From Bacteroides sp. (lineage in GTDB: Bacteria; Bacillota; Clostridia; Oscillospirales; Acutalibacteraceae): a DNA stretch of 64,000 bases. Numbering within the stretch: position 1 is the first letter of the stretch; every line of letters starts with the position of its first letter. Under the pieces are notes generated by a model. It saw nothing but the letters and a program-made list of their open reading frames with translations. It was not told the DNA's origin and searched no databases. Position numbers and translations under genes: made by a program. The DNA lies in NCBI GenBank assembly GCA_023665085.1, contig JAMPEQ010000001.1, positions 1 through 64,000 on the forward strand, written 5' to 3'. Below are positions 1-64,000 of this stretch, in pieces.

Positions 1-45
1 CGGCAGAAAAGACCGTTGGCATAAACAATCTGCTTAAATGCACAA

Positions 46-75
46 AGACGGCACAGTCTTTCGACTGTACCGCCT
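46..75 (-). terminator. Hairpin downstream of ispH-S1
   Basis: A 13-bp stem with two G-U pairs closes on a GAAA loop (minus-strand reading), about 70 bases after the ispH-S1 stop. The following T-run is short (TCTTTG), so it may be an intrinsic terminator or a stabilizing 3' end. Nothing gene-like was seen in the rest of positions 1-144. Confidence 0.5.
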
Positions 76-144
76 TCATTCATAAAACTTCGTTACCGCA
101 CCTTCGCTTACGAATTAGGATTTTTGTTTTAGATTATGTAGAAA

Positions 145-2193
145 TTATTCTGCATCCTCTGCAGTTTCCTCAGCAAGCTCAGGAATAGTCTCCTCAGGCT
201 TCTCGAGTAATTCCTTAATTGAAAGAGAAATTCTTCTGTTGTCATAGTCGACATCAGTAATCTTGACATCAACCTCATCACCAACATTAAGAACATCAGC
301 AGGTGTTTTGATTCTTTCCCATGAAATCTGGCTGATATGAATCAAGCCCTTGATTCCAGGAAGAATTTCTGCAAATGCACCGAAAGCAGCTGTGCCGTCA
401 ATCTTTGCCTTGCATACTGTGCCAACCGGATAATCTCTCTTGAAAATCTCCCAAGGGTTGTCCTCAAGCTTTTTGAAGCCAAGAGAAATCTTCTTATTCT
501 CCTCGTCAAGCTTTTTAATAGTAACCTCAACAGCATCACCAACATTAACAACCTCTGAAGGATGCTTAATGCGGTTCCATGAAAGCTCGCTGATATGAAT
601 CATACCATCCATACCACCGATGTCAACAAATGCACCGTAATCTTTAAGTGCCTTTACAACACCTGTAAGCTTCTTGCCCTCTTCAAGAGTAGCCCAAAGA
701 GCCTCCTGCTGAGCTTTTCTTTCTTCGTTAGCAACAACTTTGATTGAACCAACTGCACTGCGTCTGCCCGGTTTAAGATCAATAATTCTAAAACGAACAG
801 TTGTGCCCTTAAGGATGTCAAGCTCCTGACCGCGAGGAACACCTGTAAGAGATGCAGGAACGAATACACGAACACCCTTTGCGATAACGATTACGCCGCC
901 CTTGATGACAGCAGTAACAGTACCCTCAAGCACTTCATCTGACTCCTTGGCAGCAACGATGTCTTCCCAGCCTTTATACTGGTCAACAAGCTTCTTAGAA
1001 AGCTTGAGCACACCTTCGTTGTCATCAGTCTTCATAATCACAAGATCGAGTACATCACCGATTGCAACAACATCCTCAGGATTGTTGATTGGTTCAGAAG
1101 AAAGATCATCAAATGCAATAACACCTGTCTGCTTTCTTCCCTCAACATCAACAAAAACCTCAGTAGGAGTAATGTTTACAACTGTACCCTTTACTACCTT
1201 GCTGTTTTCATCTTCTCTGAATGATTCTTCAAGCATTTCTTCGAAGGTTGCCTCACCATCAGCAGATGCTTTGACAGCAGCCTCAGCGGCTTCTTCAGCG
1301 GTTTCTGCTGTCTCCGCAACTACATCAGCTGCTTCAACTTCCTTTTCAATAATTTCTTCGGACATGGTTTTTAGTACCTCCTTAATAATTAACGAGGGTG
1401 TAGAAGCCCCCGCTGTTACACCAACAGACTTATATTTGCTTAAATCAATATTTTTCAGCTCATCGGCAGTTTCAATAAGAAAAGTGTCGGCATTAGCATC
1501 ACACACATCTCTAAGCTTACAAGTATTTGATGAATGGCGGCCGCCTATAACAAGCATAGCATCAACCTCTTTGGATAAATCGGCTGCTTCCTGCTGTCTG
1601 TCAGCTGTCGCATTACATATTGTACTATAAATTCTGCAATTTGTATATAGTTTTTTTATAATTTCCTCACATTTTTTCCATTCTTTCAAAGAAAAAGTGG
1701 TTTGAGATACGCAAATCAGTAAATTTTGACCACTGAAATCATTGCTTTCAAGTATATTTTTCAGTTCATTTTCATTTTTAAAAACAAAGCTGTCACCCCT
1801 GCAGTATGATCTTATACCTAAAACTTCAGGATGATTTTCATCACCTGCAATCAGGGTAATGGTATTTTTCTCCTGCTCGGATACAATTTTGTGTATCTTC
1901 AAAACAAACGGACATGTGGCATTTACATAATGAATCTTCATATCATCAGCACAATCAATGACTGACTTTTCTACACCGTGAGTCCTGATAATAACAGTAT
2001 ATCCATCAGGACATTGTGATATATCATCAATTATTTTTACGCCTTTGGATTCTAAATCGGCAACAAGCTGACTGTTATGAATAATAGGGCCAAGCGTGCA
2101 TACCTTTTCACCTTTCTCAACCAAATCATATACAAGGTTTACGGCTCTGTCAACACCAAAGCAGAAGCCCGCAGTTTCGGCAAGCTTAATCAT
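145..2193 (-). CDS. ispH: IspH (HMB-PP reductase) fused to S1-repeat protein
   Basis: A 682-residue fusion. Residues 1 to about 280 are IspH/LytB, the iron-sulfur enzyme that reduces HMB-PP to IPP and DMAPP in the last step of the MEP isoprenoid pathway. The three cluster cysteines are visible: GFCFG (C11), NATCP (C94) and TICNAT near 190. After an acidic Ala/Glu linker come four S1 RNA-binding repeats; the third and fourth are canonical (GAFVDIGG, GLIHIS). This fusion is known from many Clostridia, where the S1 part stands in for RpsA. ATG at 2193 is chosen because GGGAGG lies 12 bases upstream and IspH proteins start at MIKLAETAGF; the reading frame could open 9 codons earlier. It overlaps the plsC end by 8 bp and is probably the last gene of the operon. 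Confidence 0.93.
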   Translation of the reverse strand: MIKLAETAGFCFGVDRAVNLVYDLVEKGEKVCTLGPIIHNSQLVADLESKGVKIIDDISQCPDGYTVIIRTHGVEKSVIDCADDMKIHYVNATCPFVLKIHKIVSEQEKNTITLIAGDENHPEVLGIRSYCRGDSFVFKNENELKNILESNDFSGQNLLICVSQTTFSLKEWKKCEEIIKKLYTNCRIYSTICNATADRQQEAADLSKEVDAMLVIGGRHSSNTCKLRDVCDANADTFLIETADELKNIDLSKYKSVGVTAGASTPSLIIKEVLKTMSEEIIEKEVEAADVVAETAETAEEAAEAAVKASADGEATFEEMLEESFREDENSKVVKGTVVNITPTEVFVDVEGRKQTGVIAFDDLSSEPINNPEDVVAIGDVLDLVIMKTDDNEGVLKLSKKLVDQYKGWEDIVAAKESDEVLEGTVTAVIKGGVIVIAKGVRVFVPASLTGVPRGQELDILKGTTVRFRIIDLKPGRRSAVGSIKVVANEERKAQQEALWATLEEGKKLTGVVKALKDYGAFVDIGGMDGMIHISELSWNRIKHPSEVVNVGDAVEVTIKKLDEENKKISLGFKKLEDNPWEIFKRDYPVGTVCKAKIDGTAAFGAFAEILPGIKGLIHISQISWERIKTPADVLNVGDEVDVKITDVDYDNRRISLSIKELLEKPEETIPELAEETAEDAE

Positions 2194-2842
2194 TTTTCTT
2201 CTCAGCCTCCCAGAGTGCAATGATATTATCCATTACCATATTAGCAGCATTCTTAATATCGTGTGCACCTGTCTTTTCACCGTCAAGTCCCAACTCACTG
2301 TTATGTATAAGCTTTCCGTAGGAAACAACTACCTTTTTGCCTGCCTTGATTTTTCCGTCACAATAAATTGCAACAGGAAGAATATCTGCACCTGTTGCCT
2401 TTGCAATTACAGCAACACCTGCTTTAGCTCTCTGGGGAACACCGTCTTTATCCTTAATTCTTTTACCCTCAGGACATATAGCCATAACATGTCCTTCTTC
2501 AAGAATTTTCTCACCGTATTCTATTGCAGATGTATCGCCCTTGCCTCTTTTTACAGGGAAGCCATACATATGTGTAATAAACCAAGCAACAACAGGATTT
2601 TTAAACAGCTCCGCCTTTGCCATAAAATGAAGCGGAGGAACATTTTTAGGGCATGCTACAAAAACAGGATCAAAAGCACATGTGTGATTTATTGCAACGA
2701 TATATTTTTTATTATTTTGCGGTACATTTTCAAGTCCCTTAAACTCTATTTTATAAAGTATTTTAAAAAGCGGACCAAAAACTTTTTTTATAAAATTATA
2801 AAGCCTGTAATGCTTTACCTGAGTATAGTCAAATTCTCTCAC
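2186..2842 (-). CDS. plsC: 1-acyl-sn-glycerol-3-phosphate acyltransferase
   Basis: A 218-residue PlsC-family acyltransferase that acylates lysophosphatidic acid to phosphatidic acid at the membrane. The catalytic HX4D box is NHTCAFDP and the glycerol-phosphate box is CPEGKR (GK in place of the more usual GT). The gene starts with GTG at 2842, overlapping the cmk stop by 4 bp, so the two are translationally coupled. The order cmk-plsC-ispH/S1 is a common clostridial arrangement. Confidence 0.9.
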   Translation of the reverse strand: MREFDYTQVKHYRLYNFIKKVFGPLFKILYKIEFKGLENVPQNNKKYIVAINHTCAFDPVFVACPKNVPPLHFMAKAELFKNPVVAWFITHMYGFPVKRGKGDTSAIEYGEKILEEGHVMAICPEGKRIKDKDGVPQRAKAGVAVIAKATGADILPVAIYCDGKIKAGKKVVVSYGKLIHNSELGLDGEKTGAHDIKNAANMVMDNIIALWEAEKKND

Positions 2843-3504
2843 TGCATTCTCTCCTTAATTGTATTAATAATCAAATCAATTGACTCTTCCAAGGCCAATT
2901 CTGATGTGTCTGCCATAACAGATTCTTCTGTAGGCTTAAGCGGTGCAATTTCTCTGTTAGAATCCTGATAATCTCTTTGATTTACATCATCAAGCACATC
3001 CTCATAGCTTACCTTTTCACCTTTTTTCATAAGCTCTTTATATCTTCTTTCAGCTCGGCATTCAGGTGATGCAAAAAGAAAAATTTTACAGTCAGCATCA
3101 GGTAAAACAACTGTTGCAATATCTCTGCCGTCCATTATTACATTATTTTCTTTTGCGATATCACGCTGTAAGTCAAGCAGAAATTCACGCACCTGCGGTA
3201 TTGCTGAGGTTTTGCTTGCAGCCATAGAAATTTCAGGTGTTCTGATATAATCAGAAACATCTTCTCCGTTAAGATAAACACACTGTGTTCCGTCACTGTC
3301 AAAACCAAGTCTTACATCAATTTTATCAAGAGCTGATATTATCTTTTCACTGTCGTCAGCAATATTATTTCTTACTGCATTAAGTGCAATCGTGCGGTAA
3401 AGCGCACCCGTATCCACATAAATAAATCCAAGAGCCTTTGCCGCTGCTTTTGCTATTGTTGATTTTCCTGCACCTGCAGGACCGTCAATCGCAACATTAA
3501 ACAT
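2839..3504 (-). CDS. cmk: Cytidylate kinase
   Basis: A 221-residue (d)CMP kinase, transferring phosphate from ATP to CMP/dCMP in pyrimidine salvage and lipid-precursor synthesis. The Walker A loop GPAGAGKS is at residues 7-14; YVDTGALYR and the nucleotide-binding MDGRDIATVV follow. ATG at 3504 is preferred to the upstream in-frame starts because it has GAGGT 10 bases before it and matches the family start MFNVAIDGP. The upstream starts would overlap the previous gene. Confidence 0.95.
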   Translation of the reverse strand: MFNVAIDGPAGAGKSTIAKAAAKALGFIYVDTGALYRTIALNAVRNNIADDSEKIISALDKIDVRLGFDSDGTQCVYLNGEDVSDYIRTPEISMAASKTSAIPQVREFLLDLQRDIAKENNVIMDGRDIATVVLPDADCKIFLFASPECRAERRYKELMKKGEKVSYEDVLDDVNQRDYQDSNREIAPLKPTEESVMADTSELALEESIDLIINTIKERMQ

Positions 3505-3521
3505 AATAAAATTACCTCGCA

Positions 3522-4745
3522 TCACATATTTTCTGCACAAAGATTAGCGGTTGAAAATGCAATCTGCAGATTAAATCCGCCGGTATAGGCATCTACATCA
3601 ATAACCTCACCTGCAAAGTACAGATTATCAATAATTTTTGATTTCATTGTTTTAGGATCAATTTCTTTAACGTTTACTCCGCCGGAGGTTATAATAGCCT
3701 CCTCTACACTTCTGAACCCGCTGATACCGACATCAAAATTTTTTATCAGCTTAACAAGAGTAAGTCTTTGCTCCTTTGTAATCTGATTAACCTTTTCATC
3801 TGGTGAAATTCCGCTAAGTAAAACTATAACAGGAATCAGCTTTTTAGGCAACAGCTTTGACAAAGAATTTATAAAATCTTTATTTGAAAGCTCTGCAAAA
3901 TCACGCTGAATACGTTTATCAAGAGTATATTCATCAAGTGCAGGCTTCAGATCAATTTTTATTCTGTAGTTCTTATTTCCAATATTCCTGATATGACTTG
4001 ATGCAGACAATATTACAGGGCCTGACATCCCATAATGAGTGAATATCATTTCACCGAAATCGCTGTAAATTTCTTTATCATTTTCATAAAGCGAAACAGA
4101 AATATTCTTTAGAGACAGTCCCTGAAGCTTTGGTATAAAATTATTTGAACAAACCAAAGGAACAAGACTTGGCTTTATCGGAGTTACAGTATGACCTACA
4201 GACCTTGCAAGCATATATCCGTCTCCGCTCGAGCCTGTTTGAGAATAGCTTTTTCCTCCCGTGCAAACAGCCACCGCATCACAAGCAATTTTACTTCCGT
4301 TATCAAGTAAAACAGACGTGATTTTATTTTCTTTTAACTCAAAAGACTTTGCTGCGCCATGTATGATTTTTGCACCGCTGTTTTTACAGTATCCCACCAA
4401 GGCATCAACAATATCAACAGCCTTGTCACTGACCGGAAATACTCTGTTGCCTCTTTCAATTTTAAGAGGAACTCCAAGCTCTTCAAATAAAGCCATTGTG
4501 TCATACGGCATGAAAGAGGAAAAAGCAGAGTACAGAAATCTGGGATTGGTAGGAACATTATCAATAAGCTCATCAAGTTCAAAGCAAGCATTAGTAACGT
4601 TGCATCTTCCCTTGCCTGTTATCATTAGCTTTCTTGCAGGTCTCGGCATTTTTTCAATTACCATTACATTATTGCCGTTTAATGCACATTTAGCACCGCA
4701 CAGCAAGCCTGCTGCACCTGCACCAATTATAACAATATTTTTCAT
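3522..4745 (-). CDS. FAD-dependent oxidoreductase, HI0933/YhiN family
   Basis: A 407-residue flavoprotein of the HI0933 family, often labelled aminoacetone oxidase or BaiN-like. The N-terminal dinucleotide fold is IGAGAAGLLCG, followed by the family signature KLMITGKGRCNVTN and a C-terminal FAD contact, YFAGEVIDVDAYTGGFNLQ. The true substrate of this family is not settled. GGAGG precedes the ATG. It lies directly upstream of cmk in the same transcription unit; this neighbourhood is frequent in Clostridia. Confidence 0.85.
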   Translation of the reverse strand: MKNIVIIGAGAAGLLCGAKCALNGNNVMVIEKMPRPARKLMITGKGRCNVTNACFELDELIDNVPTNPRFLYSAFSSFMPYDTMALFEELGVPLKIERGNRVFPVSDKAVDIVDALVGYCKNSGAKIIHGAAKSFELKENKITSVLLDNGSKIACDAVAVCTGGKSYSQTGSSGDGYMLARSVGHTVTPIKPSLVPLVCSNNFIPKLQGLSLKNISVSLYENDKEIYSDFGEMIFTHYGMSGPVILSASSHIRNIGNKNYRIKIDLKPALDEYTLDKRIQRDFAELSNKDFINSLSKLLPKKLIPVIVLLSGISPDEKVNQITKEQRLTLVKLIKNFDVGISGFRSVEEAIITSGGVNVKEIDPKTMKSKIIDNLYFAGEVIDVDAYTGGFNLQIAFSTANLCAENM

Positions 4746-4768
4746 GCTGTTCCTCCATTCACAATTAT

Positions 4769-6664
4769 TTACTCAATCTTCTGAAGCTCTTCAAGTTCAA
4801 CAACAACCTGTTCCCATTCTTCCAAAAGCTCATCACGTTTTTTAGTCATTTCGTCAAGAGATGAGGTCAATTCCATCAATCTTTCGTAATCAGCAGAGTT
4901 AAGTTCTTCTTGTATTGCTTCTATATTTTCCTCCAGAGACTCAATTTCAGCCTCAAGGTTTTTGCTTTTTGTATTCAGCTTTCTCAAATTGCTCTGACGC
5001 TCTTTTTTCAGCTTATAATCGTTAGCCTTCGGCTTGGTCTCTTTGTCTTTTTTTTGAGTGACAGCAATGTATCTGTGTTCTGCATAATCATCATAATTGC
5101 CTAAATAATTATTACATCCGTCAGGCGTAAGTTCAATAATTCTTGTAGCCAGCTTGTTGATAAAATATCTGTCATGGGAAACTATAAGCATTGTACCCTG
5201 ATAGTTAAGAAGAGTATCCTCAAGTTCCTCTCTTGAAAAAGCGTCAAGATGATTTGTAGGCTCGTCAAGAAGTAAAAAATTGAAACCGCCAAGCATCAAT
5301 TTAAGTAATGCTACTCTGGCTCTTTCTCCGCCGGAACACACCTCTAATTTTCTGAAAACCTCTTCACCTTTAAAAAGAAAAGCGGCAAGTGCATTTCTGA
5401 CAGCAGTTTCAGTCATATAGGGAAAAGCAGTCCATACCTCATCAATAATGGTTTTGCTCAAGTCTAATTTTTCCTGAACCTGATCAAAATACCCTGTCAT
5501 CAATGATGCTCCAAATTTGAAAGTACCGTCATCACGGCTCAAATCGCCCATCAAAATTTTAAGGAGTGTTGTTTTTCCGCAGCCGTTATCTCCTAGAAGA
5601 AAAACTCTTTCTCCTCGTTTTATATTAAAAGTAGCATTATTAAAAATTTCTTTTCCGTTAAAACTTTTTGATATAGAATCTGCCTGCAGAACATCCTCAC
5701 CTGAAACACATTTTGGTGTAAAATCGAAACGAATTTTTTCCACCTTGCTATCAGGAACAACAAGCTGAGCCTTTATTCTTTCAACTACCTTTTCCTTGCT
5801 TTCGGCAGTTTTAATATTCTTTTCTCTGTTCCACTGTCTTTGCTGGGCTATTATACCCTCAAGGCGTTCTATTTCCTTTATATCGTTTTCGTACTTATCC
5901 TCAATTGCTTTTTGTTCTGCCTCTTTCTTTACTAAGAAGGCAGAATAATTGCCGGTATAGGAACGGACCTTTTTGTTTTCTATTTCAATAGTCTTGTTAG
6001 TTATTTTATCAAGAAAATATCTGTCATGGCTGATAACAAGGCAAGCACCTGTATAATTTTTCAAAAATTCCTCAAGCCACTGAATTGCATTGATATCAAG
6101 ATGATTTGTAGGCTCATCAAGAAGCAGAAAATCAGCTTTTGACAAAAGCAGCTTTGCTAAAATAAGCTTTGATTTTTGACCGCCTGATAACTTTCCCGTA
6201 GGCTTATCAAAATCATCTTCGCTGAAACCTAAGCCAATTAAGGCAGAACGTGTAAGCGACTTATAAGTTAATCCGCCGTTTAAAGTAAATTGATTTGTAA
6301 GGTAATCCTGTCTTTCAATAAGCCTATCAGAAGTATTAATGCTGAGCTCATTTGCAATAACTTCAAGCTCATGCTCCATTTGAATTAAATCATCAAATAC
6401 AGAAACCAGCTCATTCCATATAGTCTTATTGTCAGAGCAGGTATGCTGCTGCATATATCCCACGCGAATATTTTTTGACATAAAGCAATTACCGCTGTCA
6501 GCAGTATATTCGCCTGTAATTATTTTGAAAAGCGAGGTTTTGCCGGCACCGTTTACTCCTACAAGACCGACTTTTTCATTATCCTTTATATCAAAAGAAA
6601 CATTGCTGAAAAGGGTGTTTTCACCGAAAGACAAGGTTAAATTTTGAACATCTAACACATTCAT
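4769..6664 (-). CDS. ABC-F family ATPase
   Basis: A 631-residue soluble protein with two ABC ATPase domains and no membrane segments. Walker A motifs are GVNGAGKTS and GDNGCGKTT; the signatures are LSGGQKS and CSGGERA; both Walker B regions read LLLDEPTNHLD. The inter-domain linker is charged, and a coiled-coil tail covers roughly the last 70 residues. ABC-F proteins act on the ribosome as translation factors or antibiotic-protection factors; this looks like a housekeeping Uup/EttA-type member. The ATG at 6664 has GGAG 9 bases upstream; the longer reading would need a TTG. Confidence 0.88.
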   Translation of the reverse strand: MNVLDVQNLTLSFGENTLFSNVSFDIKDNEKVGLVGVNGAGKTSLFKIITGEYTADSGNCFMSKNIRVGYMQQHTCSDNKTIWNELVSVFDDLIQMEHELEVIANELSINTSDRLIERQDYLTNQFTLNGGLTYKSLTRSALIGLGFSEDDFDKPTGKLSGGQKSKLILAKLLLSKADFLLLDEPTNHLDINAIQWLEEFLKNYTGACLVISHDRYFLDKITNKTIEIENKKVRSYTGNYSAFLVKKEAEQKAIEDKYENDIKEIERLEGIIAQQRQWNREKNIKTAESKEKVVERIKAQLVVPDSKVEKIRFDFTPKCVSGEDVLQADSISKSFNGKEIFNNATFNIKRGERVFLLGDNGCGKTTLLKILMGDLSRDDGTFKFGASLMTGYFDQVQEKLDLSKTIIDEVWTAFPYMTETAVRNALAAFLFKGEEVFRKLEVCSGGERARVALLKLMLGGFNFLLLDEPTNHLDAFSREELEDTLLNYQGTMLIVSHDRYFINKLATRIIELTPDGCNNYLGNYDDYAEHRYIAVTQKKDKETKPKANDYKLKKERQSNLRKLNTKSKNLEAEIESLEENIEAIQEELNSADYERLMELTSSLDEMTKKRDELLEEWEQVVVELEELQKIE

Positions 6665-6710
6665 AACAAAATTCTCCAAAATTAATGAATATATTTTACA
6701 CTATTTTTCA

Positions 6711-6739
6711 TTGAAAGTATAGATAAAATTTGTTATTAT
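6711..6739 (+). promoter_or_regulatory. SigA-type promoter of manA
   Basis: TTGAAA (6711-6716) and TATTAT (6734-6739) are separated by exactly 17 bases and lie about 35 bases upstream of the manA ATG. It sits in the divergent gap between manA and the ABC-F gene. Confidence 0.65.
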
Positions 6740-6772
6740 ATTAATGGAATTTACAAATATGAGGTTATTGAT

Positions 6773-7726
6773 ATGGAAATAATGAAACTTTCACCCGTAT
6801 TTAAAGATTATATTTGGGGTGGTCAAAGGCTTAAAACAGACTTCGGATTTACAAGTGATTACGATAAAGTTGCTGAAGGCTGGATGCTTTCATGTCATAA
6901 AGACGGAAAGAATATAATTGAAAACGGCAAATACAAAGGAGAAACCCTTGACAGTGTTATAAAAAAAATAGGAAAAGAAAAAATTGTCGGCACTAAAAGC
7001 CTTGATTTTCCTTATTTTCCCGTTTTGATAAAGCTTATTGACGCAAAGGATAATTTGTCTATTCAAGTACATCCTGATAATGAGTATGCAAAAAGAGTTG
7101 AAAACGAATTCGGAAAAACAGAAATATGGTATGTTCTTGATGCCGAGGAGGATGCACAGCTTGTTTACGGCTTTAAAGAAAAAATAAGCAGTGAAAAATT
7201 CAGAAAAGCAATAGAAGAAAACACTCTCACAGATGTGCTTAATACAGTCAATGTAAAAAAAGGTGATTTATTCTTTATTGAGGCAGGAACTGTTCATGCT
7301 ATCGGAAAGGGAACATTAATTGCTGAAATTCAGCAAAATTCAAACAGCACCTACAGAGTTTATGATTACGGCAGAGTCGGTGCGGACGGAAAGCCAAGAG
7401 AATTACATATTGACAAGGCTGTTGATGTATCTGTAACCGAGCCACCCAAATATGAAATCAAGCCCTTTGGTGAAACAGTAGTTACAGATGAAGCAGAGTC
7501 TACTCTGCTTACAAAATGTGATTTGTTTACCGTAAATCATTACAATGTAAAAACAAAAATTTCACTTAGTACAGGCAAGGAAAGCTTCAATCATATTTTG
7601 GTGGTTGACGGAAACGGAAAGCTTAATGATATAAATATAAAGAAGGGTGACAGCTTCTTTGTTCCTGCCAATTTCGGAAAATATGAAATTTCAGGAAAAT
7701 GCGAAATAATTATTACAAACATTTAA
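6773..7726 (+). CDS. manA: Mannose-6-phosphate isomerase, class I
   Basis: A 317-residue zinc-dependent isomerase linking mannose-6-phosphate and fructose-6-phosphate. The cupin metal site is visible in SIQVHPDN (Gln, His) and in IEAGTVHAIG; YDYGR and the TYRVYDYG stretch are typical of the short firmicute ManA. GAGG lies 8 bases before the ATG. It is a single-gene unit between its own promoter and a terminator at 7737. Confidence 0.93.
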   Translation: MEIMKLSPVFKDYIWGGQRLKTDFGFTSDYDKVAEGWMLSCHKDGKNIIENGKYKGETLDSVIKKIGKEKIVGTKSLDFPYFPVLIKLIDAKDNLSIQVHPDNEYAKRVENEFGKTEIWYVLDAEEDAQLVYGFKEKISSEKFRKAIEENTLTDVLNTVNVKKGDLFFIEAGTVHAIGKGTLIAEIQQNSNSTYRVYDYGRVGADGKPRELHIDKAVDVSVTEPPKYEIKPFGETVVTDEAESTLLTKCDLFTVNHYNVKTKISLSTGKESFNHILVVDGNGKLNDINIKKGDSFFVPANFGKYEISGKCEIIITNI

Positions 7727-7736
7727 ATCTATGAAT

Positions 7737-7776
7737 AAAAAGTCACTGATGGTCTAATACTATTGGTGACTTTTTT
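7737..7776 (+). terminator. Intrinsic terminator after manA
   Basis: A 10-bp inverted repeat (AAAAAGTCAC / GTGACTTTTT) with a 19-base loop and a T6 tail, beginning 10 bases after the manA stop. Confidence 0.8.
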
Positions 7777-7793
7777 ATATAGAGGTGATAATA

Positions 7794-7997
7794 ATGAAAA
7801 TCGTAAATAACATAGCTTTAATCCTTGCAATTATCGGTGGTATTAACTGGGGTTTAATCGGTTTATTCCAGTTTGACCTCGTAGCATGGATTTTTTCAGG
7901 TCAGGATTCTGTAATGTCAAGAATTATTTACAGTATTGTAGGTCTTGCAGCAATCTGGTGCATCAGCCTGCTGTTTACTAATAAAACAGCCGATTGA
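7794..7997 (+). CDS. Small DUF378 membrane protein
   Basis: A 67-residue protein with two hydrophobic helices and the INWGLIGLF signature of DUF378 between them. Function is unknown; these small proteins are widespread in Gram-positives. The ATG at 7794 has GAGGTG at the right distance; an in-frame GTG at 7785 lies inside that ribosome site, so it was not chosen. Confidence 0.75.
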   Translation: MKIVNNIALILAIIGGINWGLIGLFQFDLVAWIFSGQDSVMSRIIYSIVGLAAIWCISLLFTNKTAD

Positions 7998-8013
7998 TAA
8001 ATTCAAAAACTAT

Positions 8014-8053
8014 AAAAGCCATGCAGTTTTCAGTTATTCTGCACGGCTTTTTT
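8014..8053 (+). terminator. Terminator after DUF378 gene
   Basis: A stem of AAAAGCC-A-TGCAG against CTGCA-C-GGCTTTT with one mismatch and a T-run, between two convergent genes. It serves the plus strand clearly and may also serve sigE on minus, where the T-run is weaker. Confidence 0.75.
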
Positions 8054-8070
8054 GTTATAGTTTTCGGTAA

Positions 8071-8769
8071 TCAGGCAATGTTATTTAAAAATTCTTTCTT
8101 TATTTTATTCAATATTCTTTTTTCAAGTCTGCTGATATACGACTGGGATATTCCCATTGAGTCGGCAAGCTGTTTTTGAGTATGACTTTCTCCGCCATTC
8201 AGTCCGAAACGAAGTATCATAAGATCTCTTTCTTTGTCAGGCAGTGAATTTACTACAAGCATAAGCAGTTTTTTTTCGTCATCATCCTCCAATGGCAAAT
8301 ATACATCATCCGGCTCTGTACCAAGCACATCCCGCAGAGTAAGCTCATTGCCGTCCCAGTCAATCGACAGAGGTTCATCAAAAGATATTTCGCTTTTCAT
8401 ATTATTTATTTTTCTTAAATACATTAATATTTCATTCTCGATACATCTTGACGCATATGTGGCAAGCTTTATATTCTTTTCGGGATTAAAGGTTTTTACA
8501 GCTTTCATAAGTCCAATTGTCCCTATTGATACCAAATCCTCAGTCGAGGTTGATTTTGATTCAAATTTTTTGGCAATATACACCACTAATCTGAGATTGT
8601 GTATAATAAGCAGTTCTCTGTTATCTTCTATCCCCTGTTTCAGTTCATCAATAATCTTATCCTCTTCTGCCTTTGTTAATGGAGGAGGCAGGGTTTCAGG
8701 ACCGTTTATGTAATAGCATTTCTGATTTTTAAAAATCCTAAAAAATATTTTTTTTATAAAATCAAACAT
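8071..8769 (-). CDS. sigE: Sporulation sigma factor SigE (pro-SigE)
   Basis: A 232-residue sigma-70 family protein of the early mother-cell compartment. After an N-terminal pro-sequence rich in Phe, Ile and Lys (about residues 1-17), the conserved [13 protein letters not shown] block begins. Region 2 ([30 protein letters not shown]) and region 4 ([24 protein letters not shown]-like) follow. It lies 8 bp after spoIIGA, the protease that activates it, as in Bacillus. At the codons matching the sigK break, sigE reads ATCGAGAATG (minus strand, 8433-8442), two mismatches from the sigK crossover sequence. Confidence 0.95.
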
Positions 8770-8777
8770 TATTTCAC

Positions 8778-9566
8778 CTACATATTAATTAATTTGGGAT
8801 TTAAAATTGCTGAATAATCCTTTGAGTCTACATTTGAAAAAGCAATGTATACTCTGTCCGTTTCTATTTTTTCTTTTCCGTTTGATATTTCAATCTTATC
8901 CGGCTTAAATGCCTTTAATACACCCTCACCCCCTACAGTATTGAATGGAATTATTCGTTCAGTCTCAAAGCTGAATTTACTGTTGTCAACAATAATTACA
9001 GGATAATCGGAAAAAGGTTCTCTCAGTTTATTTCCGCTGTCTGCAAAAGCGTAAAGACTAAAACACTCATTATTTTTATATACCTTTAAGAAGTAAATTT
9101 CATTTTTGCCGATGGTCTTGTTATATATTTTAATAACCAAAACAGAAACTGCATAAGCAAAAAATGCAGATGCAAGCAGTGCAAAAGCAGAAATATCAAA
9201 ATATATAGAGCCATTATTTACTGCAACACCTGTAGAATTAAATAAAAGCTGTATTGCCAGAATAACACCTAAAAAAAGCATATTTGAAAAATAAAAGACG
9301 GCAAGATTTTTTATAAAAACTGTTACTCTTTTAAAACCAAATGCGATAAAGACCAGTAAAGCAGATACGGTCAGCTTTCCTAAAACAGTTATCAGTATTG
9401 ACAGATTATCTGCTAAAATAACCAAAGCATATAATCCACCCGCAAATGAAGAAAGAAGGAGTCTGAAATTTTTTGCTGTACATTTAGTGAGTATTTTAGT
9501 TACAAGCAATAATAAATATGTAATAAAAAAATTAATAACAAAGAGCACATCAACATATATAGCCAA
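8778..9566 (-). CDS. spoIIGA: Sigma-E processing peptidase SpoIIGA
   Basis: A 262-residue membrane aspartic protease that cleaves pro-SigE in the mother cell. About five hydrophobic helices fill residues 1-150; the soluble C-terminal half has the catalytic motif FADSGN (Asp176) followed by a conserved REPF-YPVIIVD stretch. The TTG at 9566 is chosen because AGGAGG lies about 9 bases upstream and the resulting start ([12 protein letters not shown]) matches family N-termini; the open frame extends 18 codons further without a better site. A TTTGTCAAA resembling a Spo0A box lies at 9613-9621, about 47 bases upstream, which is only suggestive. Confidence 0.9.
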
Positions 9567-9622
9567 AAAAATCCCTCCTCCTGAATAATTATAATCAAGA
9601 GAAGGGATTAAATTTGTCAAAA

Positions 9623-10180
9623 TTAATCTTCTATAATAATTGTTTCTATAACCACATCGTAAACAGGCTTGTCTGCCATGCCTGTACGGGTTGATGCAAT
9701 ATCCTCGAGAACATCCGCACCCGCATCAAGCATACCGAATACAGTATGATGAAAATCAAGCCACGGTGTTCCGCCGATCTCTTTATATTTATCAATAACC
9801 TCTTGAGGATAGCCCTGCTCCTTAAGCTGTTCCATCTGAGCCAAAAGATTTTCAGGAACGCTCTTTGCCTGTACTATAAAAAACTGTGAACCATTTGTGT
9901 TAGGGCCGCTGTTTGCCATGGAGAGTGCACCATAATAATTTCTTGCATCAATAGAGAACTCATCCTCAAATGATTTACCCCAAATTGATTCTCCGCCGCA
10001 ACCTGTGCCTGTAGGATCACCACCCTGAATCATAAAATCTTTAATAACTCTGTGAAAAATAAGACCGTCATAATATCCGTTTTTTGCATGAGTAGTAAAA
10101 TTTTCAACTGCCTTCGGTGCGGCCTGTTCGTTTAATGTAAAGGTCATATCACCTTTATTTGTTTTTATAATAGCTTTCAT
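9623..10180 (-). CDS. Cyclophilin-type peptidyl-prolyl isomerase
   Basis: A 185-residue cytoplasmic cyclophilin (PpiB-like) that accelerates cis-trans isomerization of proline peptide bonds. The active-site stretch is [19 protein letters not shown], then [17 protein letters not shown] and a final FGMLDAG. A 25-residue insertion ([21 protein letters not shown]) before [11 protein letters not shown] is typical of clostridial members. It lies 4 bp after the GH2 gene and just upstream of spoIIGA; the link to sporulation is probably only positional. Confidence 0.92.
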
Positions 10181-10183
10181 AAA

Positions 10184-11893
10184 TTATAATTTAACCCTTT
10201 CATTTATTTTCTTTAATTCATCAATATCTATTTTACAATACTCTCTGTCGTATGTAAGAATGCCATTAAGTTCATCCTCGACATCTGTAAGCTGAGTATA
10301 AACTGCTGCACACAAGCCTTTTTTTATTTGAGGAATAATAACATTATTATACAATCTTTTATAGGCATCAGTTAATGACTGTTTGTTTTTAAAAATCTTA
10401 TAGCCAAACATTTTATTATTAAATGTATGACCATTTACTTTAAGAGAATAACCGCCGAATTCAGAAAGAACATATGGTCTGTTTCCTGTTTTAACTCTTA
10501 TCGGTGTAAAATAAATATGCTTTGATATAACATCACTGTGACCTAAATCATGCCATCCTGATGTGGTATCAACAACTCTTGTTTTATCAAGTGCTTTAAC
10601 CTTGTTATAAGCAACAGCACTGTCAAACTGTCCCCAGCCTTCATTAAAGGGAACCCACATGGCAATACAAGTACAGTTATACAGATGATTTATTGTTTCT
10701 TCAAGTTCCTGATAATATAAATCTCTGCCTGCCTTATCGGTTCTGTGGAACAATTTATAATTTCTGTCATCAAGTGTTATATTTATGAATGGAATAACAC
10801 TTATTTCCAGACCATACTCACCACCGCCGTTCACCATATCCTGCCAAACAAGAATTCCGTTTACATCACAGTAGTGATACCACAAAAGAGGCTCAATTTT
10901 AATGTGCTTTCTAAGCATATTGAAGCCTGCTTTTTTTGCAAAGAGAACATCATTTTCCATTGCCTCATTAGAAGGAGGTGTAAGATAACCATCTGAATAA
11001 TAACCCTGATCCAGCAATCCATTATGAAAGTAAGGTTTATTATTAAGATACAGTCTTTTTATACCGTCTTTATCAATTCCGGTAGAAAATTTACGCATGC
11101 CGAAATATGATTTAATTGTTTCACCGCAGGCTTTGAATACTACATTATATAAAAACGGGCTTTCAGGACTCCATGATTTAAAATCAGGGATTTTTACAAC
11201 TTTGTCTGTTGTATCTGCAATAAGCTCATCGCCATCATAAATCATAACCTCAACATTATCTGTGCCAAAGTATTCAAACTTAACACATTCGTTATCATAA
11301 TCAGGTGTTATACGCACACTTTCAAGAAATTCAATCGGCGTTGACTCAAGCCATACAGACTGCCATATTCCGCTTTGAGGTGAATACCAAATTCCGCCTC
11401 TTTTAAATTTCTGTTTTCCTCTTGAATATGAGTTAGTATCAGAATAATCTCTAACAGAAACAATAAGCTGCTGATTGCCGTCATCATTCAAATAATCTGT
11501 AAGTTCAAACTTAAAAGGAGTATATCCGCCCTTATGCTCACCGACAACCTTGCCGTTAAGATATACTTTAGCAACCTGATCAACTGCACCAAAATTAATA
11601 AAAACTCTTCCTTTATTAAATCCCTCAGGCAATGTGAAATCCTTTTTGTAAAATAAATATTCACCGGGTTTGAGAATTCTGCTGACACCGGAAAGCTCTG
11701 TCTCAGGTGAGAATGGAACCGTTATATCTGCAAGAAACCGATTCGGCACAGATTCAGTATTTTTAATTACATATTGCCATGTACCATTAAGATTTAAATA
11801 ACTGTCACGTACAAACTGCGGTCTTGGATATTCCGGCAAAGGATGTTCTCTGTCAAAACTTCTGCTCCATTTGGTTAATAGCATAATATTCAC
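10184..11893 (-). CDS. Glycoside hydrolase family 2 enzyme
   Basis: A 569-residue cytoplasmic GH2 protein: N-terminal jelly-roll sugar-binding domain (about 20-200), immunoglobulin-like domain (about 200-280) and TIM barrel. The acid/base glutamate lies in FNEGWGQFD and the likely nucleophile in LSEFGGYS. It lacks the large C-terminal domains of LacZ, like the short GH2 group often annotated as beta-galactosidase or beta-glucuronidase; substrate not predictable. No signal peptide. Start is ambiguous: GTG at 11893 close to AAAGG, or ATG at 11884. It lies outside the sigK element and is not an orthologue of the GH2 enzyme inside it. Confidence 0.85.
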   Translation of the reverse strand: MNIMLLTKWSRSFDREHPLPEYPRPQFVRDSYLNLNGTWQYVIKNTESVPNRFLADITVPFSPETELSGVSRILKPGEYLFYKKDFTLPEGFNKGRVFINFGAVDQVAKVYLNGKVVGEHKGGYTPFKFELTDYLNDDGNQQLIVSVRDYSDTNSYSRGKQKFKRGGIWYSPQSGIWQSVWLESTPIEFLESVRITPDYDNECVKFEYFGTDNVEVMIYDGDELIADTTDKVVKIPDFKSWSPESPFLYNVVFKACGETIKSYFGMRKFSTGIDKDGIKRLYLNNKPYFHNGLLDQGYYSDGYLTPPSNEAMENDVLFAKKAGFNMLRKHIKIEPLLWYHYCDVNGILVWQDMVNGGGEYGLEISVIPFINITLDDRNYKLFHRTDKAGRDLYYQELEETINHLYNCTCIAMWVPFNEGWGQFDSAVAYNKVKALDKTRVVDTTSGWHDLGHSDVISKHIYFTPIRVKTGNRPYVLSEFGGYSLKVNGHTFNNKMFGYKIFKNKQSLTDAYKRLYNNVIIPQIKKGLCAAVYTQLTDVEDELNGILTYDREYCKIDIDELKKINERVKL

Positions 11894-11910
11894 ATAGCCT
11901 TTCTGCTACA

Positions 11911-11959
11911 AAAATTCAATCACAGTATCCCTGTTGTAGCTGTACAGGGTGTGATACTG
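11911..11959 (-). terminator. Bulged hairpin between ABC transporter and GH2 gene
   Basis: On the minus strand CAGTAT and CCCTGT (separated by a 4-base bulge) pair with ACAGGG-ATACTG, giving a 12-bp stem that is followed by TTTT at 11911-11914. It probably terminates the transporter unit; an operator for the GH2 gene is the alternative. Confidence 0.5.
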
Positions 11960-11981
11960 ATTTTATCATAAACCGGTGAAT

Positions 11982-13679
11982 TTATTCAGGTTTTCCTTCA
12001 ACAATTTTTCCGTCGATTATTTGAATATGCTTATTACAGATTTCAAGTGCTGCCTTCTTGTGCGAAACAATAATGCAGCTCACGTTATTGAGTGATTTCA
12101 AATTAATTAAAAATTCTTTTTCAGTCTCTTCATCTAATGCAGAGGTGGCCTCATCAAGCAAAAGAACAGGTGCTTTTGAAAGAATTGAACGTGCAATAGC
12201 AATTCGCTGAATCTGACCTTCAGATAGGCCGAGACCTTTTTCTCCGATAACAGTATCAATACCATTCGGAAGCTCATCAATAAACTTCTTTGCACAGCTG
12301 ATTCTTACAGCCTCTTCGATTTCATCTTCAGTAACATCCGAATTGATAAAGCTTAAATTATCCCTTATGGTTCCTGAAATAAGCATATTGCCCTGCGGAA
12401 CATAAGAAAACAGCTTTCTTGTATACTTGTCTATATACACTCTGCCCTGCTGAGTGTCAAGATATATTTCGCCGTTCTGTACTTTAAAAACGCCGAGAAG
12501 AAGCTTAAGCAATGTGCTTTTTCCTATTCCTGATATACCCATTATAGCAACAAAATCGCCTTTGTTCATTGTGAGTGAAGTATTATCAAGAATAACATCC
12601 CTGTCATATTTAAAGCTTATGTTGTCGAATTCTATTGCTTTCAGCTCTTCATAAAGCTTATCAGCATCAAGTTCTTTTTCGTTAATACCTATTTCATCAG
12701 GAAGATTATCTATTTCCATCAGGCGTTCTGCAGAGGCGATTAATGAAAAATACTTTGGCATAATTCCTGAAAGAGAAGCAAACGGTGTCTGCACCTGATT
12801 AACCAGCTGTATCATTGCAGTAACTGTACCATAAGTTAAATCTCTGAAAAGAATTCCCCATGCACCAAAAGCTACTGCAAAAACAGAACCTATACTGAAT
12901 ACTGCACTAAGTCCGGTGTTTGCAAAAATACTGAAATTTCTTCTTTTTATCTTTGCCTTAAAGTTGTCCTCCTGCAGTTCATTTGAGTGTGCTTCAATTT
13001 TATCCTCTACTGAAAAAGCCTTTATCACCAGCAGATTTATAAGTGCTTCCTGTATAAATGAGCGTGTAGCCCCCTCTGTCTCCTGCACTTTTTTGTGAAG
13101 TCTTTTTAAGCTCTTTCTAAACAACTGGGTTATAAGAAAGACAACGCAGCCACTGATCAAAAACACAACAGCAAACAGCTTGTCAATAACTATAAGATAA
13201 ATTAAAGAGCTGAAAAGTCTCGACATAAAGTAAACCGCCTGTGGAATAATATTTGTAAAACCATCAGACACTATCTGGACATCATTGAAAATTCTGTTTT
13301 GAAGATCACCTGTGTGATATGAAGAAATTTTTGAATAATCTTTTTTTACAATAACATCAAAAAGATAGCTTTTCAGTATAATTTCCAGCCTGCCCTTGCA
13401 ACGCTCTGCATAGCAGTTCTTTAAAATCGTTATAGCCATTTGCAGTATAACAATTCCCAAAAAGGCAATTGTATATTTTATTACTACATCAAAATCCTTA
13501 TTTACCGTAGCACCATCAATAATATGCTTTGAAAATTTTGCAAAGAAAACAGACATTACACCGGCTATAATATTAAGAACTACAAGAAGAATAATTCCCA
13601 TAATCTGTTTTTTGCAAATAACGGAAAGCCATTTGATAACAGGCAAATCAGATTTATTTATTCTGTTTTTATTTTTCAA
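11982..13679 (-). CDS. ABC exporter, fused permease and ATPase
   Basis: A 565-residue half-transporter with about six transmembrane helices (residues 25-300) and an ATPase domain: Walker A GISGIGKST, signature LSEGQIQR, Walker B VLLLDEATSALDEE, H-loop VSHKK. There is no N-terminal C39 peptidase domain. It starts with TTG at 13679 with AAGGA upstream and follows the S24/S26-like gene by 2 bp. Exporters paired with small signal-peptidase-like proteins occur in peptide-export cassettes, but no precursor peptide is seen here, so the substrate is unknown. Confidence 0.87.
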   Translation of the reverse strand: MKNKNRINKSDLPVIKWLSVICKKQIMGIILLVVLNIIAGVMSVFFAKFSKHIIDGATVNKDFDVVIKYTIAFLGIVILQMAITILKNCYAERCKGRLEIILKSYLFDVIVKKDYSKISSYHTGDLQNRIFNDVQIVSDGFTNIIPQAVYFMSRLFSSLIYLIVIDKLFAVVFLISGCVVFLITQLFRKSLKRLHKKVQETEGATRSFIQEALINLLVIKAFSVEDKIEAHSNELQEDNFKAKIKRRNFSIFANTGLSAVFSIGSVFAVAFGAWGILFRDLTYGTVTAMIQLVNQVQTPFASLSGIMPKYFSLIASAERLMEIDNLPDEIGINEKELDADKLYEELKAIEFDNISFKYDRDVILDNTSLTMNKGDFVAIMGISGIGKSTLLKLLLGVFKVQNGEIYLDTQQGRVYIDKYTRKLFSYVPQGNMLISGTIRDNLSFINSDVTEDEIEEAVRISCAKKFIDELPNGIDTVIGEKGLGLSEGQIQRIAIARSILSKAPVLLLDEATSALDEETEKEFLINLKSLNNVSCIIVSHKKAALEICNKHIQIIDGKIVEGKPE

Positions 13680-13681
13680 AT

Positions 13682-14137
13682 CTATACATCCTTCTTAAAT
13701 ATACGTCTGCGTATTTTATTAATTTTACCTGCTGTTAATTTTATAAACGGTCTAACAGGCAGCAGAGCAACCCATACTCTTGAATAAAGTTTATAAAGCT
13801 TTGAATTATTACAATCAACATAATGCTTTCCGTTTTTATAAAATCCAGCCAAAACACCGCATATCATATCATCTGTAACATATTCCCTTTCAAGAAGATT
13901 ATCACCGACAATAACGTAATGATCGTCGTGCACTTCAATCACTCTATGCATAACATACTTGCCTGACTTTGTTAAATATACAGGAACATCATATTTTTTT
14001 AGTCTGCCTTTGTTCTTCACAACAATTATATTATCCTTATGCTGATGGATAAGAGGCTTCATTGATGTGCCTTTAGTAAGTCCTGTATAAATACCTGTAG
14101 TATTAATTATTTCTTTTATCGAATTAAAATCGTTCAT
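13682..14137 (-). CDS. S24/S26 signal-peptidase-like protein
   Basis: A 151-residue protein with the nucleophile box GTSMKPLI (residues 23-30) and the conserved KYVMHRVIEVHDDHYVIVGDN block of the S24/S26 peptidase fold. The catalytic Lys of signal peptidase I is not obvious; the equivalent box carries MHR, as in the clostridial S24/S26 subgroup associated with ABC exporters. A hydrophobic stretch (VWVALLPVRPFI) and a very basic tail end the protein. GAGGAAG precedes the ATG. It probably acts with the downstream exporter; peptide maturation is an inference. Confidence 0.7.
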   Translation of the reverse strand: MNDFNSIKEIINTTGIYTGLTKGTSMKPLIHQHKDNIIVVKNKGRLKKYDVPVYLTKSGKYVMHRVIEVHDDHYVIVGDNLLEREYVTDDMICGVLAGFYKNGKHYVDCNNSKLYKLYSRVWVALLPVRPFIKLTAGKINKIRRRIFKKDV

Positions 14138-14150
14138 AGAACTTCCTCAT

Positions 14151-14192
14151 ATATAAAATATAAATCTATTATAACAGATTTATATTTTATAT
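14151..14192. promoter_or_regulatory. Perfect 17-bp palindrome over the S24/ABC promoter
   Basis: Two perfect 17-base arms separated by 8 bases cover the -10 box and most of the spacer of the minus-strand promoter at 14168-14196. The arms are A/T-rich (ATATAAAAT...AAATCT). An operator for an unidentified repressor is the simplest reading, since transcription would start inside it. Confidence 0.5.
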
Positions 14193-14196
14193 GCAA
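14168..14196 (-). promoter_or_regulatory. SigA-type promoter of the S24/ABC unit
   Basis: Minus-strand TTGCAT (14196-14191), a 17-base spacer and a perfect TATAAT (14173-14168), about 30 bases upstream of the ATG. Confidence 0.65.
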
Positions 14197-14240
14197 CAAG
14201 GCAAAAATAGTTTTATATTAAAATCGTATTTTGTACAGAT

Positions 14241-14269
14241 TTGACAAAACCATTAATATATGGTAAAAT
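14241..14269 (+). promoter_or_regulatory. Strong SigA-type promoter of the FAD dehydrogenase
   Basis: A perfect -35 TTGACA (14241-14246), a 17-base spacer and TAAAAT (14264-14269). Predicted start is near 14276, so a 5' leader of about 70 bases precedes the ATG. Confidence 0.75.
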
Positions 14270-14286
14270 GATTTGCAATAGATAGG

Positions 14287-14321
14287 AAAAAGTCTGAACT
14301 GTTGCAGTTCAGGCTTTTTTT
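14287..14321 (+). terminator. Terminator hairpin inside the leader of the FAD gene
   Basis: AGTCTGAACTG pairs with CAGTTCAGGCT across a TTG loop and is followed by seven T. It lies between the promoter and the ribosome site, so it would stop most transcripts before the gene unless transcription reads through. No tRNA-type T-box or riboswitch fold was recognised upstream; only about 15 transcribed bases precede it. Confidence 0.65.
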
Positions 14322-14344
14322 GCTGAAGAAGGAGATTTTCTTTT

Positions 14345-15742
14345 ATGAACTACGATTTAATTATTGTCGGCTCAGGTCCTGCAGGTATATTTACTGCGTT
14401 AGAGCTCATCAAGCTTAATTCAAGCAAAAAAATACTGCTTATTGAAAAAGGACGACCTGTAGAAAAAAGACACTGTCCAAAAAGCGAACTCGGTCATTGT
14501 GTAAACTGCAAACCGAGCTGTGCCATAACAACGGGATTTTCAGGAGCAGGTGCTTTCTCTGACGGCAAGCTCAGCCTTAGCTATGAGGTAGGTGGTGATT
14601 TACCTGCTCTTATAGGTGAAGATTTCGCTCAAGAGCTTATTGACTATACAGATAAAATCTATCTTGAATTCGGAGCTGACACAAAAATCGAAGGTATTGG
14701 TACAGGAGATGCAATTAAAGAAATAAGAAAAAATGCAATAAAAGCTGGACTTAAACTGGTTGACTGTCCTATTCGCCATTTAGGCACTGAAAAGGCACAG
14801 GAGCTTTATTATAAAATACAAACATATCTTATAGAAAACGGTGTAGATATAATGTTTTCAACAGAGTGCAGAAATATCATCATTGAAGATAAAATCTGCA
14901 AAGGTGTAATAGTTGACGACAAAGGTAATGATAAAACTATAGCAGCAGAAGAAGTTGTAATTGCGACAGGCAGACGAGGTGCTGACTGGCTTGAAAAGCT
15001 TTGTGCTGAACATCAGATTGCTCACAAGCCCGGAACTGTTGACATAGGTGTTCGTGTTGAATGCAGAAACGAAGTTATGGAAAAAGTTAATGAAGCATTG
15101 TACGAATCAAAGCTTATAGGATATCCAAGACCTTGGAAAAATAAGGTGCGCACATTCTGTCAAAATCCGGGAGGGTTTGTTGCACAGGAAAACTATGATA
15201 ACGACTTAGCAGTTGTAAACGGTCACAGCTTTAAGGATAAAAAAAGTGAGAATACAAATCTTGCAATCTTAGTAAGCCATAATTTTACAGAGCCATTTAA
15301 TCAGCCTATAGAATATGCGCAAAAGGTTGGAGAACTGACCAATATGCTTGGTGCCGGTCATATTATGGTACAGCGATTCGGTGACATACTTGATGGCAAA
15401 AGAACATGGTCACATGAATTATCTAAAAGCAATGTTAAACCAACACTTAAAGATGCTGTAGCTGGAGATATAACAGCAGCTATGCCTTACAGGGCAATGA
15501 CAAATATAATAGAATTCATCAAAATGCTTGATATAGTTGTTCCGGGTTTTGCCTCAACAGAAACCCTGTTATATAGTCCTGAACTTAAATTTTATTCGAA
15601 CAAAGTAAAAATGGATGAAAATCTTGACACAAATATTAAAGGACTGCACTGCTTAGGTGACTCTTCAGGATGGACAAGAGGACTTATGATGGCAAGTGTC
15701 ATGGGTGTACTTATGGGAAGAAAGCTTAGCCAACAAAAGTAG
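14345..15742 (+). CDS. FAD-dependent dehydrogenase (COG2509 type)
   Basis: A 465-residue soluble flavoprotein. The N-terminal dinucleotide-binding motif is IVGSGPAGIFTALE; a cysteine-rich insert GHCVNCKPSCAITTGFSGAGAFSDGKLSL and the C-terminal GDSSGWTRGLMMASVMG are signatures of this uncharacterized family. AAGGAG lies 11 bases upstream of the ATG. Function is unknown; a reductase or dehydrogenase role is inferred from the fold. It is a single-gene unit with a strong promoter, a leader terminator and a 3' terminator. Confidence 0.85.
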   Translation: MNYDLIIVGSGPAGIFTALELIKLNSSKKILLIEKGRPVEKRHCPKSELGHCVNCKPSCAITTGFSGAGAFSDGKLSLSYEVGGDLPALIGEDFAQELIDYTDKIYLEFGADTKIEGIGTGDAIKEIRKNAIKAGLKLVDCPIRHLGTEKAQELYYKIQTYLIENGVDIMFSTECRNIIIEDKICKGVIVDDKGNDKTIAAEEVVIATGRRGADWLEKLCAEHQIAHKPGTVDIGVRVECRNEVMEKVNEALYESKLIGYPRPWKNKVRTFCQNPGGFVAQENYDNDLAVVNGHSFKDKKSENTNLAILVSHNFTEPFNQPIEYAQKVGELTNMLGAGHIMVQRFGDILDGKRTWSHELSKSNVKPTLKDAVAGDITAAMPYRAMTNIIEFIKMLDIVVPGFASTETLLYSPELKFYSNKVKMDENLDTNIKGLHCLGDSSGWTRGLMMASVMGVLMGRKLSQQK

Positions 15743-15771
15743 AACAATAATTATTCATCCAAAAATGATAC

Positions 15772-15815
15772 AACACACACTTCAATCATTTAATTGTGGT
15801 TGAAGTGTGTGTTTT
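15772..15815 (+). terminator. Terminator after the FAD dehydrogenase
   Basis: A 14-bp stem (AACACACACTTCAA / TTGAAGTGTGTGTT) with a 14-base loop and a TTTT tail, starting 30 bases after the stop codon. Confidence 0.8.
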
Positions 15816-15914
15816 CTATTTGCCAAAGATATTAGCTTGTCACAAGGTAATATTATAAATATTTAAAGTCCTAAAATTCATTGATTAAGCATATTAATGT
15901 ATCGGTGATGAAAT

Positions 15915-16262
15915 ATGTTTAGTGCAATAATATCAGCTTTAAGTGCACACCTAATTTACTTTATTTTACACATTCAAAACACTTCAAGCTTTCCAAAACC
16001 ACTGTCGCCTAAAGAAGAGGAAGAACATCTAAAAAAAATGGAGCAGGGAGATAAAAATGCAAGAGCAATACTTATTGAACGTAATCTTAGACTTGTAAGT
16101 CATATTGTGAAAAAATACTATTCAAAAACCAATGATAACGATGATTTGATAAGCATAGGAACTATCGGACTGATTAAAGCTATCGACAGCTTTAAGTCCG
16201 ACAAAGGCATACGTCTCGCAACATACGCTTCACGATGTATAGAAAATGCTATACTAACATAA
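15915..16262 (+). CDS. sigK: SigK, 5' part of the split gene
   Basis: Encodes 111 residues of SigK, the late mother-cell sigma factor, followed by four element-derived codons (AILT) and a stop. The hydrophobic pro-sequence (MFSAIISALSAHLIYFILHI) precedes FPKPLSPKEE, then region 2 ([40 protein letters not shown]). GGTGATG precedes the ATG. The reading breaks in region 2.4 at the ATAGAAAATG repeat; the missing remainder is at 50228-50587. Alone it lacks region 4 and cannot be an active sigma factor. A CATATTAAT upstream loosely resembles a SigE -10 element, but no convincing -35 was seen. Confidence 0.93.
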   Translation: MFSAIISALSAHLIYFILHIQNTSSFPKPLSPKEEEEHLKKMEQGDKNARAILIERNLRLVSHIVKKYYSKTNDNDDLISIGTIGLIKAIDSFKSDKGIRLATYASRCIENAILT

Positions 16263-16846
16263 CAGCAACAATTTGCACTTTAATGCCGCAAACAGCGAGC
16301 ATTTTGCCTGAAATTGATAAATGGAGTGTGTATCAGTCATTACCTAACGCATATATCCTTCATAGAATTAAGAACGGCAAAGTTGAATACTCTCCCCTAT
16401 TTTGTGTTAAACTCAGGGTTAATAATTATAAGCATTATTCTTTCAATGCATTTAATGAGATTGATGATACAACTTTCGGCGGTGCAGTCAAAAAACAAAG
16501 AATTGAAAATCATATGACAATAAAGCAAGTCGCTGATATTGTTGGTATCAGTGTTGATACTCTAATGCGAATTGAAAAGAATAAATATGATTTACATAAT
16601 GCGGACAAGCTCAAAAAGTTATGTGACTTTTTAGCTTTAGACTCACAAAAAATCTGCTCACCCTATCAACTGTTCTTACTGAACAATCAAGGTGAGCAGA
16701 TTATAAAATTTAGAAAAGATAATAATTTAACTCAAAAGCAATTAGCTAATATGCTTGGTGTACATAGACAAGCTATCAGCAGATACGAAAACAACATCAA
16801 CCAAATGCCGTATGAATTATGGGTCAAATATAACAATTCAATTTGA
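16235..16846 (+). CDS. Protein with two helix-turn-helix (XRE) domains; start uncertain
   Basis: Up to 203 residues. Two XRE-type domains are visible: FGGAVKKQRIENHMTIKQVADIVGIS (about 90-140) and QIIKFRKDNNLTQKQLANMLGV (about 160-195). The first 85 residues are not recognised. The only ATG at the frame start lies within sigK codons and no Shine-Dalgarno site precedes it or the internal ATG at 16283. In the excised circle this frame joins the recombinase frame without a stop, giving a fusion of the full recombinase with 199 residues from here. It may be expressed mainly that way, or be a regulator or excision partner; all of this is inference. Confidence 0.6.
   Translation: MYRKCYTNITATICTLMPQTASILPEIDKWSVYQSLPNAYILHRIKNGKVEYSPLFCVKLRVNNYKHYSFNAFNEIDDTTFGGAVKKQRIENHMTIKQVADIVGISVDTLMRIEKNKYDLHNADKLKKLCDFLALDSQKICSPYQLFLLNNQGEQIIKFRKDNNLTQKQLANMLGVHRQAISRYENNINQMPYELWVKYNNSI
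16239..16248 (+). repeat. Left crossover site of the sigK element
   Basis: ATAGAAAATG, identical to 50228-50237 and in the same orientation. The bases outside differ on both sides (T/C here, G/A on the right), so the shared core is exactly 10 bp. Recombination between the two joins sigK codon by codon. Confidence 0.88.
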
Positions 16847-16867
16847 AAATCTCTTTATACAATAAAC

Positions 16868-17944
16868 TTATATCCAATATGAATATGATGTTTCGCCGTT
16901 ATTAATAAACACTTCAAGTGCTTTTTCATCACGGAGTATATGGACACTGTTTACAATTCCATTGTAGTACAAGTCATTAGTTTTTCCTGAATCGTGCATT
17001 ATAATTTTATCCTTATAAATTTCAATCAATTCGTCCTCACTGCTAAGCAGATGTTGAGCCTCTGCAACAGGAAACAAACGAATTGTTCCATTATCAATTT
17101 TTACCTCTCTAGGAATCGTCAATGCACCTGCAAATGGAAGTCCCGGCTCAGGTTTCTTTCCCCAATTATAGAACCATCCGATTAAAATTCTGCGTTCCTT
17201 ATTATCCTGAAAGGTCTGCGGTGCATAAAACTGCGGTCCGTTTTCAGGTGACCGAAAGGATTTTGGATAAAATTTATCGCCATCAAAATCGCCTATAACA
17301 AACTGCGTTTTGTTCATATCGGAGATCATCTTGCTGAACATCAATACATAACTATCTCCCATTTTAAAGAAATCAGGACATTCAAAAACCGCTCCGAAAT
17401 CCGCATTTTCATATAGAACTCCTATATAATTCCATTTCAGCAAATCATCAGATTTGTAAAGCAAAACTTTTCCGACTCCGTCTTTTCCCGAACCGACAAC
17501 CATATAATATTTTCCGTCGATAAAGGTTACTTTAGGATCTCTGAAATCTTTGCTGCCATCAGCGGGAGGAGTTATAATTATAGGATTACCCTCATATTTT
17601 ATAAAATTTATTCCGTCATTGCTCATTGCAACTGACTGTGTCTGACCGTATTTATCCGACACGGATGTATAGAACAGATACATAATTCCGTCTTTTTCAA
17701 CAGCACTGCCCGAAAAGCAACCACCGTCATTCTCATAACACATATCAGGCTTAAGTGCAATCGGCAATTCGTGCCAATGAATTAAATCATCACTGACGGC
17801 GTGTCCCCAATGCATTGGACCCCATTTAGGTTCTTTTGGATTATACTGAAAAAATGCGTGATATTTTCCTTTAAAATAAATCAATCCGTTTGGATCATTT
17901 ATCCAGCCGTGTTCAGGCTCAAAATGATATTTAAATCGTTTCAT
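16868..17944 (-). CDS. Glycoside hydrolase family 32 (fructosidase type), short
   Basis: A 358-residue cytoplasmic GH32 enzyme, the family of invertases, fructanases and beta-fructosidases. All three catalytic motifs are intact: nucleophile Asp17 in WINDPNG, the RDP triad at 135-137 and acid/base Glu188 in ECPDF. The five-bladed propeller is complete, but the C-terminal beta-sandwich is much shorter than in typical 450-500-residue relatives and ends abruptly in EVFINNGETSYSYWI. No signal peptide. It is the last gene of the long minus-strand operon, 5 bp after rhaD, with a poor ribosome site; no terminator is seen in the 21-bp gap to the HTH gene. Confidence 0.85.
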   Translation of the reverse strand: MKRFKYHFEPEHGWINDPNGLIYFKGKYHAFFQYNPKEPKWGPMHWGHAVSDDLIHWHELPIALKPDMCYENDGGCFSGSAVEKDGIMYLFYTSVSDKYGQTQSVAMSNDGINFIKYEGNPIIITPPADGSKDFRDPKVTFIDGKYYMVVGSGKDGVGKVLLYKSDDLLKWNYIGVLYENADFGAVFECPDFFKMGDSYVLMFSKMISDMNKTQFVIGDFDGDKFYPKSFRSPENGPQFYAPQTFQDNKERRILIGWFYNWGKKPEPGLPFAGALTIPREVKIDNGTIRLFPVAEAQHLLSSEDELIEIYKDKIIMHDSGKTNDLYYNGIVNSVHILRDEKALEVFINNGETSYSYWI

Positions 17945-17948
17945 ATTT

Positions 17949-18770
17949 TCAATCCATTAAATTCAAAAAATCTTTTCTGTATTCAACACCGAAGGCTTCG
18001 GCGAGGTGTTGCATATCCTTATCCTTGATAGTATTTACCCTCGGCAGATGTGCAGTGAGCATATAAATCTGTGCTGCTTTTTCAACAGTTTCAATAAGAC
18101 CGAAGGTTTCATCCATTGTTTTGCCTGCACCGTAAATACCGTGCATTCCCCAGATTACAAGACGAAATTCCTTCATCTTTTCTGCCGTTGCTTCGCCGAT
18201 TTCATTCGTTCCGCAAAGCATCCAAGGAAGAACACCGATACCGTCAGGAAATACAACAATACATTCTGTGCACATTTCCCAAAGCGTGTGGGTTATTTTC
18301 TTTTCGTCAAGCTCGTGAACATAGTTCATTGCAAGCGTATTTGTCGGATGTGAATGCATAACCACTCTGTTTTCAGGATCAACAGATAATCTTGCCATAT
18401 GGCTCATAAGGTGTGCAGGGAGCTCTGATGTAAACTTTCCTCCGTCCTTGTAGCCCCAGAGTAATTCTGCCGTTGTGCCGTCCTTTGCAATACGAATGAT
18501 ACCGAGATTATTTTCGGGATCATCAACAACATTCTTAAAATATTTTCCTGTTCCAGTCACAATAAATAGTTTGCCAATGAGCGGCGCTGCATCAAAACCT
18601 GTCGGTATTGTACGGATAACATTATTAAGATTGAGATACTCTGCAACCTCGTTTTCATCAAGCATATAGCTGATGTTACCGCCGTTTCTTTCGTCCCATC
18701 CAAGACGATACATATTGGCTGTTGTCTTTTTCATTTCTTCTACAAATGGTGCTGTTAATATATCCTTCAT
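17949..18770 (-). CDS. rhaD: Rhamnulose-1-phosphate aldolase
   Basis: A 273-residue class II (zinc) aldolase that splits L-rhamnulose-1-phosphate into dihydroxyacetone phosphate and L-lactaldehyde. Seen: the substrate loop WDERNGGNISY, metal histidines in VMHSHPTN, the late His in IWGMHGIYGAG. Its ATG overlaps the rhaA stop by 4 bp. Together with rhaA and rhaB it completes the phosphorylative rhamnose pathway; no lactaldehyde reductase or dehydrogenase is present in the window. Confidence 0.94.
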   Translation of the reverse strand: MKDILTAPFVEEMKKTTANMYRLGWDERNGGNISYMLDENEVAEYLNLNNVIRTIPTGFDAAPLIGKLFIVTGTGKYFKNVVDDPENNLGIIRIAKDGTTAELLWGYKDGGKFTSELPAHLMSHMARLSVDPENRVVMHSHPTNTLAMNYVHELDEKKITHTLWEMCTECIVVFPDGIGVLPWMLCGTNEIGEATAEKMKEFRLVIWGMHGIYGAGKTMDETFGLIETVEKAAQIYMLTAHLPRVNTIKDKDMQHLAEAFGVEYRKDFLNLMD

Positions 18771-20020
18771 CTTTTGCTTAAAATCTCCTGCTCATATCTT
18801 TTTACCTCTGCAAAAAATTCGGCAGGGGTATTTTCTCTTTCTAAATATTCATTCCACACATCACCAAACGGTGCAGTTTTGAGTTCTTCCTGTGCCACCA
18901 TAAGCTGTGTGAAATCTGAATTATCCTGCATATCTTTAAGTAAATTTTTTGGCTCTAAAAGTGCAAAAAGCAGAGCCTTTTGAATATTTCTTACACCTGT
19001 TACCCAAGCAGAAATACGGTTAATGCTTGCATCAAAATAGTCAAGTGCAATATTTACCCTGCCGTCAAGTCCGCCGCAACGCACAATCTCTTTTGCAATT
19101 TCCTTTGTTTCGTCATCAAACAAAACAACATGGTCACTGTCCCAACGAACGCCACGGGTAATATGCAGTGCAATTTCCGGAAAGAATGTGAGCAGTGCTG
19201 ATATTTTATCACTGACAACCTCTGTCGGATGGTAATGCCCGTTATCCATAAGCGGAATACATTTATCCTTATTCATTGCTGCATAACCGAGTGCAAACTC
19301 AGCAGAGCCGACTGTATACGCCTCAACACCTATTCCGAACACCTTACTCTCAACACAGGGCTTAACCTTGTTAAAACTATAAGACTCTGAAAGAATTTCA
19401 TCAATAGAATTACGATAACGCTCTCTCGGTCCGATTCTGTCAGCAGGAATATCCTTAAAGCCATCACCTGTCCAGATATTCATAACACAAGGCTCACCGA
19501 GTTCATTCGCAAGATAATTTGAAATTCTGATACAAGCCTTGCCGTGCTCAATCCAGAAATTTCTTGTTTCCTCATTTGGCGATGAAAGCGTTAAAGGATC
19601 GCATTTAGGATGCGAAAAGAATGTCGGATTAAAATCACAGCCGAGTCCTCTTGCTTTACAGAAATCCACCCATTTTTTGAAATGCTTAGGTTCAATCTTA
19701 TCTCTGTCAACCCAAGGATTTTCGTCATCAAAAATCGCATAGCTTGCGTGCAGGTTTAATTTCATCTTGCCGGGAACCAGTTTCAGCACCTCATCAATAT
19801 CTGCCATAAGCTCTTCGGGAGTTGATGCTCTACCCAGATAATTACCTGTTGTCTGAATACCACCTGTGAGCGGTTTTGTCGGGTCAGTATCAAAGCCCCT
19901 TACATCATCGCCCTGCCAGCAGTGGAGTGAAACAGAAACATTTTTTAGTGTGTCAATCGCCTTATCTGTATCAACACCATACTTTGCATAAATCTGCTTT
20001 GCATCATCATATCGTGACAT
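18767..20020 (-). CDS. rhaA: L-rhamnose isomerase
   Basis: A 417-residue cytoplasmic isomerase converting L-rhamnose to L-rhamnulose. Family hallmarks: SLHCWQGDDVRGFD near the N-terminus, LNLHASYAI, IWTGDGFKDIPADRIGPRERY and MDNGHYHPTE, VRWDSDHVV with metal ligands. GGAGA lies 7 bases before the ATG. The 78-bp gap from rhaB holds a pair of hairpins (20049-20086). Confidence 0.96.
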   Translation of the reverse strand: MSRYDDAKQIYAKYGVDTDKAIDTLKNVSVSLHCWQGDDVRGFDTDPTKPLTGGIQTTGNYLGRASTPEELMADIDEVLKLVPGKMKLNLHASYAIFDDENPWVDRDKIEPKHFKKWVDFCKARGLGCDFNPTFFSHPKCDPLTLSSPNEETRNFWIEHGKACIRISNYLANELGEPCVMNIWTGDGFKDIPADRIGPRERYRNSIDEILSESYSFNKVKPCVESKVFGIGVEAYTVGSAEFALGYAAMNKDKCIPLMDNGHYHPTEVVSDKISALLTFFPEIALHITRGVRWDSDHVVLFDDETKEIAKEIVRCGGLDGRVNIALDYFDASINRISAWVTGVRNIQKALLFALLEPKNLLKDMQDNSDFTQLMVAQEELKTAPFGDVWNEYLERENTPAEFFAEVKRYEQEILSKR

Positions 20021-20048
20021 CGGTTTATCTCCTTACAATCCCTCCGAG

Positions 20049-20086
20049 TGCAGCAAGCTGCATCCACCTCCCTTTGACAAGGGAGG
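20049..20086. repeat. Double palindrome between rhaB and rhaA
   Basis: Two perfect hairpins sit side by side: TGCAGC-AA-GCTGCA (20049-20062) and CCTCCCTT-TGAC-AAGGGAGG (20067-20086). They are GC-rich against an AT-rich background and lack a T-run on the minus strand, so they resemble a REP-type repeat or an mRNA stability element rather than a terminator. No second copy was noticed in the window. Confidence 0.5.
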
Positions 20087-20098
20087 CAAAAAGGTTAA

Positions 20099-21460
20099 TT
20101 AATTTATATTAAAAGAATTTCTAACTATAACTCTTGCCTGTTCAAGAGATATTTTTTTATGATACATAATCTGTGAAAGCAGATTACCTGTTGCAGTTGC
20201 CTCGCTTAAGCCTGTTACAACTCGTTTTCCTGTATATCGTGCAGTAAGTTCATTTAGATAAGTATCTTTACTGCCACCGCCGACAATAAATATATTATCA
20301 ATCTTTTTGCCTGTAAGTTTTTCAATTTCACAAATAGCATCTTTATATGAATTTGCAAGTGAATGATATATTGAATTGATAACAATATCTATTGGCATAC
20401 TTTCATTTTTCAGATAACTGCGAATTGCGTTAATCATATTATCAGGTGCAAGAAAATCAGGTGAATTTGTATCAATCAGTTCAAACTCACTGCTTTGCAT
20501 TGCCAGATGCATCATATCATCATAACTAAATTCATCATTAAGATTTTTCTTAACATTCTGAAAAAGCCACATTCCCATATAATTTTTGAGAAAACGGAAA
20601 CGATAGTCAATACCGCCTTCGTTTGCAAAATTCGCTTTTTGAGCGTCTGTATTAACAATAGGATTTAAACTTTCAACACCAATCAGCGACCACGTGCCTG
20701 ATGAAATATATACGCTGTTATTGTCTATAGGGCAGGCAGCAACTGCGCTTGCCGTATCGTGGCTTGGTGCAAAAATAACTGTGCTGTCAAAGCCCACACT
20801 TTCCTGAATTTCTTTTGTAAAATTTCCTATAACTGAACAAGGTGTATCAAGCTCGTTAAACAAATGCTTTGGCAAATCTAATTTTTCGATAATATCGTTA
20901 TCCCATAATTTTGTTTCGGCATTCACCATACCTGTTGTTGTGGCATTTGTATATTCATTTTTAATAACGCCTGTCAGTTTATATGACAGATATGCAGGTA
21001 TCATAAGAAAATGTTTTGCGTTATCAAGCTTGCCTGATATCTTATCGCAGTAAAGCTGATAAATGGTATTGAAATTCTGTTTCTGAATACCTGTTTTCAG
21101 ATATAATTCTTCAGCTGAAATAATGCTTTCAACCTTGCTGATAACATCATTTGTTCTGCTGTCACGATAGGATACGGCAGGCAGAATTTCCTGCCCGTTT
21201 TCGTCAAGCAAAACATAATCAACACCCCATGTGTCAATAGCAACGGTGCTTGGTATTTTATCAACTTCCTTGCATTTTGCAATACCCTTGATAACCTCGC
21301 TTACTAAATGCTTTATATCCCAGACAAATGTGCCGTTTTCATTTTTTATGTAATTTTCAAATCGGTGTATTTCTTCAAGCACTGATTTTTTATTCTCTAT
21401 ATATCCGAGAATATGCCGACCGCTTGATGCACCGATGTCTATTGCCAAATGATAGGTCAT
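20099..21460 (-). CDS. rhaB: Rhamnulokinase
   Basis: A 453-residue FGGY-family sugar kinase phosphorylating L-rhamnulose at O1. N-terminal ATPase fold AIDIGASSGRHILG; IDTWGVDYVLLD; SHDTASAVAA; IYISSGTWSLIG-type motif; C-terminal FIVGGGSKDTYLN and the adenine-site ATATGN. The gap between RhaB-type IDTWG and GTWSLIG matches rhamnulokinases rather than XylB. CGGAG precedes the ATG. Second gene in the sugar-catabolic part of the operon. Confidence 0.95.
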   Translation of the reverse strand: MTYHLAIDIGASSGRHILGYIENKKSVLEEIHRFENYIKNENGTFVWDIKHLVSEVIKGIAKCKEVDKIPSTVAIDTWGVDYVLLDENGQEILPAVSYRDSRTNDVISKVESIISAEELYLKTGIQKQNFNTIYQLYCDKISGKLDNAKHFLMIPAYLSYKLTGVIKNEYTNATTTGMVNAETKLWDNDIIEKLDLPKHLFNELDTPCSVIGNFTKEIQESVGFDSTVIFAPSHDTASAVAACPIDNNSVYISSGTWSLIGVESLNPIVNTDAQKANFANEGGIDYRFRFLKNYMGMWLFQNVKKNLNDEFSYDDMMHLAMQSSEFELIDTNSPDFLAPDNMINAIRSYLKNESMPIDIVINSIYHSLANSYKDAICEIEKLTGKKIDNIFIVGGGSKDTYLNELTARYTGKRVVTGLSEATATGNLLSQIMYHKKISLEQARVIVRNSFNIN

Positions 21461-21472
21461 TTATTTTCTCCG

Positions 21473-22966
21473 TTAAAATTGAAATGGGAGTTCGTTTGGA
21501 TAGGGTAAAGACTGTGGCTGGTTATACGCAATATCCTTTATACCTAAATACCTGAATATTTCAGTCAGAATTTTGCCGTAATGACCGAAAGCAACAGCAC
21601 CGTGGTGCGGATAACGCTTTGCTATCAGCACATTTCTGTAAAATCTGCCCATTTCAGGAATGGCAAATACACCGATACCGCCAAAGGATTTTGTGCGAAC
21701 ATCAAGTATTTCACCCTCTGCGATATAGGAACGCAGAGTGCCCTCACTGTCGCACTGCAAACGATAGAATGTAATATCACCCGGAGCAATATCACCCTCA
21801 AGCGTACCACGGGAAATATCAGGCTCACTTCCTGCAGGCTCAAGCACTCGGTGCTGAATAAGCTGATATTTAACGGCTCTGTCTGCACACATTTTACAGC
21901 TTGGTGTGTTGCCGCAGTGGAAGCCCATAAATGTATCTGTCAGCTTATAATCTGTATTTGTCTTTATGTAATTATCGTACATATCCTTAGGTACGGAATT
22001 ATTGATATCAAGAATTGTTACTGCATCAAGGCTTGCACACGCACCGATAAATTCACTGAGTGCACCGTAAATATCAACCTCACAGGCAACAGGAATACCA
22101 CGGCTTGCAAGTCTTGAATTTACATAGCAAGGCTCAAAGCCGAACTGACTTGGGAATGCAGGCCAACACTTGTTTGCAAAGGCAACATATTTTTTGCTGC
22201 CCTTGTGCTGTTCTGCCCAGTCAAGCAGTGTAAGTTCATATTGCGCCATTCTTTCATTGAGGTCGGGATAATACTTGCCCTCTCCCATTTCCTCTGCCAT
22301 TTCTGCCATAAGTGCAGGGATTCTCGGATCACCCTTGTGTTCTTTATAGGATACAAGCAAATCAAGCTCGCTATTTTCCTCAATTTCAACACCGATTTCA
22401 TAGAGTCCCTTGATTGGCGCATTGCAGGCAAAGAAATCCTGCGGACGAGGACCAAAAGTGATGATTTTAAGATTTTTAACGCCGATAATGCCTCTCGCAA
22501 CAGGAACGAAATTTTTTATCATCACTGCAATTTCATCAGCAGTGCCGACAGGATAGTCAGGGATATATGCATTTAGATGACGCATACCGAGATTGTATGA
22601 GCAGTTAAGCATACCGCAGTAGGCATCACCTCTGCCGTTAATCAAATCATTTTCGCTTTCCTCAGCTGCTGCAACGAACATACAAGGTCCGTCAAAATTC
22701 TTTGCAATGAGTGTTTCAGGCGTTTCAGGACCGAAGTTGCCGAGAAAGACAACAAGTGCATTGCATTCAGCCTTGTTCACCTCATCAACAGCCTTGAGCA
22801 TATCAAGTTCATTTTCAACAGTGGTTTTACACTCAAAAATATCAATGCCGATTTTTGAGCATTCATTGACTACCACACCTCTTCTTTTTGTACTCAACTC
22901 GATTGGAAAGCAGTCACGGGATACGGCAATAATGCCGAGTTTAACCTCCGGAATATTGTTCATCAT
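21473..22966 (-). CDS. L-fucose/L-arabinose isomerase-family protein
   Basis: A 497-residue cytoplasmic ketol-isomerase of the FucI/AraA superfamily. Recognised from the N-terminal KLGIIAVSRDCFPIEL, the FLGNFGPETPETL region, FVAAAEES, a central ARGIIGVKNLKIITFGPRP and the C-terminal HHGAVAFGHYG with metal-binding histidines. It is not a classical FucI (about 590 residues) or AraA. Position directly before a XylB-like kinase suggests an aldose-to-ketose step for a pentose or deoxysugar released from the glycosides. The exact sugar cannot be read from sequence. Strong AAGGAGG precedes the ATG. Confidence 0.75.
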   Translation of the reverse strand: MMNNIPEVKLGIIAVSRDCFPIELSTKRRGVVVNECSKIGIDIFECKTTVENELDMLKAVDEVNKAECNALVVFLGNFGPETPETLIAKNFDGPCMFVAAAEESENDLINGRGDAYCGMLNCSYNLGMRHLNAYIPDYPVGTADEIAVMIKNFVPVARGIIGVKNLKIITFGPRPQDFFACNAPIKGLYEIGVEIEENSELDLLVSYKEHKGDPRIPALMAEMAEEMGEGKYYPDLNERMAQYELTLLDWAEQHKGSKKYVAFANKCWPAFPSQFGFEPCYVNSRLASRGIPVACEVDIYGALSEFIGACASLDAVTILDINNSVPKDMYDNYIKTNTDYKLTDTFMGFHCGNTPSCKMCADRAVKYQLIQHRVLEPAGSEPDISRGTLEGDIAPGDITFYRLQCDSEGTLRSYIAEGEILDVRTKSFGGIGVFAIPEMGRFYRNVLIAKRYPHHGAVAFGHYGKILTEIFRYLGIKDIAYNQPQSLPYPNELPFQF

Positions 22967-22968
22967 AA

Positions 22969-24399
22969 TTAGTCCTCCTTGTAAAAATCCTTTAATGCAG
23001 GATATAGCTTTTTGAATTTGTTATATTTTCTGCTGTATATTTCAGCAAGTGTGTCATTTGGTTTAACAGAGTAAAGAATATCATTTGATATATCTGTTTT
23101 GATACCATTTGCTTTTGCTGCAAGAATTGCACCGCCGAGGGCTGGACCCTCATTATTGATAATGCTGATTTCAATATCAAGAACATTTGCAAGAATCTGC
23201 ATCCATAGTCTGCTTTTCATACCGCCGCCGCATACAGTGGCTTTTTCTATTTTATTCGGTACTAAGCCAATACAATCCTTAATTGCAAATGATACACCCT
23301 CAAACAATGCCATTTGCAAATCGGCTCTTTTCGTATCGTGAGCAAGACCGATAAAAGCACCACGGACATCTGCATCATTATGCGGACAGCGTTCACCTGC
23401 AAGATACGGAATAAAGTAAATCTGATTACTTGCGTTGTCCGTATTTAACTCTGTGATATTTTTATCATAATCGTCTGTATCAAATATCTCTTCAACAAGC
23501 CATTTGTTTGCACTTGCAGCAGAAAGAATACAGCCCATTAAATGATATTTTCCATTTGCGTGGCAAAAGGAATGCAAGGCGGGATTCTCTGTTTTAACAT
23601 AACTATCCGTCGGAATAAATACCGTTCCGCTTGTACCGAGAGAAATATTACATTGTCCGTTCAAAATTGTATTTGTACCGATCGCAGCGGCAGCATTATC
23701 TCCCGCACCGGCACAGACTGTAATATTATCACCAAAGCCGAGTTCTGCTTTAACCTTACCTACAGGCTCATAGCTTTCATAAATCGTCGGCAGCATATCC
23801 TCCGTCATACCACAGATTTCAAGCATTTCTGCTGACCAGCATTTATTTTCAACATCAAACAAAAGCATACCCGATGCATCACTCACATCTGTTGAAAACA
23901 CACCTGTGAGCATATAGTTTATGTAATCTTTTGGCAGACAGATTTTTTTACACCGTGCAAAATTCTCAGGCTCATTTTCCTTAACCCAAAGTATTTTAGG
24001 TGCAGTAAGGCCTGCAAAGGCAATATTACCTGTTAAGGATTGTAATTTTTCTTTGCCAATCTCGTTATTAAGATAATCCGTCTGCTTGCCTGTTCTTGTA
24101 TCGTTCCAAAGGATTGCAGGGCGAATTACCTTGTCATTTTCATCAAGCATAACAAGTCCGTGCATCTGACCGCCGACTCCTATGCCTGCGACACTGCTTT
24201 TATCAACATCAGCCGTTATTTCATTCAGTCCGTCAAGAACGGCGTTCCACCAATCGAGCGGATTTTGTTCGCTCTTTCCGTCTGCTGAAAAATCAAGCGG
24301 ATATCCCTTTGAGATTGATTTTATTATATTCATTTTTTCATCAGTCAGAATTATTTTTACTGCCGATGTTCCGAGGTCTATGCCTATAAAATGTTTCAT
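22969..24399 (-). CDS. xylB: Xylulokinase-like sugar kinase
   Basis: A 476-residue FGGY kinase, XylB branch. Evidence: FIGIDLGTSAVKIILTD, the XylB signature GIGVGGQMHGLVMLDE, ILWNDTRTG, CAGAGDNAAAAIG, NISLGTSGTVF and ATVCGGGMKSRLW. D-xylulose is the family's usual substrate, but these kinases are promiscuous, and the partner isomerase is not a xylose isomerase, so the natural substrate is open. It is separated from the isomerase by 2 bp. Confidence 0.85.
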   Translation of the reverse strand: MKHFIGIDLGTSAVKIILTDEKMNIIKSISKGYPLDFSADGKSEQNPLDWWNAVLDGLNEITADVDKSSVAGIGVGGQMHGLVMLDENDKVIRPAILWNDTRTGKQTDYLNNEIGKEKLQSLTGNIAFAGLTAPKILWVKENEPENFARCKKICLPKDYINYMLTGVFSTDVSDASGMLLFDVENKCWSAEMLEICGMTEDMLPTIYESYEPVGKVKAELGFGDNITVCAGAGDNAAAAIGTNTILNGQCNISLGTSGTVFIPTDSYVKTENPALHSFCHANGKYHLMGCILSAASANKWLVEEIFDTDDYDKNITELNTDNASNQIYFIPYLAGERCPHNDADVRGAFIGLAHDTKRADLQMALFEGVSFAIKDCIGLVPNKIEKATVCGGGMKSRLWMQILANVLDIEISIINNEGPALGGAILAAKANGIKTDISNDILYSVKPNDTLAEIYSRKYNKFKKLYPALKDFYKED

Positions 24400-24413
24400 T
24401 ATTTTACCGTATT

Positions 24414-25730
24414 TTAAATAATTTCTCCGTTTGATTCAATGATTTGCTTATAAAAGTAAGCTGAATTTTTTAATGTTCTTTTTTGTGTATTATAATCAAC
24501 ATGCGTTAATCCGAAACGGGGGCCATAACCCTCTGCCCATTCAAAATTATCCATAAAGGACCAATACTGATAGCCAAGCACGGGAATGCCCTCGCCAACA
24601 GCACGCTTAACATTTTCTAAATAATCCTTCATAAAATAGATGCGTTTTTCATCATTGACCTGTCCGTCAACAACTGCATCATTATCAGCCATACCATTTT
24701 CTGTTACCATAACAGGAAGGCCATAGCGTTCGTGGAAGAATCTTATTGTCCAGTAAATCACTCTGCCGTCGATAATCCATCCCATCGAGGTCTTTTTCTC
24801 ATCAGGTATATCTTGTGCAGGTTTATTTCCCCAGCTTCCGTCAGAAAACGGTTGATAAACATTCACACCGACAAAATCCATTTTACACTGAATTTTAGGC
24901 ATATCCTTTTTTCTTGTATGATATACACCGTAAACAGTTACAGGCTCACCTTTAAATATCGGGTCAGACCACCAGCGATTGCCCATAGCACCAAGTCCGC
25001 TGTAAAAGGTTTTTCTTCTTGCTTCTTCAATATCCTCAGGCTTTTCACTTTTCGGAATGAATGCACCTGCCGCCATTGCAATACCAACCTTAGGCTGTGT
25101 TTTTGCATATTTACGAATTGTTTCTACTGATTTGCAGTGCGCCATAAGGCAAATTTTAGTCAGCTTTGACAGTGCCAGATATCTGTGCTTAAAAGGAGCG
25201 TGAGCACCCTGCATATATCCGTTCATAATAAAGCACTGCGGCTCATTCATGGGCATCCAATATGTGACCTTATCCGAAAGTGCATCAACCAAAACCTTAG
25301 TGTAATCGGCAAAAAGAGGTATGATTTTTTCAGACAGCCAGCCACCCTTTTCATAAACCCACATCGGAGTATCCCAATGAAAAATGGTTACCATAGGTTC
25401 AATATCATTTGCTCTGAGTTCGTCAACAAGGTCAATATAAAACTGCAAACCTTTTTTATTTATAACACCCTCACGAGGAATAACTCTTGACCAGCTGACT
25501 GAGAAACGATAAGACTTTACACCTATCTGTTTCATAAGTGCGACATCCTCTTTCATATGATGATAATGGTCGCACGCCTCATGACAGGTAGCTCCGCCTT
25601 TAATTTTTTCTTTGGGAGCATTATCCCATATGCTCGGAGTTCTTCCGTCATCAAGATATCCACCCTCAATTTGCGGGGCAGCCGTTGCCGTTCCCCATAA
25701 AAAATCCTTTGGAAATTCTGTATTTTTCAT
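24414..25730 (-). CDS. Glycoside hydrolase family 1 beta-glucosidase
   Basis: A 438-residue cytoplasmic GH1 enzyme. N-terminal signature FPKDFLWGTATAAPQIEG; acid/base Glu in PMNEPQCF; nucleophile Glu in VTENGMAD; aglycone-side WSFMDNFEWAEGYGPRFGL. No phosphate-site motif of phospho-beta-glucosidases was seen and no PTS genes are nearby, so unphosphorylated beta-glucosides imported by the symporter are likely substrates. The ATG at 25730 is preferred because GGGAG precedes it; an in-frame ATG six codons earlier lacks a site. Confidence 0.9.
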   Translation of the reverse strand: MKNTEFPKDFLWGTATAAPQIEGGYLDDGRTPSIWDNAPKEKIKGGATCHEACDHYHHMKEDVALMKQIGVKSYRFSVSWSRVIPREGVINKKGLQFYIDLVDELRANDIEPMVTIFHWDTPMWVYEKGGWLSEKIIPLFADYTKVLVDALSDKVTYWMPMNEPQCFIMNGYMQGAHAPFKHRYLALSKLTKICLMAHCKSVETIRKYAKTQPKVGIAMAAGAFIPKSEKPEDIEEARRKTFYSGLGAMGNRWWSDPIFKGEPVTVYGVYHTRKKDMPKIQCKMDFVGVNVYQPFSDGSWGNKPAQDIPDEKKTSMGWIIDGRVIYWTIRFFHERYGLPVMVTENGMADNDAVVDGQVNDEKRIYFMKDYLENVKRAVGEGIPVLGYQYWSFMDNFEWAEGYGPRFGLTHVDYNTQKRTLKNSAYFYKQIIESNGEII

Positions 25731-25760
25731 TATGCTTTTCTCCCTCATCAGAATAATATT

Positions 25761-28328
25761 TTATTTTTCACATTCCAAAGCGTATGTTCCGCTTTCAAGC
25801 TGATATTTCTTACCGTTTGGCATAATAAGCGTGCAGGAGGTATTAACAGGAACAACTACATTTATTTTGAATTTATCACTGCTGTTATCCCAGTTTACTG
25901 ATATTTTGCCGTAAATGGTATCAATATAACCTTCTGCATAATCGAGTAATTTACTTATAACAGGCTCAATTGTAAACTTTTTATATCCTGCCTCAACAGG
26001 CTCAATACCGAGTATTCGACGATAGAAAAAGCTGCCGACTGCACCATATGCGTAATGGTTAAAGGAAACCATATCTGTAATTGACTGCCTGCCCATTTTG
26101 CGAATATGTCCGTTTTCATCGAGTGCATCCCATCGTTCCCAGATTGTAGTTCCGCCTGCTTTGACAGTATAGAGCCAGCCCGGGCACTCCGTGTTAAGCA
26201 AAAGTTTATATGCATCATCAACATATCCGTTATCTGCAAGAACAAAAGCAGTATAAGGTGTTCCGGCAAACCCTGTCATAACACGATGATTGTTTTCACG
26301 AACAAGCTCGACTAATCTTTTAATAAGCAATTCCTTTTTATTTTCAGGAACTAAATCATAATAAAAAGCACAAATATAATTACTCTGAAAGTCACCTTTA
26401 AGTGTGCCATCCTCTTTTATACATAAATGTGCAAAGGCACTCTGAATTTTATTGTGTAAATCGGAATAATATTTTTCGTCAGTTATTTTGCCAAGTGCTT
26501 TTGCTGCTTTTTGCATAATACTTACACTATTTGCAAAATATGCAGTTGCAAGGTATTTACCCTTTCTTTTCCACTGACCTACACTTTCGTTTGCGGCGCA
26601 CCAATCACCATACTGAAAGGCATTGACATTCCACAAATATTTTGATTCGCCGAAACCGACTGCCGCAGCAGCACGCACCTCGGAATCGGTATATTTCTTC
26701 ATTGAATTATATTGATTTTCAAGAAAATTCTTATCTCCATAAGTTTTATATACAGCCCACGGAACCATTGTTGCAGCATCGCCCCATATTGCAATAGGCA
26801 CTTTGAGTGGTGTTGGCTGGTATACTTTAATTTCGGGAACTGTAACAGGAAGTGTGCCGTTACTGCGTTGATCAAGCTGCAAATCATATAGCCACTTTTT
26901 CATAAAGGCAGATATATTGCGGTTTTGGGCAGCTTCCTCGGCGAACACGGCAATGTCACCTGTCCATCCCATTCTTTCATCCCTTTGAGGACAGTCAGTA
27001 GGAATATCAATAAAATTCGATCTTTGTCCCCATTCAATATTTTGCTGTAATTTTGTAAGAAGTTTATCTGAGCAGGCAAAAGAGCCTGTTATTTTCGCAT
27101 CTGATGTGAGTACAACACTTTCTAAATCTATGATTTCAATCGGCTTATCTGATTTTATTTCAGCATATCTGAAACCCATAAAGGTAAATTCGGGCATAAA
27201 TTCCTGGACACCGTCAGTGCCGCAAATTAAAGTGAGTTCCTGCTTTGCCTTTCTTAGATTTTTAGTAAATAGTGTGCCGTTCTCGTTTATAATTTCGCTG
27301 TGTCTTATCTTGATTACTGTGCCCTTGTCGGCATTTACTGTAAGATGAAGAACACCTGCGTGATTCTGACCAAAGTCATATACTGTTAAATTATCAATTT
27401 TATTTTTACTTATGTATTTTAATCGGCAGTCCTCGGTTACATAAGCACCAAAATGCGAAACAAGCCTTTGATTAACATCATTAAGCCTTGTGCATTTTTC
27501 CCACTGCCATTTATCTCTTGCTGATTTTGTATTATCAATTATTTGTCCGTTATAAAAATCTGCATAGCAAAGCGGAGTATCAATCGTGCTTTGCCATTCT
27601 TCATTTGTTGAAATAATACTTTCCTTGCCGTTTTCATAAAACAAATGAAGTTCTGCAATAAGTCCTCGACTATTGCCGTAAACATTATTTTTGTTTCCGA
27701 TTGTTCCGAGATACCAGCCATTCGCAATATAGAATGACAAAACATTTTTGCCCGTATTTATCATATCGGTTACATCATAGGTCTGATACTGAAAATAAGT
27801 CTGATAATGTGTATATCCCGGTGCAAAAAATACATTACCTATTTTATTTTCATTTAATTCGCCTTTATAAATGCCCATAGCCGAAGCGTACAATACAGCA
27901 CGCTTCGGTTTCTCTCTTACTTCAAATACCTTTTCAAATAATTCAGGCGGCAGAGTGTTTTTTCTGTCATTTTTGCGGTTTGAGCCTATCCACTTGGCAG
28001 TCCATTGGTTGTCAAGCTTGCCTGAATAGAATTCACCTTGCATCTCTGCCTGCTCATTATTCGTATCAATAACGGTCAAATAAACAGAATACATTTTATT
28101 TGCATCTAATTTTTTACCGTCATACAAAATATATGTACTACAATCACTTATAATAGTACCACTGTCCCAGAAAAGAATATTATTTTCATCTGTAATCTGT
28201 ATGTGATAGCTTGACTGAAATGTATTATTTCTATCACTTTCAAGCTTCCAACTCAGAAAAGGGCTGGCGGAAGAAATACCAAAGGGGTTCTTTCTGCCAT
28301 CTATAAGTAATTCAGATATTTTTAACAT
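25761..28328 (-). CDS. Alpha-L-rhamnosidase, GH78
   Basis: An 855-residue GH78 enzyme that releases terminal alpha-L-rhamnose from plant glycosides or pectin side chains. Domain order: N-terminal fibronectin-like and beta-sandwich domains (AKWIGS, FYIANGWYLGTIG), then the (alpha/alpha)6 barrel with FIDIPTDCPQRDERMGWTGD carrying the acidic catalytic residues, the AGGTTIWERWDAL region with the general base and FNHYAYGAVGSFFYRRILGI, and a C-terminal beta domain. No signal peptide, unlike many secreted rhamnosidases. ATG at 28328 is preceded by GGCGGAAG. It supplies RhaA/B/D with substrate. Confidence 0.94.
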   Translation of the reverse strand: MLKISELLIDGRKNPFGISSASPFLSWKLESDRNNTFQSSYHIQITDENNILFWDSGTIISDCSTYILYDGKKLDANKMYSVYLTVIDTNNEQAEMQGEFYSGKLDNQWTAKWIGSNRKNDRKNTLPPELFEKVFEVREKPKRAVLYASAMGIYKGELNENKIGNVFFAPGYTHYQTYFQYQTYDVTDMINTGKNVLSFYIANGWYLGTIGNKNNVYGNSRGLIAELHLFYENGKESIISTNEEWQSTIDTPLCYADFYNGQIIDNTKSARDKWQWEKCTRLNDVNQRLVSHFGAYVTEDCRLKYISKNKIDNLTVYDFGQNHAGVLHLTVNADKGTVIKIRHSEIINENGTLFTKNLRKAKQELTLICGTDGVQEFMPEFTFMGFRYAEIKSDKPIEIIDLESVVLTSDAKITGSFACSDKLLTKLQQNIEWGQRSNFIDIPTDCPQRDERMGWTGDIAVFAEEAAQNRNISAFMKKWLYDLQLDQRSNGTLPVTVPEIKVYQPTPLKVPIAIWGDAATMVPWAVYKTYGDKNFLENQYNSMKKYTDSEVRAAAAVGFGESKYLWNVNAFQYGDWCAANESVGQWKRKGKYLATAYFANSVSIMQKAAKALGKITDEKYYSDLHNKIQSAFAHLCIKEDGTLKGDFQSNYICAFYYDLVPENKKELLIKRLVELVRENNHRVMTGFAGTPYTAFVLADNGYVDDAYKLLLNTECPGWLYTVKAGGTTIWERWDALDENGHIRKMGRQSITDMVSFNHYAYGAVGSFFYRRILGIEPVEAGYKKFTIEPVISKLLDYAEGYIDTIYGKISVNWDNSSDKFKINVVVPVNTSCTLIMPNGKKYQLESGTYALECEK

Positions 28329-28364
28329 ATTTCTTCCGCCTTTCAAAGCCTTAATAATATATAA

Positions 28365-30074
28365 TTATTTTTTTACCTTAGCTGCTTTTTTCTCAGCCTT
28401 AGCCTTTTGCTTATCTAAATATTTTTGATTTTCTGTATCAAAATCAAGACCTTTTTTCTTGCATTTTTCTTTCAAATCGTGAATTCTGTTTTCTTCGTGA
28501 ATTCGTTCAGCCTCTTCTTGCTCCATACGCTCAAGCTCTTCAGGCTCAATCCATTCTTCACCACGAGCAAGAACAGCAGCCTTTCTTCTTTCCTTAAGCT
28601 CAGAATTAATCTTAGGAAGATGCTTTTCAACATCCATAAACGGAAGAAGAACAAGATAAGCAACGGCAAGAATAATATCAAACAGATAGAATGCCATTGT
28701 CATAAACTTGATAACATCTGCATTAGGCGTTACACCAACTGCATCGACAAAGCCGAGTTTAAGGATAGATGATTCATAACCACCTGCAAACGGTGCATAG
28801 ATACCTGACTGAATTGCGGTAAGAATTGAAACGCCGAGAAGACCCTCAAGCCTGAAACCTGATTTATGCTCAACGCTGTCGAATGCATAACAAAGAAGTG
28901 TTGCAGTAATGTAAGCATTAGGCAGCATACCTGTCTGACGAAGGAAGCCTGCAACCAAAGCCATAGCAGTATTATCAGCAAATATCCAGCCAAGAATACT
29001 ACCGATGAGAACTAATGAAAAACCTGCAATAGTTGTGTTCTTAATTCCAAACTTTTTAGCAAGCGGGTAAATAGCGATTGCACCTAAACCAAGCGGAATA
29101 CCTGTTACTACCTGATAAATAGTGAACATTAATGGATTATTTTCACCGTCTAACAGGAATTTAATGTAAAAATACTGTACATTACCGCCCTTAAAGTTAT
29201 CAACAATACCGCCGATTGTCATAAGAATGAAGAAAATTACAAAATACTTGTTTGTAAGTAATGCTTTAATCTGATCAATAATAGGAATTTTATTTTCGTT
29301 TTCAAGACCAACCTGCTGTGCAACGTCCTCAATAACACGCTCTTTTGTATAGAAATATTCTAAAAGAAGAAGAGGTATTGCAATTATTGACAATATAATC
29401 AGCAAAGTTGCATAACCGTTAATATCGTGTTCAAGCCATAATGGAAGAACTACCATATTAACAAGCATACCAATAATCATACCGGAAATCAAGGTCCAGG
29501 ACATCTGACGAATAAATTTAAGCTGTGCCTTTTCGCCGGGACTTCTTGATGAAATAGAAACGATATTATCTCTGAACAGATAAAAATAACTTGAACCTAC
29601 CGTATGATAGGCAATAAGCAGTATAAAGAAATAATACCAATAGGACTCACCGAGTGTTGTGCCCGGGAACAGAAAAATAAGTCCGCCGACAGCAATAGAA
29701 ACAAAACCAAAAATCAAATGCCACGGACGCATTCTGCCCTGCTTAGACTTCGTGTGCTGCATAAGCCAGCCTGTGAAAAGGCCCATAACTACTGCAAGTA
29801 ATTTAGCAACAGTCATTATAACCTCATACTTACCGCCCATTTGTTTAATCATTTCAACATTGTCAACACCATACATTGCACCTGCCTGCTGGGTGAAAAA
29901 CTTTTCAACCAAAGCGGCAATGGTATTTACAACGAAAATCAATCCGAGCGGACCAACTAAGTGACCGAGGATTTTTTCTTTTTTCGACACAGTCAGTGTC
30001 TTTACCTTTGAATCCATAAACGGCTTATCAAAAAGTCCGCCGCTAAGGAGTTCAATGCCTTTTCCTTTTGCCAT
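28365..30074 (-). CDS. GPH-family sugar:cation symporter
   Basis: A 569-residue membrane transporter of the glycoside-pentoside-hexuronide family (MFS fold) with about twelve helices. The long hydrophilic C-terminal tail of about 80 residues is a charged coiled coil (ERMEQEEAERIHEENR, KAKAEKKAAKVKK). It is the only carbohydrate importer in the locus, so it probably takes up the intact glycoside or oligosaccharide. The ATG at 30074 has GAGGT 6 bases upstream and overlaps the GH43 stop region. Confidence 0.88.
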   Translation of the reverse strand: MAKGKGIELLSGGLFDKPFMDSKVKTLTVSKKEKILGHLVGPLGLIFVVNTIAALVEKFFTQQAGAMYGVDNVEMIKQMGGKYEVIMTVAKLLAVVMGLFTGWLMQHTKSKQGRMRPWHLIFGFVSIAVGGLIFLFPGTTLGESYWYYFFILLIAYHTVGSSYFYLFRDNIVSISSRSPGEKAQLKFIRQMSWTLISGMIIGMLVNMVVLPLWLEHDINGYATLLIILSIIAIPLLLLEYFYTKERVIEDVAQQVGLENENKIPIIDQIKALLTNKYFVIFFILMTIGGIVDNFKGGNVQYFYIKFLLDGENNPLMFTIYQVVTGIPLGLGAIAIYPLAKKFGIKNTTIAGFSLVLIGSILGWIFADNTAMALVAGFLRQTGMLPNAYITATLLCYAFDSVEHKSGFRLEGLLGVSILTAIQSGIYAPFAGGYESSILKLGFVDAVGVTPNADVIKFMTMAFYLFDIILAVAYLVLLPFMDVEKHLPKINSELKERRKAAVLARGEEWIEPEELERMEQEEAERIHEENRIHDLKEKCKKKGLDFDTENQKYLDKQKAKAEKKAAKVKK

Positions 30075-30076
30075 AA

Positions 30077-31474
30077 TCATACCTCTTTCATTATTTTAAA
30101 ATCCAGCATATCAATACTGTAATTTCCGTTATATGTGAAAAACAATGCCTTTTTACCTTTTAAAACTCGGCACTTTGTGCTGATTGTTTTCCACTCATTT
30201 GACGGAGAAAGTTTTATTTCCCCTAAAGTTTCACTGTCCTCACAGGCAGAAACAACTATCTTTCCGTTTCCTTTACCTCTGACTGTAGCTGAAATATTGT
30301 ATATCCTGTCATCGAAATCAAAATACTTAAATCCTGCTGTAAATCCATTTTTGATATTAGCTATATAGCAGTCTGTATTTTCATCGCCGTCATTGCCATC
30401 CTGTGTAATATACGGTGAGCCGATTTGGAATTTATTAAAATACCTTTTGCCCATAAGGTTGCAGGCGATATATGCAGGATATGTACCGTCAGCCTTCAGC
30501 GGTTTTCCATTCAAACCACAGCTCGTTGCTTCAACCTGCTTAATAGTTCCGTCTGCTTTGATTTCAATTTTCTCTGCAATACCCTGTCTTGAAAAGGATG
30601 TGCCGTTTGTCATTCTGTGGTCAAAAATGTACCAATCACCGTTTAATTTAACCATTCCGCCGTGATTATTTCCTCTTGGATATGCAGGATTGAGCAATGT
30701 GTGACCATTTATACCAAAATCAGATGTTGAATGAACAGAACCTCTGTGAACAAAATCTCTGTCAGGAAATTTGCTTGTAGCATAATGCAAACCCGTAGCA
30801 TTACGAACAGGATATACAATGTAATACAAATCACCGATTTTTCTTGCTGACGGACCTTCAAAATATGCATCTGTATGCCATCCTTTTGTGCCGGGGAGAA
30901 TAACCTTAGGCGGAGTTTTGATAGTTTTCATATCAGGTTCAAGTTCAGTTACCGTACAGCCTGCCATATTTCTTTTGATTTTAGTTGTTGTGCCTCTTTT
31001 ACTTGAGCCTGAATAGAGCCAAATTCTACCGTCATCATCAATTAACACAGAGGGGTCGAACATAAAATATTCAGTTTCATCGTCACCGAGAATCTTGCCG
31101 TTTTTATAACTTACCTCGGCATAAAACTCATATTTACCTGCAGGACTGTCACAAACTGCAACATCTATTACAGAGGTATCATCCTTTGAATAAAACAAGT
31201 AATACCTTCCGTCAGGACCCTGCACAACATCAGGTGCATAAAGATTGCCTTTGCGTTTATCCTGCGTCTTTTTGTAAATAACGCCCTCATATTCCCAATC
31301 GGACAAATCATCAAGCGGCGCAGACCACGTTACATAGTCATTCTCACAGTACCATTTACCACCGAATTTATCGTGACTGCCGTAAATATAAAGACGATTA
31401 TCAAAAACTCTTGGCTCGCCGTCAGGGATATACTCATAATGCGGAAGATATGGATTAAAAATTTGTTTTTTCAT
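30077..31474 (-). CDS. Glycoside hydrolase family 43 with C-terminal CBM6-like domain
   Basis: A 465-residue cytoplasmic GH43 protein. Propeller motifs: FNPYLPHYEYIPDGEPRVF, YIYGSHDKF, YAPDVVQGPDGRYYLFYS, MFDPSVLIDDDGRIWLY and the acid-bearing YFEGPSARKIGDLYYI. After about residue 340 a beta-sandwich resembling CBM6 follows. GH43 enzymes of this type are alpha-L-arabinofuranosidases or beta-xylosidases. Start at 31474 chosen from AAGGAGG with an 8-base spacing. Overlaps the stop of its upstream neighbour, so translationally coupled. Confidence 0.88.
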   Translation of the reverse strand: MKKQIFNPYLPHYEYIPDGEPRVFDNRLYIYGSHDKFGGKWYCENDYVTWSAPLDDLSDWEYEGVIYKKTQDKRKGNLYAPDVVQGPDGRYYLFYSKDDTSVIDVAVCDSPAGKYEFYAEVSYKNGKILGDDETEYFMFDPSVLIDDDGRIWLYSGSSKRGTTTKIKRNMAGCTVTELEPDMKTIKTPPKVILPGTKGWHTDAYFEGPSARKIGDLYYIVYPVRNATGLHYATSKFPDRDFVHRGSVHSTSDFGINGHTLLNPAYPRGNNHGGMVKLNGDWYIFDHRMTNGTSFSRQGIAEKIEIKADGTIKQVEATSCGLNGKPLKADGTYPAYIACNLMGKRYFNKFQIGSPYITQDGNDGDENTDCYIANIKNGFTAGFKYFDFDDRIYNISATVRGKGNGKIVVSACEDSETLGEIKLSPSNEWKTISTKCRVLKGKKALFFTYNGNYSIDMLDFKIMKEV

Positions 31475-31479
31475 TATCA

Positions 31480-33213
31480 TCACCTCCTTCTAAACAAAAC
31501 GCCTGTTATTAACTGAAACATTCCTTTAAAGAATTTGTTTTCATTAACGATTGTCAAAATTCCGTCACCTGCTTTACCGTCAAGAATTCCGCCTGCCTGT
31601 TTACTGCACTGATTTACAGTAAATTGCAGCATTCCTGAATAGTATGGTGCACATATCTTCTTCAGGAATTTAAGCATCTTCCTTCCGCCGACTGTAAATT
31701 TCATTTCCTCAAAAACGGAATCACGGGTAAACTCTGTTACATCTGATTTATTTTCTGCCACACAAAGAATTGCCATATAAGGCTTTGACGGTAAATCAAC
31801 AGTAACATTTTTTTCGTAAAGGTCAGGCAGTTCATCAACTGACATATTCCAAGTGTCAATAATTTTTATCTTATACTTTGCACTGCCAAGCAGAGTAAAT
31901 GAATAATTGCACGGCTGATAATTACCCAAATATATGAGCTGTGTATTTGTGCCTGCAATTCCTCTTGCAGTGTTACTTGTACCCGATTCGCTCGTGATTT
32001 TTATATCAGGACATTCAAGCATAATTTGACGAAGAAATTTAATTCTCTGCTGACTTTCACCGACAAGAGTACCACCACGACTCCACCAAATTTTTTCATC
32101 CGGTGTCAGATAAGATTCACCGTGACTGAGGTAACCGCCTCTTGCGGTCGCTTCCCAAAAACGCCTTACCATTTCCTGAGCAGTTATACCGCCCCACCAA
32201 GAATTGAGGTTGCCCTCATACACACATTCATCAATAATTACAGGCTTGCCGTATTTTTCACGCCAAGTATCCGTATATTCAGCAGTCAGATAAAGCTCTG
32301 TACGCTGAATTGAACAATGCGTTATATACTTATTTTTATGGTCAAACATTTTATTGAGCTGGTGAATACTGATAAGATGATTAAAACTGTCAAACTCACT
32401 AAGCATTTCAGCTAATTTAGTCCACGCTGAATTCTTCTTTTTATAGCCTGTTCTAATCAGGTCATATTCATTAGCAAGACTCCACCATACATTATGAAAG
32501 GCGGACAAACGAGCAGTGATATATCTTATATATCGTAAATCCTGCTCAGGTGTCATAAAATTAAACTGCCATTCGTCATTTTCATACGGATGAAAGAGGA
32601 TAACATCTGCTTCAACACCGATTTTTTCAAGTTGGATAATACAGTTATCAAGATGCTTAAAAAATGAAACATTCGGTTTATCGTAATCAAATCCCGATTT
32701 CGGGTTACCATCAAACGGATAGATATAAGGCTGTGAATGATTGTATTCATACCACTTAGGGAACACACACATTCTCACCTTGTTAAAGCAACCGTCTGAA
32801 AGCGTTTTAATGGTTTGAATCTGCATATCAGGTGATTGATGAATCCACGCATAACAGGTTGTACCTGTCGGAAAATATGGTGTGCCGTCCTTATAAGAAA
32901 ACCAATACTTATCACAAACCTTCACCCTGCCGTGATTATTTTCATCATTTTCAATACAGATAAATTCACCTGTTTTATTATTAAGTTCATTATATTGACA
33001 GATTGTTTGATAAGAGTATTCGCCTAACTGTTCGGGCATAAAGCGAAAAGCAAAAGTATTTTCACCGTCATAAAAGCCATAAACTGTTTTAATGCTGCCA
33101 TCGGGACATTTGACCTGAACAGTCAGTTCTACATCAAACGGATTACCCGCAAACTCTGCCTGAAATGATTGTTCAAAACAATCGTATTTTTTTATATTCA
33201 ATAGGTCAGCCAT
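31480..33213 (-). CDS. DUF5060-DUF4038 glycoside hydrolase (apiosidase-like)
   Basis: A 577-residue protein with an N-terminal beta-sandwich DUF5060 (residues 1-90, EVELTVQ-like and YQTICQYNELNNKTGEF), a TIM-barrel DUF4038 (CDKYWFSYKDGTPYFPTGTT, RMCVFPKW, WWSLANEYDL with a likely acid/base Glu, KPVIIDECVYEG with a likely nucleophile Glu) and a DUF5605-type C-terminal sandwich. DUF4038 proteins include GH140 apiosidases; whether this one cleaves apiose is an inference. The last 80 residues (from about 500) form an extra Lys- and Phe-rich tail not recognised. ATG at 33213 has GAGGG upstream. Confidence 0.75.
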   Translation of the reverse strand: MADLLNIKKYDCFEQSFQAEFAGNPFDVELTVQVKCPDGSIKTVYGFYDGENTFAFRFMPEQLGEYSYQTICQYNELNNKTGEFICIENDENNHGRVKVCDKYWFSYKDGTPYFPTGTTCYAWIHQSPDMQIQTIKTLSDGCFNKVRMCVFPKWYEYNHSQPYIYPFDGNPKSGFDYDKPNVSFFKHLDNCIIQLEKIGVEADVILFHPYENDEWQFNFMTPEQDLRYIRYITARLSAFHNVWWSLANEYDLIRTGYKKKNSAWTKLAEMLSEFDSFNHLISIHQLNKMFDHKNKYITHCSIQRTELYLTAEYTDTWREKYGKPVIIDECVYEGNLNSWWGGITAQEMVRRFWEATARGGYLSHGESYLTPDEKIWWSRGGTLVGESQQRIKFLRQIMLECPDIKITSESGTSNTARGIAGTNTQLIYLGNYQPCNYSFTLLGSAKYKIKIIDTWNMSVDELPDLYEKNVTVDLPSKPYMAILCVAENKSDVTEFTRDSVFEEMKFTVGGRKMLKFLKKICAPYYSGMLQFTVNQCSKQAGGILDGKAGDGILTIVNENKFFKGMFQLITGVLFRRR

Positions 33214-33215
33214 TT

Positions 33216-35681
33216 TCAAAAACCCTCTGTTGTAGCACTGCTGAAAATCATATTCAAAATGCGTTTCACGCTTGCATTAAGAGCACTTTCAGGCAGTTTT
33301 CCGTTTTCATAATCTTTTTTTATGGCTTTCATTACCCATTTATTACCGGGCATTATCATATCATTGCCAACCATAATTGCTTTGGAATGCGAGCATTGAT
33401 CTGTCGAGTTCCAGTCACTCATTACAACACCGTCAAAGCCCCATTCTTTTCTTAAAACTTCAGTGCATAAATCATAGCTGTTCGGAGTGTAAACATCATT
33501 AACCTTGTTATATGATGTCATAATGGTCCACGGCTTTGCCTCCTTAACGGCAATCTCAAAGCCCCTGAGATAAATTTCACGCAAGGCTCTTTGTGAAACA
33601 TTTTCAGAAACACCTGTACGGTTATCCTCTTGATTGTTGCAGCAAAAATGCTTAATTGTAACGCCGACACCACCACAGTTTTGAACGCCCTTTGTAATGG
33701 CAGCAGCCATTTTTCCTGAAATGAGCGGATCCTCTGAATAGTATTCAAAATTCCTTCCGCACAAAGGATTTCTGTGTATATTAAGACCGGGAGCCAACCA
33801 GACGGAAACACCTATTTCCAGCATTTCTTTACCGACAGCACTGCCTATTTCCTCTAAAAGCTCTGTATCCCAAGTCTGCGCCTGCAAAGTGGCGTTTGGC
33901 CAAGCAGTCATAAACTGATAAACAGGTCTGCCTTTGCCCGGCTTTGCTTTTACAAGTGGTTCAAACTTTTTAAGCCAGCCCCATTTCCAATCCTCAGGCA
34001 AGCCGTCAGGATAACGGGGTGTGCCGTCCTTCATTACTACCACGGACTGATTAACATTCAGTCCCGCAGGACCATCGGCAAGAATGATGTTTGGAATACC
34101 TTTTTTCAATAAAGTGGTGTTTGTTCGTCCTGCTGCACCCATAACATTATTGAAACACTTGATTTTGTAACCGCCGCCTACAACGAGTTTGATTTTCTCA
34201 TCAACTGTAAGGCGATTTAAAATTGAATTGATTTTTGCATCATTTTTCCTTATATTTAATAATTCATCTGAACTGTTAAATGTGATCTCATCTGTATCAA
34301 CCTCAAATCTCGGTAACTCCTTTGAAAATCTTGCTGATTTCAAATCACTCTTAATATCAGTGAAGCCCAAATCCTTTTTTAATACAGGATTTACGGTTTC
34401 AATAGTCTTTGAATTATTGACAACTATTACTGCGCAAGGAATTACATCAATTACATTCTTTCCGATATAAATTCCATAGCGGCCTTCATCAAATATAAAC
34501 TGATTAGTTTGCTCATCATAACAGCCCAAATCACGCAAATTAAATTTAAGACATAATTCTTCCGTTTCATTCGGTGCAAGCAATTTTGTTTTGCCAAATG
34601 AACAAAGGCTTAGCTTTTCCGTATCGTGAATATTCTGTGGTTTAGACACATACACCTGAACAATTTCTTTTGCTGAATATTTTTCACCTATGTTTTTAAC
34701 CTTACATTTTAATGTCACATCGGTATTATCAATACTCATATCAGAAAATGCATAGTCAAATTCTGTGTAGGATAAACCATAGCCAAAAGGAAAGCGTGGT
34801 TTTATATCAAAAGTGCTGAAATAACGATAACCAACATAAATTCCTTCAAAATAATTCTCATAATCGGTATTACCGTTGATATGACTAAAGGTATCAGAAG
34901 ATGGGTAATCCTTATATTCTTTTGCCCAAGTATCTGTCAGTTTTCCGCAAGGAGCAGATTTTCCGCTTATAATATCGGCAAATGCATTACCGCCTTCCAT
35001 ACCACCCTGTGCATAAAAAAGCACAGCATCAATTCTTATTTCATCTAATATTGAAAGGTCAATAATACTGCCACAGTTAATTACCAGAATGAGCTTTTCA
35101 TAATGCTTTGAAAGCATTGTCAGGCTCTCGGTTTCTATATCCGAAAGCAGATAATCTCCTTTTTCAAATCTGCGGTCGCCGCCTTCGCCTGCCTGCCTTG
35201 CCAGAACATAAATTGCAGTATCCGTTTCGCTTGAAAGCTCATCTTCAAGAATAGGTGTTACGGACGGATAAGGCATAGGAGATTCGTGAATGGTATCAAA
35301 CATTTTCATTGTTTGAATCGGTGAAAATCCTTTGATTTTTTCCTCAACAGTATTTCGCCATTCATCAACATCCTTTTTATATTTGTTCTCAAATCTGTCC
35401 ATCCAGAGTGTTGTGCAAAGCTTAAAGCCTGCGTTTTTCAAGCCTTCCTCAATGGTAACACTATGTCTTTCGTGAACATCTCCGCTTCCTGAACCGCCTT
35501 TAACAGTCATCCTGCTGCCTGCACCATAAAGAGCAATGCTTTTATTTTGCAGCGGAAGAACATCATCGTTTTTTAAGAGTACCATTCCTTCTGCGCCTAC
35601 TCTGCGTGCAAGCTGTTTATGATTCAATTCTCTTTGTGTTTCCTCTTTAGTTGAAACACCGTATACTCTGAATTTTTCCAT
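33216..35681 (-). CDS. Glycoside hydrolase family 3, inverted domain order
   Basis: An 821-residue cytoplasmic GH3 beta-glycosidase. The (alpha/beta)6 and fibronectin-III domains come first (AEGMVLLKNDDVLPL, PFGYGLSYTEFDY) and the TIM barrel last (WLAPGLNIHRNPLCGRNFEYYSEDP, TIKHFCCNNQE, nucleophile Asp in GVVMSDWNST). This order is a known variant of GH3. The ATG shares a base with the GH2 stop. Probable beta-glucosidase or beta-xylosidase acting on imported glycosides. Confidence 0.92.
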   Translation of the reverse strand: MEKFRVYGVSTKEETQRELNHKQLARRVGAEGMVLLKNDDVLPLQNKSIALYGAGSRMTVKGGSGSGDVHERHSVTIEEGLKNAGFKLCTTLWMDRFENKYKKDVDEWRNTVEEKIKGFSPIQTMKMFDTIHESPMPYPSVTPILEDELSSETDTAIYVLARQAGEGGDRRFEKGDYLLSDIETESLTMLSKHYEKLILVINCGSIIDLSILDEIRIDAVLFYAQGGMEGGNAFADIISGKSAPCGKLTDTWAKEYKDYPSSDTFSHINGNTDYENYFEGIYVGYRYFSTFDIKPRFPFGYGLSYTEFDYAFSDMSIDNTDVTLKCKVKNIGEKYSAKEIVQVYVSKPQNIHDTEKLSLCSFGKTKLLAPNETEELCLKFNLRDLGCYDEQTNQFIFDEGRYGIYIGKNVIDVIPCAVIVVNNSKTIETVNPVLKKDLGFTDIKSDLKSARFSKELPRFEVDTDEITFNSSDELLNIRKNDAKINSILNRLTVDEKIKLVVGGGYKIKCFNNVMGAAGRTNTTLLKKGIPNIILADGPAGLNVNQSVVVMKDGTPRYPDGLPEDWKWGWLKKFEPLVKAKPGKGRPVYQFMTAWPNATLQAQTWDTELLEEIGSAVGKEMLEIGVSVWLAPGLNIHRNPLCGRNFEYYSEDPLISGKMAAAITKGVQNCGGVGVTIKHFCCNNQEDNRTGVSENVSQRALREIYLRGFEIAVKEAKPWTIMTSYNKVNDVYTPNSYDLCTEVLRKEWGFDGVVMSDWNSTDQCSHSKAIMVGNDMIMPGNKWVMKAIKKDYENGKLPESALNASVKRILNMIFSSATTEGF

Positions 35682-38008
35682 CACTGCACCTCTAATTCTA
35701 TAATTTGTTTATCAACGCCACTGCTTGATATAGTAACAGTTGCTTTACCGGGATTTGTTCCTGCTCTGATAACAGCAAAAACTCTGCCCCTGAAACTATA
35801 AAACGAATCGGATAAATAGCTTTCGTTCGTTTTGCAAAGTGCACTGCCAAAGCCCTGTAGTGTTGCTGCACCCTCTACCTTGATATTTACACTTTGTTCA
35901 ATGTAAGGCTTAAGCTCACCGTTAGCATCTGTAAATTCAATAGGGATAAAGCACAGACTCTGTCCGTCTGCCTTGAGAATTTTTTTATCAGGAATTGCCG
36001 TAAGTTTTGTTTCTGTGCCACCGCTTTTAAGCGAATATCTTGAAATCTCTCCGCCTGATTTATCAAGTGCAACAGCAGTAAGCGTTCCGCTTTCATAAGG
36101 GATACTAAACAAGGTCTTATATTTTTTTAATTTCTTTTGAGCAACGGTATTGCCGTTCAGTTCAAGACGAATGCTGTCTGCATCACTGAAGACCTCAACA
36201 ACAGCTTTTTTACCCTCATAACCGTGCCAGCTCCAGCTTTCAATCGCATTGGTGAATCTCCACGCACTTTTTCTCGGCATTTCGCCAATATGATTAAGTG
36301 GTCGAACACAGATATATGGCTCTTTTCTGAGTCCCCATATAACCTGCTGATAATATGCCTCCGCCGTTATTTTTCCTGTTATGTCTATCGTACCTGAGCC
36401 TGCAAGCAGCGGCAGTCCTTTATAGGAATAATAGGTCCAGTCGCCGACGATTGCCTCGCCAAGATAATCCCATGAAGCCCATACGAAATCACCGAGCATT
36501 TGCGGGTATTTCTTTACTCTTTCCCAGTTATAAGGCAAATCCGTCACCATTGTTTCGCTTGCAATCATAAGTCTGTTGGGATATTTTTGTACATCCTCCT
36601 CAATTCGTGAGCCCGCATAATTAAGACCGATTACATCCAAATGCTCAGCAGCACCCTTGCAAGCATTGTCACCCTTTTTGCCCTTGCTCATAAAGAACAT
36701 CAAACCGCCAAGCTTTTGCGCTGCTGCATTGAAAAAGGCTGAACCCGTCTTTTTTTCTTTATAGTTTTTAGACTTTGGAGGTAATGGCTCAGCCTTGTAT
36801 GTACCTTTTTCTTTATAAACGCCAAGCCCCAAATTTGCATACACATTTAGAAGTACATTAACACCTGCAGTTACAGGTCTGCTGTCATCCAAAATATGCA
36901 TATAATCCACAAGAGCTTTGCAGCAGTCGACACCCTTTGGCGTAGCCGTTTCCGACACCTCATTACCAACAGAATATATAATCACACAGGGATGATTAAA
37001 GTCCTTATTCACCATTGACTGCAAATCGCTTCTCCACTCAGTTTCAAAATATCTTGAGTAATCGTGGTAATTTTTTGGAGTATACCAACCGTCGAAGCAC
37101 TCATCCATAACATACATACCAAGCCTGTCGCACGCATCAAGCATTGCACGGCTCATTGGATTATGTGCCGAACGAATTGCATTATAACCTGCCTGTTTCA
37201 AGATACGCACTCTGCGTTCCTCTGCATCAGCAAATCCGCAAGCACCAAGCACACCGTTATCGTGATGAATACATCCGCCTCTTAAAAGCACTCTTTTACC
37301 GTTTACGGTTAAACCATTTTTATTGTTCCATTCAAGCTTGCGAATGCCAAACATTGTTTCTGTCTGCTCATCTTCAAATCGGCATACACATTTATATAAA
37401 TACGGTGTTTCGTCACTCCACAGTTTTGCATTTTCAATTTCAAATTCACCGCTTTGACCACTTGCAATCAAAGTATCATTATCATAAATTTCAACAGTGC
37501 ATTCATTGTCTGCATCTATTTCAATCACAGCAGGTGAAATTGTTTTTGTAATGATTTTAGGCTGATATAAATCTTTTTTACTGATTTTAAGCCACACGGA
37601 ACGATAAATTCCCGAACCTGAATACCAACGGCAATTTGGCTCTAAAGAATTATCAACCTCAACTCGTATAATATTTTCACCGCATTCAGCAAAAGAGGTT
37701 ATGTCAATTTCAAATTCTGTATAGCCGTATTTGTGCGAGCCTAAAAGTAAGTCATTTATATAAATCTTACAATTTTGATAAACGCCCTCAAAAAACAACT
37801 TGATTTTTTTGCTTAAATCCTCATCTGTAAATTCAACTGTTTTTTCATATATGTATTTACCTCCGGGGAAATAGCCCGATTGCTTTGAATTATGGCAGGA
37901 AGCTGTTCGGCTCTCTGTCAACATTGCATCATGAGGCAGAGAAACTATTTCGTATTTTTCACTGTTCTGCTTTTTAAATTTCCAATTATTATTAATATTA
38001 AAAATCAT
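35681..38008 (-). CDS. Glycoside hydrolase family 2, first gene of the glycan operon
   Basis: A 775-residue GH2 enzyme with sugar-binding, Ig-like and TIM-barrel domains (LRGGCIHHDNGVLGA, acid/base Glu in YSVGNEVSETA, nucleophile Glu in MIASETMVT) plus C-terminal beta-domains resembling DUF4982 and Big-type modules (from about 560). No signal peptide. Likely beta-galactosidase or beta-glucuronidase; substrate unproven. ATG at 38008 has GGAG 8 bases upstream; the earlier in-frame ATG at 38023 has none. Promoter and AraC-type operator lie at 38055-38116, and every following gene down to GH32 is on the same strand with short gaps or overlaps. Confidence 0.9.
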   Translation of the reverse strand: MIFNINNNWKFKKQNSEKYEIVSLPHDAMLTESRTASCHNSKQSGYFPGGKYIYEKTVEFTDEDLSKKIKLFFEGVYQNCKIYINDLLLGSHKYGYTEFEIDITSFAECGENIIRVEVDNSLEPNCRWYSGSGIYRSVWLKISKKDLYQPKIITKTISPAVIEIDADNECTVEIYDNDTLIASGQSGEFEIENAKLWSDETPYLYKCVCRFEDEQTETMFGIRKLEWNNKNGLTVNGKRVLLRGGCIHHDNGVLGACGFADAEERRVRILKQAGYNAIRSAHNPMSRAMLDACDRLGMYVMDECFDGWYTPKNYHDYSRYFETEWRSDLQSMVNKDFNHPCVIIYSVGNEVSETATPKGVDCCKALVDYMHILDDSRPVTAGVNVLLNVYANLGLGVYKEKGTYKAEPLPPKSKNYKEKKTGSAFFNAAAQKLGGLMFFMSKGKKGDNACKGAAEHLDVIGLNYAGSRIEEDVQKYPNRLMIASETMVTDLPYNWERVKKYPQMLGDFVWASWDYLGEAIVGDWTYYSYKGLPLLAGSGTIDITGKITAEAYYQQVIWGLRKEPYICVRPLNHIGEMPRKSAWRFTNAIESWSWHGYEGKKAVVEVFSDADSIRLELNGNTVAQKKLKKYKTLFSIPYESGTLTAVALDKSGGEISRYSLKSGGTETKLTAIPDKKILKADGQSLCFIPIEFTDANGELKPYIEQSVNIKVEGAATLQGFGSALCKTNESYLSDSFYSFRGRVFAVIRAGTNPGKATVTISSSGVDKQIIELEVQ

Positions 38009-38054
38009 TTCTGTAAACTCCATTAAGATCTGAAAGTTATTCTATCGTAGTTTA

Positions 38055-38116
38055 ATAATATCATAATAAAAAAAGATTGTATTGTAATATAGGCTAAATT
38101 TTTATAAAATAGTCTA
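38055..38116 (-). promoter_or_regulatory. Operator-promoter A of the glycan operon
   Basis: Minus strand: half-sites TAGACTATTTT and TAGCCTATATT start 20 bases apart, continue into ATTACAATACAA, and are followed by the -10 TATTAT (38060-38055), 21 bases after TTACAA. The same layout recurs at 41354 and 43322. No good -35 box is present, which fits an activator-dependent promoter. Confidence 0.72.
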
Positions 38117-38140
38117 TTTTTTTATAATTATTATAATTAT

Positions 38141-38178
38141 AAAAAAGAAAAACGGACACTCATAAATGAATGTCCGTC
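38141..38178 (-). terminator. Terminator after the modular surface protein gene
   Basis: Minus strand: ACGGACATTCA pairs with TGAGTGTCCGT (one T-G pair) around a TTTA loop, followed by TTTTTCTTTTTT. The T-rich tail ends just upstream of operator A. Confidence 0.85.
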
Positions 38179-38201
38179 AGTTTGACTACATAGGAGCTTT
38201 A

Positions 38202-41200
38202 TTACTCCTCATTTGAATATTTCAAATTAAATGCAAAGTAGCCTGTATTGAATGCAACCTCACCGTTATAAGCTAAATTCGGATAACCTGAAATATCACA
38301 GTTAACTTTGAAAGTTTCAGGCAGGCTGTTTTCAAGAGTCTGATTTTCAACCTTCATTGTCATTGAATAATCATCATTCAAAGTCCAAGTTCCGTTTGCT
38401 GCGTCAATGTAATCATCAAACATGCCTGGTACCTGTACTTGCATTGCCCAAGTGCCGTCATTGTATAAATCAAGCTTTGAATTACAGGTGTATTCTGCTC
38501 CGTAAAACTCGATTGTATCCGTTGCAGTCAGAGTAAGCTGTATTTCAGGTTTTACAGGTTCAGGATCAGGTGTTGTCTGTGCTGAATCTGTAAAATTGAG
38601 ATTAAATGCAAAGTAACCTGTATTGAACGCAGCTTCGCCGTTATAAGCTAAATTCGGATAACCTGAAATGTCGCAGTTAACTTTGAAAGTTTCAGGCAAA
38701 CTGTTTTCAACTGTTTGCTTTTCAACCTTCATAGTCATTGAATAATCATCATTCAAAGTCCAAGTGCCGCTTGCTGCGTCAGTGTAATCCTCAAACATAC
38801 CGGGTACCTGCACCTGCATTGCCCAAGTGCCGTCATTATATAAATCAAGCTTTGCATTACAGGTGTATTCTGTTCCGTAAAACTCGATTGTATCCGTTGC
38901 TGCTAAAGCAAGCTGTACTTCAGGTTTTACAGGTTCAGGATCAACCGGCTTAACAGGTTCTTCAGGGTTCTGTCCACTGCCTGAAACATTAAGAACAAAT
39001 GTCGCCGTTCCGCCGCCTGCAAAGTGAGCAGGAATTATAAATTGACCTTTTTCGTTTACTGTATAAACTTTTGCAACATTTGCCTGAACATCATCAAGAG
39101 CTGTATCTGCAACTTCAGTCATTGTAAGTGAAAGCTCTTTTTGATCTGCGCTCATTGACCAATAACCATCAGCCCACATAGTGTAGTTGTCACCACTCTG
39201 TGCTACATAGATTTCAAACACTTTACCTTTTTTGCCCCATTCATTAGGTTCAGTAATGTCTTTGAATGAAATATAGCCTTTACCAACAACACCGCTATAA
39301 ATACCGCTATACACTTCTGTTCTGTAAATTTCGCCCTTATTCTCCACAACCGGCGGATCAGGATTAACAGGTGTAACCGGTGGATTCGGCTTATCAGGAA
39401 TAGTAGCTGTACTGCTGAAATTTAAAGTAAATGTGAAATAACTTGTAAATTTAACTGTGGCAGTATATTTTCCTGATGCATCACAATTTACTTTAATAGT
39501 ATTTGCTAAACTCTTTTCTACAATCTGCTTTGTAACATTAAGCGTTAATGACTTATCTGAATTTTCTTTCCAGCTGCCACTTGCAGCCTCGGTATAATCA
39601 TCAAATGAACCCGGAACCATTACATACATTTTCCAAGTTTTATCCCTGGCAATGTCAAGCTTTGCATAGCATGTGATGTCAGTTCCGTATGAATTAACGG
39701 TATCCTGAGCTGTTAAGCGAACCTTCAAATCACCTTCAGGTGTTTCAGGTGCCGGAGTTGGTGTCGGAGTTGGAGCAGGAGTTGGTGTTGGAGTAACACT
39801 GTTTCCTGAATTTGAGGAGTTACCGCCGATTTTATCTCTTGAAGGTTTAAATGTAAATGTGCCTGTTCCGCCGCCTGCAAAATGAGCAGGAATGTGGAAT
39901 ATGCCATCCTTATCAGCCGTATAGGTTTTAGCAACATCTACCTTTGCATTATCAAGACCCGAATCATCTCCGCCAAGTTTCATTGTAAGGGTAAGTTTAG
40001 TGTTATCGCTGTTAAGCTCCCAGTAGCCTGCAAACCACATACCATAGCCATCTGAATTTGCATTAACATACGCAGCAAAAACTTTTCCCTTTAAGTCTGT
40101 ATCAGCATCCTTAGTATCGACATCCTTAAATGACATATAAGCACTGCCTACAATTCCACTGTAAAGACCGTTGATTACAGGTGTTCTGTAAAGTTCACCC
40201 TTTGCCGCTGCAGGAGCAGGTGTTGATGAATTTGTTTTATTTGACGAATTACTCTTTTTTGAAACAGATGTTGTTTCTGTTGAACTGATGTCCACGCTCT
40301 TAAAATTAAGCGTAAATGTCAAATAGCTGTCAAACTTAACTGTACCGCTGTAAAATGGCTTATTAGGATCTGAAAAATCACAAGCAATGTTTATTGTGTC
40401 AGGCAAGCTGTTTGCAGCAACCTGAGTAAGCACTTTAAGTACTAATGATTTGTCAGCGTTTTCTGTCCAAGTACCGCTTGCAGCCTCGGTATAATCATCA
40501 TAATAGCCTGCAACCATTACATACATTTTCCATATATTATCCTTGGCGATATCGAGCTTTGCCTCACAGGTGAAATCAGTTCCATAGCTGTTTACAGTAT
40601 CCTTTGCCATTAAGCGAGCAAGAAGATTTCCTGTATTTGCTTCTGCCGGAGTTTCCTGCTCAGCAGGTGTTTCCTCTACAGTAGCAGGAGGTGTATTCTC
40701 GCCAACCTTATCAGTAGCCGGATTAAGCGTAAACCAAATTGTTCCTACGCCTGTAAAATCAACTCCGATTTTATACTCACCGTTTTCTGCATTATAGAGT
40801 TTTTCAACTCCTACCTCTGCGTCAGTCAGCGTTGTGGAATTTTCATTATTAGGATCCCAGTAGCCTGTAAGTTTAAGTGTGCCTGCTTCTTCATCAAGTG
40901 CAAATGTTCCGTCGAGCCATGGCTCAAAATCCCTGCCCTGAGCAGATGCCATAACATAGAACACATCTCCGCTTAAATCGGTTTCACCTGTAATGCTTTT
41001 TTCAGGTGTTGCTTTGTGCTGGAAAGATATGTACGCCTTACCTAAGCCAGCCCAAAAGGTTTCGGTTTTTGTTCTGTATAATTCACCATCCACAACTGCT
41101 ACATCGGCTGCACTTTCTGACTGTGGTTTAATAACTCCAAAATAAACACCACAACCTATGGCAGCAGCAACAATAACAGCTACTACGGCAATAATTATAC

Positions 41201-41219
41201 CTTTCGTTTTTTTAGTCAT
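38202..41219 (-). CDS. Modular cell-surface protein of unknown function
   Basis: A 1005-residue protein: an N-terminal membrane anchor (GIIIAVVAVIVAAAIGCGVYFGV, residues 8-30, here quoted only as a helix) and then seven extracellular modules of two kinds. Type A (GELYRT...GKAYISF...GYW, about 110 residues) occurs three times; type B (KDTVNSYGTDFTCEAKLDI...YDDYTEAASGTW...FTLNF) four times. Order is A-B-A-B-A-B-B with Pro/Thr-rich linkers (TPTPTPAPTPTPTP). Predicted beta-rich. No family recognised; carbohydrate binding is a guess from the setting. AAGGAGG precedes the ATG. Its promoter carries the same operator as the glycosidase operon. Confidence 0.8.
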   Translation of the reverse strand: MTKKTKGIIIAVVAVIVAAAIGCGVYFGVIKPQSESAADVAVVDGELYRTKTETFWAGLGKAYISFQHKATPEKSITGETDLSGDVFYVMASAQGRDFEPWLDGTFALDEEAGTLKLTGYWDPNNENSTTLTDAEVGVEKLYNAENGEYKIGVDFTGVGTIWFTLNPATDKVGENTPPATVEETPAEQETPAEANTGNLLARLMAKDTVNSYGTDFTCEAKLDIAKDNIWKMYVMVAGYYDDYTEAASGTWTENADKSLVLKVLTQVAANSLPDTINIACDFSDPNKPFYSGTVKFDSYLTFTLNFKSVDISSTETTSVSKKSNSSNKTNSSTPAPAAAKGELYRTPVINGLYSGIVGSAYMSFKDVDTKDADTDLKGKVFAAYVNANSDGYGMWFAGYWELNSDNTKLTLTMKLGGDDSGLDNAKVDVAKTYTADKDGIFHIPAHFAGGGTGTFTFKPSRDKIGGNSSNSGNSVTPTPTPAPTPTPTPAPETPEGDLKVRLTAQDTVNSYGTDITCYAKLDIARDKTWKMYVMVPGSFDDYTEAASGSWKENSDKSLTLNVTKQIVEKSLANTIKVNCDASGKYTATVKFTSYFTFTLNFSSTATIPDKPNPPVTPVNPDPPVVENKGEIYRTEVYSGIYSGVVGKGYISFKDITEPNEWGKKGKVFEIYVAQSGDNYTMWADGYWSMSADQKELSLTMTEVADTALDDVQANVAKVYTVNEKGQFIIPAHFAGGGTATFVLNVSGSGQNPEEPVKPVDPEPVKPEVQLALAATDTIEFYGTEYTCNAKLDLYNDGTWAMQVQVPGMFEDYTDAASGTWTLNDDYSMTMKVEKQTVENSLPETFKVNCDISGYPNLAYNGEAAFNTGYFAFNLNFTDSAQTTPDPEPVKPEIQLTLTATDTIEFYGAEYTCNSKLDLYNDGTWAMQVQVPGMFDDYIDAANGTWTLNDDYSMTMKVENQTLENSLPETFKVNCDISGYPNLAYNGEVAFNTGYFAFNLKYSNEE
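38203..38935 (-). repeat. Near-identical tandem repeat of the last two type-B modules
   Basis: Two copies of about 340 bp, offset by about 370 bp, differ at only a small number of codons (for example FEDYTDAAS against FDDYIDAAN). This indicates a recent internal duplication within the surface protein gene. Confidence 0.8.
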
Positions 41220-41231
41220 AGATTTCCTCCT

Positions 41232-41276
41232 TTACAAAATTTTTAATTGCTTTGACCTCAAACTAATATAATTCAT
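41232..41276 (-). CDS. Possible 14-residue leader peptide
   Basis: AAGGAGGAG, 10 bases, then an ATG opening a 15-codon frame (MNYISLRSKQLKIL) whose stop overlaps the AAAGGAGG of the surface protein gene. It lies in the predicted 128-base leader. It could couple translation of the downstream gene or be chance. Confidence 0.3.
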   Translation of the reverse strand: MNYISLRSKQLKIL

Positions 41277-41353
41277 CTAATACAAACTCCTCCTTTGCAA
41301 CAAGATGTGAACGAATAGGAAAACACCATGATAATATCCTATTGTTAAGTACA

Positions 41354-41415
41354 ATAATATCACAGGAAAACAAAGTTGTATTGTAATATAGGCTATATTG
41401 TTGCAATATTGACTA
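41354..41415 (-). promoter_or_regulatory. Operator-promoter B of the surface protein gene
   Basis: Minus strand: TAGTCAATATT and TAGCCTATATT start 20 bases apart, then ATTACAATACAA and, 21 bases after TTACAA, TATTAT (41359-41354). Geometry is identical to operators A and C. Confidence 0.72.
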
Positions 41416-41455
41416 CTATTTGGTTGTTTTCATTACAAAATTATCTTAAATAAAG

Positions 41456-41481
41456 AAAAGTCAGGTACGAGCCTGACTTTC
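41456..41481 (-). terminator. Terminator after the lipoprotein gene
   Basis: Minus strand: AAAGTCAGG and CCTGACTTT pair around a 6-base loop and are followed by TCTTTATTT. Confidence 0.75.
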
Positions 41482-41504
41482 TCAATCTATGTAAAAGACA
41501 CGGA

Positions 41505-42272
41505 TTATTCTTCTGCAGTTTTCGGATAATCCACTTTATACTTAAGGCTGACAGTACAGCTCTTAAGTGTAAGTATCGTTACCTTTGCATTTGTTATGTT
41601 GAGTATAGCTATCATCTCCGTTGAGCCTGAAATGATTTTCTTTGTTTCTTTATCAATCGTAAAATTAACTGTTCCGCCATAATAGTCAATTTTCAAGCTA
41701 TCATCAACACCATCAGGGAAAGAAATCTGCTGCACCTGCGATACTGCAGTCTGAATATCTTCGTAAACCTCAAAAAATCTTCCCTGAGGTCCATTTAATC
41801 TTTTGGTTACATTTTCTTCAGCAACAGGCTTGATATTCAAGGTTAAAGTATCACCATTATCTGTTACAGTAAAGCTTTCAATATCATCAGGTAGTATCTC
41901 AACATCCTGATCAACATACGGCAGATACACCTCATAGTCACCGCCTGAAAAAGCACTGATAGCAGAATTACCGATACTTAAAATCATATTTTTAACACTT
42001 TCTTTGGTGTCACCGTTAAGTTCAACATCACCAATAGAAAGATTGTCGTCACCCTGAAATGATTTGTCAGCCTTTGATATTTTCATTACCTCATTATAAT
42101 ACTTTGCAATTTCTTCATTTGTACTGTCATTTGTAATATCACCGGACTGCAGGTTTGCAGATTGCTTTGCAGGATTATCTGAATCAGAATCAGAACTATT
42201 TGATGTACAAGCAGCTAACGATAAAACCATAATCAATGCCAAAATCAAAGAAATTATTTTTGTATATTTCAT
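41505..42272 (-). CDS. Lipoprotein of unknown function
   Basis: A 255-residue lipoprotein: signal peptide with lipobox LSLAAC (Cys22), a Ser/Asp-rich linker, then a soluble domain. The mature part has no motif recognised with confidence. It follows the membrane-anchored hydrolase gene by 28 bp and is probably co-transcribed from operator-promoter C. A Cys-anchored accessory or binding role at the cell surface is inferred from location only. Confidence 0.7.
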   Translation of the reverse strand: MKYTKIISLILALIMVLSLAACTSNSSDSDSDNPAKQSANLQSGDITNDSTNEEIAKYYNEVMKISKADKSFQGDDNLSIGDVELNGDTKESVKNMILSIGNSAISAFSGGDYEVYLPYVDQDVEILPDDIESFTVTDNGDTLTLNIKPVAEENVTKRLNGPQGRFFEVYEDIQTAVSQVQQISFPDGVDDSLKIDYYGGTVNFTIDKETKKIISGSTEMIAILNITNAKVTILTLKSCTVSLKYKVDYPKTAEE

Positions 42273-42300
42273 AATATCTACCTCCTAAATGAAACATAAA

Positions 42301-43296
42301 TTATTTTGTATAAGCTGAAATAAAGTCAAATATCGTTGACCAATAAAGCTCGGGATCAGTTGAACTTGATGCGGCATGACCTGCGCCTTCAACAACCAGT
42401 TTCTCTTTTTCACAATTTGCAGCCTCATAAACCTTATCAAGCATATCAAACGGAACAAGCCAGTCCTCACTGCCGTGAATAAACAGTGTAGGTGTAGTGC
42501 TTTTTTTAACTTGCTCAACGGCACTTGCCTCTTTCAGTGAAAATCCGGATTTCATCTCGTTGAGCAGTGAAACCGTATACACAAGCGGGAAATCGGGTAC
42601 ATGACCCATACTATTTGCCTGCCACTTAAGCTCATCAAAAACAGATGAATATCCACAGTCCTCAATAACCGCTATAACATTTTCAGGCATACTCTCTCCC
42701 GATGTCATCATAACAGTAGCCGCACCCATAGAAATTCCATATAAAATGATTTGTGCTTGTGGATCATTCTCAATAATCATATTTATCCATTTCAGTAAAT
42801 CAAACCTTTCAGGCCAGCCCATACCAATAATTTTTCCGTCGCTTTCACCATGTGCCCTTGCATCAGGCATTAAAACAGAAAATCCTTTATCTGCAAAGTG
42901 CATTGCGTATACACCCATATCAGCAGCTTTGCTTGTATAGCCGTGACATGCTATTACGTATTTATTGCTTTCTTCAATACTTTCACAGTAATATGCATGT
43001 AGTTTCAGATTATCATCAGTAGTCATATATACATCCTGTCTGTTCTCCTTAAACCAATTTTCAACATTTACTGTTCCGACTTCTCCGCTGTATGTAAGAT
43101 TTTCATCAATTACCATATTATTGGGAATAACCTTTGTCATATGTATCGGTGAAGAAACATTAAAAGCAAAATTATAAAGGCAGACAGATATTATTCCTGT
43201 CATTACAATTACAATACAAAGTATTATACTTATCACCTTTAATGCTAAGTGCTTTTTATTTTTCGTTCTTTTGTTTTCTTTTTGAATAGTGCTCAT
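42301..43296 (-). CDS. Membrane-anchored alpha/beta hydrolase
   Basis: A 331-residue hydrolase with a single N-terminal membrane helix (about residues 20-42) and an extracellular alpha/beta domain. Visible: oxyanion region VIACHGYTSKA, nucleophile elbow YGISMGAAT, acid region FIHGSEDWLVPFDM, catalytic His in VEGAGHAAS. It resembles YqkD-type hydrolases; substrate unknown, and an esterase acting on acylated plant glycosides is possible. ATG at 43296 is chosen for AAGGAGG upstream; the open frame runs 21 codons further into the promoter. Confidence 0.82.
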   Translation of the reverse strand: MSTIQKENKRTKNKKHLALKVISIILCIVIVMTGIISVCLYNFAFNVSSPIHMTKVIPNNMVIDENLTYSGEVGTVNVENWFKENRQDVYMTTDDNLKLHAYYCESIEESNKYVIACHGYTSKAADMGVYAMHFADKGFSVLMPDARAHGESDGKIIGMGWPERFDLLKWINMIIENDPQAQIILYGISMGAATVMMTSGESMPENVIAVIEDCGYSSVFDELKWQANSMGHVPDFPLVYTVSLLNEMKSGFSLKEASAVEQVKKSTTPTLFIHGSEDWLVPFDMLDKVYEAANCEKEKLVVEGAGHAASSSTDPELYWSTIFDFISAYTK

Positions 43297-43321
43297 ATTA
43301 CGCCCTCCTTGATTATAGTAA

Positions 43322-43383
43322 ATAATATCACATCGAACTTGCTTTGTATTGTAATTCATGCTATAATATTGTAAATTTGACTA
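43322..43383 (-). promoter_or_regulatory. Operator-promoter C, shared by hydrolase and AraC genes
   Basis: Minus strand: TAGTCAAATTT and TAGCATGAATT start 20 bases apart, then ATTACAATACAA and the -10 TATTAT (43327-43322). On the plus strand a TTGCTT (43339-43344), 17 bases, TATAAT (43362-43367) promoter for the AraC gene lies inside the same operator, so binding should affect both directions. Confidence 0.72.
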
Positions 43384-43399
43384 CGGAAGGTGCGATTTT

Positions 43400-44584
43400 A
43401 TGGATGCTTTAGCATATTGCTGTATGTTTTACGCTTCACACTATATTCCTGTTTCCTACTATGATGATAAAGGCTGTATACTGTCATACGGTTACGCAAA
43501 AGACTTAACAGAGCATAATGCCATTAATCAATTATTGATGAAAGAAAAAGAAAAGCCTGCTGTAATTATCGGACAGGATATGGGTACTTATGCAATTATA
43601 GAAGTAAAGGAAAATAAAGATCATATTATAATAGGACCGACATTTAGTTCAAATGTAACGGATACATCTGTTCGCACTTATATGACGATGAATTATATTC
43701 CAAGTGATAGATTTCAGACCGTAGCAGAATTTTTAAGAAGTATCCCACAATATTCATACAATCAGCTTTTGAATCTCGTCATCAGCATACACTACATAAT
43801 TAATGAGGAAATTCTGACTTTGTATGACTACACACCTTTTTATCAGAATGAATATGAAAAAAATATAGCTATTAAGCAAACAAACACCTCGTATAATGCA
43901 AGGGAGGAACAGTCTGCTCACGGAACATATTTGTTTGAACAGCAGCTGCTTGAATATGTAAAGGCAGGAAATCCTGCCGCTATGGAGGAATTTCTTTTAA
44001 TTGTTGCACAGGAAACTCCTTTAATTGAAGGAAAACTTGCTGATGATGAATTAAGGCAAGCAAAAAATCTGCTTAACGGTGCAGTAACTATTGTGGGAAA
44101 ATATGGTGCAATTCCGGGAGGAATGGATGTAGAGCAAGCATATCAGCTGATTGACATATACATTCAGGAATGTGAGCATTTGCAGGATATTAATGAAATA
44201 AAGAAACTGCAGTTTAATATGCTGATGGACTTTACAAGGCGTGTTGAAAGCGCACAATATTCAAATGAGCTTTCAAACGATGTATTCACTTGCATTCAAT
44301 TTATAAATTCACATATTAATGAGCCTATAGGAATAATGGATGTTGTTAACAGCACAAATAAAAGCCGTGCTTATATTACAAAAAAATTCAAGGAAGAAAT
44401 TGGAGAAAATATTGGTGAATATATTACAAACTGCAAGATGAAGGAAGCTAAAAATCTTTTGAAGCATACTGATAAAAGTTTAAGTGAAATCAGCAACTAT
44501 CTTTGCTTTTCCTCACAAGCCTACTTCCAAAATGTGTTCAAAAAGCAATTCGGAATCACACCGGCAAAATATCGGCAAATTTAA
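43400..44584 (+). CDS. AraC-family transcriptional regulator of the glycan locus
   Basis: A 394-residue regulator. The C-terminal 100 residues carry the two HTH motifs: IGIMDVVNSTNKSRAYITKKFKEE and KSLSEISNYLCFSSQAYFQNVFKKQFGITPAKYR. The N-terminal 280 residues are a sensor region without a clear cupin motif; the family of AraC proteins with N-terminal regions like this is diverse. GGAAGGTG precedes the ATG. It is divergent from the hydrolase gene with operator C in between, and the repeated half-sites 20 bp apart fit AraC-type binding. Activation of three promoters and autoregulation are inferred. Confidence 0.88.
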   Translation: MDALAYCCMFYASHYIPVSYYDDKGCILSYGYAKDLTEHNAINQLLMKEKEKPAVIIGQDMGTYAIIEVKENKDHIIIGPTFSSNVTDTSVRTYMTMNYIPSDRFQTVAEFLRSIPQYSYNQLLNLVISIHYIINEEILTLYDYTPFYQNEYEKNIAIKQTNTSYNAREEQSAHGTYLFEQQLLEYVKAGNPAAMEEFLLIVAQETPLIEGKLADDELRQAKNLLNGAVTIVGKYGAIPGGMDVEQAYQLIDIYIQECEHLQDINEIKKLQFNMLMDFTRRVESAQYSNELSNDVFTCIQFINSHINEPIGIMDVVNSTNKSRAYITKKFKEEIGENIGEYITNCKMKEAKNLLKHTDKSLSEISNYLCFSSQAYFQNVFKKQFGITPAKYRQI

Positions 44585-44593
44585 CATTATAAT

Positions 44594-44647
44594 AGAGAAA
44601 AGTAATAGGCAGCACTCTTTAGTTTTCAAGTACTGCCTATATTTTTA
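44594..44647 (+). terminator. Terminator after the AraC regulator
   Basis: TAGGCAG (44606-44612) pairs with CTGCCTA (44633-44639) around a 20-base loop and is followed by TATTTTT, shortly after the AraC stop. Confidence 0.6.
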
Positions 44648-44806
44648 TATTTCTCTCTTCAGTTCTTTTAATATTTTCTTTTTATCATTTATTGGGATTT
44701 TGAGATCATTTAGTTTTGACATAATTGTTATTGATTGAATTTCAATAATCTCTTTTTGAAATTCTTTTTGCTTATCTTCACTTGGTAAATGCACAATTAT
44801 ATTCAA
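44645..44806 (-). CDS. Small hypothetical protein, 53 residues
   Basis: TTG start at 44806 with GGGGAG 8 bases upstream; 53 codons, rich in Lys, Glu and Ile (KQKEFQKEIIEIQ, KKKILKELKREI), predicted helical. It lies downstream of the relaxase gene and occupies part of the 340-bp gap 44585-44924; the remainder of that gap (44807-44924) shows no gene, only an AT-rich leader and a weak 4-bp stem. A short element-borne accessory protein is possible; homology not recognised. Confidence 0.4.
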   Translation of the reverse strand: MNIIVHLPSEDKQKEFQKEIIEIQSITIMSKLNDLKIPINDKKKILKELKREI

Positions 44807-44924
44807 AACATATTCTCCCCTATCAAGAAAATATATTTTAAGAACTGCTTGTCATATAACCTTTGACTGATTATTTTTGCTGCCATAAGGCAACACTACT
44901 TATTTATTTTTCTACTTCACTCCT

Positions 44925-45875
44925 TTACCAACTCATTCCAAATCCATGATACTCATCATAATCATTGTCATAATCTTCATTGGTTATTTTCTGACCTTGA
45001 GCGATGAGCTTTTCTATTTCTTTTTTACTGTGGTGTGGCATCCATTTGCGTTTAGTGTTGTTTTGCATTTCTAAATCAAGCAGGTTGCCTATCAGATTGA
45101 ATAAATCATCTGATATAATTCCTGTCTGTGGTGTTTCATATTCCTGATACTCTTCTGAAATTATGCTGTCACAACCGCCGAGTTCAAAATATATTTCAAG
45201 ATTTTCTTTGAGAAATCTCTCATCAAATAGCTTATTATCACGGCACTTGTGCTTGTCATCTGTAGTGAAAGTAATATATTTTCTGTTCTCCTGCCAGTTA
45301 ACAGTTACACCTAATTGCTCAAGAATAAATATAAATTCTTCTTTACTGCTGCTGTTTTTCATAGCATACTCAAGTTTCTTTTTCAGCAATCTTTTCCATT
45401 TCGGCATATTGTATCTTGTGGCTTTTGCTTCAGTTAGAGTTAATCCATAGTCCTGACAAAGCTTGTTTGAATATTCTTTTGCCTGTATCATTTCATCTCT
45501 TGATTGATGAAATTTCTTGCCGTTTTCAAGGTTCACAGAGTTGAAAACAATATGGTTGTGTATATGATTTCTGTCAATATGAGTTGTAACTACCATTTGA
45601 TAATTGCCAAAGTATTCTGCAAATTTTAGTCCGATTTCGTGTGCAGTTTCAGGTGAAATGTTATCATCGGGACTGAACGACTGCACCACATGATAATATT
45701 GTCTGCCCTCTGTTTTGCCGAATTGTTTCTTCACTGCAATAAATTCTTGCATTGCATTTTCAGGAACACAGTTGATTCCACTGATTAGTTTTTGTTCAGT
45801 CTTTTCTTTTTTCATAATATATGGGAATATATTATTCATCGGACTGCCTGAGGTAACGAATTTAACGACTGCCAA
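44925..45875 (-). CDS. MobA/MobL-type relaxase (MOBP)
   Basis: A 316-residue relaxase that would nick the transfer origin and pilot single-stranded DNA. The metal-binding motif III is clear: THIDRNHIHNHIVFNSVN. A motif with candidate catalytic tyrosines (REGQYYHVVQSF-like, QYYHVVQS at about 60-67) precedes it. The TTG at 45875 has AAAGGAGGTG 8 bases upstream. It overlaps mobC by 40 bp. At 316 residues it is shorter than many relaxases; no type IV secretion genes are present, so mobilization would need a helper element. Confidence 0.88.
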   Translation of the reverse strand: MAVVKFVTSGSPMNNIFPYIMKKEKTEQKLISGINCVPENAMQEFIAVKKQFGKTEGRQYYHVVQSFSPDDNISPETAHEIGLKFAEYFGNYQMVVTTHIDRNHIHNHIVFNSVNLENGKKFHQSRDEMIQAKEYSNKLCQDYGLTLTEAKATRYNMPKWKRLLKKKLEYAMKNSSSKEEFIFILEQLGVTVNWQENRKYITFTTDDKHKCRDNKLFDERFLKENLEIYFELGGCDSIISEEYQEYETPQTGIISDDLFNLIGNLLDLEMQNNTKRKWMPHHSKKEIEKLIAQGQKITNEDYDNDYDEYHGFGMSW

Positions 45876-46147
45876 ATCTTTTGCACCTCCTTTTTTGTTT
45901 CAGTCAGGTCAACAGCATACACACCACCATTGACTGCTTTTGTAATTTGATTGAGATTGTTGCCTATCCTGCGGAGTTCAGTTGCAACATCTTTTACTCC
46001 ATCAATTACAATAATTTCTTTATCCAAAGCACAATCACGGAGGTACATACTGACGAGTCTGTAAGATGAAAGTGCTTTCGTTTCAATCAATTTTTTCTCT
46101 TCAGGTGTTACCCTGAAGGTTAATATTTCTGTTCTGTTTTTACTTAT
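45836..46147 (-). CDS. MobC-like mobilization protein, atypical start
   Basis: About 103 residues. The ribbon-helix-helix-like front NRTEILTFRVTPEEKKLIETKAL and the C-terminal TELRRIGNNLNQITKAVN identify a MobC/bacterial mobilization accessory protein that helps the relaxase at oriT. No ATG, GTG or TTG precedes the conserved front; the frame opens after a TAA and the best-placed codon is ATA (46147) 5 bases after AAAGGTG. Translation might use ATA, or the start codon has mutated and only the shorter TTG form (46090) is made. Overlaps the relaxase gene. Confidence 0.65.
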   Translation of the reverse strand: MSKNRTEILTFRVTPEEKKLIETKALSSYRLVSMYLRDCALDKEIIVIDGVKDVATELRRIGNNLNQITKAVNGGVYAVDLTETKKEVQKIWQSLNSLPQAVR

Positions 46148-46180
46148 ATTATCACCTTTGTCCTTTCTTTATATGGGTAT

Positions 46181-46228
46181 GGGCTTAGCCCGAATGCATT
46201 TGTTATTGCCGTGGCGTAATACAAATGC
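46181..46228 (-). other. Candidate origin of transfer (oriT)
   Basis: Just upstream of mobC lie the palindrome GGGCTTAGCCC (46181-46191) and an inverted repeat GCATTTGT(T)ATT / AATACAAATGC (46196-46228) around a GC-richer centre GCCGTGGCGT. Repeats next to mobC are the usual place and form of an oriT. The nick site is not identifiable by eye. Confidence 0.4.
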
Positions 46229-46320
46229 GAAACTAGCAATAAACATTCCAAACCATAACACCCTCTGTTTGATTTTTTACTGTGTGCCGATATTTGGCTT
46301 TTAAAATTTAATTAGGGTAA

Positions 46321-47421
46321 TTATCCTATTTTTCTTTTATCTTCCCAGATTTTGCCTACAGGGTCGCAAGGGACGAAAGGAACGGATGTTTTGACACTCA
46401 CAATTTCTTCGTCACTTACGGCACTTGAGTCACTGTCAGAAAGATAAGAAACTTCAACAAGTCTTTGACCGTTACTTCTGTGACTTGCAAATTTAACACC
46501 CTTAACTTCAAGGTCGTACCTAAATTTATTCATTATCTGCTTTAATGATTTTGCAGTAAGATTGTAACTTGAATAATGGGTAAATTCATTTGCTAAATCA
46601 GTATTGCTTCCTTTGAAATATTTTTGTGATTTCATAAACTCAATGAAGTCAAACATTTCTTGTGGCATCGTCGGAACAGGATTCTCAAGACTGTCATTTA
46701 TCAAATCCCAAGTGCAGTTCTCTTTGTTGAACGATAATTGAAATTCTCTTTGCTCAATATCTCTGCCTGTGCAAAGCAGATTTGCTTTATTTTCATTTCG
46801 CTTATCTTTATCCAAAACAAATACAGCATCAACTGCACCACTGATACCTGTTGTACCAGATAACTTATTCAACGGATCACTGTCACCTTGTTTTCTAAGA
46901 TGATGAACCAGCAGAATAGAGACTGACATTTCTACGGCATATTGTTTTAGCTTTCCGATTTCATTGTAATCATTTGCATAAGATAATTCTGAACTTGAAT
47001 TCCTTATCATCTGAAATGTATCAATTACAATCAGCATTGTATCATTATGAGTAATAACGAAATTCTGTATCTGCTGAATCAAGCCTGTTTCAATACTTTC
47101 AGACTTAGTAGCAACATAGAGATTGTTTGGCACTCCATCAGTTATACAATTCAACCTGTTCTGAATTCTTGCAAGGCTATCTTCAAGGCAGAGATAGAGA
47201 ACCGTACCCTTTTCAGTCGGCAAATTCCAAACCGATTCACCTTTTGCAATTCGTACACACCAATCAAGCACCATCCACGATTTGCCAATCTTGGGCGCAC
47301 CACCAAGAATTGAAACACCTTGTGGTAATAATGACTGAATACAAAATTTTGATTTTGGAAACTGCATATCCATTAGAGTTTCACCATCAACTACTTCAAG
47401 TAACTTGATTTCTTTTTCCAT
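46321..47421 (-). CDS. RepA-like AAA ATPase (RecA fold helicase)
   Basis: A 366-residue protein of the AAA_25/RepA hexameric helicase family. Walker A is GGAPKIGKSW, Walker B TMLIVIDTF, with a sensor LVHHLRKQGD and SGAVDAVFVL. It resembles replicative helicases of plasmids and of mobilizable elements, so it may support replication of the excised circle. AGGAGG precedes the ATG. The 230 bp between it and mobC hold the candidate oriT. Confidence 0.82.
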   Translation of the reverse strand: MEKEIKLLEVVDGETLMDMQFPKSKFCIQSLLPQGVSILGGAPKIGKSWMVLDWCVRIAKGESVWNLPTEKGTVLYLCLEDSLARIQNRLNCITDGVPNNLYVATKSESIETGLIQQIQNFVITHNDTMLIVIDTFQMIRNSSSELSYANDYNEIGKLKQYAVEMSVSILLVHHLRKQGDSDPLNKLSGTTGISGAVDAVFVLDKDKRNENKANLLCTGRDIEQREFQLSFNKENCTWDLINDSLENPVPTMPQEMFDFIEFMKSQKYFKGSNTDLANEFTHYSSYNLTAKSLKQIMNKFRYDLEVKGVKFASHRSNGQRLVEVSYLSDSDSSAVSDEEIVSVKTSVPFVPCDPVGKIWEDKRKIG

Positions 47422-47553
47422 AAAGTTTACCTCCTTTCTCTAAACTAAATATATATCCTTGTTAAGAATTTCTATTTGTGTTATCATTTTAGCAGGAGTG
47501 AAACACTTAAACTATGCGTAAGTGAAAATTTGATTTTTTGAGAAAGTTTGATT

Positions 47554-48453
47554 ATGGACAGAAGTATTTATTCAAGCACAGGGTTATATATTAAATTTAG
47601 AAACAAGAATATTATTGAGAGAGTTGCAGTTGATAATCTGGATATTACTGAATTAGAACCTATTGACTACAGAAACGAGCTCATTGCACTTTATGATTAT
47701 GAGCTACCTAAGTTATGTGAGAATTATACTGTTGATTCGGCATACGATTTTGCAGAGGAAATTTTAGAAAAGAATATTGTTTTAGGCGTTCTGCTCAAGG
47801 CTGATATCAACAAATATCTTATTCACAGAAAATTGGCTGATATTTATTCACCTGAAGAGCTCAAAAGTAAATTAGAAACAGTAAGTATCCGAATGAAGCT
47901 GCTGCCATATATGAAAAACAAAGTGAACAAGCTTTTTATGTGTGTAATGCACAAGGATATACTTGCTGGTGTACTTGATATATCTATGCACGATGCAATT
48001 GAATACAAGGTTACCAAAACACGAAGCGGTGACGAGGTTTTATTCTTTGATAGTCCTGAATCATATTATGAATATTTGATTTTTACATTTTATTTGAGAG
48101 ATGAAACCGTTTGCGAATGTGAGCTTTGCAACAGGATATTTGTTCCAAAGACAAAAAAGAAAACCCTGTACTGTGACAGAGTTTTTAAGAACGGTAAGAC
48201 CTGCAAGCAGATCGGTCCTACGCAGAAATACAAGACAATTGCTGAGAATGATATCGTTCTAAAGACTTTTGAAAAAGAGAAGAACAAAATGTATAAGCGA
48301 ATGGAGAGAAACTACAACTTTGGTGAAACACCGAAATCTATTACCAATGATGATTACAATGTTTGGCTGAGCAATGCTGTTAATGCTAAGAATTTGTATC
48401 TGAATAATGAGTTATCACAAAATGAGGCTTTGGAAATAATAAAAACAAATTAA
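47554..48453 (+). CDS. DUF6076-like zinc-finger protein of mobile elements
   Basis: A 299-residue cytoplasmic protein. The centre-right has a cysteine array CECELCNRIF...LYCDR...GKTCKQIG resembling a zinc-binding CGNR-like knuckle, followed by a charged helical C-terminus. Similar proteins, annotated DUF6076, accompany integrative elements in Clostridia; function unknown. The ATG at 47554 is preferred to the TTG two codons earlier. A short palindrome CACTTA/TAAGTG sits at 47504-47524 in front of it. Confidence 0.65.
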   Translation: MDRSIYSSTGLYIKFRNKNIIERVAVDNLDITELEPIDYRNELIALYDYELPKLCENYTVDSAYDFAEEILEKNIVLGVLLKADINKYLIHRKLADIYSPEELKSKLETVSIRMKLLPYMKNKVNKLFMCVMHKDILAGVLDISMHDAIEYKVTKTRSGDEVLFFDSPESYYEYLIFTFYLRDETVCECELCNRIFVPKTKKKTLYCDRVFKNGKTCKQIGPTQKYKTIAENDIVLKTFEKEKNKMYKRMERNYNFGETPKSITNDDYNVWLSNAVNAKNLYLNNELSQNEALEIIKTN

Positions 48454-48467
48454 AATTTCATATTGAC

Positions 48468-48495
48468 TTGACATATTATACTTATATGTTATATT
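48468..48495 (+). promoter_or_regulatory. SigA-type promoter of the recombinase
   Basis: A perfect TTGACA (48468-48473), a 16-base spacer and TATATT (48490-48495), about 33 bases before the ATG. It is a vegetative-type promoter; no SigE-type element was recognised in the same gap. Confidence 0.6.
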
Positions 48496-48528
48496 AGAAC
48501 AAGAATAATAACATAAAGAGGTATGGTT

Positions 48529-50238
48529 ATGGAAAAGGTATTTGCGATATATTCGAGGAAATCAAGGTTTACCGGCAAGGGTGAATCTGTCGAAAATCAG
48601 ATAGAGATGTGCCGTGAATATTTAAGAATACATTTTGGCAAAAAAGAGGCTGAAAAAGCTGTTATATACGAGGATGAAGGATTCAGCGGTAAGAACCTTG
48701 ACAGACCGCAATTCAAAGCGATGTTCGAGGATATTAAAAGTGGTAAAATATCTGCTGTACTCTGCTATCGTCTTGATCGTATCAGTCGTAACATTGGTGA
48801 CTTTGCCAACCTCATAACCGAACTGACCTCTATGGGTGTTGCGTTCATTTCTATCAAAGAGCAGTTTGACACCAACTCCCCTATGGGCAGGGCAATGATG
48901 TATATTGCATCTGTTTTTTCTCAGCTTGAGCGTGAAACGATAGCCGAGCGTATTCGTGATAATCTGCACGAGCTTTCAAAAACAGGCAGATGGCTTGGTG
49001 GTGTTACTCCTACAGGTTATTCTTCTGTCGGTGAAACCTCAATGAATATAAACGGTAAAACAAAAAAAGCATTTCACCTTGCAGTTAAAGAAGACGAAAT
49101 GCAGATTGTTAAGCTGATATTTGATTTATTTCTTGAACATAATTCGCTGACTGCCTGTGAAAGCTATTTGCTTGCACATAATTACAAGACTAAGAACGGC
49201 AGAGATTTTACACGTTTTTCTATCCGTGGTATTCTGACAAATCCTGTTTATATGATTGCCGACAGTGATGCTTTTGAATATTTTAAAAATTCAAATGTTG
49301 ATTTATATTCTGATGAAGTAGAATTTGACGGCACACACGGAATGATGGTATATAACCGCACTCTACAAGAACAGGGCAAAGCAACAAAAATAAAGCCTAT
49401 GGAGGAATGGATTGTATCTGTCGGAAAGCACCAAGGATTTATAAACGGCAAGGATTGGATTAAGGTTCAGAGTATGCTTGACAGAAACAAATCAAAATCC
49501 TATCGTAAACCCAAAAGCCACACTGCTCTGCTTTCAGGCATACTTGAATGCGAATGCGGTGAATTTATGCGTCCGCATATGACGACTCGTATGAACAAAG
49601 ACGGCGAATACACCTATTATTATTCCTGTAATATGAAGTTAAGGAGTAAAGGCAGTCGATGCAACAACAAAAACATCAACGGCAATGAGATTGACAAAGA
49701 AGTTATTGCTGCCGTTAAAGCACTCGCTGATAATGGTGATGATTATTTTGATTCACTAAAATCTGCATTATCCGAAAATAAAATCAAGGCTGAAAACATT
49801 AGCAACGAACAGTCAAGACTAACTGATAAAATTGAGAAAAAGGAAAAGGAAATCGAGGAACTTGTAAACAATCTTGCAACGTCAAGCGGAACAGGTGCTG
49901 AAAAATACATACTTAATAAAATCAATACATTAAGCGATGAGGTTGAAAAAATCAAATCACAAATGAACACACTTTCAAAGGAAAGTAAGAATGAACTGAA
50001 CTTAACGGAAAGCATTGACTTGATGAAGGATATGCTGAAATCATTTTCTGTTACAGTTGACAATATGACAATTGAACAGAAAAGACAGACGATCCGCACC
50101 TTTGTAAAAGAGATAATCTGGGACGGAGAGAACGCTCACATCGTATTCTTCGGCTCTGATTATGAATATCCGTTCCAAAAAGATGAAATGCTTGCTGATG
50201 GCGATAAATTGTATCCGCTTTGTGAGGATAGAAAATGA
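48529..50238 (+). CDS. Large serine recombinase of the sigK element
   Basis: A 569-residue large serine recombinase, SpoIVCA-like in role. The catalytic domain has YSRKSRF with nucleophile Ser12, then VENQIEMC, YEDEGFSGKNLDRP, CYRLDRISRN and SQLERETIAERI. The recombinase domain (GGVTPTGY) and a zinc ribbon (ECECGEFMRPH...YYYSCN...GSRCNN) follow, then a coiled coil (about 435-500). ATG at 48529 is chosen because AGAGG is 7 bases upstream. Its stop codon TGA overlaps the right crossover site; in the excised circle the TGA becomes TGC and the frame continues into the HTH ORF. It should excise the element and restore sigK. Confidence 0.93.
   Translation: MEKVFAIYSRKSRFTGKGESVENQIEMCREYLRIHFGKKEAEKAVIYEDEGFSGKNLDRPQFKAMFEDIKSGKISAVLCYRLDRISRNIGDFANLITELTSMGVAFISIKEQFDTNSPMGRAMMYIASVFSQLERETIAERIRDNLHELSKTGRWLGGVTPTGYSSVGETSMNINGKTKKAFHLAVKEDEMQIVKLIFDLFLEHNSLTACESYLLAHNYKTKNGRDFTRFSIRGILTNPVYMIADSDAFEYFKNSNVDLYSDEVEFDGTHGMMVYNRTLQEQGKATKIKPMEEWIVSVGKHQGFINGKDWIKVQSMLDRNKSKSYRKPKSHTALLSGILECECGEFMRPHMTTRMNKDGEYTYYYSCNMKLRSKGSRCNNKNINGNEIDKEVIAAVKALADNGDDYFDSLKSALSENKIKAENISNEQSRLTDKIEKKEKEIEELVNNLATSSGTGAEKYILNKINTLSDEVEKIKSQMNTLSKESKNELNLTESIDLMKDMLKSFSVTVDNMTIEQKRQTIRTFVKEIIWDGENAHIVFFGSDYEYPFQKDEMLADGDKLYPLCEDRK
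50228..50237 (+). repeat. Right crossover site of the sigK element
   Basis: ATAGAAAATG, the direct repeat of 16239-16248. Upstream flank TGTGAGG and the left site's downstream flank CTATACTAACA form the attP dyad. The recombinase stop codon (50236-50238) overlaps its last two bases. Confidence 0.88.
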
Positions 50239-50587
50239 AATTTTAATGCATTTTAGGTCATTGAAAAAAGGTGCAAATGACATTTATTTAAATGATACTC
50301 TGGAAATAGACAAAGACGGAAATCCCCTTACAATCGAAGACACTATAAGCAGCGACAGCGACCTTGCAGAAGAGCTGGAGTCCAAAATCAGATGGGAAAA
50401 AGTATCAAAGCTTATTGCATCGCTTAAGGATGAAAGAGAAAAAGAAATAATAATTCTTAGATATGGTTTAAATAATAAAAAGCCTCTGACGCAACGAGAG
50501 GTTGCGCAGAGGCTTAATATAAGCCGAAGCTATGTATCAAGAATCGAGAAAAAAGTATTAAAAGACATTAAGAATCAGGTTGAATAA
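50228..50587 (+). CDS. sigK: SigK, 3' part of the split gene
   Basis: Encodes the last 116 residues of SigK after the shared IEN: EILMHFRSLKKGANDIYLND, the EDTISSDSDLAEELESK linker and region 4 (REKEIIILRYGLNNKKPLTQREVAQRLNISRSYVSRIEKKVLKD). It has no ribosome site or start of its own in the interrupted state, although the frame stays open to an ATG at 50162 within the recombinase gene. After excision the gene totals 227 codons, close to SigK elsewhere. No clear terminator follows. Confidence 0.93.
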   Translation: MENEILMHFRSLKKGANDIYLNDTLEIDKDGNPLTIEDTISSDSDLAEELESKIRWEKVSKLIASLKDEREKEIIILRYGLNNKKPLTQREVAQRLNISRSYVSRIEKKVLKDIKNQVE

Positions 50588-50611
50588 AATTAAGCAAATC
50601 AATATTAAAAA

Positions 50612-50836
50612 TTAATCTCTTTGCCTTAATTTTTCTTTCAGCTGTTTATTTTCTTCTTCAAGAGCTTCAAGTACAGCAATATTCTGTTTGAGTTCACGGC
50701 TCACTGATTTTAGCTGAAAGTCAAGATTTGAATTAATAATTTCTAATCTCTGACATTCAAAATTCACATCCTCCAATGCTGCCATAAGACGTGAAATTTC
50801 ATCAGTCAGCTTCTGAATATCCGATTTTTTAGTCAT
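50612..50836 (-). CDS. Small coiled-coil protein
   Basis: A 74-residue protein that is one continuous predicted coiled coil (DEISRLMAALEDVNFECQRLE ... EALEEENKQLKEKLRQ). AGGGGAATT precedes the ATG. No family recognised; such short coiled coils may act in cell division or as scaffolds. It lies downstream of the terminator of the parvulin gene and has a possible -10 box TATAAT at 50857-50862. Confidence 0.6.
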   Translation of the reverse strand: MTKKSDIQKLTDEISRLMAALEDVNFECQRLEIINSNLDFQLKSVSRELKQNIAVLEALEEENKQLKEKLRQRD

Positions 50837-50865
50837 AATTCCCCTTAATACAATAGATTATATCG

Positions 50866-50895
50866 AAAAAGAGGTCCATAAAGGACCTCTTTTTT
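50866..50895 (-). terminator. Terminator after the parvulin gene
   Basis: AAAAAGAGGTCC and GGACCTCTTTTTT pair around a short loop directly after the stop codon; A and T runs on both sides make it potentially bidirectional. Confidence 0.85.
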
Positions 50896-50896
50896 A

Positions 50897-52756
50897 TCAG
50901 TTACTAATATCAGTATCCTTCTCAAAGTAACGAGAACCAAACCAATTTACTTTAGCAGTATAGTCCTCTTCAAGTTTTTCAATCTGGCTTGAACCATCAC
51001 TGCTTGAAAGTGCCTGTTTAGCGCTGTATTCCCAAATTTTTTCATCGTTTGATTTTACAAAGTACATTACATGGTAACCAAACTGAGATCTTACAATAGC
51101 AGTATCCCCTGCTTTTCTTGAATTATCAAAACACCATGTTGAGAAAGGATTTACCATCTGACCTGTTACTACATTTTCATAAAGTCCGCCATTTGCTGCT
51201 GAACCTGTATCCTGAGTATTTTCCTCTGCAAGTTTAGCAAATGAATCCTCTGTTTTGTCACCTTTTTTCCAGTTATTGAGAATTGACTTAGCACTGTCAA
51301 ATGCTGCTGTCCAATCCTTATCTGTTGCAGAAGACTGATCATCAGAATCTGCAAGAGGTTTAATGAGAATGTGGCGTACATTTATTGTTGTTCTGTCAGA
51401 AAGAGAAGCCGGTGAAATTACATATACTACAGTAGTTGAACTCTGGTATAAGTCTCCTGCTTTTCTGCTCTTATCAAACAGCCAGTCAAGTCCTGCATAG
51501 GTGTGCTCATGTCCTTCCTCTTCACTTTCGTGGTCATGCTCATCAGCAGTTCCGATTGCATAACCGCCGCTCTGAAGAACAGCTTTATTTACACCGATCA
51601 TTGTTGAAGCACCGTCTTCGGCATAATAAACCTTATCAGATGATTCTGAAGAATATTTAACACAGAGATCAGCAAAATTAGAACCATCTGCTTTAAGTGC
51701 TTTCTTAAATGCCTTAGCATCATCTTCACTTGAACATTCAAAAAGCTTTATATCAACTGTCTTGAGTGAATCAAGGTTTTCATCTTTATACTTTTTAATG
51801 TCATCAGCAGTATAATTCTTTGCCTCAACATCAGATGTAAGGCTTTCCTGATAATTTTCTGCAATATACTGTCTTGTTACTTCTCTTGTCAATACCTTTT
51901 CTGTAACACCCTTACCCATTGCAGCTACAAGATAACCTGAAAGGGTATAGCCATATTTATTTGCCTGCTCTTTATAGTTATTAAGAAGCTCGTCAAGCTC
52001 ATCTTTCTGCTCATCTGTAATTTCAGGCTCTTTACCACCATTAGCTTCTACAGCAGCAAGATAGAATGTATAAGTATTTTCGATTGAGTCGATAACCATA
52101 TTGTGAAGATGCTCAGACCATGTAATAGTCTTATTATCCTCGTCAGTATAATCCTGCTTATCAAGAGGCTCATCCAAATTAACATCAAGACCAACCTGAG
52201 ACAAATCAAGTCCATACTGCTCATATGTTGACTGCTGTGAGCTTATGCTGTTATAGGTTGTAGCAAAATAGAAATTATATGTTTCAACCTTAATATTAGC
52301 CTTTTGCTTTCCATTTGTTACAGTAACAGCTGTAAATGCTTTAGCAGGAAGACCTGTATATGAAACAAAGCCTTTTCTTACTGCACCTGTGCATACATAT
52401 GTTACCAAAAGTGCAGCTACAACTACAACACATACAACTGACTTAATAACCTTTGCTGTGTTCTTTGACACACCAAGACCTGTTGCACTGCCGACTGCAG
52501 AATATTTATCTGAAAGCTTTTTAATAGAAGCGTTAAGCTCTTCGATTTTTTTCTCGTCAGTTTCACTTGCTTTTTTAGCCTTCAGCTCGTCAAGTTCAGC
52601 CTTGATTTTTGCTCTTTTAGCATCATTCTTAGCCTTCAACTTCTCTGCCTTTGCCTGTTTTTTTGCAGCTTTATCAGCCGCCTTGCCTGCTTTTTTATCC
52701 TCAGCACTAAGGCTGCCTCCTGCAAGCAAATCCTCATTTAATTCTTTTTTTGCCAT
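50897..52756 (-). CDS. Membrane-anchored parvulin-type foldase (PrsA-like), copy 1
   Basis: A 619-residue protein: a cytoplasmic Lys/Ala-rich coiled coil (about 10-85), one transmembrane helix (VKSVVCVVVVAALLVTYVCTG-like, about 105-128), then an extracytoplasmic region with SurA-N-like helices and a parvulin domain (TINVRHILIKPL ... FAKLAEENTQDTGSAANGG ... FDNSRKAGDTAIVRSQFGYHVMYF). Such anchored peptidyl-prolyl isomerases help secreted proteins fold. A second, more degenerate parvulin-like FKKALKADGSNFADLCVKYSSES block precedes it. Own promoter at 52801-52829. Confidence 0.85.
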   Translation of the reverse strand: MAKKELNEDLLAGGSLSAEDKKAGKAADKAAKKQAKAEKLKAKNDAKRAKIKAELDELKAKKASETDEKKIEELNASIKKLSDKYSAVGSATGLGVSKNTAKVIKSVVCVVVVAALLVTYVCTGAVRKGFVSYTGLPAKAFTAVTVTNGKQKANIKVETYNFYFATTYNSISSQQSTYEQYGLDLSQVGLDVNLDEPLDKQDYTDEDNKTITWSEHLHNMVIDSIENTYTFYLAAVEANGGKEPEITDEQKDELDELLNNYKEQANKYGYTLSGYLVAAMGKGVTEKVLTREVTRQYIAENYQESLTSDVEAKNYTADDIKKYKDENLDSLKTVDIKLFECSSEDDAKAFKKALKADGSNFADLCVKYSSESSDKVYYAEDGASTMIGVNKAVLQSGGYAIGTADEHDHESEEEGHEHTYAGLDWLFDKSRKAGDLYQSSTTVVYVISPASLSDRTTINVRHILIKPLADSDDQSSATDKDWTAAFDSAKSILNNWKKGDKTEDSFAKLAEENTQDTGSAANGGLYENVVTGQMVNPFSTWCFDNSRKAGDTAIVRSQFGYHVMYFVKSNDEKIWEYSAKQALSSSDGSSQIEKLEEDYTAKVNWFGSRYFEKDTDISN

Positions 52757-52800
52757 ATCTCTTTACATCCTTTGTAATTTTATTAAAGCTACATTTATTT

Positions 52801-52829
52801 ATTTTACACTAAATTTATCAAGAATACAA
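52801..52829 (-). promoter_or_regulatory. SigA-type promoter of parvulin copy 1
   Basis: Minus strand TTGTAT (52829-52824), 17 bases, TAAAAT (52806-52801), about 45 bases from the ATG, in the 82-bp gap after copy 2. Confidence 0.6.
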
Positions 52830-52838
52830 GTATAAATT

Positions 52839-54773
52839 TTATTCATCTGTATCAACACTGGTATCTGCTGAAATTTCATCAGCAATGTTTCCTGAAGAAG
52901 CTGCTGAATTTGCAGCAGCTGCATCTCGGAGTTCATAATATGCATTCACTGCTTTTTCGACTTTTTTATTGTTTATCTTTTCATCAGCACCATTAACCAT
53001 GCTGTCAAGTTTCTCATTTTTTATTGCTTTGATAATAGATGACTTATATTGTTCATAATCATTAATAAAGAACATAATATGATATCCGAAATCTGATTTT
53101 ACAATATCTGTATCACCGTATTTTCTGTTTTTATCAATTGACCAGTCTTCAAAAGGCTTAACCATACTTCCAAGAGCTACAGATTCACAAAGTCCGCCGA
53201 AAGCCTCTGAGTTACCGCTTGCAGAGGTAGATGCAATATCATCACTTTTCTTTTCTGCTAAAAGAGAGAATGCATATTCTGTTTTTTCTCCATTATTATA
53301 TGAATCTAAAATTTCCTTAGCCTTTTTCTCTGCATCAGCCCACTGTTCATCAGTAAACGTTTTCTCACCTGTGGTATCAGTGTTTCCGTCCTCATCTCTC
53401 GGCATAATAAGAATGTGCCTTACGCTGTAGGTTTCAGTCTTGTCAACAGTTGGCTCTTCTGTTTTCAAAATAAGATATGCATAACCTGCATCAGTATTGA
53501 TATAGCACTTTTTTTCACCGATTTTAGTATCATCACTGAAAATCCAGTTAGTTGTCTCTTCATCAAAAGGAGACTCTTCTATTGTTGTAGAATAATCCAG
53601 AGTGCTTTCGTAATTTGCAACAGCCTGCTTTCTTGCATCATTTTTTGATATCTCGCTGTCACTTTCAAGCATTGAATTGATATCATTTTCGATAAAGTCT
53701 GCATATACTTCAGGAACAAGCTTTAACATAGACTCCCTATCAGTGATTTTTTCAATATAACCGTCAATACGCTTTTGTGCTTTTGCCTTTGTCTCATCAT
53801 CAGTAGTATCATATTCAAATGCTAAATAACTGAAATTGATATTTTTAAAATCTTCTGTATGCTCGTCAAAATACTTTTCTATTTCTTTGTCATCAGGTAT
53901 GTTGGTTGTAGAAAGATAGCCTTTGTAATTTACGGTAACATAATACTGCTCAAGCATAAGTCTGATAGTATCCTCAGTACAGTAATTTCCGAAGGTACTT
54001 GCAAGGTACTCATTAAGGCTGATATTTGATTCGGAAGCTGTGGTCTTAAAATTCTCTATCTGGGAATCAATAGTTTCTTTCTGCTTATCGGTAAGAGTAA
54101 TACCGGCATCTACTGCGTTAGAATAAAGGGCACTTGTGTATTTAATCTCATCAAATATCTCTTTTTCAAAAAATTCCAGCCATGTAATCTGATTGCCATC
54201 CTCATCGGTTGTATATGTATTTGAATAATCGGCAGAAGTATCAAGTCCGTAATATGATGCATAGTTTTCATAATACTTAACAACAGATGAATAATAATAG
54301 TTGAACATACCTGTACTGATTTTTTCACCATTAATAGTTGCAACGACCGAGCCGGGATTCATATATCTGCCTTCTTTGCCATTAGGAACTGTAAAATAGC
54401 GAACAGAAAAAACAGATATAACTGCAATGCATGCAGCAACAAATATAGCTAATGGAATAAATTTAAGAGTTTCTTTCTTTATAACAATTTGTTCATTTGA
54501 ACTTACTGTCTGATTATTTTGAGTAATAACAGTATCGTTTTCAGCAACGTCCGGCTTTCCGTCAAGCTGAAGAAAGTCATCGGCAATAGTCGGTGCTTCT
54601 GCCTCAAACTGCCAGTTATCATTATTTTCATACTTAACTCCGATGCCGCTTATAGCAGTATCAAAATCATCTTTCTTTTGCACTGAATTATTCTGCTGTA
54701 CATCCTGATTATTTTCAGCGTTAAGTTCGTTTTCGGCATTTTTGAGAGAGGAATCTAAATTTTTCTCATCCAT
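52839..54773 (-). CDS. Membrane-anchored parvulin-type foldase (PrsA-like), copy 2
   Basis: A 644-residue protein of the same architecture as its neighbour: acidic Asn/Gln-rich cytoplasmic N-terminus, a transmembrane helix near 105-125 (IPLAIFVAACIAVISVFSV), SurA-N-like helical region and a parvulin domain (YSVRHILIMPRDEDGN ... LAEKKSDD ... FGGLCESVALGSMVKPFEDWSIDKNRKYGDTDIVKSDFGYHIMFF). The pair looks like an old tandem duplication. ATG at 54773 is chosen because AGGAG lies 8 bases before it; a GTG three codons upstream is too close. Confidence 0.83.
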   Translation of the reverse strand: MDEKNLDSSLKNAENELNAENNQDVQQNNSVQKKDDFDTAISGIGVKYENNDNWQFEAEAPTIADDFLQLDGKPDVAENDTVITQNNQTVSSNEQIVIKKETLKFIPLAIFVAACIAVISVFSVRYFTVPNGKEGRYMNPGSVVATINGEKISTGMFNYYYSSVVKYYENYASYYGLDTSADYSNTYTTDEDGNQITWLEFFEKEIFDEIKYTSALYSNAVDAGITLTDKQKETIDSQIENFKTTASESNISLNEYLASTFGNYCTEDTIRLMLEQYYVTVNYKGYLSTTNIPDDKEIEKYFDEHTEDFKNINFSYLAFEYDTTDDETKAKAQKRIDGYIEKITDRESMLKLVPEVYADFIENDINSMLESDSEISKNDARKQAVANYESTLDYSTTIEESPFDEETTNWIFSDDTKIGEKKCYINTDAGYAYLILKTEEPTVDKTETYSVRHILIMPRDEDGNTDTTGEKTFTDEQWADAEKKAKEILDSYNNGEKTEYAFSLLAEKKSDDIASTSASGNSEAFGGLCESVALGSMVKPFEDWSIDKNRKYGDTDIVKSDFGYHIMFFINDYEQYKSSIIKAIKNEKLDSMVNGADEKINNKKVEKAVNAYYELRDAAAANSAASSGNIADEISADTSVDTDE

Positions 54774-54808
54774 AGCTAACACTCCTATGATAATTATATA
54801 TTTAGTTT

Positions 54809-54837
54809 AGTATACTATATTGATTTTTAATTTTCAA
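54809..54837 (-). promoter_or_regulatory. SigA-type promoter of parvulin copy 2
   Basis: Minus strand TTGAAA (54837-54832), 17 bases, TATACT (54814-54809), about 36 bases upstream of the ATG. Confidence 0.65.
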
Positions 54838-54921
54838 CTTTTTTGTTAATACATAATTTAAAAAATATGTAAACTGCATGTAAACATATATACTAAAGAC
54901 AGCAGTAAATGATGTTAATGC

Positions 54922-54950
54922 TTGCAAAAAAACATCACATGTAGTATGAT
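54922..54950 (+). promoter_or_regulatory. SigA-type promoter of the O-antigen-ligase-like gene
   Basis: TTGCAA (54922-54927), 17 bases, TATGAT (54945-54950); a leader of about 80 bases follows. Confidence 0.55.
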
Positions 54951-55036
54951 TAGATAGAATATGTGCATAAAAATTGGCAATATCAAATTAGACTGAAGAA
55001 ATAAACATAATATAAAAATCTTGAGGTTATCTTAAT

Positions 55037-56413
55037 ATGAAGGCTATATTGACAAAGCTTAGGAATGATTATCCTAAGAAAAAGGGTTGGTACTGGCTTT
55101 TGGGAACTTTGATGATGTTCCCTATTCTACCCGAATACCTAAGTCTTATCCTGCTTTTAATCACCTTCGTGATATTTAAAGTATATTGGGGTAAAGCTGA
55201 TAAAAAGGCTTTGCTGGGAAATACAGGAAAAATATTTTTAATTTATATGTGTTATATGGTTATTTCAGCATTCTGGAGTGACACGCATCTGCTTTCGGCA
55301 CTGATTGGACTGATGTGGATGGGATGCTTTTTAATCTATGTATATATTGCAAACACCATAAACACAAAAAGAAAGCTGAAAAACGCAATTACAATCATAA
55401 ATCTGTCTGCCGGTATTATAGGTACAATTGCAATACTTGAAGTTGTTACATATAATCTTTCAACCCATTTTGATTGGTTTAACTTCTATTTCCCAAATCC
55501 GTTTTATTACTATGTAAATGACTTTATATATGACCGCATTCCCGTGGAAATAATCAACTACAAATTTGCACAAAGAGCATCGGCAACCTTTGATAATCCA
55601 CTTATTCTTGCTACATATCTTGTAATTGCAGCACCGTTTTGTGCTTTTGGCTCAGTATATTTCAGTCACTCAAAAAATCGAAAAATCAGCAGTATTTGCT
55701 TTTTGCTTGCACTTGGCGGAATAGTATGCACATCATCAAGAGGTGCATATATTGCTGTAGCACTGTCAATATTAACAATTCTTATAAGCATCGGAAACAA
55801 ACGTATATTTAAAAAGATTTTTCCTTTTGTAATTGTAATGGCAATAGCCGTTCCCATAGGTCTTGTGCTTAGATATAAGAACTCTCCCAAAGGAGATTTT
55901 CTGGCATCAACAGCTAAGCGCTTTGATATTTGGAAAAGCTGTTTTGAGATGTTCAAAAACAACTGTATAGCAGGTCTTGGTGCCGGCTCCGACAATATAC
56001 ATACACTTCTTCGTGACACCTACGGAATTGAAAACAGAACACACGCTCATAATCTGTTTTTGGAATTGGCAGTAGAAGGCGGTCTGATTGGTATTGTTTT
56101 CGTAATCGCTGTAATTGCTGCAATAATTACTGTCTTAATCAGAATGTCAAAAACAAAAGAAAAAATATATCATAGATACTGTGCACTTTATGCATCTTCG
56201 CTTGTCGGATTTATAACAATGTCTTTATTTGAGCACACACTGCAGAGTCCTAAAGAGCTGATATCATTATTCATGGTACTTGGATTTATAGAGGCAACCT
56301 ACAGAATTGCTACAAACAAACAGCAAATCACCAGTGAAGAAATACTAAGCTATACCGAATATGAAAGCATAAATGACCTTGAGCCAAGATTTGCAGGAAT
56401 TAAGAAAAAATAA
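55037..56413 (+). CDS. O-antigen ligase/polymerase-family membrane protein
   Basis: A 458-residue polytopic membrane protein with about ten to twelve helices and the Wzy_C signature: a long extracytoplasmic loop with WKSCFEMFKNNCIAGLGAGSDN and ENRTHAHNLFLELAVEGGLIGI, and a preceding SSRGAYIAVALS. The family joins or polymerizes glycans on lipid carriers (O-antigen ligases, exopolysaccharide polymerases). In a Gram-positive it probably contributes to a surface polysaccharide; no other polysaccharide genes are adjacent, so the product is unknown. GAGG precedes the ATG. Confidence 0.8.
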   Translation: MKAILTKLRNDYPKKKGWYWLLGTLMMFPILPEYLSLILLLITFVIFKVYWGKADKKALLGNTGKIFLIYMCYMVISAFWSDTHLLSALIGLMWMGCFLIYVYIANTINTKRKLKNAITIINLSAGIIGTIAILEVVTYNLSTHFDWFNFYFPNPFYYYVNDFIYDRIPVEIINYKFAQRASATFDNPLILATYLVIAAPFCAFGSVYFSHSKNRKISSICFLLALGGIVCTSSRGAYIAVALSILTILISIGNKRIFKKIFPFVIVMAIAVPIGLVLRYKNSPKGDFLASTAKRFDIWKSCFEMFKNNCIAGLGAGSDNIHTLLRDTYGIENRTHAHNLFLELAVEGGLIGIVFVIAVIAAIITVLIRMSKTKEKIYHRYCALYASSLVGFITMSLFEHTLQSPKELISLFMVLGFIEATYRIATNKQQITSEEILSYTEYESINDLEPRFAGIKKK

Positions 56414-56441
56414 TATCATTTATTAAAGTCACATAATAATC

Positions 56442-56473
56442 AACACCCGAAGATTATAATCCTCGGGTGTTTT
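56442..56473 (+). terminator. Terminator after the O-antigen-ligase-like gene
   Basis: AACACCCGA pairs with TCGGGTGTT around a 13-base loop and ends in TTT; between convergent genes. Confidence 0.7.
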
Positions 56474-56490
56474 ACTTTGAGATAAATTTA

Positions 56491-57069
56491 TTATTTTTCT
56501 CTGCAGACTGCAATTTTTTTGCAGGCATTAATTATCGTTTTAATACGCTCTGTCATAACCTGCGGACTGTCTTTCATACCGCTTTGTGCCCAGCTTAGTA
56601 TTACACCGGCTATACCATAGCCTAAAAATTCGCTCATAGTATTTTGACTAAGTTTATCTGTAGTAACTCCGTTATCAGTTTCTATTGATGCGACTACATC
56701 TGAAATCTGTTCTACCGCTAATTTGCCGATATACTGTGACATTTTAGGTACGCTTACATGAAAAGTCTTTTTATAAAAAGACTTATGCTGTACCATTGTT
56801 GTAAACAAATCTTCAATACGCTGATACATATTATCAAGATTAAAATTATCAATAAGCGGATTAACCAGTTCATGTAAAACTATCCAGTTAAGCAAATCAT
56901 ATTTATCCTCAAAATGATAATAAAAGGTTTGCCTGTGTATTGAGCATTCATTAGTTATATCAGATATAGAAATTTTTTCAAAGCTTTTGCTTTTCATTAA
57001 TTCCTTTAAAGCATTTGCTATACTGATTTGTGTTTCAAAAGAGCAATGAAGTTTACTGTTTTTTGGCAT
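56491..57069 (-). CDS. TetR/AcrR-family regulator (DhaS-like)
   Basis: A 192-residue regulator. The N-terminal HTH (SIANALKELMKSKSFEKISISDITNECSIHRQTFYYHFEDKYDLLNW) is typical of TetR proteins; the C-terminal domain resembles the TetR_C_8 group (GYGIAGVILSWAQSGM). Ligand and targets unknown. It stands alone between two terminators, downstream of pyrI. Confidence 0.85.
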   Translation of the reverse strand: MPKNSKLHCSFETQISIANALKELMKSKSFEKISISDITNECSIHRQTFYYHFEDKYDLLNWIVLHELVNPLIDNFNLDNMYQRIEDLFTTMVQHKSFYKKTFHVSVPKMSQYIGKLAVEQISDVVASIETDNGVTTDKLSQNTMSEFLGYGIAGVILSWAQSGMKDSPQVMTERIKTIINACKKIAVCREK

Positions 57070-57086
57070 AAATACACCTCTGTAAA

Positions 57087-57124
57087 AAATAAAGCAGACA
57101 GATTTTCTGTCTGCTTTATTTTAG
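57087..57124 (-). terminator. Strong terminator at the end of the pyrimidine operon
   Basis: AATAAAGCAGACAGA and TCTGTCTGCTTTATT pair around TTT with flanking A/T runs, 32 bases after the pyrI stop; usable in both directions. Confidence 0.85.
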
Positions 57125-57155
57125 CATATTACGAAAAAACATACAAGTGTATAAA

Positions 57156-57566
57156 TCATTTAGCTTTAGTTTCACAATAAAGGCATCGGTATGTGCCTGC
57201 CTCGTCCACCAGAGTAAACACATGATCAATCTCCTCATTATTGCAAATGCAGCGTGGATTTGAACATTTTATTACATTAGTAAGAGTTTTAGGCAGAGAA
57301 AGTGATTTTTTCTCAACTGAAATGCCGTTTTTGATAACATTAACAGTTATATTTTTATCAATATAACAAAGAACATCAAGATTAATATCAATAAGTTCGT
57401 TGATTTTAATAATGTCCTTTGCACCCATTTTTTCACTTTTTGCATTTTGAATAATCGCAACCTGACAATTAAGCTTTTCAAGATGAAGAGTATTGTAAAC
57501 AATCATACCCTTGCCGGCAGTAATATGGTCAAACACTATGCCATTTTCGATTTCATCTATTTTCAT
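57156..57566 (-). CDS. pyrI: Aspartate carbamoyltransferase regulatory subunit
   Basis: A 136-residue zinc-binding regulatory chain that binds nucleotide effectors and the PyrB trimers. The four zinc ligands are seen in KCSNPRCICN and YRCLYCE at the C-terminus; the N-terminal nucleotide-binding domain has NGIVFDHITAGKGM. Its ATG overlaps the pyrB stop (TAATG), fixing the start at 57566. PyrI is shorter than the enterobacterial chain but has all key parts. Confidence 0.92.
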   Translation of the reverse strand: MKIDEIENGIVFDHITAGKGMIVYNTLHLEKLNCQVAIIQNAKSEKMGAKDIIKINELIDINLDVLCYIDKNITVNVIKNGISVEKKSLSLPKTLTNVIKCSNPRCICNNEEIDHVFTLVDEAGTYRCLYCETKAK

Positions 57567-58489
57567 TATATAGTGCCTCCCCATTCCAGCAATGTTTTTA
57601 TCAGTGCCATTCTTATATACTTTCCGTTAAGTGCCTGTTCAAAATATTTGGCTCTCGAATCATCGTCAACCTCTGTGGCAATTTCATTTACTCTTGGCAG
57701 AGGATGCATAATTGTCAGATCTGATTTAGCTGTTTTCAGCTTGTCTAAATCAAGAATAAATGCATCCTTATGCTTGAGATATTCGTCTTCAGAGAAGAAT
57801 CTTTCACGCTGAATTCGTGTCATATAGAGAATATCGAGTTTATCCATTGCCTCTTCCATTGTCTCAACTTCTGAATATTCATTACCATTTTTATCAAGCA
57901 CATCACTTTTGATATAATCAGGAACACAAAGTTCTTTAGGTGAGATAAGAACAAACTTAACATTTTTATATCTGCACATTGCTTTAATGAGTGAATGAAC
58001 AGTTCTTCCGAACTTCAAATCACCGCAAAGACCGACAGTAAGATTATCAAAAGTTCCTTTTTCACGGTATATGGTAAGTAAATCTGTGAGAGTTTGCGTA
58101 GGGTGTGAATGTCCGCCGTCTCCGGCATTTATTATAGGCACACCGCTGCGGTAGCTGGCTACTCTGGGAGCACCCTCAAATGGATGGCGCATAGCAATAA
58201 TATCAGCATAGCAGGAAACCATTGTTACGGTATCTTCAACGCTCTCTCCCTTTGATGCTGATGACGAACCCGCCTCAGAAAATCCGAGAACATTTCCACC
58301 AAGCTCATACATGGCAGCTTCAAAGGACAAACGTGTTCTTGTTGAAGGCTCAAAAAATAGAGTTGCAAGCTTTTTGCCGTCACAAATATGAGCATATTTT
58401 TCTTTATTATTAATAATATCAATTGCTGTTGCAATCATATCATCAATTTCCTGAAGTGATAAATCAGTAGTATCAAGTAAATGACGCAT
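57566..58489 (-). CDS. pyrB: Aspartate carbamoyltransferase catalytic subunit
   Basis: A 307-residue enzyme condensing carbamoyl phosphate with aspartate, the committed step of pyrimidine synthesis. Carbamoyl-phosphate loop [21 protein letters not shown] loop, [15 protein letters not shown], aspartate-loop TRIQRERF and [12 protein letters not shown] at 58489 follows GGAAAGGA; an 11-codon longer frame overlaps pyrE. Confidence 0.96.
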
Positions 58490-58508
58490 TTTAAAATTCC
58501 TTTCCGGT

Positions 58509-59165
58509 TTAAGCCTTTGCACCGTTTATTTCAAGATACTTCTTTATACGTTCAACATTTTCGCGGTTACTTTCATCTTCCTCAAGATATTCAATAATAT
58601 CGTAAACATCTACAACAGAATACACAGGGAATCCGTATTCATCTCCTACCTCTGCTATTGCAGATTTATCAGTCTGCCCTTTTTCCTTACGATCTACCAT
58701 AACAAAAACAGCAGCTACCTTTGTTCCCTCAAGCTTTGAAAGAATCGACATGCTTTCTCTAATAGCAGTTCCTGCAGTTACAACATCCTCAACAATAACA
58801 ATTTCTTCATTAGCTTTAGGTGTATAACCTACAAAAACGCCACCCTCGCCGTGATCCTTTTCTTCTTTTCTATTGAAGAAGAAAGGTACATCGAGATTGT
58901 GCTTTGCAAGAGCTACTGCAACTGAAACAGCTATAGGAATTCCCTTGTAAGCAGGTCCGTAAAGAACAGCTTTTTTATTGCCGAGCTTTTCAAAATATGC
59001 TTTAGCATAAAATTCGCCGAGTTTCTGAATCTGTTCGCCTGTTTTTATATCACCGGCATTTATGAAATAAGGAATTTTTCTTCCGCTTTTTGCAGTAAAA
59101 TCACCAAATTTTAAGACTCCTGCATCTTCTAAAAATTTTATAAATTCTTTTTTGTAGCTTTCCAT
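58509..59165 (-). CDS. pyrE: Orotate phosphoribosyltransferase
   Basis: A 218-residue enzyme making OMP from orotate and PRPP. The PRPP motif is [17 protein letters not shown], with [11 protein letters not shown] and [15 protein letters not shown] forming the flexible loop and substrate site. AAGGAG is placed correctly before the ATG at 59165; the frame extends 20 codons further up without a site. Confidence 0.95.
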
Positions 59166-59233
59166 TTTATTCTCCTTATAAACAAAGATTTTATATGTTT
59201 TGGGGAGGGTGCAAAACCCTCCCATACATTATT

Positions 59234-59932
59234 TTAATCTACAAACTCAGATACGCATCTTCTGTAAGCTGCAACAGGATCTTCTGCAGCAGTAATAGGT
59301 CTGCCTACTACTATATAATCAGAGCCGATTTCTTTAGCTTTAGCAGGAGTTGTAACCCTTACCTGATCTCCCACATCACCATCAGCGAAACGAACACCGG
59401 GAGTTACAGTCATAAATGCTTTTCCGCATCCGTCCTTAACCATTCCTGCCTCAAGCGGTGAGCAGACAACACCGTCAAGACCTGCTTCCTTAGCATTATG
59501 TGCGTACTTAACTATCGTATCGTTTATTGAGGCATTGATAAGAAGCTCATTCTGCATTCTTTCCTCACTTGTTGAAGTAAGCTGAGTAACGGCAATAAGA
59601 AGAGGTCTTGTGCCATCCTCTCTTGTAAGTCCTTCAAGAGCGGTCTTCATCATATCAACTGTTCCGGCTGCATGAAGATTTGTCATATCAACATCAAGCT
59701 TTGATAAAACTGCCATTGACTTTTTAACTGTATTTGGAATATCGTGAAGTTTTAAGTCAAGAAAAATCTTATGACCTCTCTTCTTGATTTCCTTTACAAT
59801 TGAAGGACCTTCTGCATAAAAAAGCTCCATTCCGATTTTTACAAAAGGCTTTTCCTCAGTAAATTTATCAAGGAAATCAAAAGTAGCCTGTGCTGACGAA
59901 AAATCACAAGCAATAATAACATCCTTACCCAT
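59234..59932 (-). CDS. pyrF: Orotidine 5'-phosphate decarboxylase
   Basis: A 232-residue TIM-barrel decarboxylase producing UMP. Catalytic Asp-Lys-Asp region KIFLDLKLHDIPNTV; phosphate site VVGRPITAAEDP; VTPGVR. The ATG overlaps the pyrD stop by one base. Confidence 0.96.
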   Translation of the reverse strand: MGKDVIIACDFSSAQATFDFLDKFTEEKPFVKIGMELFYAEGPSIVKEIKKRGHKIFLDLKLHDIPNTVKKSMAVLSKLDVDMTNLHAAGTVDMMKTALEGLTREDGTRPLLIAVTQLTSTSEERMQNELLINASINDTIVKYAHNAKEAGLDGVVCSPLEAGMVKDGCGKAFMTVTPGVRFADGDVGDQVRVTTPAKAKEIGSDYIVVGRPITAAEDPVAAYRRCVSEFVD

Positions 59933-60843
59933 TAATCAATCACTCCTATAATATCACTTATTTTTTCTATACCGAGCTTTTCACATTCCTGTGGTAAAGC
60001 TTCAATTATATTTTTGCAGATGTAAGGATCAACAAGATTTGCCGCACCTACCTGCACGGCAGTTGCACCCGCCATCATCATTTCAATAACATTTTCCGCA
60101 GAAGATACACCGCCGCATCCCATGACAGGAATATCGCATGCCTTTGATACCTGATATACCATTCTTACCGCAACAGGAAAAATTGCATCACCACTGAAAC
60201 CGCCCATTTTATTTGCTATAACAGGCTTTCTGCGTTTCGTATCAATTCTCATTCCAAGCATTGTATTAATAAGGCATATACCGTCTGCACCGGCCTCTTC
60301 ACAGGCTTTGGCAATAGAAACAATATCGGTTACATTAGGTGAAAGCTTGATAAATACAGGTTTGCTTGTAACTGCCTTAACAGCTTTTGTAACCTCGGCA
60401 GCAGCCATTGGTGATGTGCCGAAGCTCATACCACCGCCATGAACATTAGGGCAGGAAACATTAACCTCCAATATACCTACCTGCTCCTCCTTATCAAGAA
60501 GCTCACAGGTGTATGCATAATCATCCACACTAAATCCTGACACATTTGCAATAACAGGCTTATGAAAATACTCTTTCATTTCAATAAGCTCATGCTCAAT
60601 AACATGATGAACGCCGGGATTCTGGAGTCCTACGGCATTAATCATGCCTGAAGTACATTCTGCAATTCGCGGTGTGGGATTTCCGAATCTTGCATCCCTT
60701 GTTGTACCTTTAAAGGAAAAAGAGCCGAGTATGTTAATATCATAAAAATCCTTGAATTCTTTACCGAATCCAAAAGTTCCAGAAGCAGGAACAATAGGAT
60801 TATCCATTTTCATTCCTGCAAGAGTTACTGATAAATCTACCAT
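59932..60843 (-). CDS. pyrD: Dihydroorotate dehydrogenase, class 1B catalytic subunit
   Basis: A 303-residue FMN enzyme oxidizing dihydroorotate to orotate; partner of PyrK. Motifs: NPIVPASGTFGFG, NAVGLQNPGVH, the catalytic-Cys loop EVNVSCPNVHGGG, FIKLSPNVTD, MGCGGVSSAENV. ATG at 60843 has GGGAGGAG upstream and overlaps the pyrK end by 7 bp. Confidence 0.95.
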   Translation of the reverse strand: MVDLSVTLAGMKMDNPIVPASGTFGFGKEFKDFYDINILGSFSFKGTTRDARFGNPTPRIAECTSGMINAVGLQNPGVHHVIEHELIEMKEYFHKPVIANVSGFSVDDYAYTCELLDKEEQVGILEVNVSCPNVHGGGMSFGTSPMAAAEVTKAVKAVTSKPVFIKLSPNVTDIVSIAKACEEAGADGICLINTMLGMRIDTKRRKPVIANKMGGFSGDAIFPVAVRMVYQVSKACDIPVMGCGGVSSAENVIEMMMAGATAVQVGAANLVDPYICKNIIEALPQECEKLGIEKISDIIGVID

Positions 60844-61565
60844 ATTATCTCCTCCCTTACAAGCACAGGTCCGTCTTTGCAAATTCGTTTATTTCCGTAC
60901 TTGGTTTTGCATGAGCATCCCATACAAGCACCAAATCCGCATCCCATTCTTTCTTCAAAAGAATATTGACCTGAAGTAACAGCCTTAGCTTCAATTGCCT
61001 TAAACATAGGCATTGGACCGCAGGTATAGAAATAATCATAGCTCTGAGGAAAAGCGTCTGTAACAAAGCCTTTAATGCCGTAAGAGCCGTCTACTGTTGT
61101 AACAATCACCTCAGCACCGAGAGCTTTGAATTCCTGCTCGTAAAATATTTCATCCTTTGTGTTAAAACCAAGAATTACAGTTACTTTCTGACCGTCTTCA
61201 ATAAGCTTTTTTGTCAGGTTGTACATAGGCGGAACGCCTACTCCGCCGCCGATAACAAGAGGATTTTTTGAATTAGAAATATCATAGCCGTTACCGAGAC
61301 CTGTCAATACATCCAGCTCACTGCCTGCAGAAAGCTCAGACATATATTCTGTTCCGCTTCCAACAACCTTATAAATAATGGTAATGGTATTTTCATCATA
61401 ATCACAAACTGAAATAGGTCTGCGCAGAAATTTGCCTTCAAGCTTTATATTAATAAACTGTCCGGGAGCGGTGATATACTGCGTATCACCCTCCAGAATC
61501 ATTTTATAAACATCCTTTGCAAGTTTTACATTAGATAAAATTTTATAAACATTTTGCTTATACAT
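60837..61565 (-). CDS. pyrK: Dihydroorotate dehydrogenase electron-transfer subunit
   Basis: A 242-residue flavo-iron-sulfur protein that passes electrons from PyrD to NAD. FAD site RRPISVCDY and GSGTEYMSEL; NAD-domain VIGGGVGVPPMYNL; the 2Fe-2S cysteines in ERMGCGFGACMGCSCKT and ICKDGP. Presence of PyrK marks the class 1B, NAD-linked system expected in anaerobes. Confidence 0.95.
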   Translation of the reverse strand: MYKQNVYKILSNVKLAKDVYKMILEGDTQYITAPGQFINIKLEGKFLRRPISVCDYDENTITIIYKVVGSGTEYMSELSAGSELDVLTGLGNGYDISNSKNPLVIGGGVGVPPMYNLTKKLIEDGQKVTVILGFNTKDEIFYEQEFKALGAEVIVTTVDGSYGIKGFVTDAFPQSYDYFYTCGPMPMFKAIEAKAVTSGQYSFEERMGCGFGACMGCSCKTKYGNKRICKDGPVLVREEIIW

Positions 61566-61576
61566 AGTTTTGTTCC

Positions 61577-64000
61577 TTATTCCGCATCTATTGTTGATAC
61601 GCCAAGTGTAATTTCTTCAAGCACATCTAAAAGCACTTTAACTGTGTCAAGTGAAGTAAACATCGTTACATTGTTTTCTACAGCTGCACGTCTGATTTCA
61701 GAGCCATCCGAATGAGAATCACCTGCGTTAATATCAATAGTGTTAATTACGTAAGCTATATGTCCCTGACGAAGTGCAAGCAGAATTTCATCACTTTCAT
61801 CAAGTGTAAGCTTATGTCTTACTCGTGTACGAATACCATGGCTTTTAAGATAATTAGCCGTACCCTCTGTCGCCTCAATATTAAAGCCTAAATCGTAGAA
61901 GCGCTTAATAAGAGGAAGTGCAGTAGGCTTGTCCTGATCTGCAATTGTAACCAGCACTGTACCATAATTTGCAACATTAAGTCCCGATGCCTGAATTGCT
62001 TTATAAAGAGCTCTGGTAAGTGACTTATCATAGCCAATAGCCTCACCTGTTGATTTCATTTCAGGTGAAAGATAAGTATCCATACCCTTAAGCTTTGAGA
62101 AAGAAAAGGCAGGAGCTTTAACATACCAGCGTTTTTTTTCTGCAGGATAAATTTCAGTAATTCCCTGTTCCTTAAGTGAATGACCAAGAATTACCTGAGT
62201 AGCAATATGAGCCATTGGAACTGTTGTAGCTTTTGACAGGAACGGAACTGTTCTTGAAGAACGAGGATTAACCTCAATAACATACACATCGTCCTTATCA
62301 TCAGCAATGAACTGAATATTATATAATCCGATAATTCCGATAGCTTTTCCGAGTTTAACGGTATAATCTAAAATCTTATCCTTAACCTGCTGAGAAACAG
62401 AGAAGGTAGGATATACAGAAATTGAGTCACCTGAGTGAACACCTGTTTTTTCTACATGCTCCATGATACCCGGAATAAATACATCTTTTCCATCACAAAT
62501 AGCATCAACCTCAAGTTCTCGTCCCATTATATATTTATCTACAAGAACCGGCTGTTCAGTATTGATTTCAACGGCAGTCTGCAAATAGTGACGAAGTGAT
62601 TCTTCATTGGCAACAATCTGCATTGCTCTTCCGCCGAGAACAAATGAAGGTCTTACAAGAACGGGATAGCCAATATCAGCTGCTACCTTTACGCCCTCTT
62701 CAATATCTGTTACAGCAAGTCCTTTTGGCTGGGGAATACCAAGTTCCTCCATAACCTTTTCAAAGCTGTCTCTGTTCTCCGCTCTGTCGATAGCCTCAAC
62801 ATCAGTACCGATTATTTTAACCCCCAGAGCATCGAGAGGCGGTGCAAGGTTAATTGCTGTCTGTCCGCCAAGAGAAACGACTATACCCAGAGGATTTTCA
62901 AGAGTTATGATATTCATAACGTCCTCAACTGTCAGAGGCTCAAAATAGAGCTTGTCGGATGTTGTATAATCTGTAGAAACAGTTTCAGGATTGTTATTTA
63001 TAATAATTGCCTCATAACCTGCATCTCTAATTGACCAGATTGCATGAACGGTAGAATAATCAAATTCTACACCTTGGCCGATACGAATCGGACCTGAGCC
63101 AAGCACAATAATCTTTTTCTTGTCAGAAACTATTGATTCATTTTCCTGCTCATAAGTTGAATAAAAATACGGAACATATGAATCAAACTCCGAGGCACAT
63201 GTATCAATCATTTTATATACAGGAAAAATATTATTCTCTTTGCGAAGATTGAATACTTCTGCCTGCGTCATGCCCCACAGCTTTCCGATATATTCATCGG
63301 AAACTCCCATTTTCTTAGCATCTCTAAGGGTTTCAAGATCACATTTATTTTCTGAAATTACACTTTCAAAATCAACTATGTTCTTAAATTTTTCAAGGAA
63401 GAACATATCAATTTTTGTAGCGTTATAAATTATATTTAGGTCAACACCCATACGGATAAGCTGAGCAATTGCAAAAAGTCTGTCATCTGTACCATTTCTG
63501 ATATATTCAATAAGATTATCCTCTTCGAATGTGTCGAACTTTTTGTCATAAAGGTGACATACTCCGGTTTCAAGTGAACGAATTGCTTTAAGCAGACTTT
63601 CTTCCATAGTTCTGCCGATAGCCATAACCTCACCGGTAGCTTTCATCTGTGTATTTAGTGTATTGTTAGCATCTGCAAATTTATCAAACGGAAAGCGTGC
63701 AATTTTTGTTACAACATAGTCAAGAGTAGGCTCAAAGGAAGCAGGTGTATTTGCAATAGGGATTTCATTCAGGTACATACCAACTGCAATCTTTGCAGAT
63801 ACTCTTGCAATAGGATATCCTGACGCCTTTGATGCCAGAGCAGATGAACGTGAAACTCTTGGATTAACCTCTATGAGATAATACTGGAAGGAGTGGGGAT
63901 CAAGTGCAAACTGAACATTGCAACCGCCCTCAATATTAAGCTCTCTTATTATTCTTAAAGCAGAATCACGAAGCATGTGATACTCTTTATTTGTAAGAGT
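61577..64000 (-). CDS. carB: Carbamoyl-phosphate synthase large subunit (5' end outside window)
   Basis: The last 807 residues are visible; the open frame runs off the right edge and the first roughly 265 residues of a full CarB (about 1070) lie beyond it. Visible parts: end of the first ATP-grasp half (GCNVQFAL, IEVNPRVSRSSALASKASGYP), oligomerization domain, second ATP-grasp half (IVLGSGPIRIGQGVEFDYS, VSLGGQTAINLAPPL, MGRELEVDAICDG, IEVNPRSSRTVPFLSKAT) and the allosteric MGS-like domain at the C-terminus. It makes carbamoyl phosphate for PyrB and, where present, arginine synthesis. First visible gene of the pyr operon. Confidence 0.95.
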   Translation of the reverse strand, partial: TLTNKEYHMLRDSALRIIRELNIEGGCNVQFALDPHSFQYYLIEVNPRVSRSSALASKASGYPIARVSAKIAVGMYLNEIPIANTPASFEPTLDYVVTKIARFPFDKFADANNTLNTQMKATGEVMAIGRTMEESLLKAIRSLETGVCHLYDKKFDTFEEDNLIEYIRNGTDDRLFAIAQLIRMGVDLNIIYNATKIDMFFLEKFKNIVDFESVISENKCDLETLRDAKKMGVSDEYIGKLWGMTQAEVFNLRKENNIFPVYKMIDTCASEFDSYVPYFYSTYEQENESIVSDKKKIIVLGSGPIRIGQGVEFDYSTVHAIWSIRDAGYEAIIINNNPETVSTDYTTSDKLYFEPLTVEDVMNIITLENPLGIVVSLGGQTAINLAPPLDALGVKIIGTDVEAIDRAENRDSFEKVMEELGIPQPKGLAVTDIEEGVKVAADIGYPVLVRPSFVLGGRAMQIVANEESLRHYLQTAVEINTEQPVLVDKYIMGRELEVDAICDGKDVFIPGIMEHVEKTGVHSGDSISVYPTFSVSQQVKDKILDYTVKLGKAIGIIGLYNIQFIADDKDDVYVIEVNPRSSRTVPFLSKATTVPMAHIATQVILGHSLKEQGITEIYPAEKKRWYVKAPAFSFSKLKGMDTYLSPEMKSTGEAIGYDKSLTRALYKAIQASGLNVANYGTVLVTIADQDKPTALPLIKRFYDLGFNIEATEGTANYLKSHGIRTRVRHKLTLDESDEILLALRQGHIAYVINTIDINAGDSHSDGSEIRRAAVENNVTMFTSLDTVKVLLDVLEEITLGVSTIDAE

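Follow-up and report, generated by a model that had tools for sequence, protein, structure and literature searches.

The interrupted sigK gene

In the 64,000-nucleotide stretch analysed here (the window), a 34-kb element interrupts the sigK gene of a gut-type bacterium at codons 111/112. The 5′ part of the gene (15915–16248, plus strand; Sigma70_r2, 8.7e-15) comprises codons 1–111 and the first base of codon 112, and the 3′ part (50237–50587, plus strand; Sigma70_r4, 4.2e-14) comprises codons 112–227 and the stop. An exact repeat search finds the core repeat ATAGAAAATG in exactly two copies, both on the plus strand, at 16239–16248 (attL) and 50228–50237 (attR), spaced 33,989 bp apart, which bears out the two exact 10-bp direct repeats reported in the sigK halves by the first-pass annotation. 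The repeat alone was rejected as proof of an element, with a chance expectation of 0.45 copies and at least two copies in 8 of 100 shuffles, and support for the split came instead from homologous junctions. Joining 15915–16248 to 50237–50587 yields an uninterrupted 227-codon sigK, as had been claimed, and the stretch across the junction is unbroken in the sigK loci of 30 relatives, with small substitutions only. The sigK genes of relatives are 63–89% identical to the 5′ part, and the CATATTAAT box and GGTGATGAAA upstream of the gene resemble the upstream region of relatives. The left junction and left arm (GCTATACTAACATAACAGC or close to it) are the same in elements of the genus. Precise excision between the short direct repeats would restore sigK, the property that defines a skin-type element, and the splitting of the gene is confirmed as real.

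A second intact sigK, which the first-pass annotation had named as an argument against its own reading, was not found in the source genome (32 contigs, 99.94% complete), where only the two halves match well and the next-best match is a sigE-like gene (8092–8712) at 42% identity. That element reads were misplaced in sigK during assembly or binning is highly improbable, since the assemblies of many relatives are fragmented but the same structure is found on single contigs of independent assemblies, among them those of G055, G132, G151, [Clostridium] viride DSM 6836 and Sporomusa ovata. A somewhat less remote, though still improbable, explanation is that sigK is dead, with one island insertion, sporulation lost and the element now serving as an ordinary chromosomal sugar locus. 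Damaged sigK genes do occur in two members of the genus, G031 and G041, the former with a small deletion and frameshift starting exactly at the attachment core. Against this reading, both halves in the window are open and conserved (pN 0.09–0.11 versus pS 0.71–0.80 in comparison with three carriers, G055, G024 and G056), the core repeats are exact, the recombinase is full-length, and the sporulation genes spoIVA and spoIIID are retained in the genome, both above cut-off.

Cargo and mobilization genes

The element carries about 28 kb of rhamnoside and glycoside genes (16868–44584), and domain matches across this span bear out the glycoside-utilization cargo first described there. On the minus strand lie, in order, a GH32-like glycosidase (16868–17944; Glyco_hydro_32N, 6.2e-95), a class II aldolase (17949–18770; Aldolase_II, 3.9e-26) that is probably a rhamnulose-1-phosphate aldolase, its sugar being suggested by its neighbours, the L-rhamnose isomerase RhaA (18767–20020; 5.7e-171, with the NCBIfam equivalog NF002203 above cut-off), a rhamnulokinase-like FGGY kinase (20099–21460; TIGR02627, 1.6e-147, at 491.7 bits below the cut-off of 527.95), an L-fucose-isomerase-family protein (21473–22966; Fucose_iso_C, 2.1e-27) and a XylB-like FGGY xylulokinase (22969–24399; TIGR01312 above cut-off). 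These are followed on the same strand by a GH1 glycosidase (24414–25748), a GH78 α-L-rhamnosidase (25761–28346; Bac_rhamnosid6H, 1.5e-107, with companion domains), an MFS_2 sugar transporter (28365–30080), a GH43 enzyme (30077–31483), an apiosidase-like glycosidase (31480–33219; PF13204/DUF5605/DUF5060), and GH3 (33216–35684) and GH2 (35681–38023) enzymes, where GH1, MFS_2, GH43, GH3 and GH2 are assigned by domain match. Further along the minus strand are a large, internally repetitive and probable surface protein (38202–41219; weak CARDB, 6e-06), a predicted lipoprotein (41505–42272) with a lipobox-like LAAC near its N-terminus and no Pfam match, and an esterase-like α/β hydrolase (42301–43359; domain match). 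An AraC-type regulator on the plus strand (43400–44584; HTH_18, 2.8e-18) closes the span and may have the cargo as its target. A 41-nt repeat (family D3) occurs three times, as a candidate operator upstream of the GH2-led gene row (38077–38117; 80% identical to the second copy), upstream of the surface-protein gene (41376–41416) and in the gap between the esterase and AraC genes (43344–43384). A contig of genome G008, whose sigK is intact, bears DNA 90–91% identical to several cargo genes, and its first 18 kb hold nine ORFs of at least 150 aa, several with the lengths of cargo genes; the locus may have moved either into or out of the element.

Three genes between the cargo and the right end had been overlooked by the first-pass annotation. 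On the minus strand, these encode a MobP-like relaxase with a MobA/VirD2 nuclease domain (44925–45875; PF03432, 1.5e-41; TraI/MobA(P), 2.7e-15, below cut-off), a MobC/NikA-like accessory protein (45836–46090) with a weak mobilization-family match and 81% identity to an ORF of G055, and an AAA_25 RepA/DnaB-like ATPase (46321–47421), of which a 90% identical copy lies beside a second element in UBA7101. The G055 counterpart of the MobC-like protein has a NikA-like match (3.8e-23) along with MobC matches, and the relaxase is 76% identical to the copy in the sigK element of G055. A close relaxase is present in 2 of the 21 sigK elements compared, the window's included and several of them incomplete, and weak relaxase-like matches of about 30% identity occur upstream of the recombinase in loci L073 and L078.

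Integrative mobilizable elements (IMEs) combine a site-specific recombinase with a relaxase and have no conjugation apparatus of their own. The element in the window shares the recombinase, the relaxase and a MobC-like protein with such elements, and no conjugation apparatus is found among its annotated genes. Since relaxase, MobC-like protein and AAA ATPase genes all lie inside it, the element is probably mobilizable and, from its gene content, probably an IME, but it differs from other IMEs in that its attachment site is a developmental sigma-factor gene that needs repair for late sporulation.

The element is not phage-like. A comparison of 10 of its non-CAZyme proteins with PHROGs returned integrase, regulator, replication-type ATPase and esterase labels, and no phage structural or packaging genes were found among these proteins, the structural labels being limited to two weak matches (terminase small subunit on the left-end HTH, 6.5e-06; baseplate spike on the recombinase, 3.1e-07). 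In this it differs from the 14.6-kb, prophage-like skinCd of Clostridioides difficile (PMC10745906), to which its 34 kb, glycoside cargo and relaxase also stand in contrast. The earlier statement that known skin elements are phage-like does not hold for every element in a late sporulation gene, as island IV of Bacillus cereus bv. anthracis (in sigK) and gin (in gerE) likewise lack phage genes, occupy late sporulation genes and are excised during sporulation (PMC10745906, PMC5595907). The cargo of these two is described as restriction-modification or mostly unknown, and the excerpted texts mention neither mobilization nor sugar cargo; the recombinase of island IV is assumed to lie beside the sigK 5′ part, and gin has three recombinases (PMC10745906, PMC5595907). 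Titles and abstract openings of the papers listed in searches of the open-licence literature disclose no sigK elements in Oscillospirales and none with sugar cargo.

A recombinase frame shared across the two ends

The last gene before the right repeat encodes, as first annotated, a large serine recombinase (48523–50238, plus strand) with Resolvase, Recombinase and Zn-ribbon domains. It is preceded by a σA-like promoter (TTGACA-16-TATATT; 48468–48495, plus strand) that agrees with 11 of 12 consensus positions, a consensus match only, with 8 sites in the stretch where 5.8 are expected. Beside it lies a DUF6076 gene (47548–48453, plus strand; domain match), with 78% identical copies in UBA7101. 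The TGA stop of the recombinase (50236–50238) overlaps the right repeat and is made by the attR junction, marking this as the integrated-state form. In 68 of 72 attR loci the frame of the recombinase runs through the crossover without a stop, in the same frame every time, and in 51 of these 68 the stop is a TGA created by the junction.

At the opposite end, a double-HTH frame (16247–16846, plus strand; HTH_3/HTH_19) has no conserved start codon and is proposed here to encode the C-terminal domain of the circular-form recombinase. That this frame and the recombinase share one reading frame was not noticed in the first-pass annotation. HTH homologs are present at 26 of 47 left ends; in all 26 the HTH shares the reading frame of the recombinase, and in 24 no stop interrupts it over at least 147 codons counted from the crossover. 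A stop-free run of 150 codons or more occurs in the recombinase frame at 23 of the 47 left ends and in the other two frames at none. When the ends are virtually joined as a circle, a single ORF results in 22 of 38 elements, adding 164–216 codons, and in the window's element the recombinase frame runs on for 199 codons. Isolates with the fused frame include Anaeromassilibacillus senegalensis An867, and the element of [Clostridium] viride DSM 6836 has no fused tail. No long continuous frame is formed in the other 16, of which 15 stop early or are devoid of an HTH and one (G127) reaches the end of its contig after 25 codons; G055, which also carries the close relaxase, is among these exceptions, with the HTH frame present and a stop right after the crossover.

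The dN/dS values of 0.11–0.20 between the window's HTH and four genus copies, and of 0.09–0.26 for the HTH body in three of four groups (0.43–0.46 in the remaining group, based on few changes), indicate that the HTH is under purifying selection, with the first 25 codons past the crossover showing no amino-acid constraint. Given the shared frame and the ORF formed on joining the circle, attP appears to lie inside a recombinase–HTH gene whose HTH tail would be amputated by integration. The intact fusion and its function are inferred.

Natural unintegrated copies were not found, and assemblies are expected to contain few circles. A fused-query search (E ≤ 1e-170) of 395 genomes of the order matched 24, none reaching past the crossover region, and gave no naturally continuous recombinase–HTH ORF. 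An attP pattern search of 394 genomes, with one mismatch allowed, gave 18 matches, 11 of them attR-like and 7 with no recombinase or HTH nearby. Nor was a fusion seen in viral contigs, in the plasmid and phage matches listed, or at eight recombinase loci that have no sigK 3′ half downstream. Of these eight, L058 (UBA7101) and L109 (Hominifimenecus microfluidus) are insertions at sites other than sigK, L075 and L077 are inverted within sigK, L078, L101 and L113 end at the core, and L104 has a broken recombinase frame.

An organization similar to that of the right end is known from skinCd, whose large serine recombinase gene lies directly ahead of the 3′ part of sigK and has a σA-type promoter, whose ends bear short core repeats, and where the recombinase CD1231 is accompanied by the directionality factor CD1234 under mother-cell control (PMC5025042). 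This raises the alternative, which we regard as unlikely, of an ordinary skin-type element with passengers, excised as in C. difficile, in which the relaxase would be a relic and the HTH an independent gene beside attP, coding for a regulator or an excision factor and expressed by read-through from the mother-cell sigK promoter. Such a gene would fit the sense orientation of the HTH directly after the sigK 5′ part wherever it is present (26 of 47 left ends), the resemblance of the sigK upstream region to that of relatives, and the precedent of skinCd in pairing a σA recombinase gene with a mother-cell directionality factor (PMC5025042). It would also find a parallel in the IMG/VR contig L176, where a distinct double-HTH gene, starting from an ATG of its own, comes after a similar recombinase. 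A separate gene, however, is difficult to reconcile with the lack of a conserved start, as several left ends have no ATG, GTG or TTG ahead of the conserved HTH part, and it would require neither the match to the recombinase frame in all 26 cases nor an opening of at least 147 codons from the crossover in 24. Directionality factors share little similarity with one another, and the recombinase–HTH frame is a point of difference from skinCd, for which the excerpted text of the source makes no mention of one (PMC5025042). Ribosomal frameshifting from sigK into the HTH frame was also considered and rejected, as in many elements the HTH frame is closed by a stop shortly before the core; it is moreover unneeded, because a recombinase–HTH frame accounts for the missing start codons with no slippery site.

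The integrase of myxophage Mx8 belongs to the tyrosine family. Its attP lies inside int, and integration gives the enzyme a new 3′ end and changes its specificity (PMC6070905), a likeness to the arrangement proposed here, but Mx8 int is a phage integrase altered at its 3′ end only and its target is not a developmental gene. The ‘suicidal’ tyrosine integrases of the archaeal SSV type, described as exclusive to archaea, similarly have attP within the integrase gene, which is split by integration (PMC8371274). That split inactivates the enzyme, whereas the bacterial serine recombinase considered here would keep its catalytic part whole and lose the HTH tail only. No serine recombinase with attP inside its own gene was found among the titles and abstract openings of the papers listed in searches of the open-licence literature.

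The sigK site as the home of an element family

Among 80 genomes of the genus, sigK is continuous across the site in 58 (including a few copies that are incomplete or contain a stop), split at that position in 10, frameshifted or degraded in 2, represented by its 5′ half only in 2, and undetected in 8. Intact alleles in relatives, a check proposed in the first-pass annotation, are thus common, and a related recombinase lies directly before the sigK 3′ half in nine of the ten split genomes. In genome contigs of Clostridia, 72 of 80 relatives of the recombinase have a sigK 3′ half within 300 nt. Cargo across this family includes genes for plant-glycoside use, vitamin synthesis, type VII secretion-like functions and others; metabolic genes were found in other sigK elements too, as with panC/panD in that of [Clostridium] viride. 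By these comparisons, the sigK site is the home of a large family of skin-type elements with recognisable ends and swappable cargo, at least one of which has mobilization genes. The first reading is therefore partly supported: a skin-type element with a large serine recombinase and sugar cargo stands, as do the single sigK and the intact alleles of most relatives, while the element is no isolated oddity, 72 of 80 related loci adjoining sigK, and has mobilization genes of its own. Synonymous divergence of the window from G055, G024 and G056 is lower for the recombinase (pS 0.48–0.53) than for sigK (given above), but in G023 and G030 the recombinase (pS 0.68 and 0.78) is nearly as diverged as sigK (0.79 in each), so that recent transfer does not apply throughout.

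For the window's own genome, neither a rejoined sigK nor an excised or circular element was seen. In the isolate Lacrimispora defluvii PI-S10-B5A (G785), the contig with the sigK 5′ half ends ...GAGAATGA, the one with the 3′ half starts AATGAGATCC, and a 7,842-bp contig running from AATGATATAC to ...AGCAAATGA is exactly the element, which belongs to a branch with no HTH; four contig ends thereby converge on one 5-bp core. The sigK contigs of G034 break at the core likewise, and in G111 a complete sigK was assembled, whereas a recombinase contig ends ...AGCAAACGA, matching the AACGA of that sigK. These contig ends suggest that integrated and excised forms coexist, with no indication of cell type, or they could alternatively stem from a mix of strains, which is less probable for an isolate, or from the way the assembler works. 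By analogy with known systems, we infer excision in the window's strain and its restriction to the mother cell.

Taken as a whole, the locus is best explained, with a probability of roughly 0.8, as a skin-type, probably mobilizable integrative element whose attachment site is sigK codons 109–112. In vegetative cells and spores the element would remain integrated and its cargo would function as a locus for sugar utilization. In the mother cell during sporulation, the recombinase and a putative directionality factor would excise it as a circle and restore sigK, such that the cargo would be lost only together with the dying cell. The same circle might be processed by the relaxase and moved to another cell with the help of a conjugative element. 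It would encode a recombinase with a double-HTH tail of about 200 aa, which integration would remove; the presence of the tail could signal the circular state, for instance through promotion of integration or repression of the gene that encodes it, and its absence the integrated state. Extended to clostridial sigK elements at large, this becomes a proposal on which we are evenly balanced, that they have a state-sensing recombinase whose tail, cut on insertion where the sigK Asn-Glu codons usually give the stop, switches it between integration and excision forms, and that sigK is a Clostridia-wide landing pad for cargo islands carried in the germ line and discarded in the mother cell.

Skin elements have so far been regarded mainly as decayed prophages that sit in sigK by chance, and the direction of recombination in the serine family is usually controlled by separate directionality factors. 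The family of elements at the sigK site makes the question of why sigK is chosen testable, as cutting only in a doomed cell would come at no cost to the element or its cargo. If the HTH tail is truly lost on insertion, these recombinases would possess a self-recording direction switch within the serine family, one that may find practical use in genome engineering.

The interrupted sigK gene and its probably mobilizable island

The interruption of sigK described in the first-pass annotation was borne out: joining the 5′ half (15915-16248) to the 3′ half (starting at 50237) yields an uninterrupted frame of 227 codons, and the stretch across the junction is unbroken, with small substitutions only, in the 30 relatives' loci compared. 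The window contains two copies of the 10-bp sequence ATAGAAAATG, starting at 16239 and 50228; because at least two copies arose by chance in 8 of 100 shuffles, the proof is taken from the positions of the repeats and not from their duplication. No second sigK was found in the window's own genome (99.94% complete), in which the next match is a sigE-like gene of 42% identity inside the same window, and spoIVA and spoIIID both score above their cut-offs in this genome.

Gene calls by Pfam and NCBIfam matches confirmed the reported cargo of glycoside genes and revealed a mobilization module that had been overlooked. A double-HTH frame (16247-16846) abuts the left core repeat, attL, at the left end and is followed on the minus strand by genes for a GH32 enzyme, a class II aldolase, an L-rhamnose isomerase (above cut-off), a rhamnulokinase-like kinase (just under cut-off), a fucose-isomerase-family protein, a xylulokinase, GH1, a GH78 α-L-rhamnosidase, an MFS_2 transporter, GH43, an apiosidase-like protein, GH3, GH2, a large protein with a weak CARDB match, and a lipoprotein-like and an esterase-like protein that end the row; an AraC regulator after the esterase-like gene is the rightmost cargo gene. 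A 41-nt repeat present upstream of the GH2-led row, upstream of the surface-protein gene and at the esterase/AraC gap (38077, 41376 and 43344) could plausibly serve as an operator set for this regulator. Right of the cargo lie a relaxase (44925-45875; PF03432, 1.5e-41), a small MobC-like protein whose gene overlaps the relaxase start (45836-46090) and whose name rests on an 81% identical counterpart in the genus member G055, itself matching NikA and MobC, an AAA_25 ATPase (46321-47421), a DUF6076 gene (47548-48453) and the large serine recombinase (48523-50238). A search for phage structural genes among 10 non-CAZyme element proteins returned only two weak PHROGs matches with structural labels which, together with the mobilization module, mark the element by its gene content as an island and not a prophage.

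The layout is that of the Clostridioides difficile skin element, in which the recombinase gene directly precedes the 3′ part of sigK and has a promoter of the sigma-A type (PMC5025042); the window carries a promoter-like site at 48468-48495 with 11 of 12 matches to the sigma-A-type consensus. By the features tested in the sequence, the element belongs to the skin-type sigK elements, and its excision in the mother cell, with a directionality factor, is presumed by analogy with this layout. The earlier statement that the known skin elements of Bacillus and Clostridioides are phage-like needs correction, and the absence of phage genes is not new, since two reports describe non-phage islands in late sporulation genes (PMC10745906, PMC5595907). 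A search of the open-licence literature returned no precedent for a sugar locus, a relaxase or interchangeable cargo in sigK elements.

Related elements within and beyond the genus

Intact sigK alleles exist in related genomes. Among 80 genomes of the genus (the window's own and 59 others, then 20 more), sigK is continuous across the site in 58, a few of these copies being partial or bearing an internal stop. It is cut at the same point in 10 (G000, G015, G023, G024, G030, G034, G055, G056, G132 and G151), damaged in two (G031 and G041), represented by the 5′ half alone in two (G139, and G147 at a contig end) and found in none of the remaining eight. The damage in G031 (L053) and G041 (L054) is without insertion; that in G031 consists of a small deletion and frameshift starting exactly at the attachment core, and resembles the scar of an imprecise loss.

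A related recombinase stands immediately before the sigK 3′ half in 9 of the 10 split genomes, with identities to that of the window of 87-94% (G023, G024, G055, G056), about 67% (G030) and 46-47% (G015, G132, G151), and the interiors of the elements vary. The element of G055 (about 29 kb; L039 2325-15601 and L040 1-10792) encodes WXG100 proteins, an FtsK/SpoIIIE-type ATPase and Ser/Thr kinases, a set that by its matches is type VII secretion-like, along with a macro-domain protein and a similar relaxase/MobC pair, the relaxase being interrupted there. BspA-type leucine-rich-repeat and HerA-like proteins occupy the G023 element, and that of G030 carries a histidine kinase and a surface-type protein of 1144 aa (L045 1772-5206) in which an InlB-type repeat accompanies a ubiquitin-family domain (PF00240, 7.8e-21). 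When the window is compared with G055, G024 and G056, the recombinase shows less synonymous divergence (0.48-0.53) than sigK does (0.71-0.80); this fits arrival of the element after the species had separated, although codon bias may play a part. Against G023 and G030 the gap is small or absent (recombinase 0.68 and 0.78; sigK 0.79 and 0.79). Several cargo genes have counterparts of 90-91% DNA identity on one contig of G008, a genome with intact sigK (L326 398-16645, contig C11).

A recombinase-alignment scan of the genome_contigs collection confirmed 485 relatives. Among the best 80 of these, the sigK 3′ half starts no more than 300 nt from the recombinase end in 72, and two of the other eight lie elsewhere than sigK. 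In UBA7101 (G024), a second recombinase with an AAA/DUF6076 module is situated within a zinc-ribbon protein gene (L058 2327-4763; L218), and L109 (144-5636, Hominifimenecus microfluidus) lies near a tRNA-like sequence in a genome with a continuous sigK-like match; both would represent secondary attachment sites. L078, L101 and L113 terminate at the core, and the recombinase frame of L104 is broken. Two elements are inverted within sigK (L075 and L077; also L259/L260 and L270), such that the recombinase end adjoins the sigK 5′ half and, in L259/L260, the HTH adjoins the 3′ half; the arms of the circle junction, attP, are near mirror images.

Hosts among the best 80 include Flavonifractor, Oscillibacter, Pseudoflavonifractor, Lacrimispora, Sporomusa ovata and [Clostridium] viride, and one carrier is deposited as Faecalibacterium prausnitzii. 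Where both sigK halves lie on a single contig, the element measures about 7 to 28 kb. The cargo is likewise diverse. That of [Clostridium] viride DSM 6836 (L250 2396-9347) holds msrA, panC and panD above cut-offs and a SafA-like LysM protein, a spore-coat-type gene; that of UBA1701 (L258 3422-18209) holds electron-transfer-flavoprotein- and acyl-CoA-dehydrogenase-like genes below equivalog cut-offs, and also a 3-oxoacyl synthase-like gene; and that of Oscillibacter ER4 encodes a symporter, an enoyl-CoA-hydratase-like protein, an IS1182 transposase, an alanine racemase and a MATE transporter. The 28-kb element of the strain deposited as F. prausnitzii APC923/61-1 (L253-L254), whose name suggests a non-spore-former, bears a cysteine desulfurase together with several large proteins, possibly forming a defence locus. 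A close relaxase is present in 2 of 21 sigK elements compared, the window included; MobC-like matches in G122 and G120 are weak, and in L073 and L078 a sequence close to the recombinase resembles a relaxase at about 30% identity.

Possible traces of excision in assemblies

The best evidence for excision is indirect and comes from a relative rather than the window. In the isolate Lacrimispora defluvii PI-S10-B5A (G785), the sigK halves (starts of L346 and L347) and the element are on separate contigs: that with the 5′ half ends in GTGGAGAATGA, that with the 3′ half begins with AATGAGATCC, and a 7,842-bp contig (the whole of L113) is the exact element, beginning with AATGATATAC and ending in CTAGCAAATGA. 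Four ends at a 5-bp core are what would be expected of an assembler given reads supporting multiple joins, and suggest that the integrated and excised forms are both present in the isolate. Contig ends of sigK also meet at the core in G034 (L049 end, L050 start; common AAATG), an assembly with no match to a related recombinase, suggesting a sample of mixed empty and occupied sites; in G111, sigK is whole and a recombinase contig stops at the core with the AACGA of that sigK. Strain mixtures may account for G034 and G111, an explanation less likely for the isolate. As the L. defluvii element is without HTH, it supports excision in the family but not the switch of a recombinase tail.

A recombinase and its proposed HTH tail in one frame

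Left ends were examined at 47 loci (45 distinct, two of which stop within 70 nt). A homolog of the left-end HTH is found at 26, beginning in the recombinase frame in all 26 and open for at least 147 codons from the crossover in 24, and in several copies the conserved HTH part is not preceded by any ATG, GTG or TTG. Of 72 loci, 68 have at the right end a recombinase frame that runs through the crossover without a stop, and it is the same frame every time; in 51 of the 68 it is ended by a TGA made at the junction from the T of the sigK AAT (Asn111) and the GA of the Glu112 codon, and the remaining 17 read on. Of 38 virtual circles, 22 have a continuous frame with 164-216 more codons (199 in the window), though many of these are related and do not amount to 22 independent events; 15 stop early or lack the HTH, and one (G127) is open at the contig edge. 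As a control, open stretches of 150 codons or more were counted at the 47 left ends: 23 have one in the recombinase frame and none has one in the other two frames. The HTH body has dN/dS of 0.09-0.26 within three groups, and a fourth group, in which changes are very few, gives 0.43-0.46; the initial 25 codons after the crossover are linker-like and free of amino-acid constraint, and an alignment of 19 copies displays a conserved N-terminal segment and HTH units.

These frames are most simply explained by an attP located within a recombinase-HTH gene, from which integration would take off the HTH tail. The catalytic part is whole in the integrated state, a requirement for an element that must excise. 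That selection acts on a frame which only the circle completes suggests real mobility of the elements, their circles having a future, or else some use of the HTH piece when integrated.

A natural continuous gene was not found among 395 genomes of the order (24 match a fused query at E ≤ 1e-170, none extending into the HTH), by attP pattern in 394 genomes, in viral contigs, in the eight best-80 loci without an adjacent sigK 3′ half, or among the plasmid and phage matches listed; two plasmid records ranking below those listed have one place that covers at least 80% of the query. In an IMG/VR contig (L176 10001-12236), which is phage-like, a similar recombinase is followed by a separate double-HTH gene, a possible ancestral layout.

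In some mycobacteriophages, an attachment site inside the repressor gene follows a similar logic. Archaeal tyrosine integrases have attP within the integrase gene, an arrangement called exclusive to archaea (PMC8371274), and in phage Mx8 an attP so placed changes the 3′ end and specificity of the enzyme (PMC6070905). An attP within the gene would be common to these systems and the present one, whereas here the enzyme is a serine recombinase and the proposed tail an HTH. If true, a serine recombinase that sheds its HTH tail would be a new variant.
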